A stretch of 64,000 nucleotides of DNA from Dacryopinax spathularia. Its lineage: Eukaryota; Basidiomycota; Dacrymycetes; Dacrymycetales; Dacrymycetaceae. A program made the position numbers and the translations under genes. The stretch is from positions 682,001-746,000 of the forward strand of contig JBBPFI010000008.1 in NCBI GenBank assembly GCA_037974965.1, in the 5' to 3' direction. The notes beneath the pieces are model-generated. The model was given only the letters and a program-made list of their open reading frames with translations, searched no databases and had not been told where the DNA came from. Positions 1-64,000 of this stretch are shown piece after piece (position 1 is the stretch's first letter; every line of letters starts with the position of its first letter).

Positions 1-3000
1 CAATGCAATGCTTATGCTGAGCAGTGGCTTCATCCCAGATAGTGAGCTCAGCCTTGCGGAACAGCTCTGCCAACTGGCCATTCTTTGGCACATTGCAGGC
101 GCTGGTCTCATCGAGTTGGATTGGGATCTTGAAGGTTGAGTGTGCGGTTCGTCCACCTGGGAGGAGGAGTGCTGCAATGCCTGAGGAAGCCACACATATC
201 ACCACCTTCTCCTGGGCATGTAAGTGAGCACAGACAGCATGGTAGACATAAGTCTTTCCAGTGCCACCTGGACCCTGCAGCCAAAACATTCCACCTCGCT
301 CAGTGTGCTGGACAATAGCATTGAAGGCAGCTTGCTGTTCCCTGTTCATGCGGGTCGTCATTTCTGCTGCCTTTTCTGCCAACTCCACCCAATCATAGTT
401 GAGCTGCTCTGCAATCAGGCGGTTTGCATGCTGAGCCAGGCATGCATCCCAATCAGCGCGAAAAGCAGGGATTTCACCATTAAACCGCTGGTTGGTCAAG
501 CTGGCACCTTGGCTGCGGAGGAGCTGGTCGATGAGGAAGAGGCCATAGTCCAGGGCATCGTCTTGTGTCATTTCAGGGTTCTGCCGCTGGAGCCGTCAAA
601 GCAGATCATCGCAAAGGCTGTCTTTGAACTCGGTCCATAGTGCGCCAGGTGAAGTTGGGTTGCAGTGCTGCAGCATGGTCACAAACAACAGGCGAAGCTG
701 TGCACCGGTTTGCATGTTGCGTGCCTCTTGCAAGCATCCCATCCACTCGCCATCATCCTCCAGGAGTCCCAGTGCACTGCATGCAGCTTTGAAGGTTGGA
801 TGCACAGTGCCACCCACAGTGCGCAGATCCTTGAAAGAGGTTGGGCCTGGCACGTGGGCAAGGAGAGTGCGCAGGTAAAAGCGCTCACCAGCAGTGGGCT
901 GGACAAAGTACATCCATCCAATGGCATACTGAGACCGGCGGAAGTCCCAGCATCGAGCAGTCTTCTTCCACACATAGTAGGCTGGGAACTCCTGATATGT
1001 GTGTATGTGCTGTGCAGGCTCCAGGGAGGCATTCATTGCAAAAAACTCAGTGAGTTTGGTGCATGTGCTGGAAGCACGGTCAACCACTGCATCAAGGTCT
1101 TCTTCCTCCCGAAAATAGATTTGTTGCTCATCAGGAAGGTGGACTGGCAGCCGATAGACAGAGGGCTTCTCCTCATGCATGCGGAAGCGGAAGAGACGCC
1201 ACACTGCCTCCACAGGGCCCACATACCGTGCATCCAGGTAGTTCTTGACCTCATCGGTGACCTCCAGGGTGATGCGGTCCTGGCCCTTGTAGACATACTT
1301 GTGGATATACTTCACAGCACCCACAGTGAAGCAGAACTCAGCATTGCAGTGAGCCTGAATGCGTCTCAGAAGGTTCCTTCATGCCACATCAGTCTGAGCA
1401 CTTGTTCAGAATGGAAGACGCACTTTGGATATGGCACCACCCATCTGTTGTCCAGCACAATCCCTCCTTTTTCAACAAAACGACCATTATTTGGCCGCCG
1501 CAGCTGCACATAGGAATCGGTATCCATGCGTGCTTCTTCAGAGAATGCCTTGGGAAACCCTTTGCTACATTTCCCCTCTTTCATGCATGGAGCATTGGGT
1601 TTGGCAGTGCCGCAAGGACCATGCATCATGTGTGAGGTCACCAACTCAAACAGCTCTGGTTCCTCCTCTCTGGACGGAATCTCAGCAGAGATGTGCAAAT
1701 CGACCTCTTGCGGTGTGCGCAACTTCGAAGACTGGTCCAGGAATATCAGAAGGTGCATGTGTGGCAGACCTCGCTTCTGATACTCGATTGTATAAACCCG
1801 CACCACTGCCTTGCCAAAGATGTTACCCTTGTAGATCAGGTCCAGGACCTCTGCACGCTTCAGGTTGAAGACATGTGCCACAATATCAGGTCGATCGAAA
1901 GCAGTCTGGCCTGGGAGGAGGTTGTCCACGATTTCAGGCCACTTGGGGTTGGCAGTGAGGGTGAGGAAGATATCGGGTCGGCCAGCCCAGCGAACTATTG
2001 CCATCGAGTCCTGATACAGCTGGTTCATATACCGCCCGCTTGCAGTGAAAGAGGCTGGCAGGATCACCCGTTTGCCCAGCTCAGAAAGCTGTGGGTTGTT
2101 GTCATCTGCTGATCTTGCATCCATGAGGCCATTATACAGGTCAGCACGCAGCGTTTTCTGGTTGTGCTTGATCCACTCCAGCCGATCCTGCTCAACGCAG
2201 GCCCAGGCATCAACAACAAACTGCTGGCAAAGGCGCCCACAGCGGAACAGATGCTGTGCCCACTGAGCCAGACGATAATGCAGGCGATACCGGTAGTACT
2301 CCATTTCGGTGACATTCCTGGTACGGCGGGGGCCAGGGCCAGGGTCGTCATCTTCTCCAAGGTCATCGGCCTCCTCAGGTTCCTCCAGCTCCCGGTCTAC
2401 CACCTCGCCCACCTTTGGGATCGCCCAATGCCATCCATGCTCCCCATTTGGGAAAGGGATCACATAGTGCAATGGCATATAAGCTGGGTTACCGGTGCTC
2501 ATGATCTTGAGGTGGCCATCGGTACGGTTCTGCAGGAGGACATCCCTGCACTTGGTGTTCTCATCATTTGGGATGACGACTGCCACTTCTTCCACCGTAG
2601 GAAGGTTATAGCGGCACTGGTCCTGGCGGGGGTCAAAATGCAGTGCGACTGTAACCGGTGTATCTGCTGAGCGTCCAGCATGTTGATTGGCGGCCTCCTG
2701 TTCCTTCAACCGCTCAAAGGCATGCTTGAAGATGTGTGCATATGCATGGCTTTCCTGCAGTATCTCACCAAGTTCCCACAACACCTGCGGCTTCAGGTTT
2801 GTATTCCGCCTTTCACGCTCTAGCTTGGCCAGTTGTGGATCGAGGAAGTAAAGTTGATTGTAGGAGGGAGGCTCGCCATTGGCAGGTTGTGCAGCACCGT
2901 AGCAATGATAGAGGGCACCATGGATGCGGTATGGGTAGACCCCTCCACCATCCAGGAGGCTGCGGTCCTGCTGTGCCCCCAGTGAAACAAAGGAGAAGGC

Positions 3001-4008
3001 ATGGTTGAACTGCTGGATGTTCTCCCGGAAGTGTTTGGCATTTTCGTCGTCTGAGCGCATGAGATGAGCCAAGTCTTGTGGGACATCCCCGAAACGTGGC
3101 AGCTGGATGCTACCTTGACCACAGCATTTCATGAACAGAGGTGCAGCTTTGGTGGATTTTTCTTTCCGCTCCTTGATGAAGTGTAATGCACCGCAAGAAC
3201 GGCATTGAGAGTCCATCGATCCGAGCGATATTACTTTGTCACGATTGCGTGCTGCCTGCGCTGCATAACGGCGTACTTCATCTGGGTTCCATTTGCGTGG
3301 TTGTTGTGAGGCGCACAATGCCTCCTCTGCTTCTTCCTCCCGTTGCTGGACCTGTTGGGGATCATTCACCACTTCTTCATCCAGCATGGGGTCATGAGCC
3401 TGCCCATCATGCACACACAGAGTGGCCATGGCATCAAGGCCCAGCTCCTGTCGAAGTTGTACCGCTTGCCGCTCCATGCGATCTTGTGTCCTTTGGCCAA
3501 GACGATCAGAATATGGCACCGGTGGCATTAATGGTGCAGGAGGTCTGCCTTGCTGAGCAGCTCTTTCTTGCTGTGCAGCCCGATCCTGCTGCTGCTGTGC
3601 AAGCCTTTGAGCAACACGCTCTGCATGTGATATAGGCTGTGCAGCTGAGCGCTGCCGTGATGCAGCCGCAGCCCGTTCTGTACATTCTTGCTGCTGTTGT
3701 GCTGCTCTCTGTGCAACACGCTCAGCATGTGACAGGGGCTGCACAATTGGCCGATTCCCCAACAGTGCTGCTGCACGGGCCTGCAAGTCCTCATAACGCT
3801 GCTGGCTGGTGAGGGGAGGAGCTCCAGCAGGAGGTGCCTGTGAGCATGGCTGCTGGGGAACGAAAACTGGCTGCGGAATTGGAGTGCGGTCTTCTGTGAC
3901 ACGGGTGCGCTGCTCGCTCGGTGAAGTCAACTGCTGTTCACGACGCAGACGTTCCTCGCTACGCTGTGATGATCGTGGTGTCACTGGGTCAGGCCTAAAA
4001 GCATCCAT
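1..4008 (-). CDS. Helitron Rep-helicase (one in-frame stop, partial)
   Basis: This is the Rep/helicase protein of a Helitron, which nicks and unwinds DNA for rolling-circle transposition. The ATG is at 4008. The first ~260 residues are Q/A/R-rich low complexity. The Rep domain contains the HUH motif (GLPHMHLLIFL, near 1,740) and the two-tyrosine region (KYIHKYVYKG, near 1,290). The helicase part has Walker A GPGGTGKT (near 260) and Walker B WDEA (near 30). The Rep reading frame shifts near 1,370. A 47-nt intron at 1423-1377 (GTGCGT...GAAG, with a CTGAT branch-like site) restores it exactly, giving exons 4008-1424 and 1376-1. The downstream frame is open to the window edge except for a single TGA at 598-596, which would be CGA (Arg) before a C-to-T change. 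The element is therefore recent but probably inactivated. The C-terminus is off the window. Confidence 0.85.
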
Positions 4009-4018
4009 AATGGTTTAG

Positions 4019-4669
4019 TCAATATCCCTTTGCAAAGAAAAGCACATGATACTCACATAATGAGCACCTAAGCTGCTTCAATTTGCTTGCACAAAACAGG
4101 ATGGCAACGCAATCCTATGCACTTTCAGTATGTCAGCAAACAAAATACACAATAAACGTACCACAGGATTGCAGGGAAGATCTGCTTTTGGACCCGCAAG
4201 GAAAAAACGTGGCCAAGTTGTCCCAAAAAAAAAGTCGCGCTAGGGATGGCCTATTACATCAGAATTAGCTTCAAAACATCAAAAAACCACCCTCCTAACA
4301 TACTTAAAAATGTGTGCAAAAGTGCAATTTCACAAAAAAAATGACAGGGGGGACTTAGAAAAAATAACCCTACCCTAGGTGGTGGTTAGGGTTCAAGTTG
4401 CAAAGACCGGACCCTTCACCTGGTCGTGCGCAAACAGCATCCCCAGTGGCTGTGCACCACGTGGCCCCAAAACATGACGGGGCCACGCACGACTTTTGCA
4501 CCGCCTTGACCCGGTTTGCCTTAACTTATAGATTGTTCTTTGGGGTTCTGTTTCCCAACACGTGGCAGTGTACCCGCGGGACCCAGACTTCATTCCCGGC
4601 CCTCAGCTCTTCCCACCCACAGTGATGACACATGGACCCACCGCACGAAGAAGCATACCACTACTCCAT
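4019..4669. other. Non-coding, between Helitron start and E1
   Basis: This stretch holds AT-rich sequence upstream of the Helitron ORF, with A-runs at 4,220-4,350 and CCTACCCTAGG near 4,370. I see no gene in it. It should contain the Helitron promoter and its 5' terminus, plus a remnant of the host site into which E1 inserted. The last five bases (4665-4669, TCCAT) are the left target-site duplication of E1. Confidence 0.5.
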
Positions 4670-4698
4670 GTATGAGGTTACATATGGGACAAAACCCT
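4670..4698 (+). repeat. E1 left terminal inverted repeat
   Basis: Begins GTATGAGGTTACATATGGGA and ends CAAAACCCT. It matches the reverse complement of 16960-16988 at 25 of 28 positions from TATGAGG onward. The element edge is placed at the G, because the bases outside it no longer match and because the adjacent TCCAT resembles TCCGT beyond the other end. Confidence 0.8.
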
Positions 4699-4750
4699 AC
4701 ACGTGCTAGGCCAGCAAGCGGGATCATCGGCTGTTTACAGCCGGTGATCC

Positions 4751-4945
4751 CCATTCACCGTTCACTCTCTCTTCACTCTCCTTTCACCCTGTGCTCACCC
4801 TCTGTTCAACTTGTTAGCTATGTAAACCGCTCACCCTGTCTGCACAACTTCGCAATGAAATCTCGCCATTCACCCTAGGATCACCGTCTCCTCACCCTTG
4901 CTTCACAACACAATCACCCTTGGTTCATCCTATGCTCACTTGCCC
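4751..4945 (+). repeat. E1 left subterminal TTCACC array
   Basis: About 15 degenerate copies of a TTCACCCT/CTCACCCT-like octamer, spaced irregularly by 8-20 bp. The same motif occurs in reverse orientation inside the other end of E1 (16,795-16,940). Subterminal repeats of this kind are typical transposase or integrase binding regions; that function here is inference. Confidence 0.7.
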
Positions 4946-5351
4946 TGCCTTGCTGCCCCCCTCGATGATCCATACATCTTGGCCAACGTTGGGGCTCCCG
5001 GGAAACCCGGGAGCTCCAGGTACACCTCGAATCCGTGCGCTTTCCTCTGGGGTCCCTTGCAGACCGGCTTCTCTAACCGACTCCGTTGATTTAGTTGCCG
5101 TTCCCCAACTATGGTAATTGCATCCCACCCTGAGCGACCATCAATCCAGATTACGGCCCGTATCTTTCCGCTGGAGAAAAGATGGCCACCCCGTGACTTC
5201 ACATTCACTTTGTTTACGCGTCCCAAGTCTGTTTACCTGGACGTTCACGGTCTACCTCTGCAACAGCCTCGCATCCCTCCTTCCTTTCCGTTTGCCTCTC
5301 TGAGCGACCACGAGCTCCTTTGTCCTACGCTCCACCACACACGCTTCCGTT

Positions 5352-8166
5352 CTACCCCAGCTCCAGCATGGCCTCGCCCCCTCGAGCTCCTCTAAGGATA
5401 CCTGCTTTACCAGGCCTCCTCCCATCCAACCCGCTTTCGCCCCCGCCCGTGCCCTCGCCCAGATTCCCGGTATCCCTATTGCAACTACGACCTTTCTTCA
5501 GCGCCTCGATGGCCAAGAAGGTGCAACTGCGAACAGCGACCGACTCTCTGCATCCGCTCATCATCCTCCGGCACGTACATATGGACAAGCTCGTAGTAGG
5601 AGGGGCCCACAACCATTGGGTGGAGGAGGGAGAATGGCGGCCCGCAATCAGCGCGGTTTTGGCGAGAACGTGGACAAGAAGAGGGCATATAGAAGTATTG
5701 GGCATCCCAAGGTTCCTGGGGATCCTGAGATCCCCGAGGTTCCTGAGCGTCACATAGAAGGTCAGGGGGATGCTGCACCGGCGCCTGCGGGCAGGAACAG
5801 TACAAGAGCCCATGTATACATCATGATCCTGCCCTGTCCGGAGAGCCAGTCTCGGTGCCTGCAGAGGTTCACCTGCTCTCCCCTTCAACGTCATCGACGC
5901 AATTGCCCTCTCCGTCGGCGCTTGTGCGAGTGATACTCGCAGGAGATACAGCACAGCATCAGCCAACTCCCTCGCCTCTTCCCGCGCAAGCAGTTCATGC
6001 AGATAGATTCGCCATAACCGAACCACAGGCTGCTAGTCGATCGACATCTCCTCAGGTTCCATCGCCACCGCAATTCCCCACCATTCCCGGGCCAACTGGG
6101 CATCCTTGACACCCCGGGGCGCCCGCGGACCCCTTCACCCTCTCCTCTTTGGTCTCCACCTGCACATTCTCCCCCGTCCCCAACCTTCCCCCAGAATCAT
6201 CGTGTACGAGCGCGTTGTCATTCACCCATTCAGTCATACGTGATACTGAGCGATGATGACTACCCCACAGCTTCAAATGTTGGGCTGTTTACAGCGGATC
6301 CTGACTCTGAGGATGATGAGGCGGAGCCCAACTCCCCAGGTGTGCATGCTTGCTCAGAGAGTCAGGTCTGGATTGCTAACCTCCTCCAGTTTGGCGCCCT
6401 CTTGAGCTGGAGTCCGCATTCTCCTCCGCCAAGTCATCCTGCTGGTCCAGGGAAGCCCTGGATTACCTGGACGCTCCTCCTGAAGACTGTACCCGGCCTT
6501 TCGAGGTCTACACCTACCCCGGGCAACCGACCTCTTGCACACAGACCGCTATTGAAGCGCTTGCGGGGCAGATAGCTTCGGAGCTTTGGGGGCTACTGGC
6601 AAGCGCCTTCCCTAGCCCCCGTTCTCACTTGCCTACGCCTACCGAGGAGGCCAAGCGTGGTCTGACGCATTACTGCGCTGCCCTGAGCCCCTCGCATTCC
6701 AAGGTTGAGATGTGAGCCCGTAAACGTTGCGGACTACAGCTCGCTAACTATTAATCAGCTTTGCTCGACCGGTCGTTCCTGGAGGCATACGACACCTAGT
6801 TACAATGGGCGTCGGGCCCAGTCGAGTGACCTTTCAAAGGGCGATGGAAAGGTATCTCGCCATCAAAAAAGAGTCGTTCACTACGACTGTTGATGACTAC
6901 GTGGGACTCCTCCCAGTTCAAGGCTACCACTATACCGAAGAATTATTCTGGACGGGGATCTGGGTCTTATGGCTGATTTGGATCCGCCATTGCAATACGG
7001 CACCCTTCAATATTTCCCCTTTTCTTTTCCTGGTTGCTGCCTCGGATGACTTCCACGCTGCCATGCAGCTTTGCGAGAAGGTTGCCTTTATCCGAGCGTT
7101 TTCGCCGAAGGCCGCTGACTGGCTTACTTCATGGGAACGGCTCGTGAAGTACCATGTCATCGACCCGTCTTCCACACAGCAGGCCTCCATTGCAGTGGGC
7201 AAGTATAGAATGGTAGACTTCGTCTATCGCCTTGCAGCAATCGATGTAGTACGTTGTGTTTCCCGGGTTGATTGTGGTTCGCTCGCTGATCCTCTGAAGG
7301 ACTTCCCAGAGGATATCGCCAGCTGGAAGATGACACGAATCGAACACCGACACATTCAAGATCGACTGCCCAACCACCTTCTGTTCGGACATGCAGAAGT
7401 CACCGCAACTGTTTCCCAGATAGTGGCTTTCAAGGCTGGTCTCCATCATTTTCGTCGGCTGAGGAATGTGAGCAGTCAAGCCCTTTGGAATTGCTGAATT
7501 ATTATTAACAGAAGTACAGTACTTCGTACATCGCGCATTCTCCGACTTCCCCACTCTTCTTGCTGTCTTGTATCACGATATCTCTTTGGATCCCGACACT
7601 TACCTCATAAATCGAGTGCGCTGGCAGCGGGCGGGGCCTCATGTGCCCTGGGACGTCTGGATCGCATTGAAGGAGGCATTGACTCGTTTTATTAGGCGCC
7701 TGGGCCTCCCGGGACTCATGTCGTCACCGGGTTCCGAGGGACTCCGGGCGGCCTATGCCACCCTGGGCTCCGAGGGAAACTTGCCGGCTGTAGAGTCGGC
7801 CCACATGCAGCAGCCAAACATCCGAAGGCTGCTGCTAGACCTGGCGGTACTTGGAGTGGAGCGGCCTCCATCCTCCCTGTGCTTCCGCGTACGTCGTTCC
7901 GTTTCATGCTTCTCGAAAGGCTTGGCATTGCTGATATCGGCGTGCAGATCGAGTTTCTGCCAAACATGGTCGAGATTCCCGGTTCGCCTGGTTGTTGCCT
8001 CAGTTCCAAGATGCTACTCACCGCTAGAGTCTGCTTTTCTTTGTTGTGCGTTGACTACGGGTCCCAACTGCACTCTTTGGCTATTGCTGATGATGAAGGC
8101 AAAGAATTCGATCGCGTGTTTCTAGCCACTTTGCTGACTTCTGGCAAGAGCTTCAACACTGTGTAG
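5352..8166 (+). CDS. HECT-like E3 ligase of E1, multi-exon
   Basis: A protein related to the E2 gene at 33.4-37.1 kb, with ubiquitin-ligase-like HECT features. An N-terminal segment (5.6-5.85 kb) has the shared pattern GG..AARNQRG...PAGRNSTR...ILPCP. A middle segment (6.5-6.71 kb) ends in the same intron position as the E2 gene. The N-lobe-like exon (6,805-7,497) contains VGPSRVTFQRAMERYL and FNISPFLFLVAAS. The C-lobe-like exon (about 8,010-8,166) contains ARVCFSLLCV, where the Cys-Phe pair aligns with RACFTQI of E2 and sits where HECT enzymes carry the catalytic cysteine. Several copies of the 9-bp repeat lie inside coding exons (for example 5701-5748). The start and the exons between 5.9 and 6.5 kb are not resolved, and frameshift damage cannot be excluded. 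Confidence 0.55.
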
Positions 8167-8251
8167 ATATTTTGCTGTCTCAGGGTACCTTATTGCTTAT
8201 GATTATATTGGTTTGCGTGTTGGTCCATCACTTCATTGTCCCTGTCTGTGA

Positions 8252-8860
8252 TTGGCACTGCCCACAACAATGAAAGTCCATGTGCGGCCAGACGCTCGAG
8301 ATCATACATATGTCAAAGACGGCATCTCAGCCCATGGGCCCCATGCAGATCCAGACGATCTGGGCCATACAGTTTCCAGACGTGCATATCAGTCCATGGA
8401 CAGCAGAATCATCGAAGACATGCAAATTCCTCATATTGTGCTTGCAGATACTCGCAACTCTCCCTGTAATCCCGCACCTCACACCCATATGTTGATCGAC
8501 GAAGGCGGAAGGGGTTCACTGGCGCTGCCCTCCAACGACTCCCCACCTTCATATAATGCCTGCAGCACAACCGGCACGGACATCAACACACCCAATGTCC
8601 TACCCATTCCACAGACTATCTTCCAGAGCAAGGCCGCTCCGGACCCCGTGCTTCCTGGGAATCCTGGGAATCCCTGCCAACCCGGGTTGACTGGGGGAGC
8701 GGATACCAAGCAACCCTCCTCTACTTGCACCAAGAAGCAAGTCCTTGTCAACCCTGACAAGCAAATGGACCTTGGTGACGTGCCCTGGCTTTATCAGGCG
8801 AGCACCGGCCAACAGCAGCAAGGGAGGGACACTAACTTAGTTCCCATGGATGGTAGTTGA
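8252..8860 (+). CDS. Unknown E1 ORF, 202 aa
   Basis: An uninterrupted ORF just downstream of the HECT-like gene and on the same strand. I recognise no domain. The N-terminal ~90 residues are His/Asp-rich. The middle contains a copy of the dispersed 9-bp repeat (LPGNPGNPCQPG, 8651-8695), and the C-terminus is Gln-rich. It could be a separate gene or an accident of a GC-rich region. Its support is its length, its ATG and its position in a gap otherwise without genes. Confidence 0.3.
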   Translation: MALPTTMKVHVRPDARDHTYVKDGISAHGPHADPDDLGHTVSRRAYQSMDSRIIEDMQIPHIVLADTRNSPCNPAPHTHMLIDEGGRGSLALPSNDSPPSYNACSTTGTDINTPNVLPIPQTIFQSKAAPDPVLPGNPGNPCQPGLTGGADTKQPSSTCTKKQVLVNPDKQMDLGDVPWLYQASTGQQQQGRDTNLVPMDGS

Positions 8861-8869
8861 CTTCTAACG

Positions 8870-9239
8870 GCGCCATGTATATGTACCAAGTGGAATTCAT
8901 GCTAGTTACTCATACACAATACGAGGGGCGTGTGCGCAACTAGGGCTGAGTAGGACAAGTACTGTACAGTAAGAGACGTCGGCAATAGACGCTGTGATTG
9001 CAAGAAGACGTGAACACAAGAGGAAAGGAGTGGGTTTTGCAGAGGGGATGACGTATGAAAAAGGGAAACCATGAGAGACCTGGAATAACGGGAATAACGG
9101 GAACAACGGGAACAACGGGAATGATGGGATACCCAGGAAAAGCAGGTGGGTTAGGAAGAGCAGCCAGTCGCCTACAAGGGGAGACGCCGTTAGGATTGTT
9201 AATGGGACTTTATTTGTTGTAATCATTCTGCGTGCAATA
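8870..9239. other. Non-coding, with a 9-bp minisatellite at 9082-9140
   Basis: I see no gene here. At 9082-9140 there is a run of about five GGAATAACG/GGAACAACG units, also 9 bp in period. It may be a diverged member of the dispersed E1 repeat family. Confidence 0.5.
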
Positions 9240-11188
9240 TCAGTATGGCTCCTCGACTGCTGCACCGTGTCTGCTCACCACGTCCCCCTCCTCCCTCTCG
9301 TGAGCATTGTCTTCCTGCATTCGGATCATGCGACCCGCATTTTCCAGCATAGTGGTCGCTACCGAACGCAGAGTGGAGTCGAATATCTTCTCATTGGCAA
9401 AGACCTTGAGAGCAAAGGAGATCTTGGCGTCTACCGTCACGTTATGTTGCTTGAGCACACCGATCGCGTCCTTCAACACCTCCTCGATGTCCCTGTCAGG
9501 ATCGCCGTTTGGATCCTCTGGCAGCTCACGTTCCTACACGAAGTGTGAGCTCGTCGACATGTGACAGCAAGAGACACTCACCTTTCCCTTGTTCCTACCA
9601 CTCAAGAGCTTCGCCGTTTGTTCCATCTTCTTGGCAGCATCCGCCATCGTCTGTGCCATCTCCACGAAACCCTGTCCTTCCTGTCTGACATGGCGAGGGA
9701 ATATGTGGTTGTCCTTGAACAAGGTATCTGCAAAGTCTAGCTTGATTTGGTACAGCAGACCTGGACGAGAGAGGTGGTCTATAGCTTCCTTCAGTAAGTC
9801 GAGGGGATGCTTGCTTCTCGTAATCTTCTTTGGGCGAAACATCGCATCAGGATCCAGCTGTTGAAGGCCAATCAGCGCGATAGACCAGCATACAACGAGG
9901 AGATGGACTTACCTCGTCCTCAGAGCCATCGATATTGTTGCGATCCCGCTTGCCATTTCCCTATATGCGCTGTCAACAGCATACCCAACCTTGTCCGTGG
10001 CCTCAGTACGTACATTGTGAGTGTCGTGTTTCCCTCCCCCGTTCTGGTTCTTACCACTCCCAGACGTCCCGCGGTTCTGAGCCGCGGTGGTAGGCTGAGG
10101 TGGCACCGGGGGACGACGACGAGGGGGGCTAGGGGTTGCTTGGGGATTTGGGTTGCTGTTTTGAGTTGTGGGAGCGATGGGATTCCCGGGACGCTTGGGA
10201 TTCCCAGGACGCCCGGGAGGCGCAGAAGTACCAGCTCCACCCCCACGAGGGGGATGGCGTGATGATCCCCCCCCTCCTCCTCCACCTCCCCCTCCGTGGG
10301 AGCTGCTCCCATGACCTTTCGGCATGTCCTTGCTCTTCGTTTGCTTCTTCTCCTCGCGTTTCTTCTGAGCCGCCTGCTCCTCTCGTTTCTTCTGAGCTGC
10401 CTTCTCCTCTTGTTGCTTCTGAGCGGCTCTCATCCGACGATCGAGTTCAGCAGAGAGCTTGGCGGCCTCCTGCGTGCTGTGTTTCCCTTTGCAAATGTCC
10501 ATGCGTGCGACCTTGACAGGCGGCTCTTGAAGGAGATCTCCGAGATCATATTGAGGACCTTTGCCTCGAGGGTAGCGATGCATGCCGGTGACAACTAGGC
10601 CGATACCCGCCTTACGGTGCGCTTGGACAGATTCGGCAGACTCTGCAAGGGGAATCAGTAAGTATATGCGCTCTGACAGTAGGTTAGCGGGTACGAGACT
10701 CACCCCAATGTCCGCATTTGCACTTGGGGTCGTCGATAAAGTAACAGCCTGAGAGGTTGTGAGTCTGAGAGTGGGTTGAATGTGCCTGGCAAGTACGTAC
10801 CATAGTAGGTGCGTCCCATCCTCGTGAAGATCTCCTCGGCGATGCGGATATGCTTACACACCTCCTTCTGGTAGCCTTGTGCCTTGGTGAGGAAAAATTC
10901 GCCCTGCAAACGATAGACGGTGAGCATGCCATCGTCAGGGAGCTCCTCGTCCGAAGGGTCGTCGTCTTTGCTCTCCGCGGGCGGCTCTGGGTCCTCGGGA
11001 TCGTCGTACTCCTCTTGGCTCCCCTGCTCCTGGGAGTCCCCCTGGGCCCGGGAGGAACCTTGCCCCTGTGAAGTCGCGGGAGTAACCAGAGGCTCGTCTT
11101 CTGGCTCGGTATCAAGCATTATAGGAGAGGGTGAGCATTCTTGACGGCGACAGGACGTGCGTGGCATGATGTATGCGTTCATGTTCAA
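9240..11188 (-). CDS. Unknown E1 protein with acidic, Gly-rich and coiled regions
   Basis: A multi-exon gene read from 11188 to 9240. The N-terminal exon is acidic (E/D/P-rich). A 50-nt-class intron near 10,750-10,800 joins GRTYY to a short Cys/His exon (CKCGHWG), and another near 10,650-10,710 joins that to ESAESVQAHRKAG. Next come a charged coiled-coil (repeated KKREEQAAQ) and a Gly-run linker containing one 9-bp-repeat copy (PGRPGNPKRPGNP, 10180-10220). The C-terminus holds two related ~60-residue segments, LLKEAIDHL...FADTLFKDNHIF and VLKDAIGVL...FALKVFANEKIF, apparently an internal duplication. The Cys/His cluster resembles a small zinc-binding or GRF-like patch. I recognise no overall family. 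Confidence 0.5.
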
Positions 11189-11697
11189 TGTGTTCAGGTC
11201 AGCGAGGTGCGATATATGCGTGCTTCTGCAATGTCTTCAAGTATGCGAGGTGGTGGATGGTCGAGTTGAAGAAGAATCTTGAGTTAGGAGTGTGGTGTTA
11301 TCAATGTGTTCGAGTTGAGGACAATCTGGACTGGCGACAAGGTGGTGGAAAGAAGGAGAGAGATGAGTTGCGGGGCATGGGGGTTGAGTGCCGTTTATGT
11401 ATGTGGTTTGCTTGCTCGCGCGGAGTCTTCGGACACTGTTAGCTATGACTACACTCGCAAGTCGCCACAATGACTCACCTTGTTCTTGGTTAACCGTGCT
11501 TGTGTCTGCGCCTGTGACTCGAGAGAGCAAGATGAGTCGTAACCGCGTGAGTTGCTTGCCCGCTCTCTGTGCGACCGACAAATCTGTTGGCAAGGGATAC
11601 AGCAAGGGGAAGCCCGGGATTCCTGGATTCCCCAGCTCGGCGAGGACGTGAATGGAACAGTCTGTATTGAAGTGACTACGATACAACGCGAGTATGA
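11189..11697. other. Non-coding spacer between two minus-strand E1 genes
   Basis: This lies between the stop of the E1 gene at 11698 and the start of the gene at 11188. It probably holds the promoter of the latter. One 9-bp-repeat copy is at 11610-11637. The ORFs across it look like chance. Confidence 0.4.
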
Positions 11698-12573
11698 CTA
11701 CTGACCAAATTGAGCTAGCCTCCGCCGCCACCATGCTTTGTGCAACCTCCGTATGTCCATTTCCAACGTCTGACGTCTCGTCAATCTTGCAGTGGCCGCT
11801 ATCAGGCCTGATGGTGTGCCATCGCATATAGCTGACCGAGCAGCTCCTGAAGGCGCGAAGCAGTAGCCAACAATCCCAGCAACGATGAGCTTCTGCCTAC
11901 CAGCCTCCGTGAGATTGACCCCTTGGTCCCATCGATTCTGCTGTTGGAAATACCAGTTGCACTGGAAATCCCAGAAGGCACGGAGACGTTTTAACTTCGT
12001 CCAATAGTTGTCGACGGTCCAGCGGGAGTTATCATTGCCCCGAGGGTGCGAAGAAAACCAATGGACCAGGTGGTCTGCCGTGATCGATCCGTCCCAGCTA
12101 GCCGGCTCAGGAACAGGAACAACGTGGACGTCATGTTCCCGCAAAAAGGGCATACCAAGAGCTGTTGCCAGCTCGTTGAACAGCTCCATACGTCGCACCC
12201 AGCAGAGGATGGAGGTGCGAGGGACGAGTTCGGCATCGATGTACAGGTCCTCTGAGAGGAATTGATGCGCGAAAGGGAATCGGTTATTGAGATACTCGGC
12301 ACGAGGCTGGAATGCCGCCAGCCTCGTGCCGCGAGATTGGTCTTCAATACGCTGGCGGAGGGCTGTATCGCTGCCAACAGGCTCGTGGTGGACGGGAAGG
12401 GATCCGAGGGGAGCCGGCATGGTGCGCTGCTGTTGACCGGTCTCGGCCGAACCGCTCCGCACGCGTGCCTGAACGGGTGGTGAAGGAGGGTGGAACGCTT
12501 GAGAGAAGGCATCGTGCAGTGGTGGTACAGAGTTCAGCAGAGTGCCCGATGATCTTCCGCATTCGGGAGACAC
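11698..12573 (-). CDS. Conserved E1/E2 protein of unknown function
   Basis: A 291-aa single-exon ORF. Its C-terminal ~170 residues align with the end of the E2 gene at 43.2-45.5 kb. Shared positions include the PRTS...RM motif (ELVPRTSILCWVRRMEL / ERSPRTSPVRGLMRMKL), then ITADHLVHWF / LTPEHVCAWF, then a Trp/Arg-rich helix, then VGYCFAP / LGFLFAP, and both end at QFG or QYG. The helical pattern is reminiscent of DNA-binding SAM-like domains of recombinases, but no catalytic motif is visible, so no function is assigned. Conservation between two elements that differ in most other genes implies a role in the life cycle of the transposon. Confidence 0.6.
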   Translation of the reverse strand: MSPECGRSSGTLLNSVPPLHDAFSQAFHPPSPPVQARVRSGSAETGQQQRTMPAPLGSLPVHHEPVGSDTALRQRIEDQSRGTRLAAFQPRAEYLNNRFPFAHQFLSEDLYIDAELVPRTSILCWVRRMELFNELATALGMPFLREHDVHVVPVPEPASWDGSITADHLVHWFSSHPRGNDNSRWTVDNYWTKLKRLRAFWDFQCNWYFQQQNRWDQGVNLTEAGRQKLIVAGIVGYCFAPSGAARSAICDGTPSGLIAATARLTRRQTLEMDIRRLHKAWWRRRLAQFGQ

Positions 12574-13009
12574 AGTAGAGCGAGGTGATGGCGTGCGGGG
12601 GGGGTGCGAGGCATCATATCAATGATGCTCCGTCAAGGGGCGGACAAGGCCACCAAATAGAGGACATACACCTTGCCTGCATACCAGCTTCTGGGTATAT
12701 TGGGAGGAAGGGACGCAATAAACCTTTGTGTTCGTCCATCTTGGTGATCCATGGGCTCCAGGGACGACAAGGAACCCAGGGAATCCAGGACGTCCTGCTG
12801 ATCTGAGAGGATGCTGCCCAGTATGCCAAGGACTTGATGACCATGAAATCCTGTGCTCTCGGTGGCAGGGATGCGGGAGGTCGCTAGCGCGAAGTGGGGG
12901 TATCGGGGAGATAAGAATTGGGATAATCCATGAGACGGCACGCCTGGCGATGTGCGAAAGATTCTCCAGATAAGGTGGAGTGTTGAAGCATCGAGCGAGC
13001 GGTTGGTTT

Positions 13010-13863
13010 TCATTTTGGCCCGGCTGTAAGGCACCCCTCTTGCTTGGTCCGAGTCAAATACGATGAGGACCACAGAGAACCTGCCTTCTGGTTCAACGTA
13101 AGATGAGCATCGAGTGGGTGCATGCAGGACGTACCTTCATCTGCCGCTCTCTGAACTCCTGAGCCACCCCGAAGGTGCACATCCTGCTGATCTCTGACTG
13201 CTGTAGCCTCTCCATCAGGTAAGACTCTATCTGCATATCCTGGTGCCTCATGCTGGCCAACGGATACGCTTCTTAAGACAGATGCATCATGAAGGAACGG
13301 CCTGACAACGTTGTGATGCTCGCTGGAGGGGGGTTGGTCAGGGACCGCAGCAGTCGATGCATTCTCGCTTGACTCATTGACAACCTCGTCGTCGGTCGGG
13401 TCACTAGGGCTAGATGGGTGAGCCACAGGAATCTCGGGATCCCCGGGATTCACGGGAGCACTGAGATGCTCTCGTGCACCCCTCACAACAGTCCCAAGAA
13501 GGCTGCGTCAACATCAGAATGCGGGGCTACAGGGCTGGACCCAGAGAGGGCATACAAGTTGATACGTTCATAATCAGCTGACAACTCTGGAGGATGTTCC
13601 CCCTCTGAAGTGACCTCGTCCCCCACTCGATTCGGCTCCAACTGTATGCATCCTGCTTCAGAAGGATCAACTATAGCCGGTCCGAGAGGGGTTGTTGCAC
13701 TGGCAGGGCCAGATAGGGTCGTGTTCGGAGAGCGGCGATCGGCAGGTGGATGCAAGGCAGAGGGAGCGGCAATCACCAGTGTAGGGTGGATATTGCCAGC
13801 TTTGCTGCTTTGACGTTGCATACGGCATTGATGTCTGGTGAGATAGTGAGGTTCCGCAGGCAT
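13010..13863 (-). CDS. Unknown E1 gene, probably spliced
   Basis: Two adjacent minus-strand ORFs (13863-13483 and 13486-13010) of Pro/Ser/Asp-rich composition that probably form one gene joined by a small intron near 13,490. A copy of the 9-bp repeat at 13427-13460 reads as VNPGDPEIP. No domain is recognised, and the 3' end is uncertain. The stretch 12,600-13,000 is open in this direction in parts but shows nothing recognisable. Confidence 0.3.
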
Positions 13864-14036
13864 GAGCTCTCTGATGGTAGAGGAGAACGTTGCATCCAGG
13901 GTCTCAATTGAAAGCTATTTCGCTGGCCCGACTCCCGGGATTCCCGGGCGTCCGGGTGGGTGCAGTTGAAGCACGGTCATTGTCAATACTTGCATTCTCA
14001 TTGTACATTGATAGATATGTATACAAGCAGAGTGGA

Positions 14037-14773
14037 TTGATTATTGCTGCTTACGAAATTCATGGCGCGCGACGCGTGTCGAGTTTTTTCATGAAATTCG
14101 CGTGCTAAACTTCGGGGAATTATTGCATCTCAAATACCAATATTTAGCTTGAGCATGTATAGAAGAAGTAATGCCATGGATCGATTTCAAGGGCGTCAGA
14201 CCAAAGCTGTCACAGCAGAAGGTGATTCCAAGGTGCAGACAGACCGGTTGTCACGAAACCATCCGGGACATATAGCAGTGCGCCGGAATGTTAGGCATTT
14301 TGTCTTAGGCTTATTAGTGTTTGCTAAATAGCTTGGTAAGGGCGTCTTGGCCAAATTTTGGAAATTCAAGCGGCCAGAAAGGCGAGAATACAGATATGAG
14401 TGCTTGCGCACGGACCACCTCACGCCCTGCTCTCAAAACATTTGAAAGCAATCCAGGAGGATGGCCTAACTCCCATGGTGCCCTTTGCTAAGTGTCCTTT
14501 TAGTCAGCCAAGCACTTATTATCCGCTTATAAGTTTGTTTGGCTTCTCAGAGCGTCCCCGATCACCAAAACATGGGTCACAAGATCGCTACTATTTTTAT
14601 TTCTTTCAACTCTGGTGCCCTTTGCTCCTCTTTTAGCTCACCTTCTTGTGTAAAATAAACAATCTTTCATTGAGAGTTTAAGGCCCTAGGCATTACCAAA
14701 GAAAAAGATGTGACTTTTATGAAAAACTCGGTCCCTGCCGCGCGCCATGAATTTTGTAAGCGGCAATAATCAA
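14037..14773. mobile_element. Nested 737 bp TIR element (MITE-like)
   Basis: Ends at 14037-14095 and 14716-14773 are ~58 bp inverted repeats. Both begin TTGATTATTGC and contain AAATTCATGGCGCGCG and GAGTTTTT. The interior is AT-rich, unlike E1, and has no sizeable ORF. It sits between the unknown E1 gene ending near 13.0-13.9 kb and the integrase. I could not define a target duplication. It looks like a non-autonomous element inserted into E1. Confidence 0.65.
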
Positions 14774-14836
14774 GTTCATACTAAATTGACGCAAGCCTGG
14801 AGTCCACGCCTCCAACGCTCTGTCAAGGTAAGCATG

Positions 14837-16415
14837 TCACTCGACAGGGAGAGCCCCGACAGGCTCTGGACGAGTTCGGGCATGGGCGGGTGAATCGATA
14901 TCTGAGAGTCCGGCTGGGACAGCATCCATATCGGCAGTGTTGCTGTCAAACCCACTTGCAGGCGGAGGCCTTGAGTCTGCAAGGTCAGTATTATTGAGGT
15001 CGCCTCCCTCTGAGCGTTCAGTGGTCTCTGCCAGCTCGGAACCGTACAAACAAGGACTTCGTTGGAATTCCGGATCCTCGGGAGGTAGCATCTGGATGCC
15101 TCGAGCTCCTAGTGCCACGCAGCCATCCAGAAAGAGGTCGGCCGGTCGTTGATTGCCATCTGCCAGGCTCATAGTATGGTGATTTCATTGGTTTTGGAAG
15201 GCGATGGTGTCGTTCGTGATATCTCGGAGGAAGAGCCAGTGTAGCAACCAGAGATGGTCCTGGTTGAGAGGGTTTAGGCCATGCGCACTTTCGAGACTGC
15301 GGAAGAACGTTGACCATTTTCTCCCAAAAGAATTTGTGACGTCCACCCACATCCTCTCAATACCGGTGTTATGGACGGACCTGCCCCATATGTAGGAGCC
15401 ACGGTTCCGGCCCTGGTGTTCCAACATCCACTCAGCCACCTTCACCTTCTCTCCTCCATGATCCCCTCGCACTCTTGAAGGTGTGCCGAAAAGCGACACT
15501 CCCTCAAGAAAGACGGACAAAACTGCCTCGGAACGATTGGTGGGATTCACTCATATGGCGGTGACGCAACGAGAGTAACCATCGACAAAGGCATGGATGT
15601 ATAAACCCCACAGTACAAGCCCGTGCTGGCCGTCATGATGCCATAGAGAATTGGGTCCAGCGACTGAATAAGGATGCCGGGGTATCTGTTGACAATTGAA
15701 AGACAGTGGCTCGGGATTGATGCGGCGTAGAGAGGTGCTCAGCTGCGACAAAGGTACCCGATAACCCAGTGAAACCAGGTGGCCGTTGAGTAGTCGCCTG
15801 CCGTTTTTCGGGAAGCGCTTGCGCCAGTCATTCACTAGACCATCCAGCTCGTCTTCAGTGAGCTGGAGCGGGACGCCTGGGATCCATGTCTTCTGCAGGA
15901 GGGGGTGGGACATCGGCAACGTTATCCAGGCTCTGAGATGAAAGTTAGTTGGCTGCTCAAAAGGTGGGGCGGACGATGCGCACCTGAGCAGCGACACCAC
16001 GTTCCTCAGCATCCAGCCTCTCCTCTTGTTCATTGGCGTCACTGCCATAGTTGCTGAGCTCGGATTCCGAGTGTTCGGATCCATCGCCATCGTTCGTCGA
16101 GGTGCAAGGAGCCAGGAGACCTTCTTCGAGGCTGGCGACCACCGGATCAGTCGAACGGTTGCGGAGGGACTGACGCTGAGCGAGTCCCTGGCCCAGCGAG
16201 TCGCAGTTGAAAGGTCTGCCGGCTTTCTTCGCCGCATCCGAGATGCTTTGAAGAACCCGGGACATAGTCGAGACGGATGGCGGATGGATGCAGTTGAAGT
16301 TAGAGGAGGAGATGGGAGGAGGAGAGGACGGCATCCGCAGATGGTGAGACAATGCGCGGATGAGGGATGAGCGGGAGCAAATTATGCGGGAGCAAATGTA
16401 CACACGGCTCACCAT
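14837..16415 (-). pseudogene. DDE integrase of E1, two nonsense mutations
   Basis: A retroviral-type integrase catalytic domain of the kind found in eukaryotic transposons. It cuts and joins element ends. The acidic residues are visible in HHDGQHGL (first D), RVRGDHGGE (second D) and VHNTGIERMW (Glu), followed by the family's NHHTMSLADGNQRPADLF tail. Exon 1 (16415 or an internal ATG, to about 15,960) is joined by an intron to the exon starting HLRAWITLP. The reading frame then continues to 14837 except for TGA at 15553-15551 (a CGA Arg codon before C-to-T) and TGA at 15187-15185 (in the tail Trp position, TGG before G-to-A). Both are transitions, so the gene is dead but recently decayed. A weak 9-bp-repeat copy lies in the exon (TWIPGVP). 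Confidence 0.8.
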
Positions 16416-16959
16416 AGGCTGGGTGCAGTTAGCACGTGACTCTGCAGGGCTTGCGATTATCTCGCGTTGTAACGCAAATTTAAATAAATAAATTTAAATA
16501 AAGTGTATATACAATTACATTGCTCTTAGGAGGAGCCCCGGGTGTCCCGGGATGCCCAGTATATCAGTGGACCCACGAGCAACGAAGGGTTTCGGGGCAA
16601 ACGGGCCGACCACCTATTCACATGCACGGTGGGGGTGTCTTCTTGCCCAGGACCCCTGTTGTATTGACACGGGTGGAGGAAGGCGTTCGGCTATTGTCGA
16701 TCGGGAGGGTGTCGCAAGGCGGGCTTGTTGGGCTGGGAATGGGAGCTGGCTGACCGTCAGGGGGAAGCTCAGCAAGGTGAAAATGACGATCACCGCGCGA
16801 GGGTGAAAGGAGGGTGAGAGGCAAGGGTGAACCGGGGGTGAATACAGGGTGAGAAGGCGGTGAAAGAGCAGTGAACGGTGAATGCGGGGTGAGTCAGCTG
16901 TGATTTTACGGGTAGAGCTGTGAATACAGGGTGAATGGGCGGTGTTACTGGCTGGTCTC
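16416..16959. other. E1 right end, non-coding
   Basis: From right of the integrase start to the TIR. It contains an AT-rich patch (AAATTTAAATAAATAAATTT near 16,475-16,500), one 9-bp-repeat copy (16532-16560) and the AGGGTGAA array. No gene is seen. Confidence 0.6.
16795..16940 (-). repeat. E1 right subterminal AGGGTGAA array
   Basis: About 11 copies of GGGTGAA/GGGTGAG-like words, the inverted counterpart of the left array. Together with the TIRs they give E1 symmetrical ends. Confidence 0.7.
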
Positions 16960-16988
16960 AGGGTTTTGACCCAAACGTAACCTCATAC
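16960..16988 (-). repeat. E1 right terminal inverted repeat
   Basis: On the minus strand this begins GTATGAGGTTACGTTTGGGT and ends CAAAACCCT, the partner of 4670-4698. The three differences (A/G, A/T, A/T) are in the middle. The flanking TCCGT (16989-16993) is the putative target duplication. Confidence 0.8.
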
Positions 16989-17080
16989 TCCGTGACATCC
17001 AACATCAACGCGGAACGCTTCAGACAACACAACACAACACAACACATGCGCGAGCTCTGCCCCTATGCACATAGCCTCAA

Positions 17081-18863
17081 TCATCCGCTCGCTCTGACCC
17101 TCGCAGGAACACCCAATATCACCCCTCCCCAAATGACCACCGCGACCAACCCCCAGCGCGCAGCGGCGCACATGACGGCCCACTGGATTTCCCGAGCTGC
17201 GGGGTGGGTGGCCCACCAGTCGTGGGAGATGAAGGTGAGCCATCCGGGACCTTTTGCTCTTCCTGCTTTCGGTTCACCTTGGCTGTTGCTCTTGTCCTTC
17301 CTGCTTGCTTCGCCTTCACCCTTCGTCGCGTGCTTCGGGACATGAGCCAGTGCCGGTCTGCCATCTGCAGCTAAGCTCCCGTCCGCTGGCGGAGATGTAG
17401 GCGTAGGCGTGGATCCGGATGACGGCCTGGCCCCAGAGGGTTGGAGAGCCGGCGAGACCTCCCAGCTCGCCGCCTGCCGCATCCGGGTCCCAAACGCCAA
17501 CGGACAAATCCCGTTCCACAAACAAAGTCCGCTCGTCACTCCCGCCCAAACCAGGGGGAGGCTGCATACTCTCCAGCCTCTGCTCACATGCCCCCCAATA
17601 CCACATAAGACCAGGGCGAGGCCGATGGCGAGCCCTCCGCCTAGGTAGAGGCCGAGGGCGATGACGTACATGCAGATGCGGAAGGGGAGGCGGGTGTTTA
17701 TGAGGGCTTGACGCAGGAAGTTGGGGTGGGTGGAGAGGAGGAGGTGGGTGTAGAGCTCGTTGTAGAGCGGGTGGAAGGACGCGGGGTGCGTGGTTCGGCG
17801 GAGGGTGAGCAGGAGAGGAGGGATGTGGGGGGAGGAGAGGGCGTGCGGGGATGAGAGGGTCAGGAAGTATAGGACGACTCTGACGACCTGCGGCCGCGGG
17901 TCAGTTCTCTTTCGCCTTTCGTTTCTTGCCCACGACGCGCCATGTAGAACAGAAGGCACAGGGCGGAGGAGGAGTAGAGCGCACCTCTTCACGCAGAGGC
18001 ATATCATCCCTCATCAACAACTGCACCGTCCGCTCCAGCTCCTTATCAGCACCAGCAATAATCTCCCTCATCCGCCGCTTATCCTCTTCTTCCTCCGCGT
18101 CCTGCAGGATCCAGGGGGCGATCGCGAGCGTTTCGGCCTCCGTTTCTGGTGTTTGGGCATCGTGCCCTTGCTCGGGTTGCGTGTTGTGGGAGTGGGAGTC
18201 GAGCGGGGCGTGGGCGGCGTGCGAGGCGAGGATGATGGGTTCTTCGTGCAGCGGAGTGCCGGCTTCGAGGGCGCGGAGGTCGATGGATTCCCATGGCGCT
18301 GGGGTTGTGTTCTCGACACCTGGCTGCAGCTCAGGCTTGAGAGTCTCCCCGCTCGCCTCACTCCTCGCAACCCCAGAGCTGCCCTCACAGGCGACCTGCT
18401 TCTCCGCAACCACAACCTCATCCCTGCTCCCGCTCCCGCTCGCACTCCCGCTCCGCTCCTCCGCCCTTCTCCTCACGTACCTCTCCCACTCCTCGCCCGG
18501 ATCGACCACCCCCGCCCGACCCCTCACTTCCTCCGGAAGCAGCCAAAACCGTCTCTCATACCCCCTGAACCAGAGCACGAACTCCAACACCTCGGGGGCG
18601 CCCTCGTTGTCCCGAATGAAATTGGCGAAATCGGAGAGGGTTAGGGGTGGGCAGAGCGTGTCGCTGAGGATGGTGTCGAGTGATAGATCGGCGGGGATGG
18701 GGATTGGGGTGTGGAGGAATGAGAGGGAGAGGGAACGCTGGGGGGAGAGGGGGTTGGGGTTGGGCAGCGTTTGGGTTGGGGAGGTGATGTGGGGGAGACG
18801 AAGGCGGGGAAGATGAAGGTGGATGTGGTCGAAGTATGAGGACAAGGACTTGGAAGGAGCCAT
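17081..18863 (-). CDS. RGS-domain membrane protein
   Basis: A regulator of G-protein signalling type protein of ~561 aa in two exons (18863-17985, 17887-17081) separated by a 97-nt intron starting GTGCGC. The N-terminus has a DFANFIRDNEGAPEVLEFVLW segment that begins the RGS fold. After a long Ser/Glu-rich insertion the fold resumes with PLYNELYTHLLLSTHPNFLRQ. Hydrophobic segments follow (MYVIALGLYLGGGLAIGLALVL, then two more), so the C-terminal half is membrane-embedded, as in fungal RGS proteins that accelerate GTP hydrolysis by G-alpha. It is a chromosomal gene immediately outside E1, with its stop 92 bp from the E1 end. Confidence 0.75.
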
Positions 18864-19938
18864 TATCCACGATGTATGCGCGACTTGCTAGACGGGCGAG
18901 TGCTGTTCGCAGTACGGCGTAGACTGACAGTGAGAGCACTCTTATACTGCCCAGTTCGCCCCTAAAGACGCCGAATACCACCTTCGTAAACAGAGCAGAA
19001 TCGGCCCATTCCATCATCGTATCACCATCCGTGAGATTGACGAAAGTACAGCTCCCTCTCCGCCGACCCAACAAACCGGAAACAGCCCACGCCAGACCCA
19101 GAAGAGGGGAATCGACCACCCTCGTCCCACCCTCACACAGTACACAGCACGGCGTTCAGCCCCCGAAGTCCATCCCATCCCAGAGAAAGGGTACCTGCCG
19201 AGCACGACTAGCGCAGAAAAGAGCTGTATACCGCCGATCGGACGTGATGCGTGCGTAGGGTAGAGCTGGGGATCGGCGGGAATTGGGATCTTGACTTTTC
19301 TGGAGGGGGTGTCGCCTAACTCAGCAATGGGTGGGCGGGGGCTGGATTAGGCGAGTGTTCGGAGGATGATGTTCTGCTGCTCCTGCTGCTGATCGCGTTC
19401 ACCGCTCGAGCGTAGCGAGCACAGTCATAGCGCTCTAAAGTGAATAACATCAATTTGCAGCCTCAGAGCCTAGCCGGGTCGGATAGTGATGTTCCATGAG
19501 AGTGGATATGGGTAACATAGGCCATTTGCCAAGTCCCGTATTAGCGAGAGACGCACAGAGAGGTAGAGGAAGCAGAGGAAGCAGAGGAAGCAAGAAGACC
19601 GCGGCATTTCGCGCGTCTTCTCAAACACGTCCAAAAATAGGCGCGCGTAGGTCACGCCCCTCCCTCTTCCCACTTCGATCTGAGGTGGACCTCCACCGGG
19701 CTGAGCTGCCGTGCTTGCTTGCAAAGTAGCTCTGCTCTGGACTGGAGCAACGACTGGATGGAAAGGATGTTCGTTGTGGAGGGAAGATACGCCGATATCG
19801 TCCCGGCCTCCCGATCTCGACGCATATAATAACCTCCCTAAGCTCCCGATCCCAGCATGTCATCCCTTCCTAGCCCATTGTCGATCCAGCCAGCCTCAGT
19901 AGCGCGCTCAAACGCATCCTACCCTCCTGAGCGGCAAG
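18864..19938. other. Intergenic, divergent promoters
   Basis: The region between two divergently transcribed genes (RGS protein leftwards, PhyH-like enzyme rightwards). ORFs here are short and have no support. A GGAAGCAGA tandem triplet lies near 19,565-19,590. Nothing else is recognisable. Confidence 0.5.
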
Positions 19939-21319
19939 ATGGTCGAATACAAGTACCTTACTCCGGAGCAGCGCCAGCATTTCTTGGAACATGGATGGAT
20001 CGTCATCCCTAATTCGATCCCGAAGGAGCATGTAGACCGATGGATGGCCGACGTTTGGTTCGTCCCTCCCTCACTCCATCTCCACTCCGCCACCTCCTGC
20101 CTCCGTTCCCACCAAGCTGACATCCTTGGCGCCAGGACCAGGCTAGGCTACGACCCTTACGACCCCAGCACCTGGACAGAAGAAACGATCTGGATGCCCC
20201 GACACAGGGATATGCTCACCCGCGAGTTCTCGCCCGATGCGTACCGGGCGATGTGTGAGCTTGTGGGGGGCGAGGAGAGGGTCGACCCGGTTAGGAATGC
20301 GTACTCGGGGGATCAGTTTATCGTTAATCTGGGGAGGGAGGAGTGGAGGGATGTCCGTCTGCTTCTCCTGCCGGTGTTTGAGTAGCGAGGCTGACGTTCT
20401 GCTCGCTTTGATGTCTTCTCCGGCTCGCTTCGCTCGCGCAGAAAACGCCCGACCCGCGCACCCTCCCCTCATGGCACATCGACGGCGACTGGTACCGCCA
20501 TTTCCTCGACTCGTCCGAAGGCGCCCTCGTCGTGATCCAAGTATACACCGATATATTGCCGCGCGGAGGAGGGACGTATATCTGCGAGGACGGGCTGGCG
20601 GGGATCAGCAAGTTCCTGTATGATCGGCCGGAGGGGACGGGGAATAAGCCCGAGACGGGGATGTATAGGCATATCAAGGACTGTAAAAACTTCAAGCAGG
20701 TGCGCCCCCTTTCTCTATATCGCAAGCCGGCTTGTTGCGGCGTAAGGGCTGGGCTGATGATGTGCTGCGTGTAATTGGCAGTTCACGGCCAAGGCGGGGG
20801 ATACGATCCTCATGCATGCGCATTTACCGCACTGTACTGGTCCGAACCATCTTCGTACGCTGCGGGTGATCGCAAACCCGCACGTGACGCTCAAGGAGCC
20901 TTTTAACCTGAACCGGTCCAACCCAGAGGATTATGTGCGTCTACCCTTCCCCCTCTTTCCTCCTCGCTCCTATCCGTAGGACGGCTTGCGATTGGTGCCA
21001 GAGTGTGGGGTGTGGGAGGCTGACGTGCCCCCAGTCCCTCTGCGAACAAGTCATCCTCCGCGCCCTCCACCGCACCAGCATCCCGGAATACGTCCCCACC
21101 CACCCTCGCGAACGCTACTACCCGCGGAACTACGTCGCCAAGTTCGCCCGGGTCGCTGGCGAGCTTCAACGGATGCTGGAGGCCGCCGAGAGGGAGGGGA
21201 AGGGCAGGGAGAGCGTGGATAGTGTTTATCTTAGGGGGGAGGAGGCGGTGAGGGTGCATAATGAGCGGAATGGACTGGGGGAGGTGGTGCAGAGTCAGAG
21301 GGAGGTGTTGGCTGTTTGA
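19939..21319 (+). CDS. PhyH-family 2-oxoglutarate/Fe(II) dioxygenase
   Basis: A phytanoyl-CoA-dioxygenase-like enzyme with exons 19939-20057, 20136-20352, 20442-20699, 20782-20934 and 21035-21319. The iron ligands are visible: His-x-Asp in SWHIDGDW (exon 3) and the distal His in HLPHCTGPN (exon 4), followed by the Arg that binds 2-oxoglutarate in HLRTLRVI. The N-terminus (EQRQHFLEHGWIVIPNSIP) is typical of the family. The substrate is not predictable. The reading frame is clean across all five exons, so the gene looks functional. Confidence 0.85.
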
Positions 21320-21856
21320 GGGATGTGTATCGTACAGTATGTGCTAGGGCAGCCGATTCACCGTTGTGCTGTAGTAGTCTTGAACTACCCATGGGCCTGC
21401 ACTGTAATCTTCGGTGCTCATCTGATAGGCGCATCCTACTCCTACGGGCACCGATGCAAACAGCAGATAGTCAACAGCCATCCACAGACAAATTGATATC
21501 AGATAAGTTAATGAAGACAAAGCGAGTTCGTTCCGCCCAGCTAATCCGGGGAAGGCGCTCGAATATCTCTCGCGGCGGAGGCATTTCCGCCCAAAGATGG
21601 GATGATGACACGAGCAGCGAGGCGACGGACTGTATATATCCCATCTCCCTCCACTATCTCCTTGCTACTGTGCACGACAACACCGTACACCAGTCTACAG
21701 CCGTGATTGCCGCTCGCCGATCTTATATTACCGACTACAGGTCTAACATCGTTCACGAATTAGAGCAGGTCTTGTCACGATGCTGAAGGTCCGTCTTCTA
21801 AGAGTCCAGAGCCCGAGTCACACGCATGCTGATACTGGTTGCGGTAGATATGGTCT

Positions 21857-22672
21857 ATGAAGAAGAACGAGGAGACGGCAGCTAAGAAGAAGCCGAAGGT
21901 CTCCGCAGCGCAGATCCGGTTGCAGAAAGGTGCGTCCCCCCACTCCTCGTGCCCAATAGCGGCTCCTCCAACCTGTCACGAGCGGCGAGGGGGAGCAGTG
22001 CAGGGAGTATGATTGGGATATGGGCTGACTTGGATTGGTAGATCTGACGGAGCTGGAAGAGTTCAAGACTATGACGACCGATTTCCCCGATCCGGCAGAT
22101 CTGCTGCATTTCAACCTTATCATCACCCCTGACGAAGGTGCGCTCCCTTCACCTCCTTATGCAGTACGGTGAGGAGCTGACAGGCGCTTGGGGGTAGGGT
22201 TCTATAAGGGCGGCAGGTTTCTCTTCTCGTTCAATATCAGCACCAACTACCCACACGAGCCGCCGAAGGTCAAGTGTCTACAAAAGGTGCGCCCGACTTC
22301 CCTCCGGGGTGGGATAGGTGGCTCACGATCAAGAGGGTAGATCTACCACCCGAATGTGGATACGGAGGGAAACGTATGCCTCAATATCCTGCGAGAAGAC
22401 TGGAAGCCCGTCCTGAACCTGAACGCCATCCTCGTCGGCCTTCAGTTCTTGTTCTTAGAGCCCAACGCGGAGGATCCGTTGAACAAGGGTGCGTCCTGCC
22501 CCGTTTTCCCTCACACAGCAAGAATGGTCGGGCTGATGGTTGGTGTGTGTGCACAGAGGCGGCAGAAGAGCTGAGAAGGGATAGGGAGACGTTCGCGAAG
22601 AACGCGGCGCTCTCCATGCGCGGGGGCACTATCAGGGGGCAGACGTACGAGCGGGTGCTGGCGACTCCGTGA
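21857..22672 (+). CDS. UBC12: NEDD8-conjugating enzyme UBC12
   Basis: The E2 enzyme that carries NEDD8/Rub1 to cullins. Exons are 21857-21929, 22042-22137, 22198-22286, 22341-22498 and 22557-22672; every intron begins GTGCG. The UBC fold is complete. The active-site Cys lies in [14 protein letters not shown], the fold includes [10 protein letters not shown] upstream, and [19 protein letters not shown] follows. The basic N-terminus with [13 protein letters not shown] is the E1-docking extension seen in UBC12. The ATG at 21857 is chosen because the overlapping ATG at 21850 is out of frame. Confidence 0.95.
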
Positions 22673-23016
22673 TCGCCCCCAAGCGCACATCTCGCGGCTT
22701 CCGGCTTGGCTTCTGCTACGTGCTCGACTGCTTAGACTTCGTGGGGGCGAGGAAGGGAAGGGCTAGACGTCGTGGCGGGCTAATTTCATCGCCGTTATGC
22801 TCCCCGCGGCTGACCAGGTGGGACACTCTGTAATCATCCTGCTCTGTCGGTGCGGAGACGTACTGCATACCCCCTCAATTCCTCTCGTGTAATGCAATGT
22901 ATCAATGATGAAGGGTTCTCAAAGTTTAGTCAATCCGAATATCGCTACATCATCCCTAAGCCTCACTCCCTACGGATTTCTCTCCGGACCAGTCAATGGA
23001 AGGCCGCAACGCCCCT

Positions 23017-23560
23017 CAGCTCCCGCGATATGTCGTGTAGGAATACGGACTCAACAAGAGCGGAATATGATAGTGCTCCTCCGGCTTCCTCAGCAGGAAA
23101 GTGATCTGCCCCCAACCTCGTCAGCCATGTTCTCTCACAGTATGCTGTCCTAAGACAGACGCACCTCGACAACAGGATAAAAACATTCTCTCTGCTGGCT
23201 CTCGAAGTATGCTCCGGTATCGAAGGTGACCTTGTATGTCCCCGCCTCTAGCCGACCGGGCGGAAGGAGAGAGGTACACCGGCCGTCGGAGTCGGTCGTC
23301 CTAGCCCCTGATCAGCTCCTCAGACCGAGACTGGAAAGACATAGAAGGAGCGTACCCGCTCGAGAGGAGGCCTGCTTCGGCGCCAGAGGCGGGGATTGGG
23401 GAGGAGGGAAGACGATAGACGTGTACTGAGATGCCCGCTCCTGGCCGGCCGAGCACCGAATCGAGCACTATTTGCATGAACCTTCTATCAGCCCATTCTA
23501 ATTGAGAAGAAAGGGGGGGGGAGAGGGCGCACCATGGCATGTAATGGGTGATTTGGCCAT
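23017..23560 (-). CDS. 5-hydroxyisourate hydrolase (transthyretin-like)
   Basis: A purine catabolism enzyme that hydrolyses 5-hydroxyisourate after urate oxidase. Four exons (23560-23533, 23467-23356, 23307-23165, 23105-23017) give 123 aa, the usual family length. It starts [19 protein letters not shown], has TTDSDGRC and TGAYF in the middle, and ends with the family signature [18 protein letters not shown]. No peroxisomal targeting signal is obvious beyond the terminal RGS tripeptide. The frame is intact. The 340 bp between this gene and UBC12 hold nothing recognisable. Confidence 0.9.
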
Positions 23561-23955
23561 CCTTACTCTTGTGTCGGTCGAATAAGGTGAGTAGAATAGG
23601 ATGAGAAGGGCCGGGAGCCGTTATCGATTTCAGCGATCGGATGGGCGCGATTAGATCTTGGACGAAGCCGATTGGCGGGCGTTCGCGTCCCTATTCAGTC
23701 GCGCTACAACTCCTGTTCGAGTAACAACGACCAACTGTTTGAATTCTCTTGTCACGAAACCTACTCGCTCCACCACTTCCACCTCGATCTTAACGCAGAT
23801 TCTCAATACGCTACGGGTCCTGGTCTTGCATATCTGGAAGCGTAGCTGTTTCTTGGGCGGCAGAATCATATAACGCGGATACTTGCTGGCGACGCGACGC
23901 GACAGGGGCTGCTTGTACCTGTACCATCACACAAACACCAACGGAAAACCGAACG
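23561..23955. other. Divergent promoter region
   Basis: Sequence between the hydroxyisourate hydrolase (leftwards) and the 2OG oxygenase (rightwards). It has no convincing ORF or motif and presumably holds both promoters. Confidence 0.45.
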
Positions 23956-25385
23956 ATGTCTCTTCCAGTCGTAGACTTGGACGTATTCCTGAAAGACCCA
24001 GAGTCAGAGGAGGCGAGAGAACAGTGCAAGAAAGCAGCTGACGCGCTAGTGGAGTACGGCGCCCTAGTCGTAAAGGACTCTCGGTACGTCTCCTATTCCT
24101 CATTTTCTCATCCACTCCATCTGTAAAGCTCATCGCGTGTCCATAGCGTCCCCGAATCGGACAACCAAGCCTTTCTCGACCTACTGGAAGACTATTTCTC
24201 CCAACCGGTAGACCAGCTCCGCCCTGACGAGCGCCCCGAGCTGGGGTATCAAGTAGGCGTAACGCTCGAGAACACTGAGCGGCCTAAATGCGCTTCCTCC
24301 GCCCCGTGTCAAGCGATCATCGCCCGCCTCGCCCCCTCTGAGCGACCGCTGGATGTGAGCGGACACGGAGCAGATCCGAAGTGCCGGTTCTTCTGGAAGA
24401 TGCAGACCCCGCCGCCGTACCCTACTGCGTATCCTAGCTTGAATATGCCGAATGTGATCCCGAAGGAGTTTGCGGCTGAGTGGCCAGAGATCATGAACCG
24501 CTGGGGAGAGAGGATGAAGACTGCGTCCGTTTGCTCAGTGTTACAAGTATGGGGTCTGAGCTTACGCGACCTTGTAGTGTGGAGGGCGTGGCGGAGATGG
24601 CAGCAGTCGGATTCGGGCTGGACCGAAACCTATTCAAGGAAGCAGGAGCATACGGGTCTGCACAGGTGCTCCCATTATGTATTACTTCATTGACAGTCCA
24701 GCCAGTCCGCATCTTCTCGCACCTACCGCGAGTGATTTGCAGAAATACGGCAAGAAAGATACGATCCTCGCCGGCTTCCACACAGATCTTAACTTCCTGA
24801 CGATCCACGGCCGGTCGCGCTATCCCGTACGTCTTCGCGCTTTACATACCCGGAGCGCAAGCTGATACTAATCCAGGGCCTGCATATTTGGGCAAGAAAT
24901 ACGGGTAAACGGATCGCAGTCTCCATCCCTCCGGGTCACCTGCTCGTCCAAGCCGGCAAGCAACTTGAGCACCTCTCTGGGGGGCTCGTGAAGGCAGGCT
25001 ATCACGAAGTAGTCGTGAACGACGCGACACTCCAGGTCTGTCCTCGCTTGTCTCCCTCACATGACATGGCGGTGCACGAAATTGAGGCCGCCGTTGTAGG
25101 CGATTGAGCGGATTCGACCTACCGGCCGGCCGCTAATACGGATATCGAGCACGTTCTTCTACCATCTCTCGTCCGACTTCACGCTCAAGCCGATCGACCG
25201 ACTGGAGCAGGAGGCGGAAAGCAGGTACGAGAAGGACCGCAGTGTTGGAGAGGAGAGGGAGACGTACGAAGTGATGCAGGTTGGCCAGCAGGTCGAGAAG
25301 TGAGTCTGGTTCCAGCGGTCGCATTCCTGAGATGTATCCTGACTCTGTAATTAGCGAGCTGAAGCAGATTGCGCTGATGACGTGA
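23956..25385 (+). CDS. 2-oxoglutarate/Fe(II) oxygenase, isopenicillin-N-synthase-like
   Basis: A soluble non-heme iron oxygenase with seven exons (23956-24083, 24147-24534, 24578-24655, 24716-24826, 24877-25035, 25100-25299, 25355-25385). It starts MSLPVVDLDVFL, like other members. The metal ligand pair His-x-Asp is in AGFHTDLNFLTIHG and the distal His is in GYHEVVVND; GLHIWARNTGKRIAV lies between. The 2-oxoglutarate anchoring Arg is probably in one of the RPLIRIS segments. The substrate is unknown. A decayed second copy lies at 30.5-31.8 kb. Confidence 0.8.
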
Positions 25386-25813
25386 TGCTGAGCGCACGGG
25401 ATTGTGTACGAATCATGATATCCCTTTTATTACTCCCAAGCGGCCGCTTTATGACACCGCTTGTTCACCCGGAATTGGTCTCTTCCTGTGAAGGCGCGGT
25501 TCCTCCGGGATGAGACCATCAATCTAGCGGCATCTGCTTGATTTCTGGGTGCTGGTTATACGGTGGACGAGCGATACGAGGCGAGGCGGAGCCTGAGCGT
25601 GGTCCCACCGTTCGCGCCTACCTTATCGGAAGAGACAGGACAACAGCAGATCATAGTGACGGAAATGGTTCTGCCACTGTCCGGAAATGTAACTGTAGCT
25701 ATGCCCGGCCACGCACATCCCAAGAGGCAGAGAGCCGATGGGGAGAAAGGGCAGGTTTTGGCGCTGTGATTTCTCGATCGGGAACAATCAGCCCCACAGG
25801 TCGATCACCTTCG
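24015..25813 (+). repeat. Duplicated segment, copy A
   Basis: The oxygenase gene from within exon 1 and about 430 bp downstream are repeated at ~30486-32283 in the same orientation with scattered differences. The 3' flank (25,600-25,800 versus 32,060-32,270) is as similar as the gene. The NLR gene lies between the two copies, so they form direct repeats around it. Confidence 0.8.
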
Positions 25814-26451
25814 CGCCAGCTTCTTCTCCCGAGCCCTGACCGGCACTGCAAATGCTTCCATTGGTTGCCCTTCCTGTGCGTTCGGGTTTGCAATCTCGTC
25901 AATGACTGGACAATGGCTTCTCCGGTCCGCTTGCGCAGCCAAAACGAATGGCTTTGTTCTCCATCCTTCTGCGCTCAGCGCGTCAAAACAACCTTCTAAC
26001 CCGGAGTCCCTCATTGTCTCGCTACTTGAAAGTCCTCCGACTTAGTAGTCGGAGAGAACGCTGGGCACTGAAACGCCTTCGTCTCTGGCCATCTCCGGCT
26101 CCCTCTGGAGCTGTTGGGACCCCCTGCCTTGAGAGGAACGGCTGCCTTTGCTCGCCGCATCACAACTCTTCTGATCAAGGTGCTTCCATCCCGTCCGGAT
26201 ATGGGCTTCCTTTGCAGAAGCAATAGGCGCCGCCAACCGTACCAATCGGGAAACGGCCCAGGACAGTGGTTCCATCCTTCGGGGGGCCAGCACAGCATCC
26301 CTACTCTCTACCTCCCGGCCGTTGGTCATGCATAAAGGCGTCTCTCTGCCCTCCCCTTCACAGCAGCACCAGTCAGGCCGACCATCTGCGCCGACCTGCT
26401 TTACACTCACACAGTCTCTCCCTCCTGCATCTGATGCTCTCCCCTCCAAGC
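25386..26451. other. Intergenic, partly duplicated flank
   Basis: The first ~430 bp belong to the duplicated segment. The remainder up to the NLR start has only overlapping, unsupported ORFs and presumably contains the NLR promoter. Confidence 0.5.
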
Positions 26452-29400
26452 ATGAGTACGCCTCGGAGGAAAGGACTGCTCTCCAGTGTCAATGCCGTCC
26501 TCGATGCCATCGACGAGGCAAAGAAGAAACCGAAGGAGATGCTCGCGCCGTGGATGAAGAAAGCGGAGACCGCTGCCTGTGCGGCACTGGGAATCTCGGA
26601 TGTGCGTGTCCTGTTTATCCCTTCTGGTGTGCCTTCCCGCTGACTGTCCCCAGTTCGTTAAGGAGCACAACGATGTCGAAGATGAGCTGGCGTCGGTCCT
26701 ACAGTGGATCACGAACAGAGTGCTCAATCAACGTACTACGGATACGGCGGTAGAGGTTCAGACAACAGAGGCACTGGACCAGTTCACGGCGTGCGTCCTC
26801 TCGTTTCCCAAACATGTGCATCCGCTGAGGTTTGGCACCATAGACTCGTCAAGAGGGGACAAAAGCTGGCCGAGGAACGGCCCGGAGATGCCGAATCCCT
26901 CGTCCTCACTCAGAGAACCAGGGCTGTCCAGCACTTCCGCACCGAGCTCGACAGATTTAGATTGAAATATCTTGTACGCGGCTCTTGGATCACAATGCAC
27001 TGAAGGCTAATGCGTTCATGATCGAAGGAGACGCGGTCCGCTCAATTGTTCGAGGGCCTTGGGCATGTGACCACTCGGGTGGATGGGTTAGACGGTCGGG
27101 TAGAGAACCTGAGCGGTCGGGTAAGTGGCCCGTATTGTGGCGAGTCTTCTGGAGGCGCTCATGGCAAGTGGGCAGGTCGATCAGCTTCACCTTGCACAAG
27201 CGTACGTGCTCGACGGTCCTGTAAGGGTGCTAAGACTGACCTATCGTGCAGCCCGATCGTCGCGGCGGTTCTGCGAAGCCCGGCGAACCCGAAGATCTTC
27301 TGCGGAAGAGATGATCTTACAGCATCGATCGTCGAGCTCCTGGTTCAGGACGGATCGCATCATATTCCGCTACTTGGTCCAGGCGGAATCGGGAAGACAA
27401 CCGTGGCAGCGGCCGTCATGCGCGACGCACGCGTCAAGCACAAGTTCGGAGATCAAATCTTCTTCTTCAGCTGCGAGGGTGTCCCTTCGGCTGACGGCAT
27501 CGTGAGGGGGATCCTGGCTTCGCTGGACATCGAATATGGTCCGCGGGCACTGGCTAGTATGCTCGTTGCGCTCACAAGTCGAGGAGCGTATCTTCTCGTC
27601 CTGGACAACCTTGAGACGGCGATGCACTCCGAAGACCGGCCCAAAGTGGAGGAGCTCCTCACCAATCTTGTCGAGCTTCCCCACTTATCCGTCATGATCA
27701 CGATGCGCGGCGCTGTTGCGCCCGACGGAGTAGAGTGGGAAGACGTTTCCCCCATCGAGGCCCTTGAGGTAGAGGCATCTCGGCAGTTGTGGTCGAAACT
27801 TGGCTGTCAGGTCGACAACAAGCTCGATGACTTGCTGGCAAGGCTGGATGGCCTGCCGCTTGCCATTCACCTTGTCGCAAGCCGTGGCAAGCTGCTGAAA
27901 CAAGGTCCGGCCCGGCTTCTCGAGGCGTACGACAGAGAAAAGGACAAGATAATGGACCGCGGGACGGGAGAGCGGCTCGGGAGCCTCGCGGTGTCCATTC
28001 GACTGTCGCTCGACCTACCTCCGGTCAAGAATACACCGGGAACAATGGACCTGCTCTCGTCACTCTGCTTGCTGCCGCTAGGCGCATCCCAAGACGCGCT
28101 TCCTGCCATGTTTCCCTCCCTGGAATACGTGGATAGCGCGACAGCAGCTTTGCTCGATGTCGCCCTTGCTTCCTGCGTGAACGGCCGAATCCGAATCCTG
28201 GCGCCCATCCGTGACTACATCCTCAACACCTTCGCTCCGGAAGGCGATTGCCATGACGACATCCAGCGTTATTTCATGACGGTTGCCTCTCAGGACTGTG
28301 AAGGGTTGCTGACACCGGAGAAGCGAGCATGCTCGGAGGAATGGGCGAACGTGAATGCCGTCCTTCTACATTGCTGGGGAACGCCCCATCTGAGGGAGAC
28401 CACCGCTTTAGAGGAGGCAACCGTTGGCGCGGCGTCCATGGCTTACCGGACATATTGTGGAGATGCGACGAGGCTGTTGGAGGCGGCGATCCGGGCTCTG
28501 AGGAGCAACACTGCAGGGGGAAGGGGCAGATGTTTGCATGCACTGGGCGACACCCTGTACATGCAGGCCCAGTACGGCGCAGCGGCGGAGAAGCTGGAGG
28601 AGGCGCGAGCGGTATTCGCAGCGATCGGTGATCAGGTGGGTATCGCACAGTGCACCCGGAGGCTGGGCAACATCCTGCATATGCAGGCCCAGTACGGCGC
28701 AGCGGCCGAGAAGCTGGAGGAGGCGCGAGCGGTATCCGCGGCGATGGGTGATCAGCTAGGTATCGCACAGTGCACCCAGAGCTTGGGCGACATCCTGCGC
28801 ATGCAGTGCCACTACGGCGCAGCGGCCGAGAAGCTGGAGGAGGCGCGAGCGGCATTCGCAGCGATGGGTGATCAGCGAGGTATCGCACAGTGCACGCGAA
28901 GCCTGGGCAACATCCTGCGGATGCAGGGCCACTCCGGCGCAGCGGCCGAGAAGCTGGAGGAGGCGCGGGCGGTATCCGCGGCGATCGGAGATCAGCTGGG
29001 TATCGCACAGTGCACCCAGAGCCTGAGCGACATCCTGCGCATGCAGTGCCACTACGGCGAGGCGGCCGACAAGCTGGAGGAGGCGCGAGCGGCATTCGCG
29101 GCGATCGGAAATCAGCTGGGTATCGCACAGTGCACCCGGAGCCTGGGCGACACCCTGTGTATGCAGGGCCACTACGGCGCAGCGGCCGAGAAGCTGGAGG
29201 AGGCGCGGGCGGCATTCGTGGCGATCGGTGATCAGCTGGGTATCGCACAGTGCACCCGGAGGCTGGGGGACATCCTGTACATGCAGGACCACTACGGCGC
29301 AGCGGCCGAGAAGCTGGAGGAGGCGCGAGCGGTATCCGCGGCGATGGGTGATCAGCTAGGTATCGCACAGTGCACCCAGAGCTTGGGCGACATCCTGCGC

Positions 29401-29817
29401 ATGCAGTGCCACTACGGCGCAGCGGCCGAGAAGCTGGAGGAGGCGCGAGCGGCATTTGCGGCGATCGGTGATCAGCGAGGTATCGCACAGTGCACCCGGA
29501 GCTTAGGCAACGTCCTGCGTATGCAGGGCCACTACGGCGAGGCGGCCGAGAAGCTGGAGGAGGCGCGAGCGGCATTCGCGGCGATCGGTGACTCGCTAGG
29601 AGAGGCACAATGCGCAGAAAGCCTAGCCCGCGTCCGGAAGGGTCAACGGCGTTACAGCGCGGCATTGGCGGCAGTCGAGAGAGCTCGGACAATCTACAGC
29701 GGCATCGAGCTCCAGTCCGATGCGAGGGGTTGCGAGCAGTTGATTGAGTCACTCCAGGTTCTTATCCAGCGGGATGAAGCAGCGGAGTCGCTGTCGATGG
29801 GTGACCGTGGTCACTGA
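26452..29817 (+). CDS. NLR receptor: helical N-domain, NB-ARC, TPR
   Basis: A fungal NOD-like receptor. Small exons (26452-26601, 26654-26790, 26854-~26970, further short exons to ~27201) encode a charged all-helical N-terminal domain resembling the four-helix MLKL/HeLo-type bundle. The main exon (27252-29817) has a GRDD entry motif, a P-loop LLGPGGIGKTT (27376-27402), Walker B YLLVLDN (27589-27609) and a GLPLAIHLVASRG helix, then a winged-helix-like region and TPR units. Exons between 26,970 and 27,200 are uncertain. Family members act as intracellular sensors whose N-domain triggers a response, often cell death, when the C-terminal repeats detect a ligand; this is inferred for this gene. 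The ORF is intact. Confidence 0.85.
28561..29640 (+). repeat. Nine 120-bp TPR units of the NLR
   Basis: An exact 120 bp period, with each unit encoding 40 residues (consensus near MQ.HYGAAAEKLEEARA). Units beginning at 28561, 28681, 28801 and so on to 29521 are mostly over 90% identical in DNA. The stretches 28741-28860 and 29341-29460 differ at only 2 of 120 positions, showing a 600 bp (five-unit) duplication or conversion. A diverged tenth unit follows (29641-). Confidence 0.95.
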
Positions 29818-30484
29818 AGTAGGAACATGTACCGTCGCTCTGGAGGGTAGGTCCCACCATGGATAGGATGAGCCGAAGTACGTACGTTCTTCCGCCTCTG
29901 TAGTGCAGAGCAGGCCAGAGCTGCGTGCAGTCGCTTGCAGAGATAAGAGATTGTCCAGAGTGGTTGCATCAGTTTTGAGCAGTCATGTCGCAGAGGAAAT
30001 GCTGATAGTTGACAGACTCATTTGGGGGCGGATGGTGTATTACTGTGAGAGTCTCGCTAGGATATATTGTATCTCGTTCCAAAGATACTGGTTAAGCATG
30101 CCGCCATAACTGACTGCGTGGTACTCACCATTCTGTCCGTCCATTGATGACATTTGGGATCAGGCTGTCTGCCTGACCGCTTCACGCGGTGCACAATCCG
30201 GTGATGACGTCACGCGTCATGGCACAGCCGTGGCAGCGGGTCCGCGCTCTCCCTTCGGTGACTCTTGTCTAAAAAGTATTCTGATTCGATGCCCAAGCGA
30301 CTTACTGACCGAATAAGTCACCATACATGCCCCAATACCTGATCATGCGGCACCCATTCGCCAAAGGTGCCGACTCAGTGGAGTGCGAGAACGGGCAATA
30401 AAAGGAGGATCAGACGCAATGGCATCCATCCATCCGAAGTCCTAGGGGCAGAAGAGGAAAATGGGCCTACAGTTTGTGGTGGCA
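29818..30484. other. Non-coding, downstream of NLR
   Basis: No gene is seen. The right end adjoins the truncated start of the duplicated oxygenase, and homology to copy A begins near 30,486. Confidence 0.5.
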
Positions 30485-30485
30485 G

Positions 30486-31842
30486 AGGAGGCGAGAGAAC
30501 AGTGCAAGAAAGCAGCTGACGCGCTGGTGGAGTACGGCGCCCTAGTCGTAAAGGACTCTCGGTACCTCTCCTATCCCTCCTCCTCTCAACCGCTCTATCT
30601 GTAAAGCTCATGGCGTGTGCACAGCGTCTCCGAGTCGGACTGTCAAGCCTTCCTCGACGTACTGGAAGACTATTCCTCTCAACCGACAGACCAGCTTCGC
30701 CCTGACGAACGCCCTGAGCGTGACGCTCGACAACACCGAGCAGCCTAAATGCACCTTCCTCCGCGCCGTGTCAAGCGATCATCGCCCGCCTCGCACCCTC
30801 CGAGCGACCGCTGGATGTGAGCGGACATGGAGCAGATCCGAAATGCCGGTTCTTCTGGAAGATGCAGACCCCGCCGCCGTACCCTACTGCGTATCCGAGC
30901 TTGAATATGCCGAATGTGGTGCCGAAGGAGTTTGCGACTGAGTGGCCGGAGATCATGAACCGGTGGGGGGAACGGATGAAGACTGCGTGAGCTGGTGCTT
31001 TCTCGTCATAACGGGAAGGCGAGCTGATATACCGAAATCAGCGTCGAGGGCGTCGCGGAAATGGCAGCCGTCGGATTCGGGCTGGATCGAAACCTATTCA
31101 AGGAAGCAGGAGCATACGGGTGTGTACGTCCTCCCCAAATGGGTATTGTGCCTCTGACAGTCCAACCAAGTCCGCATCTTCTTGCACCTACCGCAAGTGA
31201 TTTGCAGAAATACGGCAAGAAAGATACGATCCTCGCGGGTTTCCACACAGAACTTAACTTCCTGACGATCCACGGTCGCTCGCGCTATCCCGTACGTCTT
31301 CCAGCTTTACATACCTGGAGCTGAAGCTGATTCTAGTCCAGGGCTTGCATATCGCAAGAAATACGGGTAAACGGATCGCAGTCTCCATCCCTCCTGGTCA
31401 TTTGCTTGTCCAAGCCGGCAAGCAACTCGAACATCTTTCCGGCGGGCTTGTGAAGGCGGGATACCACGAAGTAGTAGTGAACGACGCGACACTCCAGGTC
31501 TGTCCTCGCTTGTCTCCCTCACATGGCGGTGCACGAAATTGACGCCGCCGTTGTAGGCGATTGAGCGGATTCGTCAACCGGCCGACCGCTAATACGGATA
31601 TCGAGCACGTTCTTCTACCATCTCTCGTCCGACTTTACGCTCAAGCCGATCGACCGACTGGAGCAAGAGGCGGAAAGCAGGTACGAGATGGAGGGGGATG
31701 TTGGAGAGGAGAGGGAGACGTACGAGATTATGAAGGTCGGACAGCAGGTCGAGAAGTGAGTCTACTTCCTGCAGTCGCATTCCTGAGTTGGACACTAATA
31801 CTGTGCCTAGCGAGCTGAGGCAGATTGCGCTGATGACGTGAT
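30486..31842 (+). pseudogene. Decayed copy of the 2OG oxygenase
   Basis: Collinear with 24015-25385 (introns included) but broken. The first exon lacks the start codon and the MSLPVVDLDVFL region. A 17 bp deletion in exon 2 (near 30,718) shifts the frame. The metal-binding His-x-Asp is changed to His-x-Glu (GFHTEL, near 31,245), and one Trp codon is lost in exon 5. It belongs to duplicated segment copy B, which extends to ~32,283. Confidence 0.85.
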
Positions 31843-32283
31843 GCGGAGGGCACAGGAGCGTGTGCGATATCCCGTCTTGTTACTCCAGACCTCGGGATTG
31901 TGACACTACTATTTACGGCAAATGCTCTCTTTTTCATCAACACGTGGTCCATCCGGGATTAGTTCGTTAGTCAATGACACCTGCTTGGATCTAGGGTGCT
32001 GATTATACGTCGGATGAGCGGTACGAGGCGAGGAGCAGCACGGCCCACCATTCGCACCTGGCACCTTTCGGGAAGAGACAGGACAACAGCAGATCATAGT
32101 GACGGAAATGGTTGTGCCACTGTCCGGAAGTGTAACTGTAGCAAATGCCCGGCCATGCACATCCCATGAGGCAGCGAGTCGAGCGGCAGAGGGATTGCAA
32201 CTACAGTACATGTTGGCGCGGGTTTTGGTGCTGTGACTTCTCGATCCGGCACAATCGGGCCGACTGATCACCTCCGTACGGGG
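30486..32283 (+). repeat. Duplicated segment, copy B
   Basis: Direct repeat of 24015-25813. Similarity stops around 32,280-32,290, immediately before the TATGACAGCGAG terminus of E2. This suggests E2 inserted into, or next to, the duplicated flank. Confidence 0.8.
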
Positions 32284-32290
32284 CCTCTGC

Positions 32291-32313
32291 CTATGACAGC
32301 GAGTTCTGGACAA
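32291..32313 (+). repeat. Proposed E2 left terminus
   Basis: CTATGACAGCGAGTTCTGGA followed by CAAAA. It is aligned with the E1 TIR by the TATGA...GGACAAAA frame. An internal hairpin is possible with GCGAGTT and AACTCGC at 32,300-32,328. No partner was found. Confidence 0.5.
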
Positions 32314-32354
32314 AAATCGAAACTCGCGCTGTCGGAAGCAGATGCCCCTGGCGA

Positions 32355-32500
32355 CACCCCGCGTCTTCAGTCGCACACCCGCGTTCACCCGCACACTCCT
32401 CGTGCCAACTCCTGCGTCCCCATAGCACCCGCACCCCCGTAGTCTCCTTGCTCCCACCTGTTCTCACCCGCTAGCACCTTGTAGAACCCCTTTCTTCTTC
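32355..32500 (+). repeat. E2 subterminal CACCCGC-type array
   Basis: About ten irregular CACCC/CACTCC-containing words (for example CACACCCGCGTTCACCCGCA) in the orientation of the left array of E1 (TTCACCC). It occupies the same position relative to the terminus, about 60 bp inside. Confidence 0.5.
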
Positions 32501-33426
32501 TCTGCCCCCGTCAAACACCGTACAACAACCCGTTGCCTCCGCAATGGGTTGAGTTCGGCTCAAAGAAGCAACGGGGTCAATCAAACATTGGTACGGACGG
32601 AATCCTGCCCGTTAACTCCTACCTTTTTCGATAATTCCTCTATTACCGGAGTACACCTGCTCTTCGGGTCCTCAGATACATCAAACTTAGCCTCTGAAAA
32701 CACGTCCCAATGTTGACGCGTGTACTAGCCCATTCCCAGGTCCGTCAGCCGTCCGTCGGCGCGTTTATACAGCACCACTGTCTCGCCCTTTGCTAAACAT
32801 CCTGTGCGGTCACCGTCAATACTAGTACCTTACTCTTTCGAGCTTTCCAAGGACGCTGGTCTCAAGAATCTCCATTTCGCCCCGTTGAGCTGAAGCGGCG
32901 GGAGTGGTGGCAAGTTCCAGCATGTCCGAACTCCTGCCTTTACAATGTCAAGTGTGTCCTTCACTATGCGGCCGCTTCCAAGGATCTTTCGTGCGCCTCC
33001 CACTTTCCCTCTTGTACGGGCACTCAATACAGGCAATAGGTTGGTCACCATGCTTCGTTTGGTCTCGAGAGTCTGTGCCCCTGTGGGCATCCTTTCGCGG
33101 CACACTGGAACCCTGGACTGCCTGCGCCCGTCCGCTTAGGACTTGACTTAAATCGCTGCCCGTACTTTTTCAGTGTTCGTCCTATAGTCCACTATGCTCT
33201 CATCCATTTGTTGAATCGTCGCGTACACAGCGTGTAACTCCTTGGCAGGCAGGTCTAGTCTGCGAGAACTGGGTTCCGCAAGGTGGGTTATGTGGTCATC
33301 CATATGAAGTGCACCTTCCGGCAATAACCAATGGTTAGTCTTATTTGATAGGCTCGCTTGAACGTTTTTCTCAATCCCTGATCCCATCCCAGCAGCTTTC
33401 CATATCCAATCCTCTGATCTTTCCAG
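32501..33426. other. No certain gene; probable 5' part of HECT gene
   Basis: Sequence between the E2 subterminal array and the first clear HECT exon. A short exon with ATG at 32,922 or nearby could be the start of the HECT gene. Nothing is recognisable otherwise. Confidence 0.35.
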
Positions 33427-36400
33427 GCCGCACACTTCGGCCACTGCACATTCCGCTGATCCAACTCCCACCGTTACGCAGCGCCACGACACATCTGCAG
33501 CCCCTCAGCTTCGGGCTCCTAGGATCAGATCGCCCGTGCTGCCCGTTGCCGATCCTCTTGCTCTCTTGCAGACTGCTCAAGCCTCTGACGTCCGTATCGG
33601 CGGTACCTTCCTAGCCCGGCGCAGTCGCGGTCAAACTGCTTCCATCAACCAGGTTCGACTTCGACACTCGCGACACTCTCAACATCAGGCCGCCACATCT
33701 GCCGCAGCCCGTGATGTATCACGACGCCTTGGTCAACCTTCCGGTAGCTCCAACCTCGTTCGCAACATTACCGTCTTCATCCTCCCCGCTCCAGTGAGTC
33801 TTCAGGAATCAGCACTGACGAAATTCATTCGCTTAGGCTTAACTACAGCTTGGTGGAGACGCCTTCTTCCCCGTGGGGCGCAAGATTCAATATCGCGGTG
33901 TCACTGGACCAACGTTCCTCCAGCTCCGACAAGCTCTACTGCATCACAATCTCCTGCATCAGCTCGAATTGACTATGCTCTCTACGGTGGAAGATTTCTC
34001 TCTCCAAATCATATCCCGGTTGCGAGCTAGCCACCTTTCGCTTCCCGAGCAATCCCAGGTCGGAACAGCAACCGGTGCTGCTACTCTCCATCCTTGGGAG
34101 ATGAGGCTCTACGATTTCGTTAAGCCATCCACCACCGGCAACGCTACAACAGGCCCTGGACCGTACAAGGTGCAGACGATCGACCCCGCCCTGCCCCTCT
34201 GTTTTCAGCTCAACAGGCATTATGCCAGCTGGATTGACGCAGGCGATCTCTTTTGTACACGCCTTGCTATATTCGTTGGTGAGCGAGAGTGGTGCACTTC
34301 TACGCTAATCTTTTTCTGACTTCACGCTTACTCAGCACCGCGATATGCCTCAATCGTAGGACCGATTCCGAATGGGTCCCCCGCCCACCATCGCTGCTTT
34401 GCTTCCTATGTCCTTCAAGGAGTCGCACATCAACACCCGTCCATCATCCACAACCCCGTACACTGCTTAGGTGCCGAATGTTTGGTCACGGAGGATGCAT
34501 ACCGCTCACTTTCCACCGGCCCTAATCCAGCAGAAATGCCTTCTGCGACAATATCCAACACTTCAACGGGCCCTGATAGCGCCCATGGACCGCCTGCTAT
34601 GGAATCTGTCCTCCAACATTCCGCACCGAGTGTCATGCCAACCGCCCTTCAAACCCTGTCGTCCTCCACTCAAGCCTCAGTGCCAACGCCTTCACCCTCT
34701 CTCTTGAGGAGCATGGGACAGTCCCAAGATCCCTTGTTCAGCGGCGCGTCTCCGCCACATTCAAGCTCAACCCCATCACGAATTACATTGGCATTCAACC
34801 AGAACCTCCGTACTACCAGCGCGACGCGCGCCCAAACTCCCTTGGTGCTCCCTTCGCCGCTTCACAACCGCCACGGTCCTCAACGTATGGTTACTGAGTC
34901 CGCTCCATCGGCGGACCAGACGGCTACTCTAGTAAGCGCTGATGTTGTTCTGCTAGAAGTACCATGGTCGGCTCATGTTGCGCTTGATCCAGACCCTTGG
35001 TCCGCCCACTGCGGCAGCTCCCCTTCGTTCTCCGTCGGACGACAGCACTTCGTCCGGGGCCATAGACTGGAATACGCAGTTTCTGCCGGATCTCGACTTG
35101 CTCTTCGATTCTGACATGCAATCCGTGCCATTTCGCCTGGAAGACATAATTGACATCTCTCAAACGGCTTCATCACCTGCTCCCTCGTCACCCACTCGTT
35201 CTCCTCCCATGAATCTGCGGGTTAGCTGGGATTCTCCGAAATCGTCACCTATGGCTTCCCGGCCGGTCGTCACCCAAGCAGAATCCACTCCTCCTGGAGA
35301 TACTGTTCGTGTTTTACCTTGTACGTGTGGCTTGCTATTGCTTGGTATCTGGACTCATATGTGATGATGCAGGCTGGAACCCTCGAGCAGGGGATGTACA
35401 TCCTTTCAAGGAGTGGCAATCCGTTGCATGTGGCTTATTGCCTCACTATGATCTCACCCAGCAGCTTTATAGCGATATGCCGGATATTCTGCATACAATC
35501 GCCTTTCGCATGCAAATGCTACCGGGCCGACATGAGCATGCGGGGCACGCACTAAATGCGGTCGGCCTCCACATATGGTCTCTCATGCTGAAGGTCACAC
35601 GAGGACTGCTAGAGAACAGTTCTATTGACAGTGCAGCGGCTAATACGGCCGCGTTCCATGCTGTTCTTGCGCGACTCCACCCTCACCATTTCAGCGTGGT
35701 TATGTGAGCTCTTCAATTGCAAGTCATGATCTCAATTCGCTCATATATTCAGATCCTCCGCACCGTTCATGCCCAATGCCAGAGGGGCCACCGTTGCACA
35801 AGGCGACGGTCCGGGTCGAGTCGCACTGTCGAAGTCACTTCTCGCATTTCCTCAGAAGCATCCTTCCTGCTTCCAAGTCACCCCTACCGGCTGGCGCGCT
35901 TTCCGACCCTATACCGAATCTCTTGACTCGCTTCTGGCCCATTATCATGCCTGGGGTTCTCTCGTGGCTCTCGCCCTCGTTCATTGGGGATCACCTCCGG
36001 CCAACCTCTCTCCGTTCTTGCTACTCTTTGCTCTGTCCACTCATATGGCAGGAGGTGATCAGACAGCCCTGCGCCTACTCAGGAATAACACTTTTATACG
36101 CTCGCTCGATCCCGGTAGTGCCGACATCCTGGAATGGTTGGATACGTTCACGCGCCCTTCCAGTGATCCCCCCAAAACGGAAGACATTCCACCCGTTGTC
36201 CTCCACGTTCTGGACACTTTGGACTACGTTTGTATTTTCTCCATTTATTCTCCGTATCATCCTCTTATAAGCCTGCAGGACGATATCGTTTCACACTTTC
36301 GATCCGGCGTCAAGCTGACACTGCCTCGCGCTCTGCGAGCGTCGCTACTCGACCACGTTCGCGACTACTTGCTTTTTGGTGGCAGCAAGGTAATTGATTC

Positions 36401-37110
36401 TCCCGTCCTCCTCGCATTTCGCGCCGGTGTCGATGCATGTGGTCCTCTGTCACGAGTGAGAAGCCCTCAGTTCTACCTCCCCAAGGTGCTTCCTGACCTC
36501 CGTGGCAGTTTTATGCGACTCAGGCTGCACGCAACCTCCCCGCATTTATTTACGGCATTTGGCATGACACGACAGGCTCTCCCGAGCTCTTTGTCTCAAC
36601 AAAGCTAGCCTGGAGCAACACGGCCTCGTGGGGTGCAAACCGCAGACGCTTCCGAGCCCGTTTCGAACAGTACTTGTTGACGCCTGGTCATCCTCCGACC
36701 ACCTCGGAGTCCTCCGTGTTGGCAGCGTACTATGATTTTCTCAACATCACATCGGAGGACGTTGCGGAGTCCGTAAACGACGCGTCGACACGTATACGCC
36801 TCCTCTGCATGCTAGCAACGGGTCTCACTCACATCGGTGACGGTCAAATTCAGGTATGTTCTTGTGAGCAGCACAGCGTGCCGCTCGTCTAATGATCTGA
36901 CAGCTTGCCTTGTTTATGCACACGGAGAACGATACGTCCGAGTTGCGACCCTTCTCTACATTTGCTGTTCGAGCGTGCTTCACTCAGATTACCATTTCTA
37001 TCGGCAGTGACATTATGCAGAGTATAGGGGATAGCGAGGCGGCCTGTTTTGATCGGATCGTTCATGGCTATATACTATGTCGTCCCGAAGACTTCAATCA
37101 GCCCGATTAG
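33427..37110 (+). CDS. HECT-like E3 ubiquitin ligase of E2
   Basis: A multi-exon gene with an open frame through about eight exons and small introns (for example ~33797-33848, 34279-34336, ~34932-34990, 35712-35754, ~36471-36525, 36854-36903). The N-terminal region has DPLALLQTAQASDVRIGGTF and ends ITVFILPAP. A long Ser/Thr/Pro-rich linker (34.4-35.3 kb) follows. The HECT N-lobe-like part has GDGPGRVALSK, GSLVALALVHWG and PPANLSPFLLL. The C-lobe-like part has LCMLATGL and FAVRACFTQITI, whose Cys-Phe is at the catalytic position. HECT enzymes transfer ubiquitin via this Cys. The real start is upstream of 33427 and not resolved. It is clearly related to the E1 gene at 5.4-8.2 kb. The frame shows no stop or frameshift, unlike the E1 integrase. 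Confidence 0.7.
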
Positions 37111-37740
37111 TCTGATTTCAGTATTACTTTATTACTCGATAATGTTATGTGCCATGATTTCATCCTACTCATGCCCCATGCCCTTCTGCTTCGGCCACAG
37201 ACATGCTTACTGGTAGGAGATCTTGCGTGCCCCGACCTGCATAGTATAGGTAGCTCAGTGAAACTGACGGCATCCCTTCCCGCTGTCTGCTCTTCTTAAA
37301 ACCAGTCTCCTTCCCTCCATTTTGAGCGCTTGCATGTCCCCATCATGAGCTTTCGGAAGGCTCGACCAGTTTGGAGCGACAGAGAATTTTAACCGCTACC
37401 AGATCAACGGACGGTCCTTCATAACATGTAGCTTTCTCTACACCATATGTTCAATGTGAGAGTTAGTCCTTGCCAGGGTACACCTCCGCAGCTCCCCGGT
37501 TGGGGAAAGTACTTGTGAGAGTCAAAACGCTTTCAAGGTATAACAGCTGAAACGTGTAGTTCGCCCTAAAACGAGTCCGAATGACCTGTAGTTCAATATC
37601 GGGCAAGCAGAATAACGTGTGTAACGGCGGTCCGAGCCATTTCTGATCCGGAATACTGACCCTTGCCATGCCGTTCTCATCCGGAAGGAGTCTCCCCCTT
37701 CCATCCAACCACCATTCCGCATCCCTTCAAGGATCTTCTC
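37111..37740. other. Intergenic
   Basis: Between the HECT stop and the small bZIP-like gene. No supported ORF and no repeat are seen. Confidence 0.45.
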
Positions 37741-38303
37741 ATGGGACGCAAACGGAAAGATTCGTGCACATCTGGCGAAAAAAAAGAAAAAAAAGAGAAG
37801 CTTGCACGTCACCGAGAAGCAAATCGAAAATATTACTGGAAGTACGTGGTCGCAGCAGGAGGTTCTTCATGCCCACACCTACAATTGCTCCAGAAATGTT
37901 CAACGCGAGCGAATGCGTAGCCGAGCCTACCAAAGAACGCTTTCCGAGGCCAAAGCTTCAACCCAAGACCCGGATTCAGGGAGCGCTCCTCCTGAGGAGG
38001 TGGAGCCATCCCTCCCCCCCTTGGTTAGTGTCCGCCGCCCATTCTTATTATGCCCGTTGTTGACCCGTTGACCTCCGTTGACTGCGTCTAAAGCGTCTAC
38101 CGCGGTTTACTCCGCATATCCCCGAAATAGAGGCTGCTCTTCAGCTGGTTCGCAATCGTGACGCGACTATTCTGGCATTGCAGGAGGAGCTGTCGAGCTT
38201 GCGGCTGGAAATACAAAGATTGCGAACGACAGTCCACTTGCCGAAGTCTCCCGATCAACCTCACCCGACTTGTCAGGGAATACGACCTCTACCCTGTACT
38301 TAG
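37741..38303 (+). CDS. Small bZIP-like basic/coiled-coil protein
   Basis: ATG at 37741. Exon 1 encodes MGRKRKDSCTSGEKKEKKEK and a basic HREANRKYYW stretch. An intron (about 37840-37896) leads to RERMRSRAYQRTLSEAK and an acidic/proline linker. A second intron (about 38024-38110) leads to IPEIEAALQLVRNRDATILA and LQEELSSLRLEIQRLRTTV, a heptad pattern of leucines. The order basic region, linker, leucine zipper suggests a DNA-binding regulator, though spacing between basic region and zipper is longer than in classical bZIP proteins. It may regulate E2 genes (inference). Confidence 0.5.
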
Positions 38304-38607
38304 GCTTTACCCGTGCCGAATCTTGCACAATATCGACTGTCTCTGTCCTAGCTCGTAGATAAGGAACGTGTCATATAGAACAGACACCGCCTTGGCCCGC
38401 CTTGTTCAAAGGAGGCACTCTGTATGCACCCTTCGCCCAGCTCGCACCCCAGTAGTGTGGGACACAAGTACGCTCCTCCGCAAACTTCAGAAAAACGGGC
38501 GCTCATTGTTCCGTCATAGGCATCTGAACTCTTAAACATAATAGCGGTGACTAGGTAGGACACAGTGAGGTAAGGTCCATCCCCGACCATACCCCGGCCA
38601 CGCCCGG

Positions 38608-39259
38608 TCAGCTGTTCAGGAAAAAGTCTGCTTCAACTCCAGCTAACACGCGTGGGTCCATAAAAGGCGAGCAGTGCTTGAACATCATCTCGTAGAGATG
38701 ATCAATCGTGGTCATATCTGAGTCCAGTATTTCAGTATCTCGAGACCGCTTGGAAGCCTAACGGGACTTACCGAGTCCGTCGCCCATCTCGCAAGGCACA
38801 TGTAAGAGCTTGACACGGTCCACACCCACGACCTCGACGATGAGCTCCAAGAATGGTCCCACGAGTGCGTGTCCACTAAACTGGAGGACGTTAGAAGGAG
38901 GTGAGAGAGAAAGTCACAATGCATACTTCGTCTAGATCAACCATCACAGTTTTCCCATCGGTGCAGGTCACGGACAACTCGCCATCCGAAAGCTGGCGTC
39001 GTCAGCTCACGTTCTGCTCCCACCGGACCAGTACGCGTACCTTGTTTTCGATTTTACAGGTGAGTGTGACGCGCTTTCCTAAGAAATGAACGAGCCATCG
39101 CCCATTCACACGTGGGCGAGGTTCCGACCAATCAACCTTCTTTGGGCGCGCCTCCACGCAAGCTCCATTGGCTTCAACGTTGTCGAGTTGTCCGTTCGTG
39201 TCACCATGGTCGCTGGGAGTAGCATATTGGCTGCTCTCGTCTTCGGAAGTCTGATCCAT
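38608..39259 (-). CDS. RFA3: Replication protein A 14 kDa subunit (RPA3)
   Basis: Four exons (39259-39041, 38992-38927, 38880-38772, 38717-38608) give 167 aa. After an acidic ~50-residue N-terminus comes the OB-fold typical of RPA3: PRVNGRWLVHFLGKRVTLTC, then LSVTCTDGKTVMVDLDEF, PFLELIVEVVGVD and a C-terminal helix DMTTIDHLYEMMFKHCSPF. RPA3 is the small subunit of the eukaryotic single-stranded DNA binding trimer needed for replication and for recruiting checkpoint kinases. All introns (46-54 nt) keep the frame. The N-terminal acidic extension is longer than in ordinary RPA3 (usual total 110-125 aa). It lies inside the proposed E2. Confidence 0.8.
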
Positions 39260-39945
39260 ATTGGGGTCCTGCAGGATGTCTGAGCGCTCGTATGAGTAAG
39301 GGGAGACGGTGGAGGGGGTGATGGTCTTGGTATGGGAGCGACCTGGTCGTCCTCGTTCGCGCCTGTAAGCAATCCCCTTTTCAAAAGGAGAACTTCGCAG
39401 GGAGTAGCCTACCCGTGATTGATGCAAGGATCTAGAGTGGTCACACATAAGGATGATCGAGAGGTGCAGTGACATCCAGGGTGCGCGAGGGTAACCAGGG
39501 GAGTTTCGGAGTGTTGGCGCTTGGCTGTGCGGCGTATCTGGGTGTATCTGGGGTGTGCCCGGGAGCTGACCGGTGTGAAGCGGGACTTGACAGGTGAGGA
39601 CAGGGGTTCGCCGGTGGTGCAAGGTGTGAGAAGGGCTTGACCGGTGGTACAAGGTGTGGGAAGGAGTTCACAGGCGTGAGAAGGGTTTGACCGGAGGTGC
39701 AAGGTGTGGGAAGGGGTTCACGGGCGTGAGAAGGGGTTGACCGGTGGTACAAGGTGCTCGTCGGGGTGCCGGCCCGTGGTGACATGGGAAGCCAAACGCT
39801 CACAGAGTTGTACCTTCTACTCGACCAGCCTATGGTGTCTTTGTACATAAGCGTAGTACAATACTTCAGTGGAACTGGATCAGGGCTTGTGTACAGCTCT
39901 CGACCCTACACTTCCCAGTCTTAGTTCGAACCGGCCTCCACCGAC
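39260..39945. repeat. Intergenic with minisatellite at 39540-39775
   Basis: Upstream of RFA3. At about 39,540-39,775 there are four to five degenerate copies of a ~50 bp unit made of GGTGCAAGGTGTGGGAAGG and GTTCACRGGCGTGAGAAGGG parts. It resembles in composition the AGGGTGAA arrays but is more regular. There is no gene, and the overlapping ORFs are repeats read through. Confidence 0.6.
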
Positions 39946-41086
39946 ATGCTCGACCAGGATGTCGAGCAGCAGCAGCTCGAAATCGTTCTTAGGCAAGCCC
40001 AGAGGTGCGACTCCCTCCGCTCTATCTTCCTTTGCTTTTCTCACCGAAAACAACCTCAAGCGCGCGCGTGTCCTTGAGCGAATTTGCCTGCGTCGGTGCC
40101 TCTCTTCGTCGTTTCGAAGATCTCTTTTCGGACATCGACGATCTCGTCCGGCGACGCTACGAACGACGGTTATCCAGACACAAGCCTCCTGTTCTTCCTC
40201 ATCACTCCGCATGGGAAAGGGAGGCGATCTCGATCCCTCATCAAGCAGCCCAAGACCACGATGCAACTTGCCCACGCATGTCGAGTCTCGACCGTTTACT
40301 CTTTTTGGCAGTACACCTAGGACCTCCGGTGTACCGCATCGTGAACACCGAAGTGAGTGGCTTCACTCCCTCATATGTGGTGCAGCCGACCCTAATTGGC
40401 TTACGTTTCGGATAGGTCAAACATGGGCACGAGCGTATTGTCTCAAGCAACCTGCGCTATGTACAGCAAGTCCTTGACTGGGTGGTACGGCTGGTAGTCC
40501 CATGCGAGGACTACGCCCATGACGGCATAGCTTCCCTTCAGCCTATGCTGCGTCCTGCGCTCGACGCACCCACCAGAAGCCCCGGAACCACACTATCCAA
40601 CGAACGGTTCACGGGCTGGCCGCGGCTGTTATATTACGGTTGGGGAATCGATAACCATCTTCCGTTCTCAGGTCTGCTCCAAAGCCAATTGGTGGTGACG
40701 GTACGCATGACCACGGGTATTCATGCGTCCGTCTGATTTAGTCCTTAGTTCTATGCGCTCCTCTTCCAACCAGTCGACAGACTCGCTCACTTACAGGATG
40801 ATCATGCCAAAATATCTAGTGTTTTGTATGTTGGGGCGCTGGTGAGTCGTTCGTCCTCGAGGAGGAACGCTCCCTCAGTCTGTTACAGCTTATCGCCGCT
40901 GTAAATCAAGAAGCGCTTGAGGGAAGCCACGGTACCCATTCTGCTTTCCCTTATCGCTATTTCTATCATCACATCCGAGACGACTTCCTCAAGTCGTCTG
41001 CTCAGCTACGGCTCGCGTTTTGGAACCGGTTCTCGGCTGAAGTAAAAGCAACTGCGAGGAGGGTGCTAGCGGATGAGGTAGTTTGA
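39946..41086 (+). CDS. Unknown spliced E2 gene
   Basis: A clean multi-exon gene with exon 1 from 39946 to 40004, then 40079-~40350, ~40417-~40698, ~40798-~40842 and ~40890-41086; introns begin GTGCG, GTGAG and GTACG. The protein starts MLDQDVEQQQLEIVLRQAQ, has RRFEDLFSDIDDLVRRRYER (helical), HERIVSSNLRYVQQVLDWVV in the middle and FPYRYFYHHIRDDFLKSSAQ at the end. I do not recognise the family. Frame conservation over four introns argues that it is a real gene. Confidence 0.5.
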
Positions 41087-41329
41087 AGCCAGCGTTGTGG
41101 CTGGGCGGTAGTCCTGCAGGTAGCGTAGCGCAATGCATCATCTCCTCGCTGTTTTTGGGTAAGGAATGCAGATGACTACTGTGCACCCATCATCCAGTGA
41201 TTGTGCGGCTCATGGAAAGTTGCGGGCAGCGTGTGCCGCTGATAGGCAAATACTTAACTAACGCGTTCAGGACGCGAGGCGCGTAATCAGGGGAATAACT
41301 CCCACTTTGACCACGACCTGCTTTTCGTC

Positions 41330-42895
41330 ATGTCGATCTGGTCGATCTGGCCTGCCGGAGTGGTCGTGGACGAGATCTTATCCTATCTCTCTCATGATGA
41401 CCTTCTGAAGCTAGCATTAACGTGCAAAGGCATGCAACGTGCGATCGAAGTCCGGTGGAAGGATGTGAACACCGTTATGCTAGCGTGTCTGCTGGACTCC
41501 GTGAAGGATAGCCCCATCGGGGACGAAGATGTATGCGCGTTTGCCTCTAGGATGTACATGACAAACAGCTTACCATCGCTCAAGAAACTCGCCCGTGCCA
41601 AATGGTACTGCCAACGGGGATTAACGATGACATTGTCCGTGAAGAATATCGATGTGGCCGAAAATCTATATGACGGGTTGACTGCTCTAGCTTACGCCGT
41701 CGGGCCGCCCGCTTTCCCCAACCTACGAGCTTTCACTGTCCGCACCAACGTTCCTGCTGGTCTCGACCTTGTTACGAGGGTCGTTTCTAGCTCCAGCACG
41801 CGCATACACTTGGAACTGGCCGATGACGAGCAGGCGTATGAAGCGGTTGACTGGCGGAATGCCCTCGGCCCGGCTCTCGATCACGTCCTCAAACAATGCC
41901 AGTACCTGCAACATTTTCGCGTCACTGGCCGCGCAACGTACGCCCTGGATCGCAACGCGGCTGGCTTGCTGTCTCCCTTTCTCAATCTGAGCTTTCTCAG
42001 TCGAGTGACGATCGCACCGGAGTTCTCTTTCCAGGAGACTATGGACTTATTGCGTGATCATCCCAAAATCAGGCGTATCGATTTCATCGGGCAGAGCCTT
42101 GACGAAGACGTTCTCACGTATCTGGGTGTTCTCGCTGCCAAGGGCCCCTGGTCGCATCTCAAGCATCTCACGCTGAATACCAAGCCTTCTTTGGCCGTAC
42201 TTCTCATCGCTAATCTGCCCGCCCCTCTCCAGTCGTTGGAAGTAATGTTAGCCTGTCACGCCCTGCAGGATGACTTGAAAAGGTTCGCAAAGTGCGTGGC
42301 CGAGACGCACCCGAACTTGCATGAGCTGAAAATGGAGGTCGACACGGTTCCTTTCCGTTCGTCTCTACAATGCGTCGTTCTGTGCGATGCAACCGTACGC
42401 CTACGAGATTGCACCAAGCTCCGCCGATTCGCCTTCGCGTACCTCGCAACGCAACCTTTGATAATGCCCGAAGGCTCCTTACAAAAGCTGACGCGGAAGA
42501 TGGCGAACCTGGAATGGATCGAGGTCACCTGGCCACGATCCTTTGTCCAGCTCAACTACGGGGAAAGAAGGAATCTATTCTGCGAGAGAGGGGTTTCTCT
42601 TCTCGCCGTGCGCGATATCCTGGATAATTGTCCCCACCTACGCTCACTACGCGTAACTCGACTTACCTGGCCGAGTGACGCGCACTTCATACTGCCCTGC
42701 CCCAATCCACCCGTCCTTGTGTACGCCTTGCACGTTACGGGCCTGGTCGACGTGCTGGCGGCTATCTGGCGTTGGGTCTGGCCCGCTCTCAATATAGAGA
42801 TGCCTTCGAAGGCTACCTCTGCCCGGATACTTCATGTCGCCCGAACCCATAATCGGAGGAGGATTCAGGCAAGGATCGGAGAGGACGTGGTCTGA
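41330..42895 (+). CDS. F-box protein, LRR-like
   Basis: A single-exon 521-aa protein. The F-box is at residues 7-45 (WPAGVVVDEILSYLSHDDLL, then LTCKGMQRAI). Leucine-rich, repeat-like segments follow, with patterns such as FPNLRAFTVR, HLKHLTLNT, NLHELKME and HLRSLRVTRL. F-box proteins give substrate specificity to SCF ubiquitin ligases. Many basidiomycete genomes have large families of this kind. The ORF is intact and 230 bp downstream of the unknown gene. It may be element cargo or a bystander. Confidence 0.75.
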   Translation: MSIWSIWPAGVVVDEILSYLSHDDLLKLALTCKGMQRAIEVRWKDVNTVMLACLLDSVKDSPIGDEDVCAFASRMYMTNSLPSLKKLARAKWYCQRGLTMTLSVKNIDVAENLYDGLTALAYAVGPPAFPNLRAFTVRTNVPAGLDLVTRVVSSSSTRIHLELADDEQAYEAVDWRNALGPALDHVLKQCQYLQHFRVTGRATYALDRNAAGLLSPFLNLSFLSRVTIAPEFSFQETMDLLRDHPKIRRIDFIGQSLDEDVLTYLGVLAAKGPWSHLKHLTLNTKPSLAVLLIANLPAPLQSLEVMLACHALQDDLKRFAKCVAETHPNLHELKMEVDTVPFRSSLQCVVLCDATVRLRDCTKLRRFAFAYLATQPLIMPEGSLQKLTRKMANLEWIEVTWPRSFVQLNYGERRNLFCERGVSLLAVRDILDNCPHLRSLRVTRLTWPSDAHFILPCPNPPVLVYALHVTGLVDVLAAIWRWVWPALNIEMPSKATSARILHVARTHNRRRIQARIGEDVV

Positions 42896-43233
42896 GACTA
42901 TTGTTTCATCACCGACGTGGAGAAGGGGCAATTCGCAACGGTTGTAGTATTTCCATAATACTTCGTGTACTTCCTAGAATGATATAGTATGGCTTAATGA
43001 TTATCTGACTTCCCTGCCTGTTGGCTTCCAGTCTCCCAGCCACAACGCCCCCCTGGGCAAAGCTCCCTGCCGTCCTTCACGGGCAAGAGGAGCATATTAC
43101 GAACTAGGAATATCGACACAAAAACACGTGACTATGCCTCCGTGGGTGGGGTTTCCTTGCTGTCGTTACCCAGTGGGGTGATACCCTTCGTCAGCGCGAT
43201 TGTCTCCTACACTCCTGCCTCTGAGGTGTTCAA
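42896..43233. other. Intergenic
   Basis: Nothing recognisable lies between the F-box stop and the next gene. An AT-rich patch at 42,950-43,010 may be terminator or promoter sequence. Confidence 0.4.
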
Positions 43234-45507
43234 CATGGCGAGACTTCTTCGCTCTAACGGCCCCGTCCCAGATCTCAGCCATACCTATTTGGCCGACCGC
43301 TTGGTCCGACGATCGCTCCCTCTTGGTCCAGTGTCGAACACATTACCGGTCCCCTCCACTCCATCGCGCGAGCCCAACTTGCAGCCCGTCGGGCTATCAG
43401 CAAGGTAACGGTATGGTCCATCTCAGTGTCTTTCTATTCGCTGACTGGATTTGCAGTCGGCTTTCTGCGACATCAAACCCCACGTTTCAGGATCCCCCTG
43501 GGCACACTTTCGAGTCTACGCCGAGGTACGTAACTGAACTCACTCTTGTGCCTTCCTCCTGTTGACTGGCATAGCAGTCGTCGGTCTGCAGCATCTACCC
43601 CTACATCTCGCGAACTAGCCTCCCAAAATATTGAGCTTTCTCCGGGTCAACTGTATGACCGTTCCGTGAACGAACCGCTCTTCGAGTGGGGAAGCGGTCG
43701 CCGGTCGACCATGACAAGCCCTGCGCCCCGCGTGCCTGACAGACAGTCCGTAGAGCTCAACCCGAGGTCTGTATATTGACTCTCTCTGTATACTTTTCCC
43801 TCTGACCACCCGCACGTGTAGCACACCGTCTTCTGCATCTTTTAGCGAGGGTACGCACCCAGTGTCGGGCGGAAGCGATACCACAGAATCTCATCTCGGC
43901 AATGGGTTCGTGTATCCGGTTGACTGCGCTGGTCGAAGCTAATCTATCCGGCGTATAGGCTGCCAAGTACAGCGGCGACTGACCATCAGAATGATATCGA
44001 TCTGATGGCTGCCGGGTTGCAACCCTCGCCGTCGCCTCACTGCACCGCCTGGGTTCTCGTACGACGACGTGGCAGTCCAGATATCGACATCGTGATGCGA
44101 CCCACCGTCGTCTTGCCCGCATGGCCGTTGGCACCCCCCGCTGGTTTGCTTATACCCCACTTGTTCCTTCCCGGCTCTCGCACTTCCGCCGTCCATAAGT
44201 TCCAGCAGTTTCTTGACGAAGAATACGACTCATTTGAACTCGCGGCATGCTCAGTACCGTCAACATCAGATCTTCGCCCATCCGCCGCGCGGAACTTCTC
44301 GGGCTACATATCGCTCGGACCGCTGGCTGAACTGCTGTACCCTGCCGGCAGCCCGGTCAACACACCTATTCCCCCTGTCAACACGTCCGACGCCCGATAC
44401 TTGTCTTTCCTCGAGCAGGTTCGCCGCTCAAGTTCAGGCATGATGCCTGGGTCGGTATCCCGAGTATACTGCTTCTACCTCATCGACTGCTCAGTCGACG
44501 TCGTTGAAGGGCCGCCCGCCCCGCTACCCGGAGCCACCTTGCAGGTTGTCACAACCTTGCCATCCCTTCTTCGCGTGACACGGACTGCCTCTGAACAGTC
44601 CAGCGACAATGACCAGGACGGCCTCGAGGAGCTCCTCGCATCTACCCCTGAACTGACGGCTGATGGGGAGCAAGATGGTTCCGAGACTAGTATCGGCGCA
44701 AACAACGAATCCAACGTCCTTATAGTGTCTAACGACCTGTCAAACCCACTCGTGCCTTCTCCTATTGTGCGGGCTGAGTACGCTGTACGGTTCGCGCAGG
44801 TCACCACTCCCAAACCCGAAAACCCGTTCGCCCATATCCAAGAAGCTGAAGACTTTCCGCGTGTGCAAGCGTACCTCGAGTCCGTTTGCCCTGATATAGC
44901 ATCTCGGATTGATGAACGATCGCCTCGAACCTCCCCCGTTCGGGGATTGATGCGAATGAAGCTTCATACGCAAGCGTACGCCGAGGTATTCCAATCCCTG
45001 AACATGGTTCTGTCCAACTCCAAGGCCACGCATCGGGCCGTAGATCCAGCCAGCGGTTGGGCGAAGGAGCTAACCCCTGAACACGTTTGCGCTTGGTTTA
45101 ACGAACTCCTGCGTGGCAAAGCGTTCAGCCGCTCTACCTACTGCAATCGGTTTGGCATGCTCAATCGCTGGGAATTGCTATGGCAGGAGAAACGCCGCCT
45201 TTTCTTCAGAGACAAGGCCATCCTCGCAAATGTCCACCCCGTCGGGCAGGAGAAGGAGAAATACGACGCGGTGCTGGTGCTTGGACTTCTCGGCTTTCTT
45301 TTCGCGCCTGAGTCGATCAGGACTGGCATCGTTGCACCCGTTCAGGTTGGTCTTGCAACGACTGAGGAGGACTTCGCGTTGTACGCCAAGCGCTGGCCTA
45401 TCGAGAAGGTGGAAAATGCAATTAAGAATCACTTTCCTCAATATGGTCCTCGCTCTCGCGCCCGTGGGCGTCCGGCTGGTCGTCGATCCCGTCAAGCAGC
45501 CCCATGA
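43234..45507 (+). CDS. E2 relative of the E1 conserved protein
   Basis: Small 5' exons (start probably ATG 43234; introns ~43408-43456, ~43527-43575, ~43768-43821 and ~43909-43959) lead into a long exon ending at 45507. The C-terminal third (LTPEHVCAWFNELLRGKAFS, then FGMLNRWELLWQEKR, LGLLGFLFAPESIR and KNHFPQYG) aligns with the E1 gene at 11698-12573. It then extends into a basic RSRARGRPAGRRSRQ tail that looks like a nuclear localisation or DNA-contact segment. The middle is Ser/Thr/Glu-rich. Function unknown. The frame is intact, and its occurrence in both elements makes it a core gene of the family. Confidence 0.6.
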
Positions 45508-46017
45508 TCTCGATGTCACCCCTTCGCATCTCCCAGAATCGGTCATACCTTGCGTGGGCGTAGCCCACAGCTTCTCACATTCCCGGTCAGCGCACACCCA
45601 ACCCTCATGTTACGGCCGCCCTTGTGTCTTCCAATACTGGATATGGTTTTGGTACCGGTGTTGTCCACAATCAGAAACCACGGTGACGCAGGGGAGTGTA
45701 TCATTCTGCCTTCTTATGCGGATACGACCGGCCGGTCCTGTTGTATTACTCCTTATATCTGGATGGATTTGTTACTCTTTGTGCGTCGACGGTTTGGTAT
45801 TCCCCGGTATGCTAGATTACGTATCCGGCATTGTCGTGCAATTTATCGTTAAATCTGGCTACCGACGCCCTTCCTGCCCGCTCGCAAAAGTGCGCGCAGC
45901 ACCGTTCAAGCAATGCTCCAGCGGAGCCTGCCCTGTTCTATAATTCCCCGTCCGCACTGAGCGACCGTCTCTCCTCCACCCGTGTCCACCCTCAACACCG
46001 CGCCCTCCCTTAACGTG
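45508..46017. other. Non-coding, upstream of minisatellite
   Basis: Downstream of the conserved E2 gene. There are overlapping ORFs without recognisable content, so I see nothing in it. Confidence 0.35.
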
Positions 46018-46810
46018 TCGTCCTCTCAGGGAGGACGGAACACCGTCCCCTCCCTTAACGTGTCCCCCCTCAACGTGCCCTCCCTCAAGCGGTCCTCCCT
46101 CAAGACCGTGCCCTCCCTTCAACGTGTCCTCCCTTAAGGCGTCCTCCCTCCACGCCGTGCCCTCCCTTAACCTGCCCTCCCTCAAGCGGTCCTCCCTCAA
46201 GACCGTGCCCTCCCTTCAACGTGTCCTCCCTTAAGGCGTCCTCCCTCCACGCCGTGCCCTCCCTTAACCTGCCCTCCCTCAAGCGGTCCTCCCTCAAGAC
46301 CGTGCCCTCCCTTCATCGTGTCCTCCCTTAAGGCGTCCTCCCTCCACGCCGTGCCCTCCCTTAACCTGCCCTCCCTCAAGCGGTCCTCCCTCAAGACCGT
46401 GCCCTCCCTTCAACGTGTCCTCCCTTAAGGCGTCCTCCCTCCACGCCGTGCCCTCCCTTAACCTGCCCTCCCTCAAGCGGTCCTCCCTCAAGACCGTGCC
46501 CTCCCTTCAACGTGTCCTCCCTTAAGGCGTCCTCCCTCAACGCCGTGCCCTCCCTAAACCTGTCCTCCCTCAAGCCTCCCTTCACACACCGTGACCTCCC
46601 TTCAACGTGCCCTCCCTTAAGGCGTCCTCCCTCAAGACCGTGCCCTCCCTAAACCTGTCCTCCCTCAAGCCTCCCTTCACACACCGTGCCCTCCCTTCAA
46701 CCTGCCCTCCCTTAAGGCGTCCTCCCTCAACACCGTGCCCTCCCTTAACCTGTCCTCCCTCAAGCGGTCCTCCCTCAACACCCTGTATCCTCCCTCAACA
46801 TCGTTCACTC
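46018..46810 (+). repeat. CCTCCCTYAA minisatellite, array 1
   Basis: About 790 bp of ~16 bp subunits (CCTCCCTCAAGCGGT, CCTCCCTTAACGTGT and similar). Between 46,100 and 46,490 they are organised in four nearly identical 97 bp higher-order units. The strand is strongly C-rich/T-rich with no G-runs. A second array of the same family and orientation is at 62.6-63.06 kb, 16 kb away. Confidence 0.9.
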
Positions 46811-47777
46811 GCTCAAAGCTCCTTAAGTGGCAGCGCAATGCTAGCAGAAGATACTTAGCGGGAGACTTCATTTATGAACAACGCTGAGGTGCTACACTGA
46901 GTTCTGGACTGCGCGCCGGAATATGCCGCCAGGGCAGCAGTAGTGTTAGCCAGTGGCGGCGCAAGAAGTTGTCGTACCATTGATGCGCTCAGTAGTCGAT
47001 TATGCATGGAGCGGTAGACACTGATATGCAAGGATAGCAACGAGCAGGTCAAAGCCATGATCTGAATTGTGCCACAGAGGCACTTTTGATACTTTTGAAG
47101 GAACTGTTCAAAAGTCAAGAGCGCCTGGTGGACCCTTGAGCGCCTAAGTTGCCGCCCACTGGTGGCCCATTCTCCCCCGTTCAACTAGGCTTACTACAGT
47201 TCCATCTCCCCATCCCCTGAATGTCTACCCCTGAACTTATGGTACAACTACATGGCCTGCTGTCAACGCCGCATCTACTCAATCCAAGTTAACTTGACCT
47301 GGCCTGCTGTCAACGCCGCATCTACTCAATCCAAGTTAACTTGACCTGGCCTGCTGTCAACGCCGCATCTACTCAATCCAAGTGAACTTGACCTGGCCTG
47401 CTTAGGACCCCGGAACGCCAGCCCCCACTGTCGACCAATTTACTGGGTTTCAATGGGAATGCATTCCCCAATTGTTAGCTTCTGTACTGCTGCTTCCCGA
47501 GCTCGTATTAATAGCGCCTGTGGTTCCTCCGTGCCTCTTGCGATACCGACTCCATAGCTCTCCGAAGCTCCGTGACGCTCATGCCGCGGGCAAAGTGTCA
47601 CGACGAATAGCAGTTGCACGTGACGGTTTGCCTACTCCTAATCGATCGGACTCTCGCGCGACGCGTCTCCCGGGCATGCCGCTCTTGTACTCCATCCATC
47701 AGTTGTCGATCAGCAAGGTCCTCGTGCCAGTACTTATCGTCTCAGCCCTGTTGCGATTGACGAACCAAACGCCAGCT
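46811..47777. other. Non-coding, includes a 47-bp tandem repeat
   Basis: At 47254-47401 there are three 47 bp copies (starting GGCCTGCTGTCAACGCCGCA) and a partial fourth, almost identical. Around it I see no supported gene. The right part is likely the RAD17 promoter or an unrecognised 5' exon. Confidence 0.6.
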
Positions 47778-50205
47778 ATGTCCGCACGGGCACCAAGGAA
47801 CGGCTCTCGTGGCAAAGGGGCAAGATCAGCGGGCCAAGCAAGACTTGTGCAGCTGGGTGCCGTGTCGCCGGTAAACCAGCGTACAAGACCTCTTCGACAA
47901 CTTACAGTGGTACGCATATATGCGCTTTGGATTGCTCGGGGACAAAGCGACGATCCTCGCTCATAGCCACGGTTCACCCTACCTCAATGTCCGCCCGCGG
48001 GAAGCGGGCCGGTGATTCCCGCGATAACGACCAGCGCTTCCGCGGCCGCCGTAAGCTCTGTCGGAGGGAACCCAATTCTGAAAGGTACGTAGAGACGTGG
48101 ACGGGGTGATCATATAAACGCTGATCTGCTGCCTCAGATTGCGTGCAATGGGTCGACCGCTTTGAGCCGTGCGAAATAGTAAGTACTCTGAGCAACGGCG
48201 ACTGGCGTGAAGATTGACCCTCTGCCGCCTACTGCACGCAAGGCAGACTTGGCTGTACACAAGCGCAAGGTCGAGGAAGTATCTCGCTGGCTACTCTCAG
48301 CCGTGGAGAGCCATGAGAAAGGTCGAGCGCATCCGGAGGTGGGCGTCGAGTCTCAGAAGGAGTGTACCATGTGGTTTCCCTGATCCTTCATCAGAAACTG
48401 CTCGTGTTAACTGGACCGGCCGGATCCGGGAAGACCGCCACGGTTCGCACGCTCGCCAAGGATATGCAGCTGCAGCTGCTGGAGTGGAGCACAGAGGTAG
48501 ACATGGACGATTATGGTCTTTCTGATTCCCTGCTTCCGTCCGAGCCCTCATACTGACCTGGAAGAGTTACAGAATCAAGTTCACGTAAGTTTCAGGCCTT
48601 CCTGACACGAACGGAGCACACTCTATCCCAAGTGGCTCGGGAACGTGGGTCAATCTCTGGTCTCTCCCGCCATCGTGCGATACTACTCGAAGATTTGCCC
48701 AACGTGTCCCACGAATCAGTTCTTGATGCGTTCCACGCCTCTTTACACTTGGCGGTGCTGGATCCCACGTCCCCCCCCCTGGTATTGATTGTGAGTGACA
48801 ATGGCTCCAGAGGGATGGACACGGATGCTGGGGACAGAGTACAAGTGCCGGATGTGAGGCAGATACTCGGGCCCAAACTTTTAGGCGCCCCAGGCGTAAC
48901 CATTATTGAGTATGCTCCTTCCTTGTCGGTTTACCTCTTTACTGATGTTTGGCCAGGTTCAATCCCATCGCACCTACTTTGATGCGCCCCGCCCTCTTGC
49001 GCATTCTGTCTCAGGCAATCCCGAAGTACGACATGCAAGCCCACAGGTGGTTGATAGACGAGGCGATTGCTGGCTCCCTGGGAGACATTCGCAACGCCAT
49101 TCAGGCCCTCCAAGTCATGTGCCTTCGTACTGCTGGGAGAGGTCCCAGGTTGAAGGAGGGGGACGTCAGGACGGTGTAGGTCTTTCCGCAAAAGTTGGAT
49201 AGGGCGGGATTCTGACGGGCACTAGCATGTCAGTCGGTACACGGCAAGATAATGCCCTCAAGATGTTCCACATGCTCGGCCGCATCATGTACAACAAAAG
49301 TACGTCCTGCTAAGTGCACTGACGTCGTCTGTATGTGGTGCGGATTCTGAATCAGACCTATATTAGGATACGGCGATGACCCCTCCGAGAAAGATCAAAC
49401 AACGCTTGGTGAAAGGACCGCGCAGCTTCCCACGCATTTGGAAGACTTCGAACGGCGTCCGTCCAAGGTAGACCCGAATGTGCGCGCATTCACGTCTCTT
49501 GTTTTCGTACTTACGCCTCTCGTCATCGTGCAGAGCTTGTATGATCAATCGCCCGTGGACCTCGCCGTCCTCACGTCGTACTGTCATGCCAATTATCCCA
49601 ATTTCAGCTCTGAACTTGAAATCCTCGATGCACTTGCGGAGTCGCTTAGCTATAGTGACTGGTTTAGTACCGATGACACGGTGAGTATTTGCATGACTGT
49701 GTGCCAAGCGCGTGCTCACACAAGCCAGTATGGGCGCATACAACTACCCGAAACGGCGTTTCATGCTCTCGTTCGTGGATTCTTGATGTCCTTACCATCA
49801 CCAGTCCCTCGCAACCATCATAAACTGATGAAGAGCGATATGTGGCGGTACAATCGCCTGCTGATGGACCGTCACGAAACTCTGCAGGACTGGCGTCAGC
49901 ACGATATCCAGATCAGCCAATGCACGGATGACGTCTCTCTCCTGGAGCGTGCGTGGGTGATATCTAAGGCCGCAAAAATCGATCGTCCTTTGGAGAGGCT
50001 GGTGTCTATGCCTTGGGTGGAAGGCCTTTCGCAAATAGGGAAGCGTACAGCTGAAGTGCTTGAGGAACACGATGCCATATCCGGCCCGTTGGCCCCGGTA
50101 CATCTGGACGCACCTGACGCGCCACAAGAGGAACTGAAAAGCACGGCCAAGGAAATGGACAGAGCACCGTTCTCCTGGTTGGCCGAGGATGACATCGAAG
50201 AGTAG
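47778..50205 (+). CDS. RAD17: RAD17/Rad24 checkpoint clamp loader
   Basis: The large subunit of the RFC-like complex that loads the 9-1-1 clamp at damaged DNA. The N-terminus is lysine/glycine-rich (start at 47778 tentative). Conserved parts in order are CVQWVDRFEPCE (~48,137), ADLAVHKRKVEEVSRWLLSA (48,243-48,338), Walker A LLVLTGPAGSGKTATVRTLA (48,395-), RAILLEDLPN (Walker B region, ~48,680), VTIIEFNPIAPTLM spliced at ~48,912-48,957, and IAGSLGDIRNAIQALQ (~49,066). The acidic tail FSWLAEDDIEE matches the usual Rad17 C-terminus. One splice near 48,490-48,600 is not resolved. I see no disabling change. Confidence 0.85.
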
Positions 50206-50986
50206 CAAGCATGAACACACATGCATGAGTTAGCACACCTGCGTGCATACAGTCTGTATTAGTTTTCCGTCGAGCCGTTACTGTACAGTAATTGTACCCT
50301 GATAGTCCTATTTGTATGGATGCAATTCTCTCGATCAGTCGTTTAATAACACAATGCGACCAATTATTAGCCGCCTATCCATCAGGTGTATAGGACAGCC
50401 GGGACCTCTCTAATCCCAATGCTTCCAAAAGCAGTCTCTAATGCCCTCCATCCATCCAATGAGTCAATGACCGCCTCCCCGGTGCAAGCGCCTCTTCTTC
50501 GTCTTCCGCCGTGCCTGTTTCTGAGCCTTGGTGTTAGATGGTTCACCAGTCAGACCCAAAATCAGGTTTTGCCTGCGATAGAAAGTATGTTTGTCAGGGG
50601 TGCTGAAGCTCGCAGTGGTGTCTTCCTCCGCAACATCTGAGGCATACACTGCGCACGCATCTGCATGGGTCGGTCGGGGATGCGCACCGAGCGTCGGTAC
50701 CGTGACCCATTCGCTGTCGTCTCCTTCTGTGTCGTACTGTTGTACGGGTACTGTGACCACAAAGATCATTGAGATGAGCACGGTCAAGAGGTGTGTTGAA
50801 CGACGCACCACCCTGCATTCCTGTGGTCCAGAACAAGCAACGGGCCGCTCCGTCCTCGCTACACTTTATACACTTTTGCCCCTCTACCCTCCAGCAGGTC
50901 TCTATTCGCTTGCTGGGACGTTTACCCGACTTAGCACTCCTTCGCGCGCCCCTACAATGTTGGCACCGATACTCGCCATGTGCAAT
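50206..50986 (-). other. Intergenic, possible last exon of next minus gene
   Basis: A minus-strand ORF at 50811-50464 (about 115 aa) ends in a basic KQARRKTKKRRLHRGGGH. It may be the last exon of the gene to the right, which otherwise ends at 50987, or a separate small protein with a hydrophobic start (LLTVLISMIFVVTVPV). Neither can be decided from sequence alone. Confidence 0.3.
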
Positions 50987-53836
50987 CTAGCGACCATTCG
51001 AACTGAGTCCTGGCAGCACGAGAGGTAGATCAGTCTCACTCACTATTGTTCGCTTCTCGCGCTCGTGGAAGCGAGTAATCACCAGTCCCGCCCTGCGGAT
51101 CCGCGGGGCCGTGAGCCGCCACCATGCATACGCCTTCGGGCGCAACTTGCGGCCCTTGATAACGCCCGTGGACTTATCGTATTGTGGCAGATCTAACCGG
51201 GTCAATGGTGGGATGTATCGGGAGAGGAAGTCGTTCGATTTGTAGTACTCGTGGGTGCGGTGCAAGCGGTCTGACGTAACGTCGGAGTACTTCCAGAGTG
51301 GCGTGCCGGTGCTTGATACGGGCACTGGCTCCTCTTCCTCATCATCTGTTGCCCATTCGCAAGAGGCCGAGTCCTGTCCGACATCCCAGTCACTCAGTTC
51401 CGATCCCTCCAATTCCGTCGTGGTGCCTTCGCTGTCATACGCGTCCTCCTGCCTCGGGGAAGGCGGTCTCTTAGGCTTTGCGGGAAGAGACGTGTTTGGA
51501 GCGGGCACGAACGGGGGCGTGTTCTGCATCTCCTCATCGGCCTATGCAAGCAGAGTCATCAGGTGGGAGTACTGGAGGGGGGAGCAGGGGCGGTGGCACT
51601 GCGAGATGGATGGGAGCTTACACTCTGTCTGCTGTTTTGTCGGCCGACTGCCGCTTGATCCGAGTCGTTGTGCACGGCTTGGCCTGGTGTGCCTCCAGCC
51701 TCGCTAGCCCGCCTCTGGGAGTGTGCTTCAAGTTCAGGACTCGGCTTCAGGAGTTGAGATTGCTCATGCTGAAGAGCTGACGGAGAAGCCCGATCACGGC
51801 TCCGGGTTGAGTCTGCGCGAGATGGCTCAGGCCTCGGCAGAGGTGTCCCCCAGCCTGAACATGGGAGACCGCCCCATCCCTTAGCAGTCTCTCTGGGCGG
51901 CTCCGGATCCGGGGTTGGTAGGTGGTGTTGCTCATAGCCCTGAGTCGGGAGCTCAACATCATCACGCCCCCGACCCTGAATTCGCTCGTGTGCCCCATGA
52001 ATGTGATCTTGGAATAGACGCAATTGTGTACCTTCCGATCTCCCTGCCGATACCTGGTGGTGCAGCCGGTGACGTAGGGGTATGCAAGTAGCGCTTGGTA
52101 AGACGGCCTCAATGTCTCGCATCCCTTCCGCGGCCAGGTCGTGAGCCTCTCGTAATAGTGTCAATATGGTCTCCCAATCCTTGTGACCCATGCGCTCAAA
52201 CATGACTTCATCGAACATCGCAAAGAAGAGGCCCTATAATGGTCAGTCATCGCGGAGGGAAAGCATTATGCACCCACCACTCGTCGACAAGCACGCTTAA
52301 CTCGTAGCGAGCGCTCTGCGGCAGTCTCTGCCCCAGCGGGGCGGCTGCAAGCCTGCGTGAGATTTCGGAGGTACTTTCGCATGCGATCCTCAGGGATTGT
52401 ACGTGGACGGAGCTCCTCAGCTGGATGACAGCGCAAAAGCAATGCGAGCGGCACACAGTCGATCGGCAGGATGGAAACCGGAAGGGGTAAGCCTAGGAGA
52501 CGCTCAGGGACGATCAAGGCATTGAGTGCCTTGAGCATGGTGATCAGCACACCGATAGTCTCCGCACAGGGCAGCGTGGTCGCCACATAATGCTGTATGA
52601 GGAAGCAAATCTGTCTTCATCAGGGAATTGTGGAACTGCTCCAGTAATCTACGGCTCACCCAAATATCAGCAACGTGATGTAGGTACATGTCCACACTCT
52701 CCCGTTTGGCAGATGCATTCCAGGTGGCATTGGGGATGATGGATCGAATCAAGTCCTCGCCGAAGGTTGCTTCCAGTTGCGCGCACACGTACTGACTACG
52801 CTTGCTGCTGTCGTCGTCAATCCACGATTGTTGTTCCTCATACTCTTTGGGTTGCTTCGGCGCGTTATACCAGATCCAGGGCTCTCTTCCTAGAGCATAA
52901 TTCTGGAACGTCTGTGGAGTAAAGGGCGCCCCGAGCACCGTGGACATTGACGGTATGCCATGCCCCCAAACGAAGTCTCGAGCGCAAAGAACATCGTGCA
53001 GTAAGCGCCACTGCAATTGGCCTGGTAGTTCATCAATACCAAGATCCTGAACTGCGGCGTCAATGTGGTTCTGAGCAGGTCGTCAACAGAAATACTGTGC
53101 TTGAACAAGGAATCATACCCAAAGCGAGAGTGTCTCTTGCACGTGCATTTTGGCTGCCTCAGGCGTGCATTCTGATGGTGACGGACAGGGCTCGAGGCTA
53201 TCTAGCAAGGCCTTGAAACAATATCCGAAACAATACCTCAGACGGTGATGCCAAGATATCACAATCGGTTCGGGGTTTGTTTTGGAGACGGCTCGGAGGT
53301 TGAGATGCCCCTCCGGACTGATGAGGTGAGTAGGGCTCGGGTACATTCCTGGCGAGTCGGCGGACTCCCAGGCCTCAGTCCCTTCCTCATAGCCGACCGG
53401 CAGCAAGGCAGTTGAGATTGAATGATTGGCGCCCTCTTGCAACCTTACGTTCTTCCAACTGCTTACGCGCTGCTGGGCTTTTAGAACCTTAACCACGTGT
53501 TGTTTCAAACAAATGGGATGCTGGGTGCTCAAGCCGAGCCAGAAGTACAGCTTGACGACGGGCATCTGAGAGGAGAGCGGAGTGAGCAGATGCCCGATTT
53601 CTGAGGACCGCACGCACCAATACGCTGGACCATGCCGAGATATCGGCTAGTGCATCGTTCGGCCGCGCTTTGTTGCATCTCAGTGACAACCCCTTTCGAC
53701 TGATTACCTTGGTCAAGACTGGCTCGAGGTGTATGTGTAGCTTGTCAATGACGAGCTTCTGTATGCAGTCGGCGGAACGATGCGCCAACTTGGGATCGAC
53801 ATTTCGCAAGAGGGCAGATGAGCTACGAGGGGACAT
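50987..53836 (-). CDS. Large unknown E2 protein, multi-exon
   Basis: Read from ATG 53836. Joining through introns (~53612-53559, ~53112-53065, 52658-~52610, ~52283-52237, ~51560-51541) gives a continuous frame of roughly 900 residues. Features include IQKLVIDKLHIHLEPVLTKV, WHHRLRYCFGYCFKALLDSL, QLQWRLLHDVLCARDFVWGH, then AETIGVLITMLKALNALIVP, a Pro/Glu-rich linker and a C-terminal part with WKYSDVTSDRLHRTHEYYKS and KAYAWWRLTAPRIRRAG. I recognise no family. Conserved splicing with frame preserved over at least five introns argues for a real gene. An upstream first exon near 53,880-53,930 is possible. Confidence 0.55.
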
Positions 53837-54107
53837 TGCTACCCAATTGAAGCGCTCTACAAAGAGGTTATGGCCTTAACAAACGTATGCTTGTTCGAAT
53901 TGAGGCATAGCGACGGGTCAGAGCGGAGAAGGCTGTAGTACCTGCATGGTTCACCGACGTGAGCGGCAGCGTCTTTGCTTCCGTGCCGGATGTTGAGATC
54001 CGCATGGCGCACGGCTTGGAGCACCTGCTGGCGGGTATATAGGGAAGAAGAAGGGGCTGGGCGTTCGCCTCTGCCCCCTGTTCTCCCCCCTCTCCCCGCT
54101 CTCGATC

Positions 54108-56242
54108 ATGGCAGACAGTACACTAGTCCTACGAGACCCACAAAGTGGCTACCAACCAAGCCATTGGCCCACCCACATCCAAGATGATGAACAACGTGAC
54201 TGGCCTTCCCCTCCTCCCCCAACCATCTATCCTCCGGCGAATCCGCCCACCGGGATAAGGGACACACGTCGAGGGTACACGGCGGTTGAGTTCCGCCTCG
54301 CCAAGCACCCCGGATTTCAAGCATCGATTGCTTCTTACATCCCAGAGGGACGGTGGCAAGTGTTTATCGACACTCGGGGGAGCATCCGAGCTTACTATGC
54401 GGACCTCCCGCAAGAGTGGCACATCCCGGTCGATGTGCAAGAAACGATGGTCTTGGCGCTGTACGGCCAGCCCCAGGTATGCCTGGAAGGCGAAGATACC
54501 CTAACGGTGTTGGTCTCGTGGAAGCTCCATTCCATCACGATGGAGACCACCACCTCAACGCCGCGGCCATCCGCGGCCTCAACCCGAGTGATCACGTACC
54601 GCGTCACCTTCAAAAATGGAAACTCCGTTGATGCCAGCGTCGTCCATGGAAGCTCCAATCCCGTCGCAATCGCTCTTCCTTGGGCCACCTTCGCCGATAG
54701 AGACGGGATGCCGCGGGTGCACTCCAGGAACCTGATCGAGGATCGTGTTGTGGATTTAGAGTTGGATACGTGGGTACGTGTCCTTTTGCCCTGTCTTAAT
54801 ACGGCTTAACCCATGCATTGCTCAGCACGGAACTGTGTCTGGGACTTATCTTCTGCCATCCGAGGCGCTTGTCCTCCATAACGACGAGCACGGCTTCCTG
54901 ATGACCTATACGCGCGCGTCAATTGAGCAGAAGAGCGGTCCTTTTACTACTCCCGCACCGCCTATCAACCCTTTCAAGCGTGTCCAGCCTGTACTTAACA
55001 CTTACATCGGTGGTATCTCTCACGGTTGGCAAGCCATGTTCCATCCCGATGCGGGAAAGGTCATCGCCCTCAGACGGTCCGCCGACTTAAGGTTATACTG
55101 TCAAGCTGGTAGGGATGATAGCAAGGCGGCTCCCACTTGTTGGGTCGATGTGCCAATCGATCCTAAGAGGGTCATCTCCGCGGTGTGTCTTGGGCCGCAG
55201 GCTCGCAGTCTTTGGTATCTTGGACACGTCGTCGGCACCGATACCACCTTCGTCACCATGGCCGTTCTACCTCCTTTCCCAACGGGCTTTCGCTATGCTC
55301 TCAGCCCGGAGGTAAGCACTGTGCAGTTCGACGTTGCTCAGTCAACTGGCGCGACCAACACTCTCCTTCACTGCAATCGTATGGAGATCATAGAGTACCA
55401 CGAGGCTGCCAAATCTGCCACGCTCCTGGTTGGGCAACTAGAGACGGCCCTCTGGCAGGAAATCGTCTGTATGGAGATTGTCGGCAGAAATCCGCCGGAA
55501 CCTCCGATTATCTCGGAGTGGAGGGTACCTGCGCCTCCCACGCGCCGGCTCGACGCTAATGATGCTGTGAGCGACCCCCCCCGCGCCATGATAGTGCACA
55601 CTGATGACTTTTGGATAGGCCATGCTGTATGCACGCCGAGCGGCCGGGGGCGTCATTGAACAAATCACTCCCGAACCCGCGCCTCCCATGCATGGGGTGC
55701 CTCACACATGGATGTTGCCCCGTCATCTCTGGGCACAGAAGGAGAGGTTTTATGCGCCCAAGGGGCCTCAAATGATCTTGCAGCGGAGTTATGGAGTCGT
55801 ACGACCCCTTAGCCTAGTAGCTATGGATACGGACGCTCACAACTCCATATGGATTGCTGTGGTCGCGCGCCCCGGACCAACATGTTGGCGCTACTTGGCC
55901 CTCAGGATGGCCGAAGTCAATGATCTGGATGAGATCGACAGCGACAGCGACAGCGACAGCGACACCGCAGAGGAAGATGTGCCTGACGCCGTTGCAATGG
56001 CCCTGCTCAAACCAGTCATACGACCAATCGACGCCGAATTCCGGTATGACGACCACCAGGCGAAGAACGCCACCACACTTTTGACAGTGAAGGACGCCCA
56101 CATTTACGACTTCTACAAACCCCCCCATCCGGACGCATGGTATGTGTACTGTGCGCTGGTGGACGATATCACCCGTGTGGCCAGCACGCGAATCCCCCTG
56201 GCCTTGCGGCAGGCCATAGCCGCTCGGTTGGGCGTGGTTTAG
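54108..56242 (+). CDS. Unknown 676-aa E2 protein
   Basis: Three exons (54108-54773, 54826-55566, 55619-56242) with in-frame introns of 52 nt. It is mainly beta-rich by inspection. It includes VEFRLAKHPGFQASIASYIP, FVTMAVLPPFPTGFRY and a late acidic run DSDSDSDSD (GACAGC repeats at 55,935-55,965). There is no recognisable domain, signal peptide or membrane segment. It begins 270 bp from the divergent gene at 53.8 kb, so the two may share a promoter. Confidence 0.65.
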
Positions 56243-56431
56243 TGGACGGTTCTCCGGCAGACTTCGAGGATATGCACGAAAGTAACATACCCTTCCCACG
56301 AGTGGGCGAGTTGAATTTGTATATTATTGCAGTACCGTTATGGAATGCGCGTGCCTAGGAAATCTCCCCTTTTCCCAATCCCAATCCCCCTTATTCCGCC
56401 CAGAGTCACACAGCGTGCCATAGCTCATGAG

Positions 56432-58081
56432 TTAGACAGGACCACGTAGACGGCTGCGAGCGCCGGGGTTGCCCTGGCCAACGATCGTCGCAAGGCGGTC
56501 AAGAATGGAGGCTCGTGCGTGACACTCATTCTGGACGGCCGCCCAGTTCCACTTTGCAAAAGGCTGCCAAGTGCCATCGCTATGCAGGTATTCCAAGTGC
56601 AGGACATACGGCGGACTGACGGTATCTTCCACTGTGAAACATAGCTTGCAGCGCCAGCACGGGTGGACACAAAGGCGCAGAGCGGCCGCAGTCTCGAAGA
56701 TGCCTTGCAGATGCTGCTCCAGTTGAGCTGCGGCCAAGCCGTGCCGCACTCTTCTGGCCAGCGCGTTCGTGATGGTCTGGTAGCTGGAGAAGCCGAAAAA
56801 AGTGGTCAACCGGAAGGTCAGGTCTTGACAGTTCCTCATATAAGCTCGACCCAACGAGATTACTGCCACCCTACCATCAAGCCGAGTCAGTGGAAGACGA
56901 GTGGCAAGCTAGGTACATCATACCAGATAATAAAGGAAGTCTCCGCGCAATTGCCGATGGTGACCGGGCCGCTCTCGTGCGTGTCCTCGCCTTGTAGGGA
57001 ACCTTGGGCTCTGCCCCACGCTTCAATCCTCATCAACTCGTCACCACTGCCCTTCAACAACCTTCTGATCTCCCCTCGCTGATACTCCTGGAGTGTCCAC
57101 TTCCATATGTGGTCGCGGCTCTTGAGATGTTCAGGCGTTCGGCTGTCATCCCAAGCGCCAGGAGTGGAGCAGCCCGAGAGGTGTACCAATGTCGATGTCG
57201 ACGGCAGCACGGGGTTGTTCGCGCGTATCTGGGCCGCCACCGAGTTTACCACCGTGGGCAACCACCTGCTGCCATAGAGAATTTTCACGAGGTGCCGCCA
57301 GGCGAAATGCAAACCGCGCGTTGCCCATTCCGACGTAGTACCCATCGCTCCTCGGAGCAAGTGCACTAAGTGGTGGTTTGTGGTCAGCGTCCGCAACAGG
57401 CGATACGATTTGCTCACTCACGCAGCGCGTTGCATCCATCGGCAATACGGTATTCGACAGCGTCGAAGGCAACCATCACCGCGAACAAGCTGCGGGCATT
57501 CGGATGCACGGTACCATGGGTAATTGGTATCCCCTCGGGACACTCGCTGGTGGCAACCTCACGGTAGGGAGCCGGGTGTTCCGTATGATGAAGCCTGTAG
57601 GGAGTGAGCTATCAAGGCGCCTATCGGAGGTCACATGAAGGAGTGCGCACCCAAGCTTTTCGATCAAATGCGGACCGGTAAAGGCGTCGTACAAGCGATG
57701 AGCCCAGACTTTATCTCCCAGCGGTCCGGTTGGATCTACCAGCCCGGCCATCAGGGTCAGCATTTGCTACGCAATATGTGAGAACTACTTGACCCAATGA
57801 AATCCAGAGGACCGCTTACCGTAGGATTACTTATTCCCAGACACTGATGAATCAGTTGCCAAGCTGCGGCTGTCGACATTGCTTCGCTTGATGTTCGCTA
57901 GCTGGTGCTGTGTTAGATCGTCAGGACAGCTGATCACGGTCCCTGAACGCGGCCAGCACGGGAAGGACCAAACGCCACGCGCGGGGGTACGAGCGGATGC
58001 AAATCGCGTCACTCTCCCTGCCGAACTTGCCGTATCCGCCACGCGCCAAGCGACAAGCCGCTTAGTAATCAGTCTGTCCAC
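56432..58081 (-). CDS. Unknown spliced E2 gene
   Basis: Several minus-strand ORFs in series suggest one gene of about five exons (58081-~57827, 57763-~57560, ~57500-57430, 57370-~56910, 56869-56432). Notable parts are MLTLMAGLVDPTGPLGDKVW, HLVKILYGSRWLPTVV, IWKWTLQEYQRGEIRRLL and a late Cys cluster HPCWRCKLCF that could bind zinc. I do not recognise the family. The exact splice sites were not settled. It lies directly downstream of the PIF1 gene on the same strand (94 bp). Confidence 0.4.
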
Positions 58082-58174
58082 CGGATGATTATGTCCACCA
58101 GATAATTATTGTCAAGTGCTCACGTCTAAGAACACAGGCACAGCGACCAGTATCTGCCAGAGTGGATTGACATT

Positions 58175-60132
58175 TCAGCAAGCCGCGTCTTTCTCTTCGG
58201 GACATTCCGGTATGGAACGGTACCAAGCCTGAGCCTTGGGATGTACTTTTACTCTCCCCGCGTCGAAGTTGAGTACCTGGAGATGCTGCCGATCACGGAC
58301 CCGAGACATTGCGACGTAAACTTGTCCTGCGGGAAGAGATCAGAGGTTACATGAAAATCTCTCGAATCACCCGATGGCGCACCGCATTCCCATGCGCCTT
58401 TCAAGTCCACTACTGCCCGATCCATTGTCAGTCCCTGAGCCTTATGGGTTGACATGGCATATCCGAGAGTGAGCGGCACCTGCTACGTGTGAGATCATCA
58501 AAGTTTCTGGGAGTCCGCACACGCTGACCTGAGTACGTATAGCGAGCTGCACCCTGCCATCGTCTAGACGCCAGGTGCGAGGGGGGACGATGATTGTCCG
58601 CTTCCCCCCGAGTGGCAAATGAAACTCCACTCTTGGGTATTGAATCGTGGCACGAGGTCGAACGAGCGTCGACGAAGCGATCGTCAAGCCTGCTTCGTTC
58701 CCGAATCCGACCACACGACCTATCGATCCATTTCCGAGACCGTATTCCTCCGTGCAGTTATGCAAAAGCATCACAACGGCGCCTTTTTTTAGTTCCAGGC
58801 GTGGGGGCACTACGAGACCGTCCAGAAGTTCGTGTGCCGCTTTCGGTCGAGAGAAGACAACGTCTTCCGCGATGTAAACGCGAACCGTGCTAGGCAACGT
58901 AGCTAAAGCCGCGTCGTTCGCCTTCTTGACATGATGACGGAGGTTGAAACTGCGGTGATAAGTTCCCATGCGGCCCGAGCTCCAAGACGGCACTCACAGT
59001 TGAGGCGGTGGTAATCCGTCAGGATAATGTACTTCACGGCGCAGCGCTCGGACGAGTCGAGTCGAGTGTTCGGTGACAGTACCTTGACGAATTTCCTCAA
59101 GGAGGGCGATAAATTCTAGAATAAGGTCATTCGCATTCTACGGCATTGGGTCGATCACCATGGCTTACCAGCCTCTTGTTGTCGATAAACAGTGGTCAAA
59201 CGATAAGAATGTTGGGGAAACAACCTGCGCCACACCATGGATTGAAAGGCCAGGCGAACGTCTCTGTGACCCCTGGAAACGGGTGGCAGCTGGAAGAAAT
59301 CGGCAGTGCAAACCACCTAAATTGGCATCAGGATTGGTTCATCGGTTGCCCGCGAAGTCGGTTGCCTGTAGGCCACCAAAGGGCAAAGTGCATTGTCGGA
59401 TTTGTTGAAGTGCGCTGTCCACTCGATCCAGTAGGCCAGCAGACAAGTAGCTCCCTTGTGGACTCGTCAAGCCTCCGGGAAAGCACACATATGCCTGTGC
59501 TCACCTTCATCTACAATCAATGCTTTCGTACTGCGCAATCGCTGGAGCCGCCACGGTTGGCGTACCATCTTTTCGGCGAGTTCGGCGGGTGAGCCATGGC
59601 CGAGTCCGATGCCGAGAAAAGAGTGGAAGGTGGTGCCCCCAATCTGGCAAGCGGCCGACCCAGTGGTCGCAGTGATTGCCACTTCCTCATAGCCATGGAT
59701 GGACCGCAGCTCATCTATCATCTTTCGCAGCGCGAACGATTTGCCAGACCCTGTGTAGAGCGTAAGCCGAGGTGACCTTTTATATGCGCTGCATATCAGA
59801 GGCGCACCTGCTGGACCCGTGAAGAAAACATTGCAGCCTCGTCTAACGAGTTGCAGTAGATATCGCTGCTGAGGCCCCAGTACCGGCTCGCCAGAGAACT
59901 CGGCAGGCCCAGATGCGTCATGACCTCCTACAAGCCCGGGTGCGCCTTCCGAAGCAGTATCATCTAGGCGGGTCCTGGGTAGGGCGGCAGCATGAGCTGG
60001 TACGGAAGGTGTCTTGTCCAACGGCCATTGTGTGTGGACCGCGCGGTGAGAGATTGCCTCTCGTAGCATAGATCGTCGGCGAGTTGCGCTGCTTAGAGGA
60101 AACGCGCTAGGGCTTGATTGTGTACGTTGCAT
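58175..60132 (-). CDS. PIF1: PIF1-family DNA helicase
   Basis: A 5'-3' superfamily 1 helicase. The first exon begins MQRTQSSPSAFPLSSATRRR, basic and without acids, so a mitochondrial presequence is possible. Walker A FFTGPAGSGKS is split by a 60-nt-class intron (near 59,758-59,818). Motif Ia ITATTGSAACQIGGTTFHSF follows, then ALIVDE, a central exon with VVFSRPKAAHELLDGLVVPP and LKKGAVVMLLHN, and the C-terminal PLTLGYAMSTHKAQGLTMDR and YVAMSRVRDRQHLQVLNF. It ends CPEEKDAAC. The order of motifs is that of genuine PIF1 rather than of the Helitron helicase at 1-600, and no Rep domain is attached. Middle exons (59.0-59.5 kb) were only partly traced. Confidence 0.8.
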
Positions 60133-60279
60133 GAGAGTGGCTGTTCAGGAAGAGAAGCGAAACCCGGACGCGTCACGATCTTGACGCGTCGTGCCTGACA
60201 CCCCAACCTTCTTTGCTTCCGACGATCGCTATCTCTCGGCCGCCGCTGACAGAAAGAAGTTATTAGTAAGATTGCCCCC
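60133..60279. promoter_or_regulatory. Shared divergent promoter, PIF1 and RAD9
   Basis: Only 147 bp separate the start codons of the leftward PIF1 gene and the rightward RAD9 gene. The interval must hold both 5' UTRs and promoters. No TATA-like sequence stands out. Confidence 0.4.
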
Positions 60280-62047
60280 ATGCCAAGAATGAACCAACTA
60301 CTCTCAGCGGTCCTCACCCCCTCCAGTGCGAAAAGTAAGATTGGCTGCCGCTTGGTGCGATACAAATGCTCACTGGAGAATGTTATACAAGCTCTTGCCA
60401 AATGCTTGAAGGCATTAGGCAGCACCGGGGATAAGCTGATTCTTACAGCCACCACTGATGCAGTAAGCGACCCATAGTTAAAGACGCATATGATCTCTGA
60501 AACTGCCGTAGATACGCGTACGCGCTGTCAATCTCGGCCAAACCGCCCAGGCATGGGCGGTTTTCAATAGGGCCTTCTTCGAGCAGTACGAGTGGCACGG
60601 AGGCGCCGGCGACAATGGCTCGGAGGTTGTGCTCAAGGAGGAAGACGAAGAAGAGTTCAGTGTGGACGGCCGTGCTTGGTTGGCAAAAATGGCTTTGGGC
60701 GAGATGCCATTCGCGATCGATCTCGTCAGGCTTCGCGTGTGCCTACCGCCTCTGAACGAAGCAAGGGGAGAGATAGGGTATTGGCTGGATATATGCTTCG
60801 AGAACGCCCGAGGTAGGTTCGATGTGGACTTCTCCCTTACAAGAGAACTCTCACGCATATATGCCCCTCTAGCCGGCGCCCTCATTCAGCGCTTGCCGAT
60901 TGAGGATGCACTCGCTGCAAAACTCTTTACTCACCCCGACGCGAATAGTGGGACGTTGCCAGTCATGATCAAACTCGGACCTAGTGCAGTGAAAGCGGTG
61001 CTGCAAGCCTCTACGAGAGCGGGCTGCGAACCCAATGCCAAGCTTGAATTTAGCACCACGGAGGAAGGGCTTTCCCTTGAATGCAGCGGGAGTACGCCGT
61101 CAAACCCACTTATCTATATGATCACCGGGCTGATTGTCGAATGCAGGCACACAAAAGATCACTACCACTGTGGAGCTGCAAGCTCAGGATTGTTTGATGT
61201 TTCGCTCGCCTACGCCCAGTTCGCGTTGTCAGGTCCCCTTGCGTGAAGTGCAGGTGTGAATAATCCATTATTCACGGTCTGTTTATGATTGATCTTCCTG
61301 ACTTAGGCGATCTGGTCTCTTGCGAGCAGCACGAACCGCGATATGATATGGGAGTTTGGTGAACCAGATGAAGTTCCCTCCGTCCTAACGGTGAGCGACG
61401 ATATGCCCGCTGAGACTTGTCGGCAATCATGGTACCTGGAGTGCTTGCTGGGCATGACGAAATTGGATGAGGACCAGGACATGAAGCCCGCATTGCCTGA
61501 GTCGGAACGCCAAGGCGAGGGCAAACGGCGTCGCGTAGAGCCTGGGCGTAAGGAGAATTTGGTACCTGTGGGCGTCTCAGTCTCTCGTATGCAATCGGTC
61601 GGTGACCAGGGGTGCATGCAGAGCCAGGCGTGTCGCAGCAGGAAACTTTCCGCCACTCCTGTCGCAGTATCTCAAAGACGAGCGCCAACCTACGAAACGC
61701 CCTTCCAGAGCCTCCCCAGTCAGCCTACAATACAGCCTCCGGAGACGCCAACGAGGCCAGCAAGACAGGCTCCATTCTCAAAGCCAGCGGTGCGGACCAG
61801 CGACCGGGCTACGGTTACGAGGCCGACGCAAGGCCGCTCTCAGGGAAGGCAGAGTGACCAGCCTCCATATTGGTCGGTGAACCACGGGATGTCCAATTAC
61901 CCGCATTTGGGATCGTCGCAGATGAGCGATCGTCAGATGGTACGTGCGCCTCCATATCCCCTGAGCGGAGACTCATTCGTCCGCATGGCGGCAGCTCCTC
62001 ACACCGGTGTTTGGGGGGCACACTCCCTCACTCGGAGTAATCGGTAG
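60280..62047 (+). CDS. RAD9: RAD9-like subunit of the 9-1-1 clamp
   Basis: Exon 1 (60280-60461) ends in VIQALAKCLKALGSTGDKLI LTATTDA. A 50-nt-class intron (60462-60510) leads to VRAVNLGQTAQAWAVFNRAF FEQYEW. This is the start of the Rad9 PCNA-like fold, where the Ser/Ala, Phe and AFF.QY pattern is diagnostic. A second domain follows (PSAVKAVLQASTRAGCEPNA, LEFSTTEEGLSLEC). After an intron near 61,243-61,308 comes a long disordered tail (Arg/Gln/Pro-rich) to 62047, as in other Rad9 proteins, whose tails are phosphorylated. The middle is more divergent than the ends of the domain. Rad9 forms the damage clamp with Rad1 and Hus1. Confidence 0.6.
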
Positions 62048-62599
62048 TGATGATGAATGGGAAGCCACGCCGGGGAAGGAAGTTCTTGTGAGTTCTAACA
62101 ATCCCAGTTGTCACGACTTGCTGAACTTCATCAGCACTTCGAGGCACTGTTCGACGATTAGGAACGAGTCGTCCTCGATCGCCATGGACCGCCTCCAGAA
62201 CGCGGTACGCAGTAAAGTGCCGCCGGGCGGAGACTTTATGGATGATGTCGAGCACTGCTGCGATCAGAAGTATGATTCTGTACAGTCAGCAAAAGGCACA
62301 GCTGGAGGGATTGAACATGTTGTATTGCTACGCTACTGTGATTGTCCCCATCCGAGCTACGGTTTGTACGGTAGTAAGATTGTAATGATATGAACGTTAG
62401 GACTCACTCCAGAAGGGGATGAAGGAGCCCAACAACACGATCGTCAAGAGACGACGACGCCCACAGGCGGTCATGCCCTTCGTCGTACATCTGCCCTAGA
62501 ATGTACACCTGCCCCCAACAGTGCATCCCTCCAGATATCCCTCCCAAGTCGTCCTCAATGAACAGCGTGGCCTTCGTTAACGAGCTCTCCCTGATGCGC
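62048..62599. other. Non-coding
   Basis: Between the RAD9 stop and the second minisatellite. Short ORFs on both strands without content; nothing recognisable. Confidence 0.4.
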
Positions 62600-63058
62600 T
62601 CTCCCTCAGCTGTCCTCCCTCAACACCGTGTCCCCCCTCCTTAAGGCGTCCTACCTCAACACCGTGCCCTCCCTTCAACGTGCCCTCCCTTAAGGCGTCC
62701 TCCCTCAAGACCGTGCCCTCCCTAAACCTGTCCTCCCTCAAGCCTCCCTTCACACACCGTGCCCTCCCTTCAACGTGCCCTCCCTTAAGCCGTCCTCCCT
62801 CAACACCGTGCCCTCCCTTAACCTGTCCTCCCTCAAGCGGTCCTCCCTCAACACCGTGCCCTCCCTTAAGGCGTCCTTCCTCAACACTGTGTCTACCCTT
62901 AGCATGACCTCCCTCAAGCCGTTCTCCCTTAACGTGCCCTCCCTTAACGTGCCCTCCCTTAACGTGCCCTCCCTTAACGTGCCCTCCCTTAACGTGCCCT
63001 CCCTCTGTGCGTGCCCTCTCTCGAGCCGTCTTCCGTCCACAGCGTGCCCTCGCTTAAA
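62600..63058 (+). repeat. CCTCCCTYAA minisatellite, array 2
   Basis: Same family and orientation as 46018-46810, with shared variants such as CCTCCCTTCACACACCGTG and CTCAAGCCTCCC. It includes six consecutive short CCTCCCTTAACGTGC units at 62,938-63,003. The shared variants imply a common origin or exchange between the arrays. Confidence 0.9.
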
Positions 63059-63465
63059 ACGTCCTCCATCCCGCAAGACCCCATCTTTAGGACGTCAGAC
63101 CTCACGACCTCCCATTACATTATCCCTGCCTTCACAAGGCTTCCCTCGAGGTACTGGATGACCGAGGCGTGCGATCTCATGATATACGGGTCGGCTTCTT
63201 TAGATTGGCCAATGTTTCATTACGAAGGGGATGGCACAGCTAGTGCAGAGACTGCAGATGCGGGCGCCGCAAGTCCACGGGGCAGGACATTAGCCGATCT
63301 GGTTGAAATTATCACAACGGAGAGCAAAAGGTACAGTAGAGGCGGGGCACGTGCGCCTGCTTTAGTGCGCGTCCCCTGCCGGCGCGCGCGTTTCCCATGC
63401 TCTCCCTCCTTCGCCATTGTCGTCTCGCCCCACGAACTCACTTGTTAAGGCATCACGAACTACAA
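63059..63465. other. Non-coding, upstream of RAD1
   Basis: Between the minisatellite and the RAD1 start. An ORF from 63,159 (MTEACDLMIYGSASLDWPMF) could be an upstream exon but has no support. Confidence 0.3.
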
Positions 63466-64000
63466 ATGGCAGCGAAGCAGGCAGAACCGGTAGGAGTGTC
63501 ATCTGCTACGTCCATCTTCGGGCTAACCATGATGCAGATGCTTGTACTAGAAATGGCGGATGTGCAGCCCTTCGCCGACATGCTCAATGCGCTGATCCCC
63601 TTCATCGGACGAAAAGCAAGTCCAGATCATGGATCCTAAATGAGGCCGAGCTCATTCATCACGGGCCGTAGTACGGCACCTTGACGATGTCAGACGCCGG
63701 GCTGATGATATCGGGAGACAATGGGAGCTCGGTCAGCGGTGAGTCTGTCGTACCGGGTGCAAGCAGAAAGGCGTCTCACCGTTGTGACAGCCCGTGCATA
63801 CATCCATTCGCACACGTTCTCCTCCTACCAGTTCAATAACGAGTATGACGAGGACACGGACCAGAGCCGGCCTCATGGTATCGACATCAAGATGGGCCTG
63901 CTGCTTGCCGCGGTAAGCGGCTCTCGCGGCGAAGGCTCCACCACTGGGTACGGAACTCGAGCGAGCTCGCAGAGTGTGCCGCTTCCGCATGAAGTGCACC
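63466..64000 (+). CDS. RAD1: RAD1-like subunit of the 9-1-1 clamp, 3' truncated by window
   Basis: Start at ATG 63466 (tentative). Exon 1 ends EMADVQPFADMLNALIPFIG followed by RK. An intron with the GC donor GCAAGTCC (63,616-63,671) leads to YGTLTMSDAGLMISGDNGSS V. A second intron (~63,739-63,789) leads to ARAYIHSHTFSSYQFNNEYD and IDIKMGLLLAA. This is the Rad1 beginning: a ligand-like DVRP helix, then SDAGL, then AYI...F...F, then the helix DIK..LLL. Rad1 pairs with Rad9 and Hus1 in the checkpoint clamp. The rest of the gene lies beyond the window. About 260 aa would be missing for a typical 280-400 aa protein. Confidence 0.7.

Follow-up and report, generated by a model that had tools for sequence, protein, structure and literature searches.

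A 35.3-kb DDE-integrase transposon of Dacryopinax spathularia carrying RPA3, RAD17, PIF1, RAD9 and RAD1 homologues

Transposition leaves gaps and breaks that are visible to the host checkpoint, and active control of this response by an element is hard to test. The question is raised by the right part of the window, i.e. the 64,000 nucleotides of Dacryopinax spathularia contig C8 (JBBPFI010000008.1, positions 682,001 to 746,000) analysed here, in which RPA3, RAD17, PIF1, RAD9 and RAD1 homologues lie close together: do they belong to a mobile element, and does that element use them? The first-pass annotation had proposed both the cluster and a giant mobile element holding it, and both are borne out. 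All five genes were recovered by their Pfam families (RAD9 above cut-off in the copy on contig C7), and the element, referred to as E2, can be delimited from its inverted ends, the duplicated target, a further complete copy and a paralogous site that lacks the insertion. The five genes are cargo of this DDE-integrase transposon, which is 35.3 kb long and duplicates 7 bp of its target (Table 1).

E2 spans positions 32292-67571 in extended window coordinates (C8:714292-749571), i.e. 35,280 bp, which places the right end, left unmapped by the first pass, beyond the window at C8:749571. It displays the features of a DDE transposon: inverted repeats at both ends (TATGA...TCATA), a duplication of fixed length (the perfect 7-bp CTCTGCC) and a DDE transposase. 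With up to 3 mismatches allowed, the left terminus TATGACAGCGAGTTCTGGACAAAAATC occurs at just two places genome-wide, in the window and on C7. The C7 copy is full-length, shares this left terminus, at which its homology to E2 begins exactly, and is flanked by its own perfect duplication GTGCGTG. A third copy, on C12, is decayed. The gene order of E2 is repeated on C7 and its core order on C12, and the gene set is therefore more than a chance assembly. As regards excision and reinsertion, the observation is an unoccupied paralogous target site (80% over 301 bases). The neighbourhood does hold host-type tandem duplications, as would suit an ordinary host gene cluster or a segmental duplication, but this explanation is already refuted and retains practically no probability: terminal repeats are present, 7-bp duplications occur at two unrelated sites, homology ends at the termini, the paralogous site is empty and isolated host-like copies of the genes lie elsewhere. 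Some other delimitations were discarded. The boundary at 38608 given by the first pass was replaced by the true left end at 32292, fixed by the terminus and the homology with the C7 copy. A 5-bp target duplication was read initially; 7 bp suits the element set and accounts for the variable first base. A single 63-kb element (4670-67572) was dropped once E1, in the left part of the window, proved to have its own right end.

Table 1. Features of E2 and its surroundings (window coordinates unless marked as extended)
Feature	Position	Strand	Evidence or remark
E1, a distinct member of the E2 superfamily	4671..16987	.	integrase gene at right end; 7-bp duplication, 1 mismatch
E2 target duplication CTCTGCC, left copy	32285..32291	.	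right copy at extended 67572-67578
Transposon E2, portion within window	32292..64000	.	termini, 7-bp duplication, C7 homology starting exactly at terminus, empty paralogous site
E2 left inverted terminus TATGACAGCGAGTTCTGGACAAAAATC	32292..32318	+	C7 copy identical; right terminus ends at extended 67571
gA, conserved gene, no assigned function	32293..35114	+	no Pfam family in the first 470 aa; dN/dS 0.38 vs C7
598-aa conserved gene	35116..37110	+	no Pfam family
RPA3-like gene (ssDNA-binding subunit)	38758..39448	-	PF08661 4.7e-5, above cut-off
DUF6698 gene	39784..41086	+	PF20414 6.3e-6, above cut-off
F-box-like gene	41271..42889	+	PF00646 2.1e-4
g3, conserved gene	43902..45507	+	69% identity to C7 over 501 aa; no Pfam family
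Array of C-rich 15-bp-based repeats (CCCTCCCTTAACGTG)	45962..46821	.	comparable arrays in C7 copy
RAD17 (clamp-loader subunit)	47987..50205	+	PF03215 5.1e-19
gX, large gene	50464..53856	-	relatives at about 36 loci; no Pfam family
gY, conserved gene	54108..56242	+	no Pfam family
gZ, conserved gene	56432..57763	-	NCAE and PCxxC motifs; no Pfam family
PIF1 helicase	58175..60140	-	PF05970 2.4e-17 (window), 8.4e-24 (C7 copy)
RAD9-like clamp subunit	60280..62393	+	PF04139 6.9e-4 in window (below cut-off), 5.5e-6 in C7 (above)
Second array of C-rich repeat CCCTCCCTTAACGTG	62595..63019	.	between RAD9 and RAD1
RAD1 clamp subunit, gene start	63466..64000	+	PF02144 1.3e-18; gene ends at extended 64860 (C8:746860)
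DDE integrase of E2, right end, follows RAD1	extended 66921-65102	-	PF24764 1.6e-65

The E2 integrase displays the catalytic spacing D-56-D-34-E and had no match in IMG/VR. Integrase relatives occupy 22 loci in the genome (merged from 45 matches), and the E2 termini are common to 11 further elements or MITEs, E1 among them, with duplications of 6-8 bp. Over a set of 13 elements the duplication is a perfect 7 bp in nine, 6 bp in two, 8 bp in one and 7 bp with one mismatch in E1; cross-pairings gave a 7/7 match in 0 of 156. Two 39-kb members carry gX, PIF1 and the integrase and show no RAD match in the RAD9, RAD1 and RAD17 family searches, so the RAD genes appear dispensable for some members of the superfamily, a point against use of the cargo. 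Among known systems, IS3EU/GingerRoot DNA transposons likewise combine an integrase-like DDE transposase with short inverted termini opening and closing with TA (TA..TA), and their duplications are usually 6 bp (PMC10045372). Those of the E2 superfamily are mostly 7 bp (range 6-8), and it has members of 35-39 kb with checkpoint-gene cargo.

Among proteins of solved structure, RAD17 is closest in sequence to human RAD17 (2.7e-17) and to yeast Rad24, and in the gene models its P-loop domain retains Walker A and the EDLPN box. The RAD9 of the C7 copy has four matches in the PDB, all to RAD9A (E 0.007-0.013), and RAD1 had none among PDB sequences. RPA3 clears the Pfam cut-off once one conserved exon is added (4.5e-6 in C7); the model lacking this exon is absent from the Pfam results. 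A genome-wide search for the RPA3 family returned no match, its controls being silent too. The PIF1 and RAD1 models are fragmented in the window, which leaves the intactness of this E2 copy uncertain, and the PIF1 model is whole in C7. Neither HUS1 nor RFC subunits were found in E2, and the 9-1-1 set (RAD9, RAD1 and HUS1) of the element appears incomplete. As the first pass had noted, no HUS1 was found in the element: the single locus detected genome-wide, by a search that a diverged HUS1 may escape, is at C7:303k, outside E2. The RAD17, RAD9 and RAD1 homologues of E2 show the domains known from the eukaryotic RAD17-RFC/9-1-1 system, but they are transposon-borne and diverged, and come without HUS1 or RFC2-5. 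Among the best-ranked open-licence PMC papers, in the portions of text available, no element with 9-1-1 genes stood out.

The remaining genes are mostly without assigned family. The 598-aa gene had been taken for a HECT gene, an assignment that the Pfam scan does not sustain. No relative of gX was found at E 0.01 among 8000 candidates scored from the protein database; its loci in the genome number 36 (merged from 56 matches). Open-licence PMC papers yielded nothing on DUF6698, and the F-box-like gene has no conserved counterpart seen in the C7 copy. The two motifs of gZ may resemble a deaminase zinc site.

A single copy of each gene, grouping with the host, had been named as the outcome that would speak against a mobile cluster. 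Instead, RAD9, RAD1 and RAD17 are multi-copy, and host-like, isolated copies of these three and of HUS1 were found elsewhere in the genome (the host copy was checked by tree for RAD17 alone). Fifteen of the 16 other RAD-family loci adjoin hallmark genes of the elements (gX, PIF1 or integrase), a count that holds partly by construction since the host RAD9 was chosen for isolation and the host RAD1 by best Pfam score. The two kinds of RAD9 locus score nearly equally in Pfam, at 35.5 bits for the isolated, host-like C3:1068k and 35.8 for the element-linked C4:1416k. The count covered seven RAD9 loci exclusive of the E2-type genes (window, C7, C12), seven RAD1 loci merged from 12 matches, and five RAD17 loci obtained from 14 matches by merging rows for second exons and leaving out six below-cut-off rows; 91 of the 93 PIF1 matches were used, two second-exon rows being left out. 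The separate long-branch clade anticipated by the first pass was observed for RAD17, whose element proteins form a distinct long-branched group within the Dacrymycete clade (support 82/77). Because of this position, the element RAD17 looks host-derived; it would have been taken from a Dacrymycete host and have evolved later inside the element.

Related genes travel in a second vehicle. A 41.4-kb Helitron-like unit present in two copies (C4/C17, about 99.5% identity where compared) carries RAD9, PIF1 and the hallmark gene gX as cargo. It encodes RepHel, with PF14214 (1.2e-29) and PIF1 (2e-20) in one frame, and its flanks share no repeat, i.e. no target duplication. On these two features the unit can be classed as a Helitron. 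E2 itself cannot: its target duplication is 7 bp long, and the models scanned gave no match to Rep. Helitrons, some of which carry RPA, have in common with E2 a PIF1-type helicase and an RPA-type gene (PMC6431247). E2 differs from them by its inverted termini, its target duplications and its DDE integrase; moreover, the helicase of E2 is encoded by a gene of its own, and the RPA subunit it carries is RPA3. A basidiomycete genome is shown to contain DDE transposons that are giant and rich in genes, and also a giant Helitron.

The tyrosine recombinase domain of Starships is DUF3435, and no tyrosine-recombinase family was found by Pfam in the E2 models scanned. Starships, the giant cargo transposons of Pezizomycotina, share with E2 the status of giant fungal element with many genes, but they are classified by a tyrosine recombinase (PMC12134995), in contrast to the DDE integrase of E2. 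Polintons/Mavericks, like E2, combine giant size, a DDE integrase and replication-related genes (PMC6431247); E2 differs from them in having no polymerase or capsid family in the models scanned, and a clamp and loader of eukaryotic checkpoint types. A self-synthesising Polinton-like replicon, using clamp, loader, SSB subunit and helicase for its own replication, would be consistent with the DDE integrase alongside such genes and with the repeat arrays. This explanation is nevertheless very improbable: the E2 models scanned matched neither a DNA polymerase nor an ATPase nor a capsid family, although six of the genes (gX, gY, gZ, g3, gA and the one of 598 aa) could not be placed in any family. 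For protein-primed DNA polymerase B in particular, Pfam gave no match in E2, several genes of which are without family.

Use of the cargo was approached through dN/dS between the window and C7 copies, with the opposite-strand frame as control. Values were 0.29 for RAD17 (control 0.50), 0.31 for RAD1 (0.57) and 0.25 for PIF1 (0.51), and these three genes are evidently under constraint, as judged from codon divergence. RAD9 (0.40, control 0.36) and RPA3 (0.45, control 0.45) show no visible constraint, which weighs against use of the cargo. Passive cargo, i.e. host gene copies picked up by a transposon and playing no part in its life cycle, would account for these two genes, for the decay of the C12 copy and for the RAD content, which differs among elements. 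It is nonetheless rather unlikely. Several unlinked genes of a single pathway recur jointly and in order despite a dS of 0.55-1.52 between the collinear E2 copies, RAD17, RAD1 and PIF1 are constrained, and RAD relatives are also carried by a Helitron.

The reading favoured on balance is that of a transposon whose RPA3, RAD17, PIF1, RAD9 and RAD1 cargo, with a host-derived RAD17, is used via hybrid complexes; its proteins may serve transposition of the element itself or checkpoint control. E2 would provide RAD17, RAD9, RAD1 and one RPA subunit, and the host HUS1, RFC2-5 and RPA1/2. Hybrid loader, clamp and RPA complexes would assemble at the ss/ds junctions that arise when the integrase cuts and joins DNA. 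There they would shield the gaps and steer the damage signal; together with the PIF1 helicase they would assist repair or copying of the long element. The cell would survive transposition and element copies would increase. Since E2 carries its own versions of fork-sensing and repair genes, some of the host DNA-damage machinery seems to have been appropriated by a mobile element. With clamp subunits, loader, RPA subunit and fork helicase aboard, the E2 family makes the checkpoint-control question directly testable, and it represents a natural experiment in checkpoint complexes built from foreign subunits.

A broader proposal is put forward tentatively, at somewhat less than even confidence: E2 may represent a novel class of mobile element equipped with a checkpoint-clamp system of its own. 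It would bring the identity-giving subunits (RAD17, RAD9, RAD1, RPA3) and PIF1, borrow the rest from the host, and in this way control both the repair synthesis and the damage signal at the intermediates of its transposition. A core of gX and PIF1, joined by a varying set of RAD genes, would then be a portable module moved by vehicles of two unrelated kinds, the DDE transposon and the giant Helitron, at some 36 loci in one genome. The same subunits could conversely act as an anti-checkpoint decoy, diverged RAD17, RAD9, RAD1 and RPA3 forming faulty hybrids in competition with the host clamp, so that the alarm raised by transposition breaks is muted. The presence of clamp and loader subunits with HUS1 missing and the strong divergence of the element RAD proteins are in line with a decoy, which is however improbable: RAD17 retains Walker A and EDLPN, and the RAD9 tail differs little from one copy to the other (21 of 24 residues conserved, counted by eye over one stretch of the models), which better suits active complexes.

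The transposon E2 (35,280 bp) has inserted into an array of tandemly repeated host genes, which are called oxygenase-like and NLR/TPR-like here from the appearance of their sequences. When the window (C8:682001-746000) was extended to C8:758000, a single collinear block was found in common with contig C7, with a protein identity of 33-96% by exon. Contig C12 has a shorter core in common with the window, with a fragmentary integrase and an inverted RAD1. The right end of E2, whose mapping had been called for in the first-pass annotation, was placed at the point where the homology with C7 ceases. At the other end of the C7 copy, 28 bases are the same as in the window at 32291 and homology begins exactly there; this left terminus is absent from the rest of the genome with up to 3 mismatches allowed. 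A neighbouring repeat of the array without insertion aligns straight across the site of insertion (80% over 301 bases). Two sequences resembling the element terminus lie within the C7 copy (C7:1528222 and C7:1526904).

Coordinates of features in the window (contig C8) and of related units elsewhere in the genome
Feature	Coordinates	Remark
Tandem host array with 120-bp repeats	24005-32182; 67573-71658 (extended)	two members of the array flank E2
C-rich 15-bp-based repeat array	45962-46821	between g3 and RAD17
C-rich 15-bp-based repeat array	62595-63019	between RAD9 and RAD1
gZ	56432-57763	
52-base inverted repeat pair	14037-14773	inside E1
Helitron-type gene	596-3477	minus strand; immediately left of E1
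39-kb elements	C4:504768-543887; C11:390129-429074	
Helitron-like unit	C4:979905-1021353; C17:248217-289806	

Read as TATGA...TCATA, E2 is flanked by perfect duplications, CTCTGCC for the window copy and GTGCGTG for the C7 copy. A genome scan for this pattern gave 77 matches versus 10 for the reversed pattern, and ten of the resulting pairs of ends, belonging to two MITEs and eight elements of 15-39 kb, were examined. Once both E2 copies were added, along with the related element E1, whose ends were both obtained by a matrix scan for termini, duplications were exact over 7 bp in 9/13 elements, 8 bp long in one and 6 bp in two, E1 having 7 bp with one mismatch. None of 156 cross-paired controls matched at 7 of 7 positions (best, 5).

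Searches covered 29.2 Mb in 24 contigs, and genes were modelled with a small purpose-written finder using codon use, splice sites and conservation. The checkpoint and replication genes announced from the sequence are indeed present: RAD17, RAD1 and PIF1 pass the Pfam cut-offs (as does a DUF6698 gene), RPA3 does once one conserved exon is included, and RAD9 misses its cut-off in the window copy and exceeds it in the C7 copy. The supposed HECT gene (598 aa) matched no Pfam family, and its HECT identity is not confirmed. The solved structures nearest to E2 RAD17 are human RAD17 and yeast Rad24. The integrase (PF24764, 1.6e-65; catalytic spacing D-56-D-34-E) appears to be an enzyme of known kind, since it has 870 relatives at E 1e-20, the best 120 of which are mainly from Agaricomycetes, with others from Calocera cornea, Rhizophagus and Clytia. 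Three copies of gZ, a gene without Pfam match, share the motifs NCAE and PCxxC, which we take to be reminiscent of a deaminase zinc site.

E2 is a mobile element with RPA3, RAD17, PIF1, RAD9 and RAD1 genes, several of them constrained. Between the window and C7 copies dS is 0.55-1.52, and dN/dS, computed on aligned stretches only and hence biased toward conserved parts, rises from the integrase (0.08) through gY (0.13), gX (0.15), gZ (0.16), g3 (0.17), PIF1 (0.25), the 598-aa gene (0.26), RAD17 (0.29), RAD1 (0.31), DUF6698 (0.33), gA (0.38), RAD9 (0.40) and RPA3 (0.45) to 0.49 for a small gene at 37.6 kb. Control values from the opposite strand are 0.32-1.11; RAD9 and RPA3 display no constraint by dN/dS because their own controls are 0.36 and 0.45.

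Isolated host-like copies were recovered by the suggested genome search, besides element-linked loci. No gX, PIF1 or integrase match lies within 25 kb of RAD9 C3:1068k, RAD1 C4:230k, RAD17 C2:466k or HUS1 C7:303k, versus 15/16 remaining RAD-family loci with one, the exception being RAD1 at C6:297825. The choice of the RAD9 and RAD1 host copies leans on this isolation, and since PIF1 is frequent in the genome, a nearby PIF1 by itself counts for little. Counting gX alone, 11/19 RAD loci have it within 25 kb versus 1.1 expected (uniform approximation). The RAD17 at C2:466k is far closer to Calocera and Dacryopinax RAD17 than element copies are: against Calocera cornea, 5/7 aligned pieces are 57-85% identical (two long pieces, 35 and 43%), versus 30-42% for long pieces of element copies. 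In a tree of 25 proteins it clusters with these Dacrymycete proteins, which points to a Dacrymycete as the most probable source of the DNA. The separate clade proposed for element genes was recovered for RAD17: the four element proteins group together with modest support (82/77), forming one group in 90% of the 200 bootstraps. They fall within a clade with 100/100 support that also contains the Dacrymycete host proteins, and the placement of the very long-branched C10 copy is unsure. A RAD1 relative at C6:1426330 has an integrase 17 kb away and a terminus at C6:1445421.

Element RAD17, which retains Walker A and the EDLPN box, may act together with RAD9, RAD1 and RPA3 of the element by joining host HUS1, RFC2-5 and RPA1/2 at the junctions that transposition gaps present. 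One stretch of the RAD9 tail is near-identical between copies (21/24 residues, by eye on gene models). A decoy role of the RAD cargo is compatible with this conservation and is not favoured, the stretch arguing rather for active complexes. The C-rich arrays, which have similar counterparts in the C7 copy and a single one in C12, are possibly binding sites or G-quadruplex formers; their G-rich opposite strand would, speculatively, suit a PIF1-type helicase. No element carrying 9-1-1 clamp genes was found among the best-ranked open-licence papers searched, which is no proof of novelty.

About 36 loci contain gX relatives; 33 of them, versus 4.2 expected, lie no more than 20 kb from a PIF1 match. 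Two 39-kb elements with the same termini and perfect 7-bp duplications contain gX, PIF1 and integrase. Among the loci with RAD9 or gX, five pairs share 99.5-99.9% identity, so duplication has been recent. A Helitron-like unit of about 41.5 kb, present in two copies with precise ends and nearly identical where compared, contains RAD9, PIF1 and gX relatives; the module is thus carried by two kinds of vehicle. The unit has an open frame, 2,071 aa or longer, with Helitron_like_N (1.2e-29) and PIF1 (2e-20) domains; no flanking repeat common to both sides was found, and hairpins are close to both ends (folding without shuffle control). Beside E1 lies another Helitron-type gene (Helitron_like_N, 3.2e-61), and the inverted repeat pair inside E1 stands beside the end of its integrase gene.
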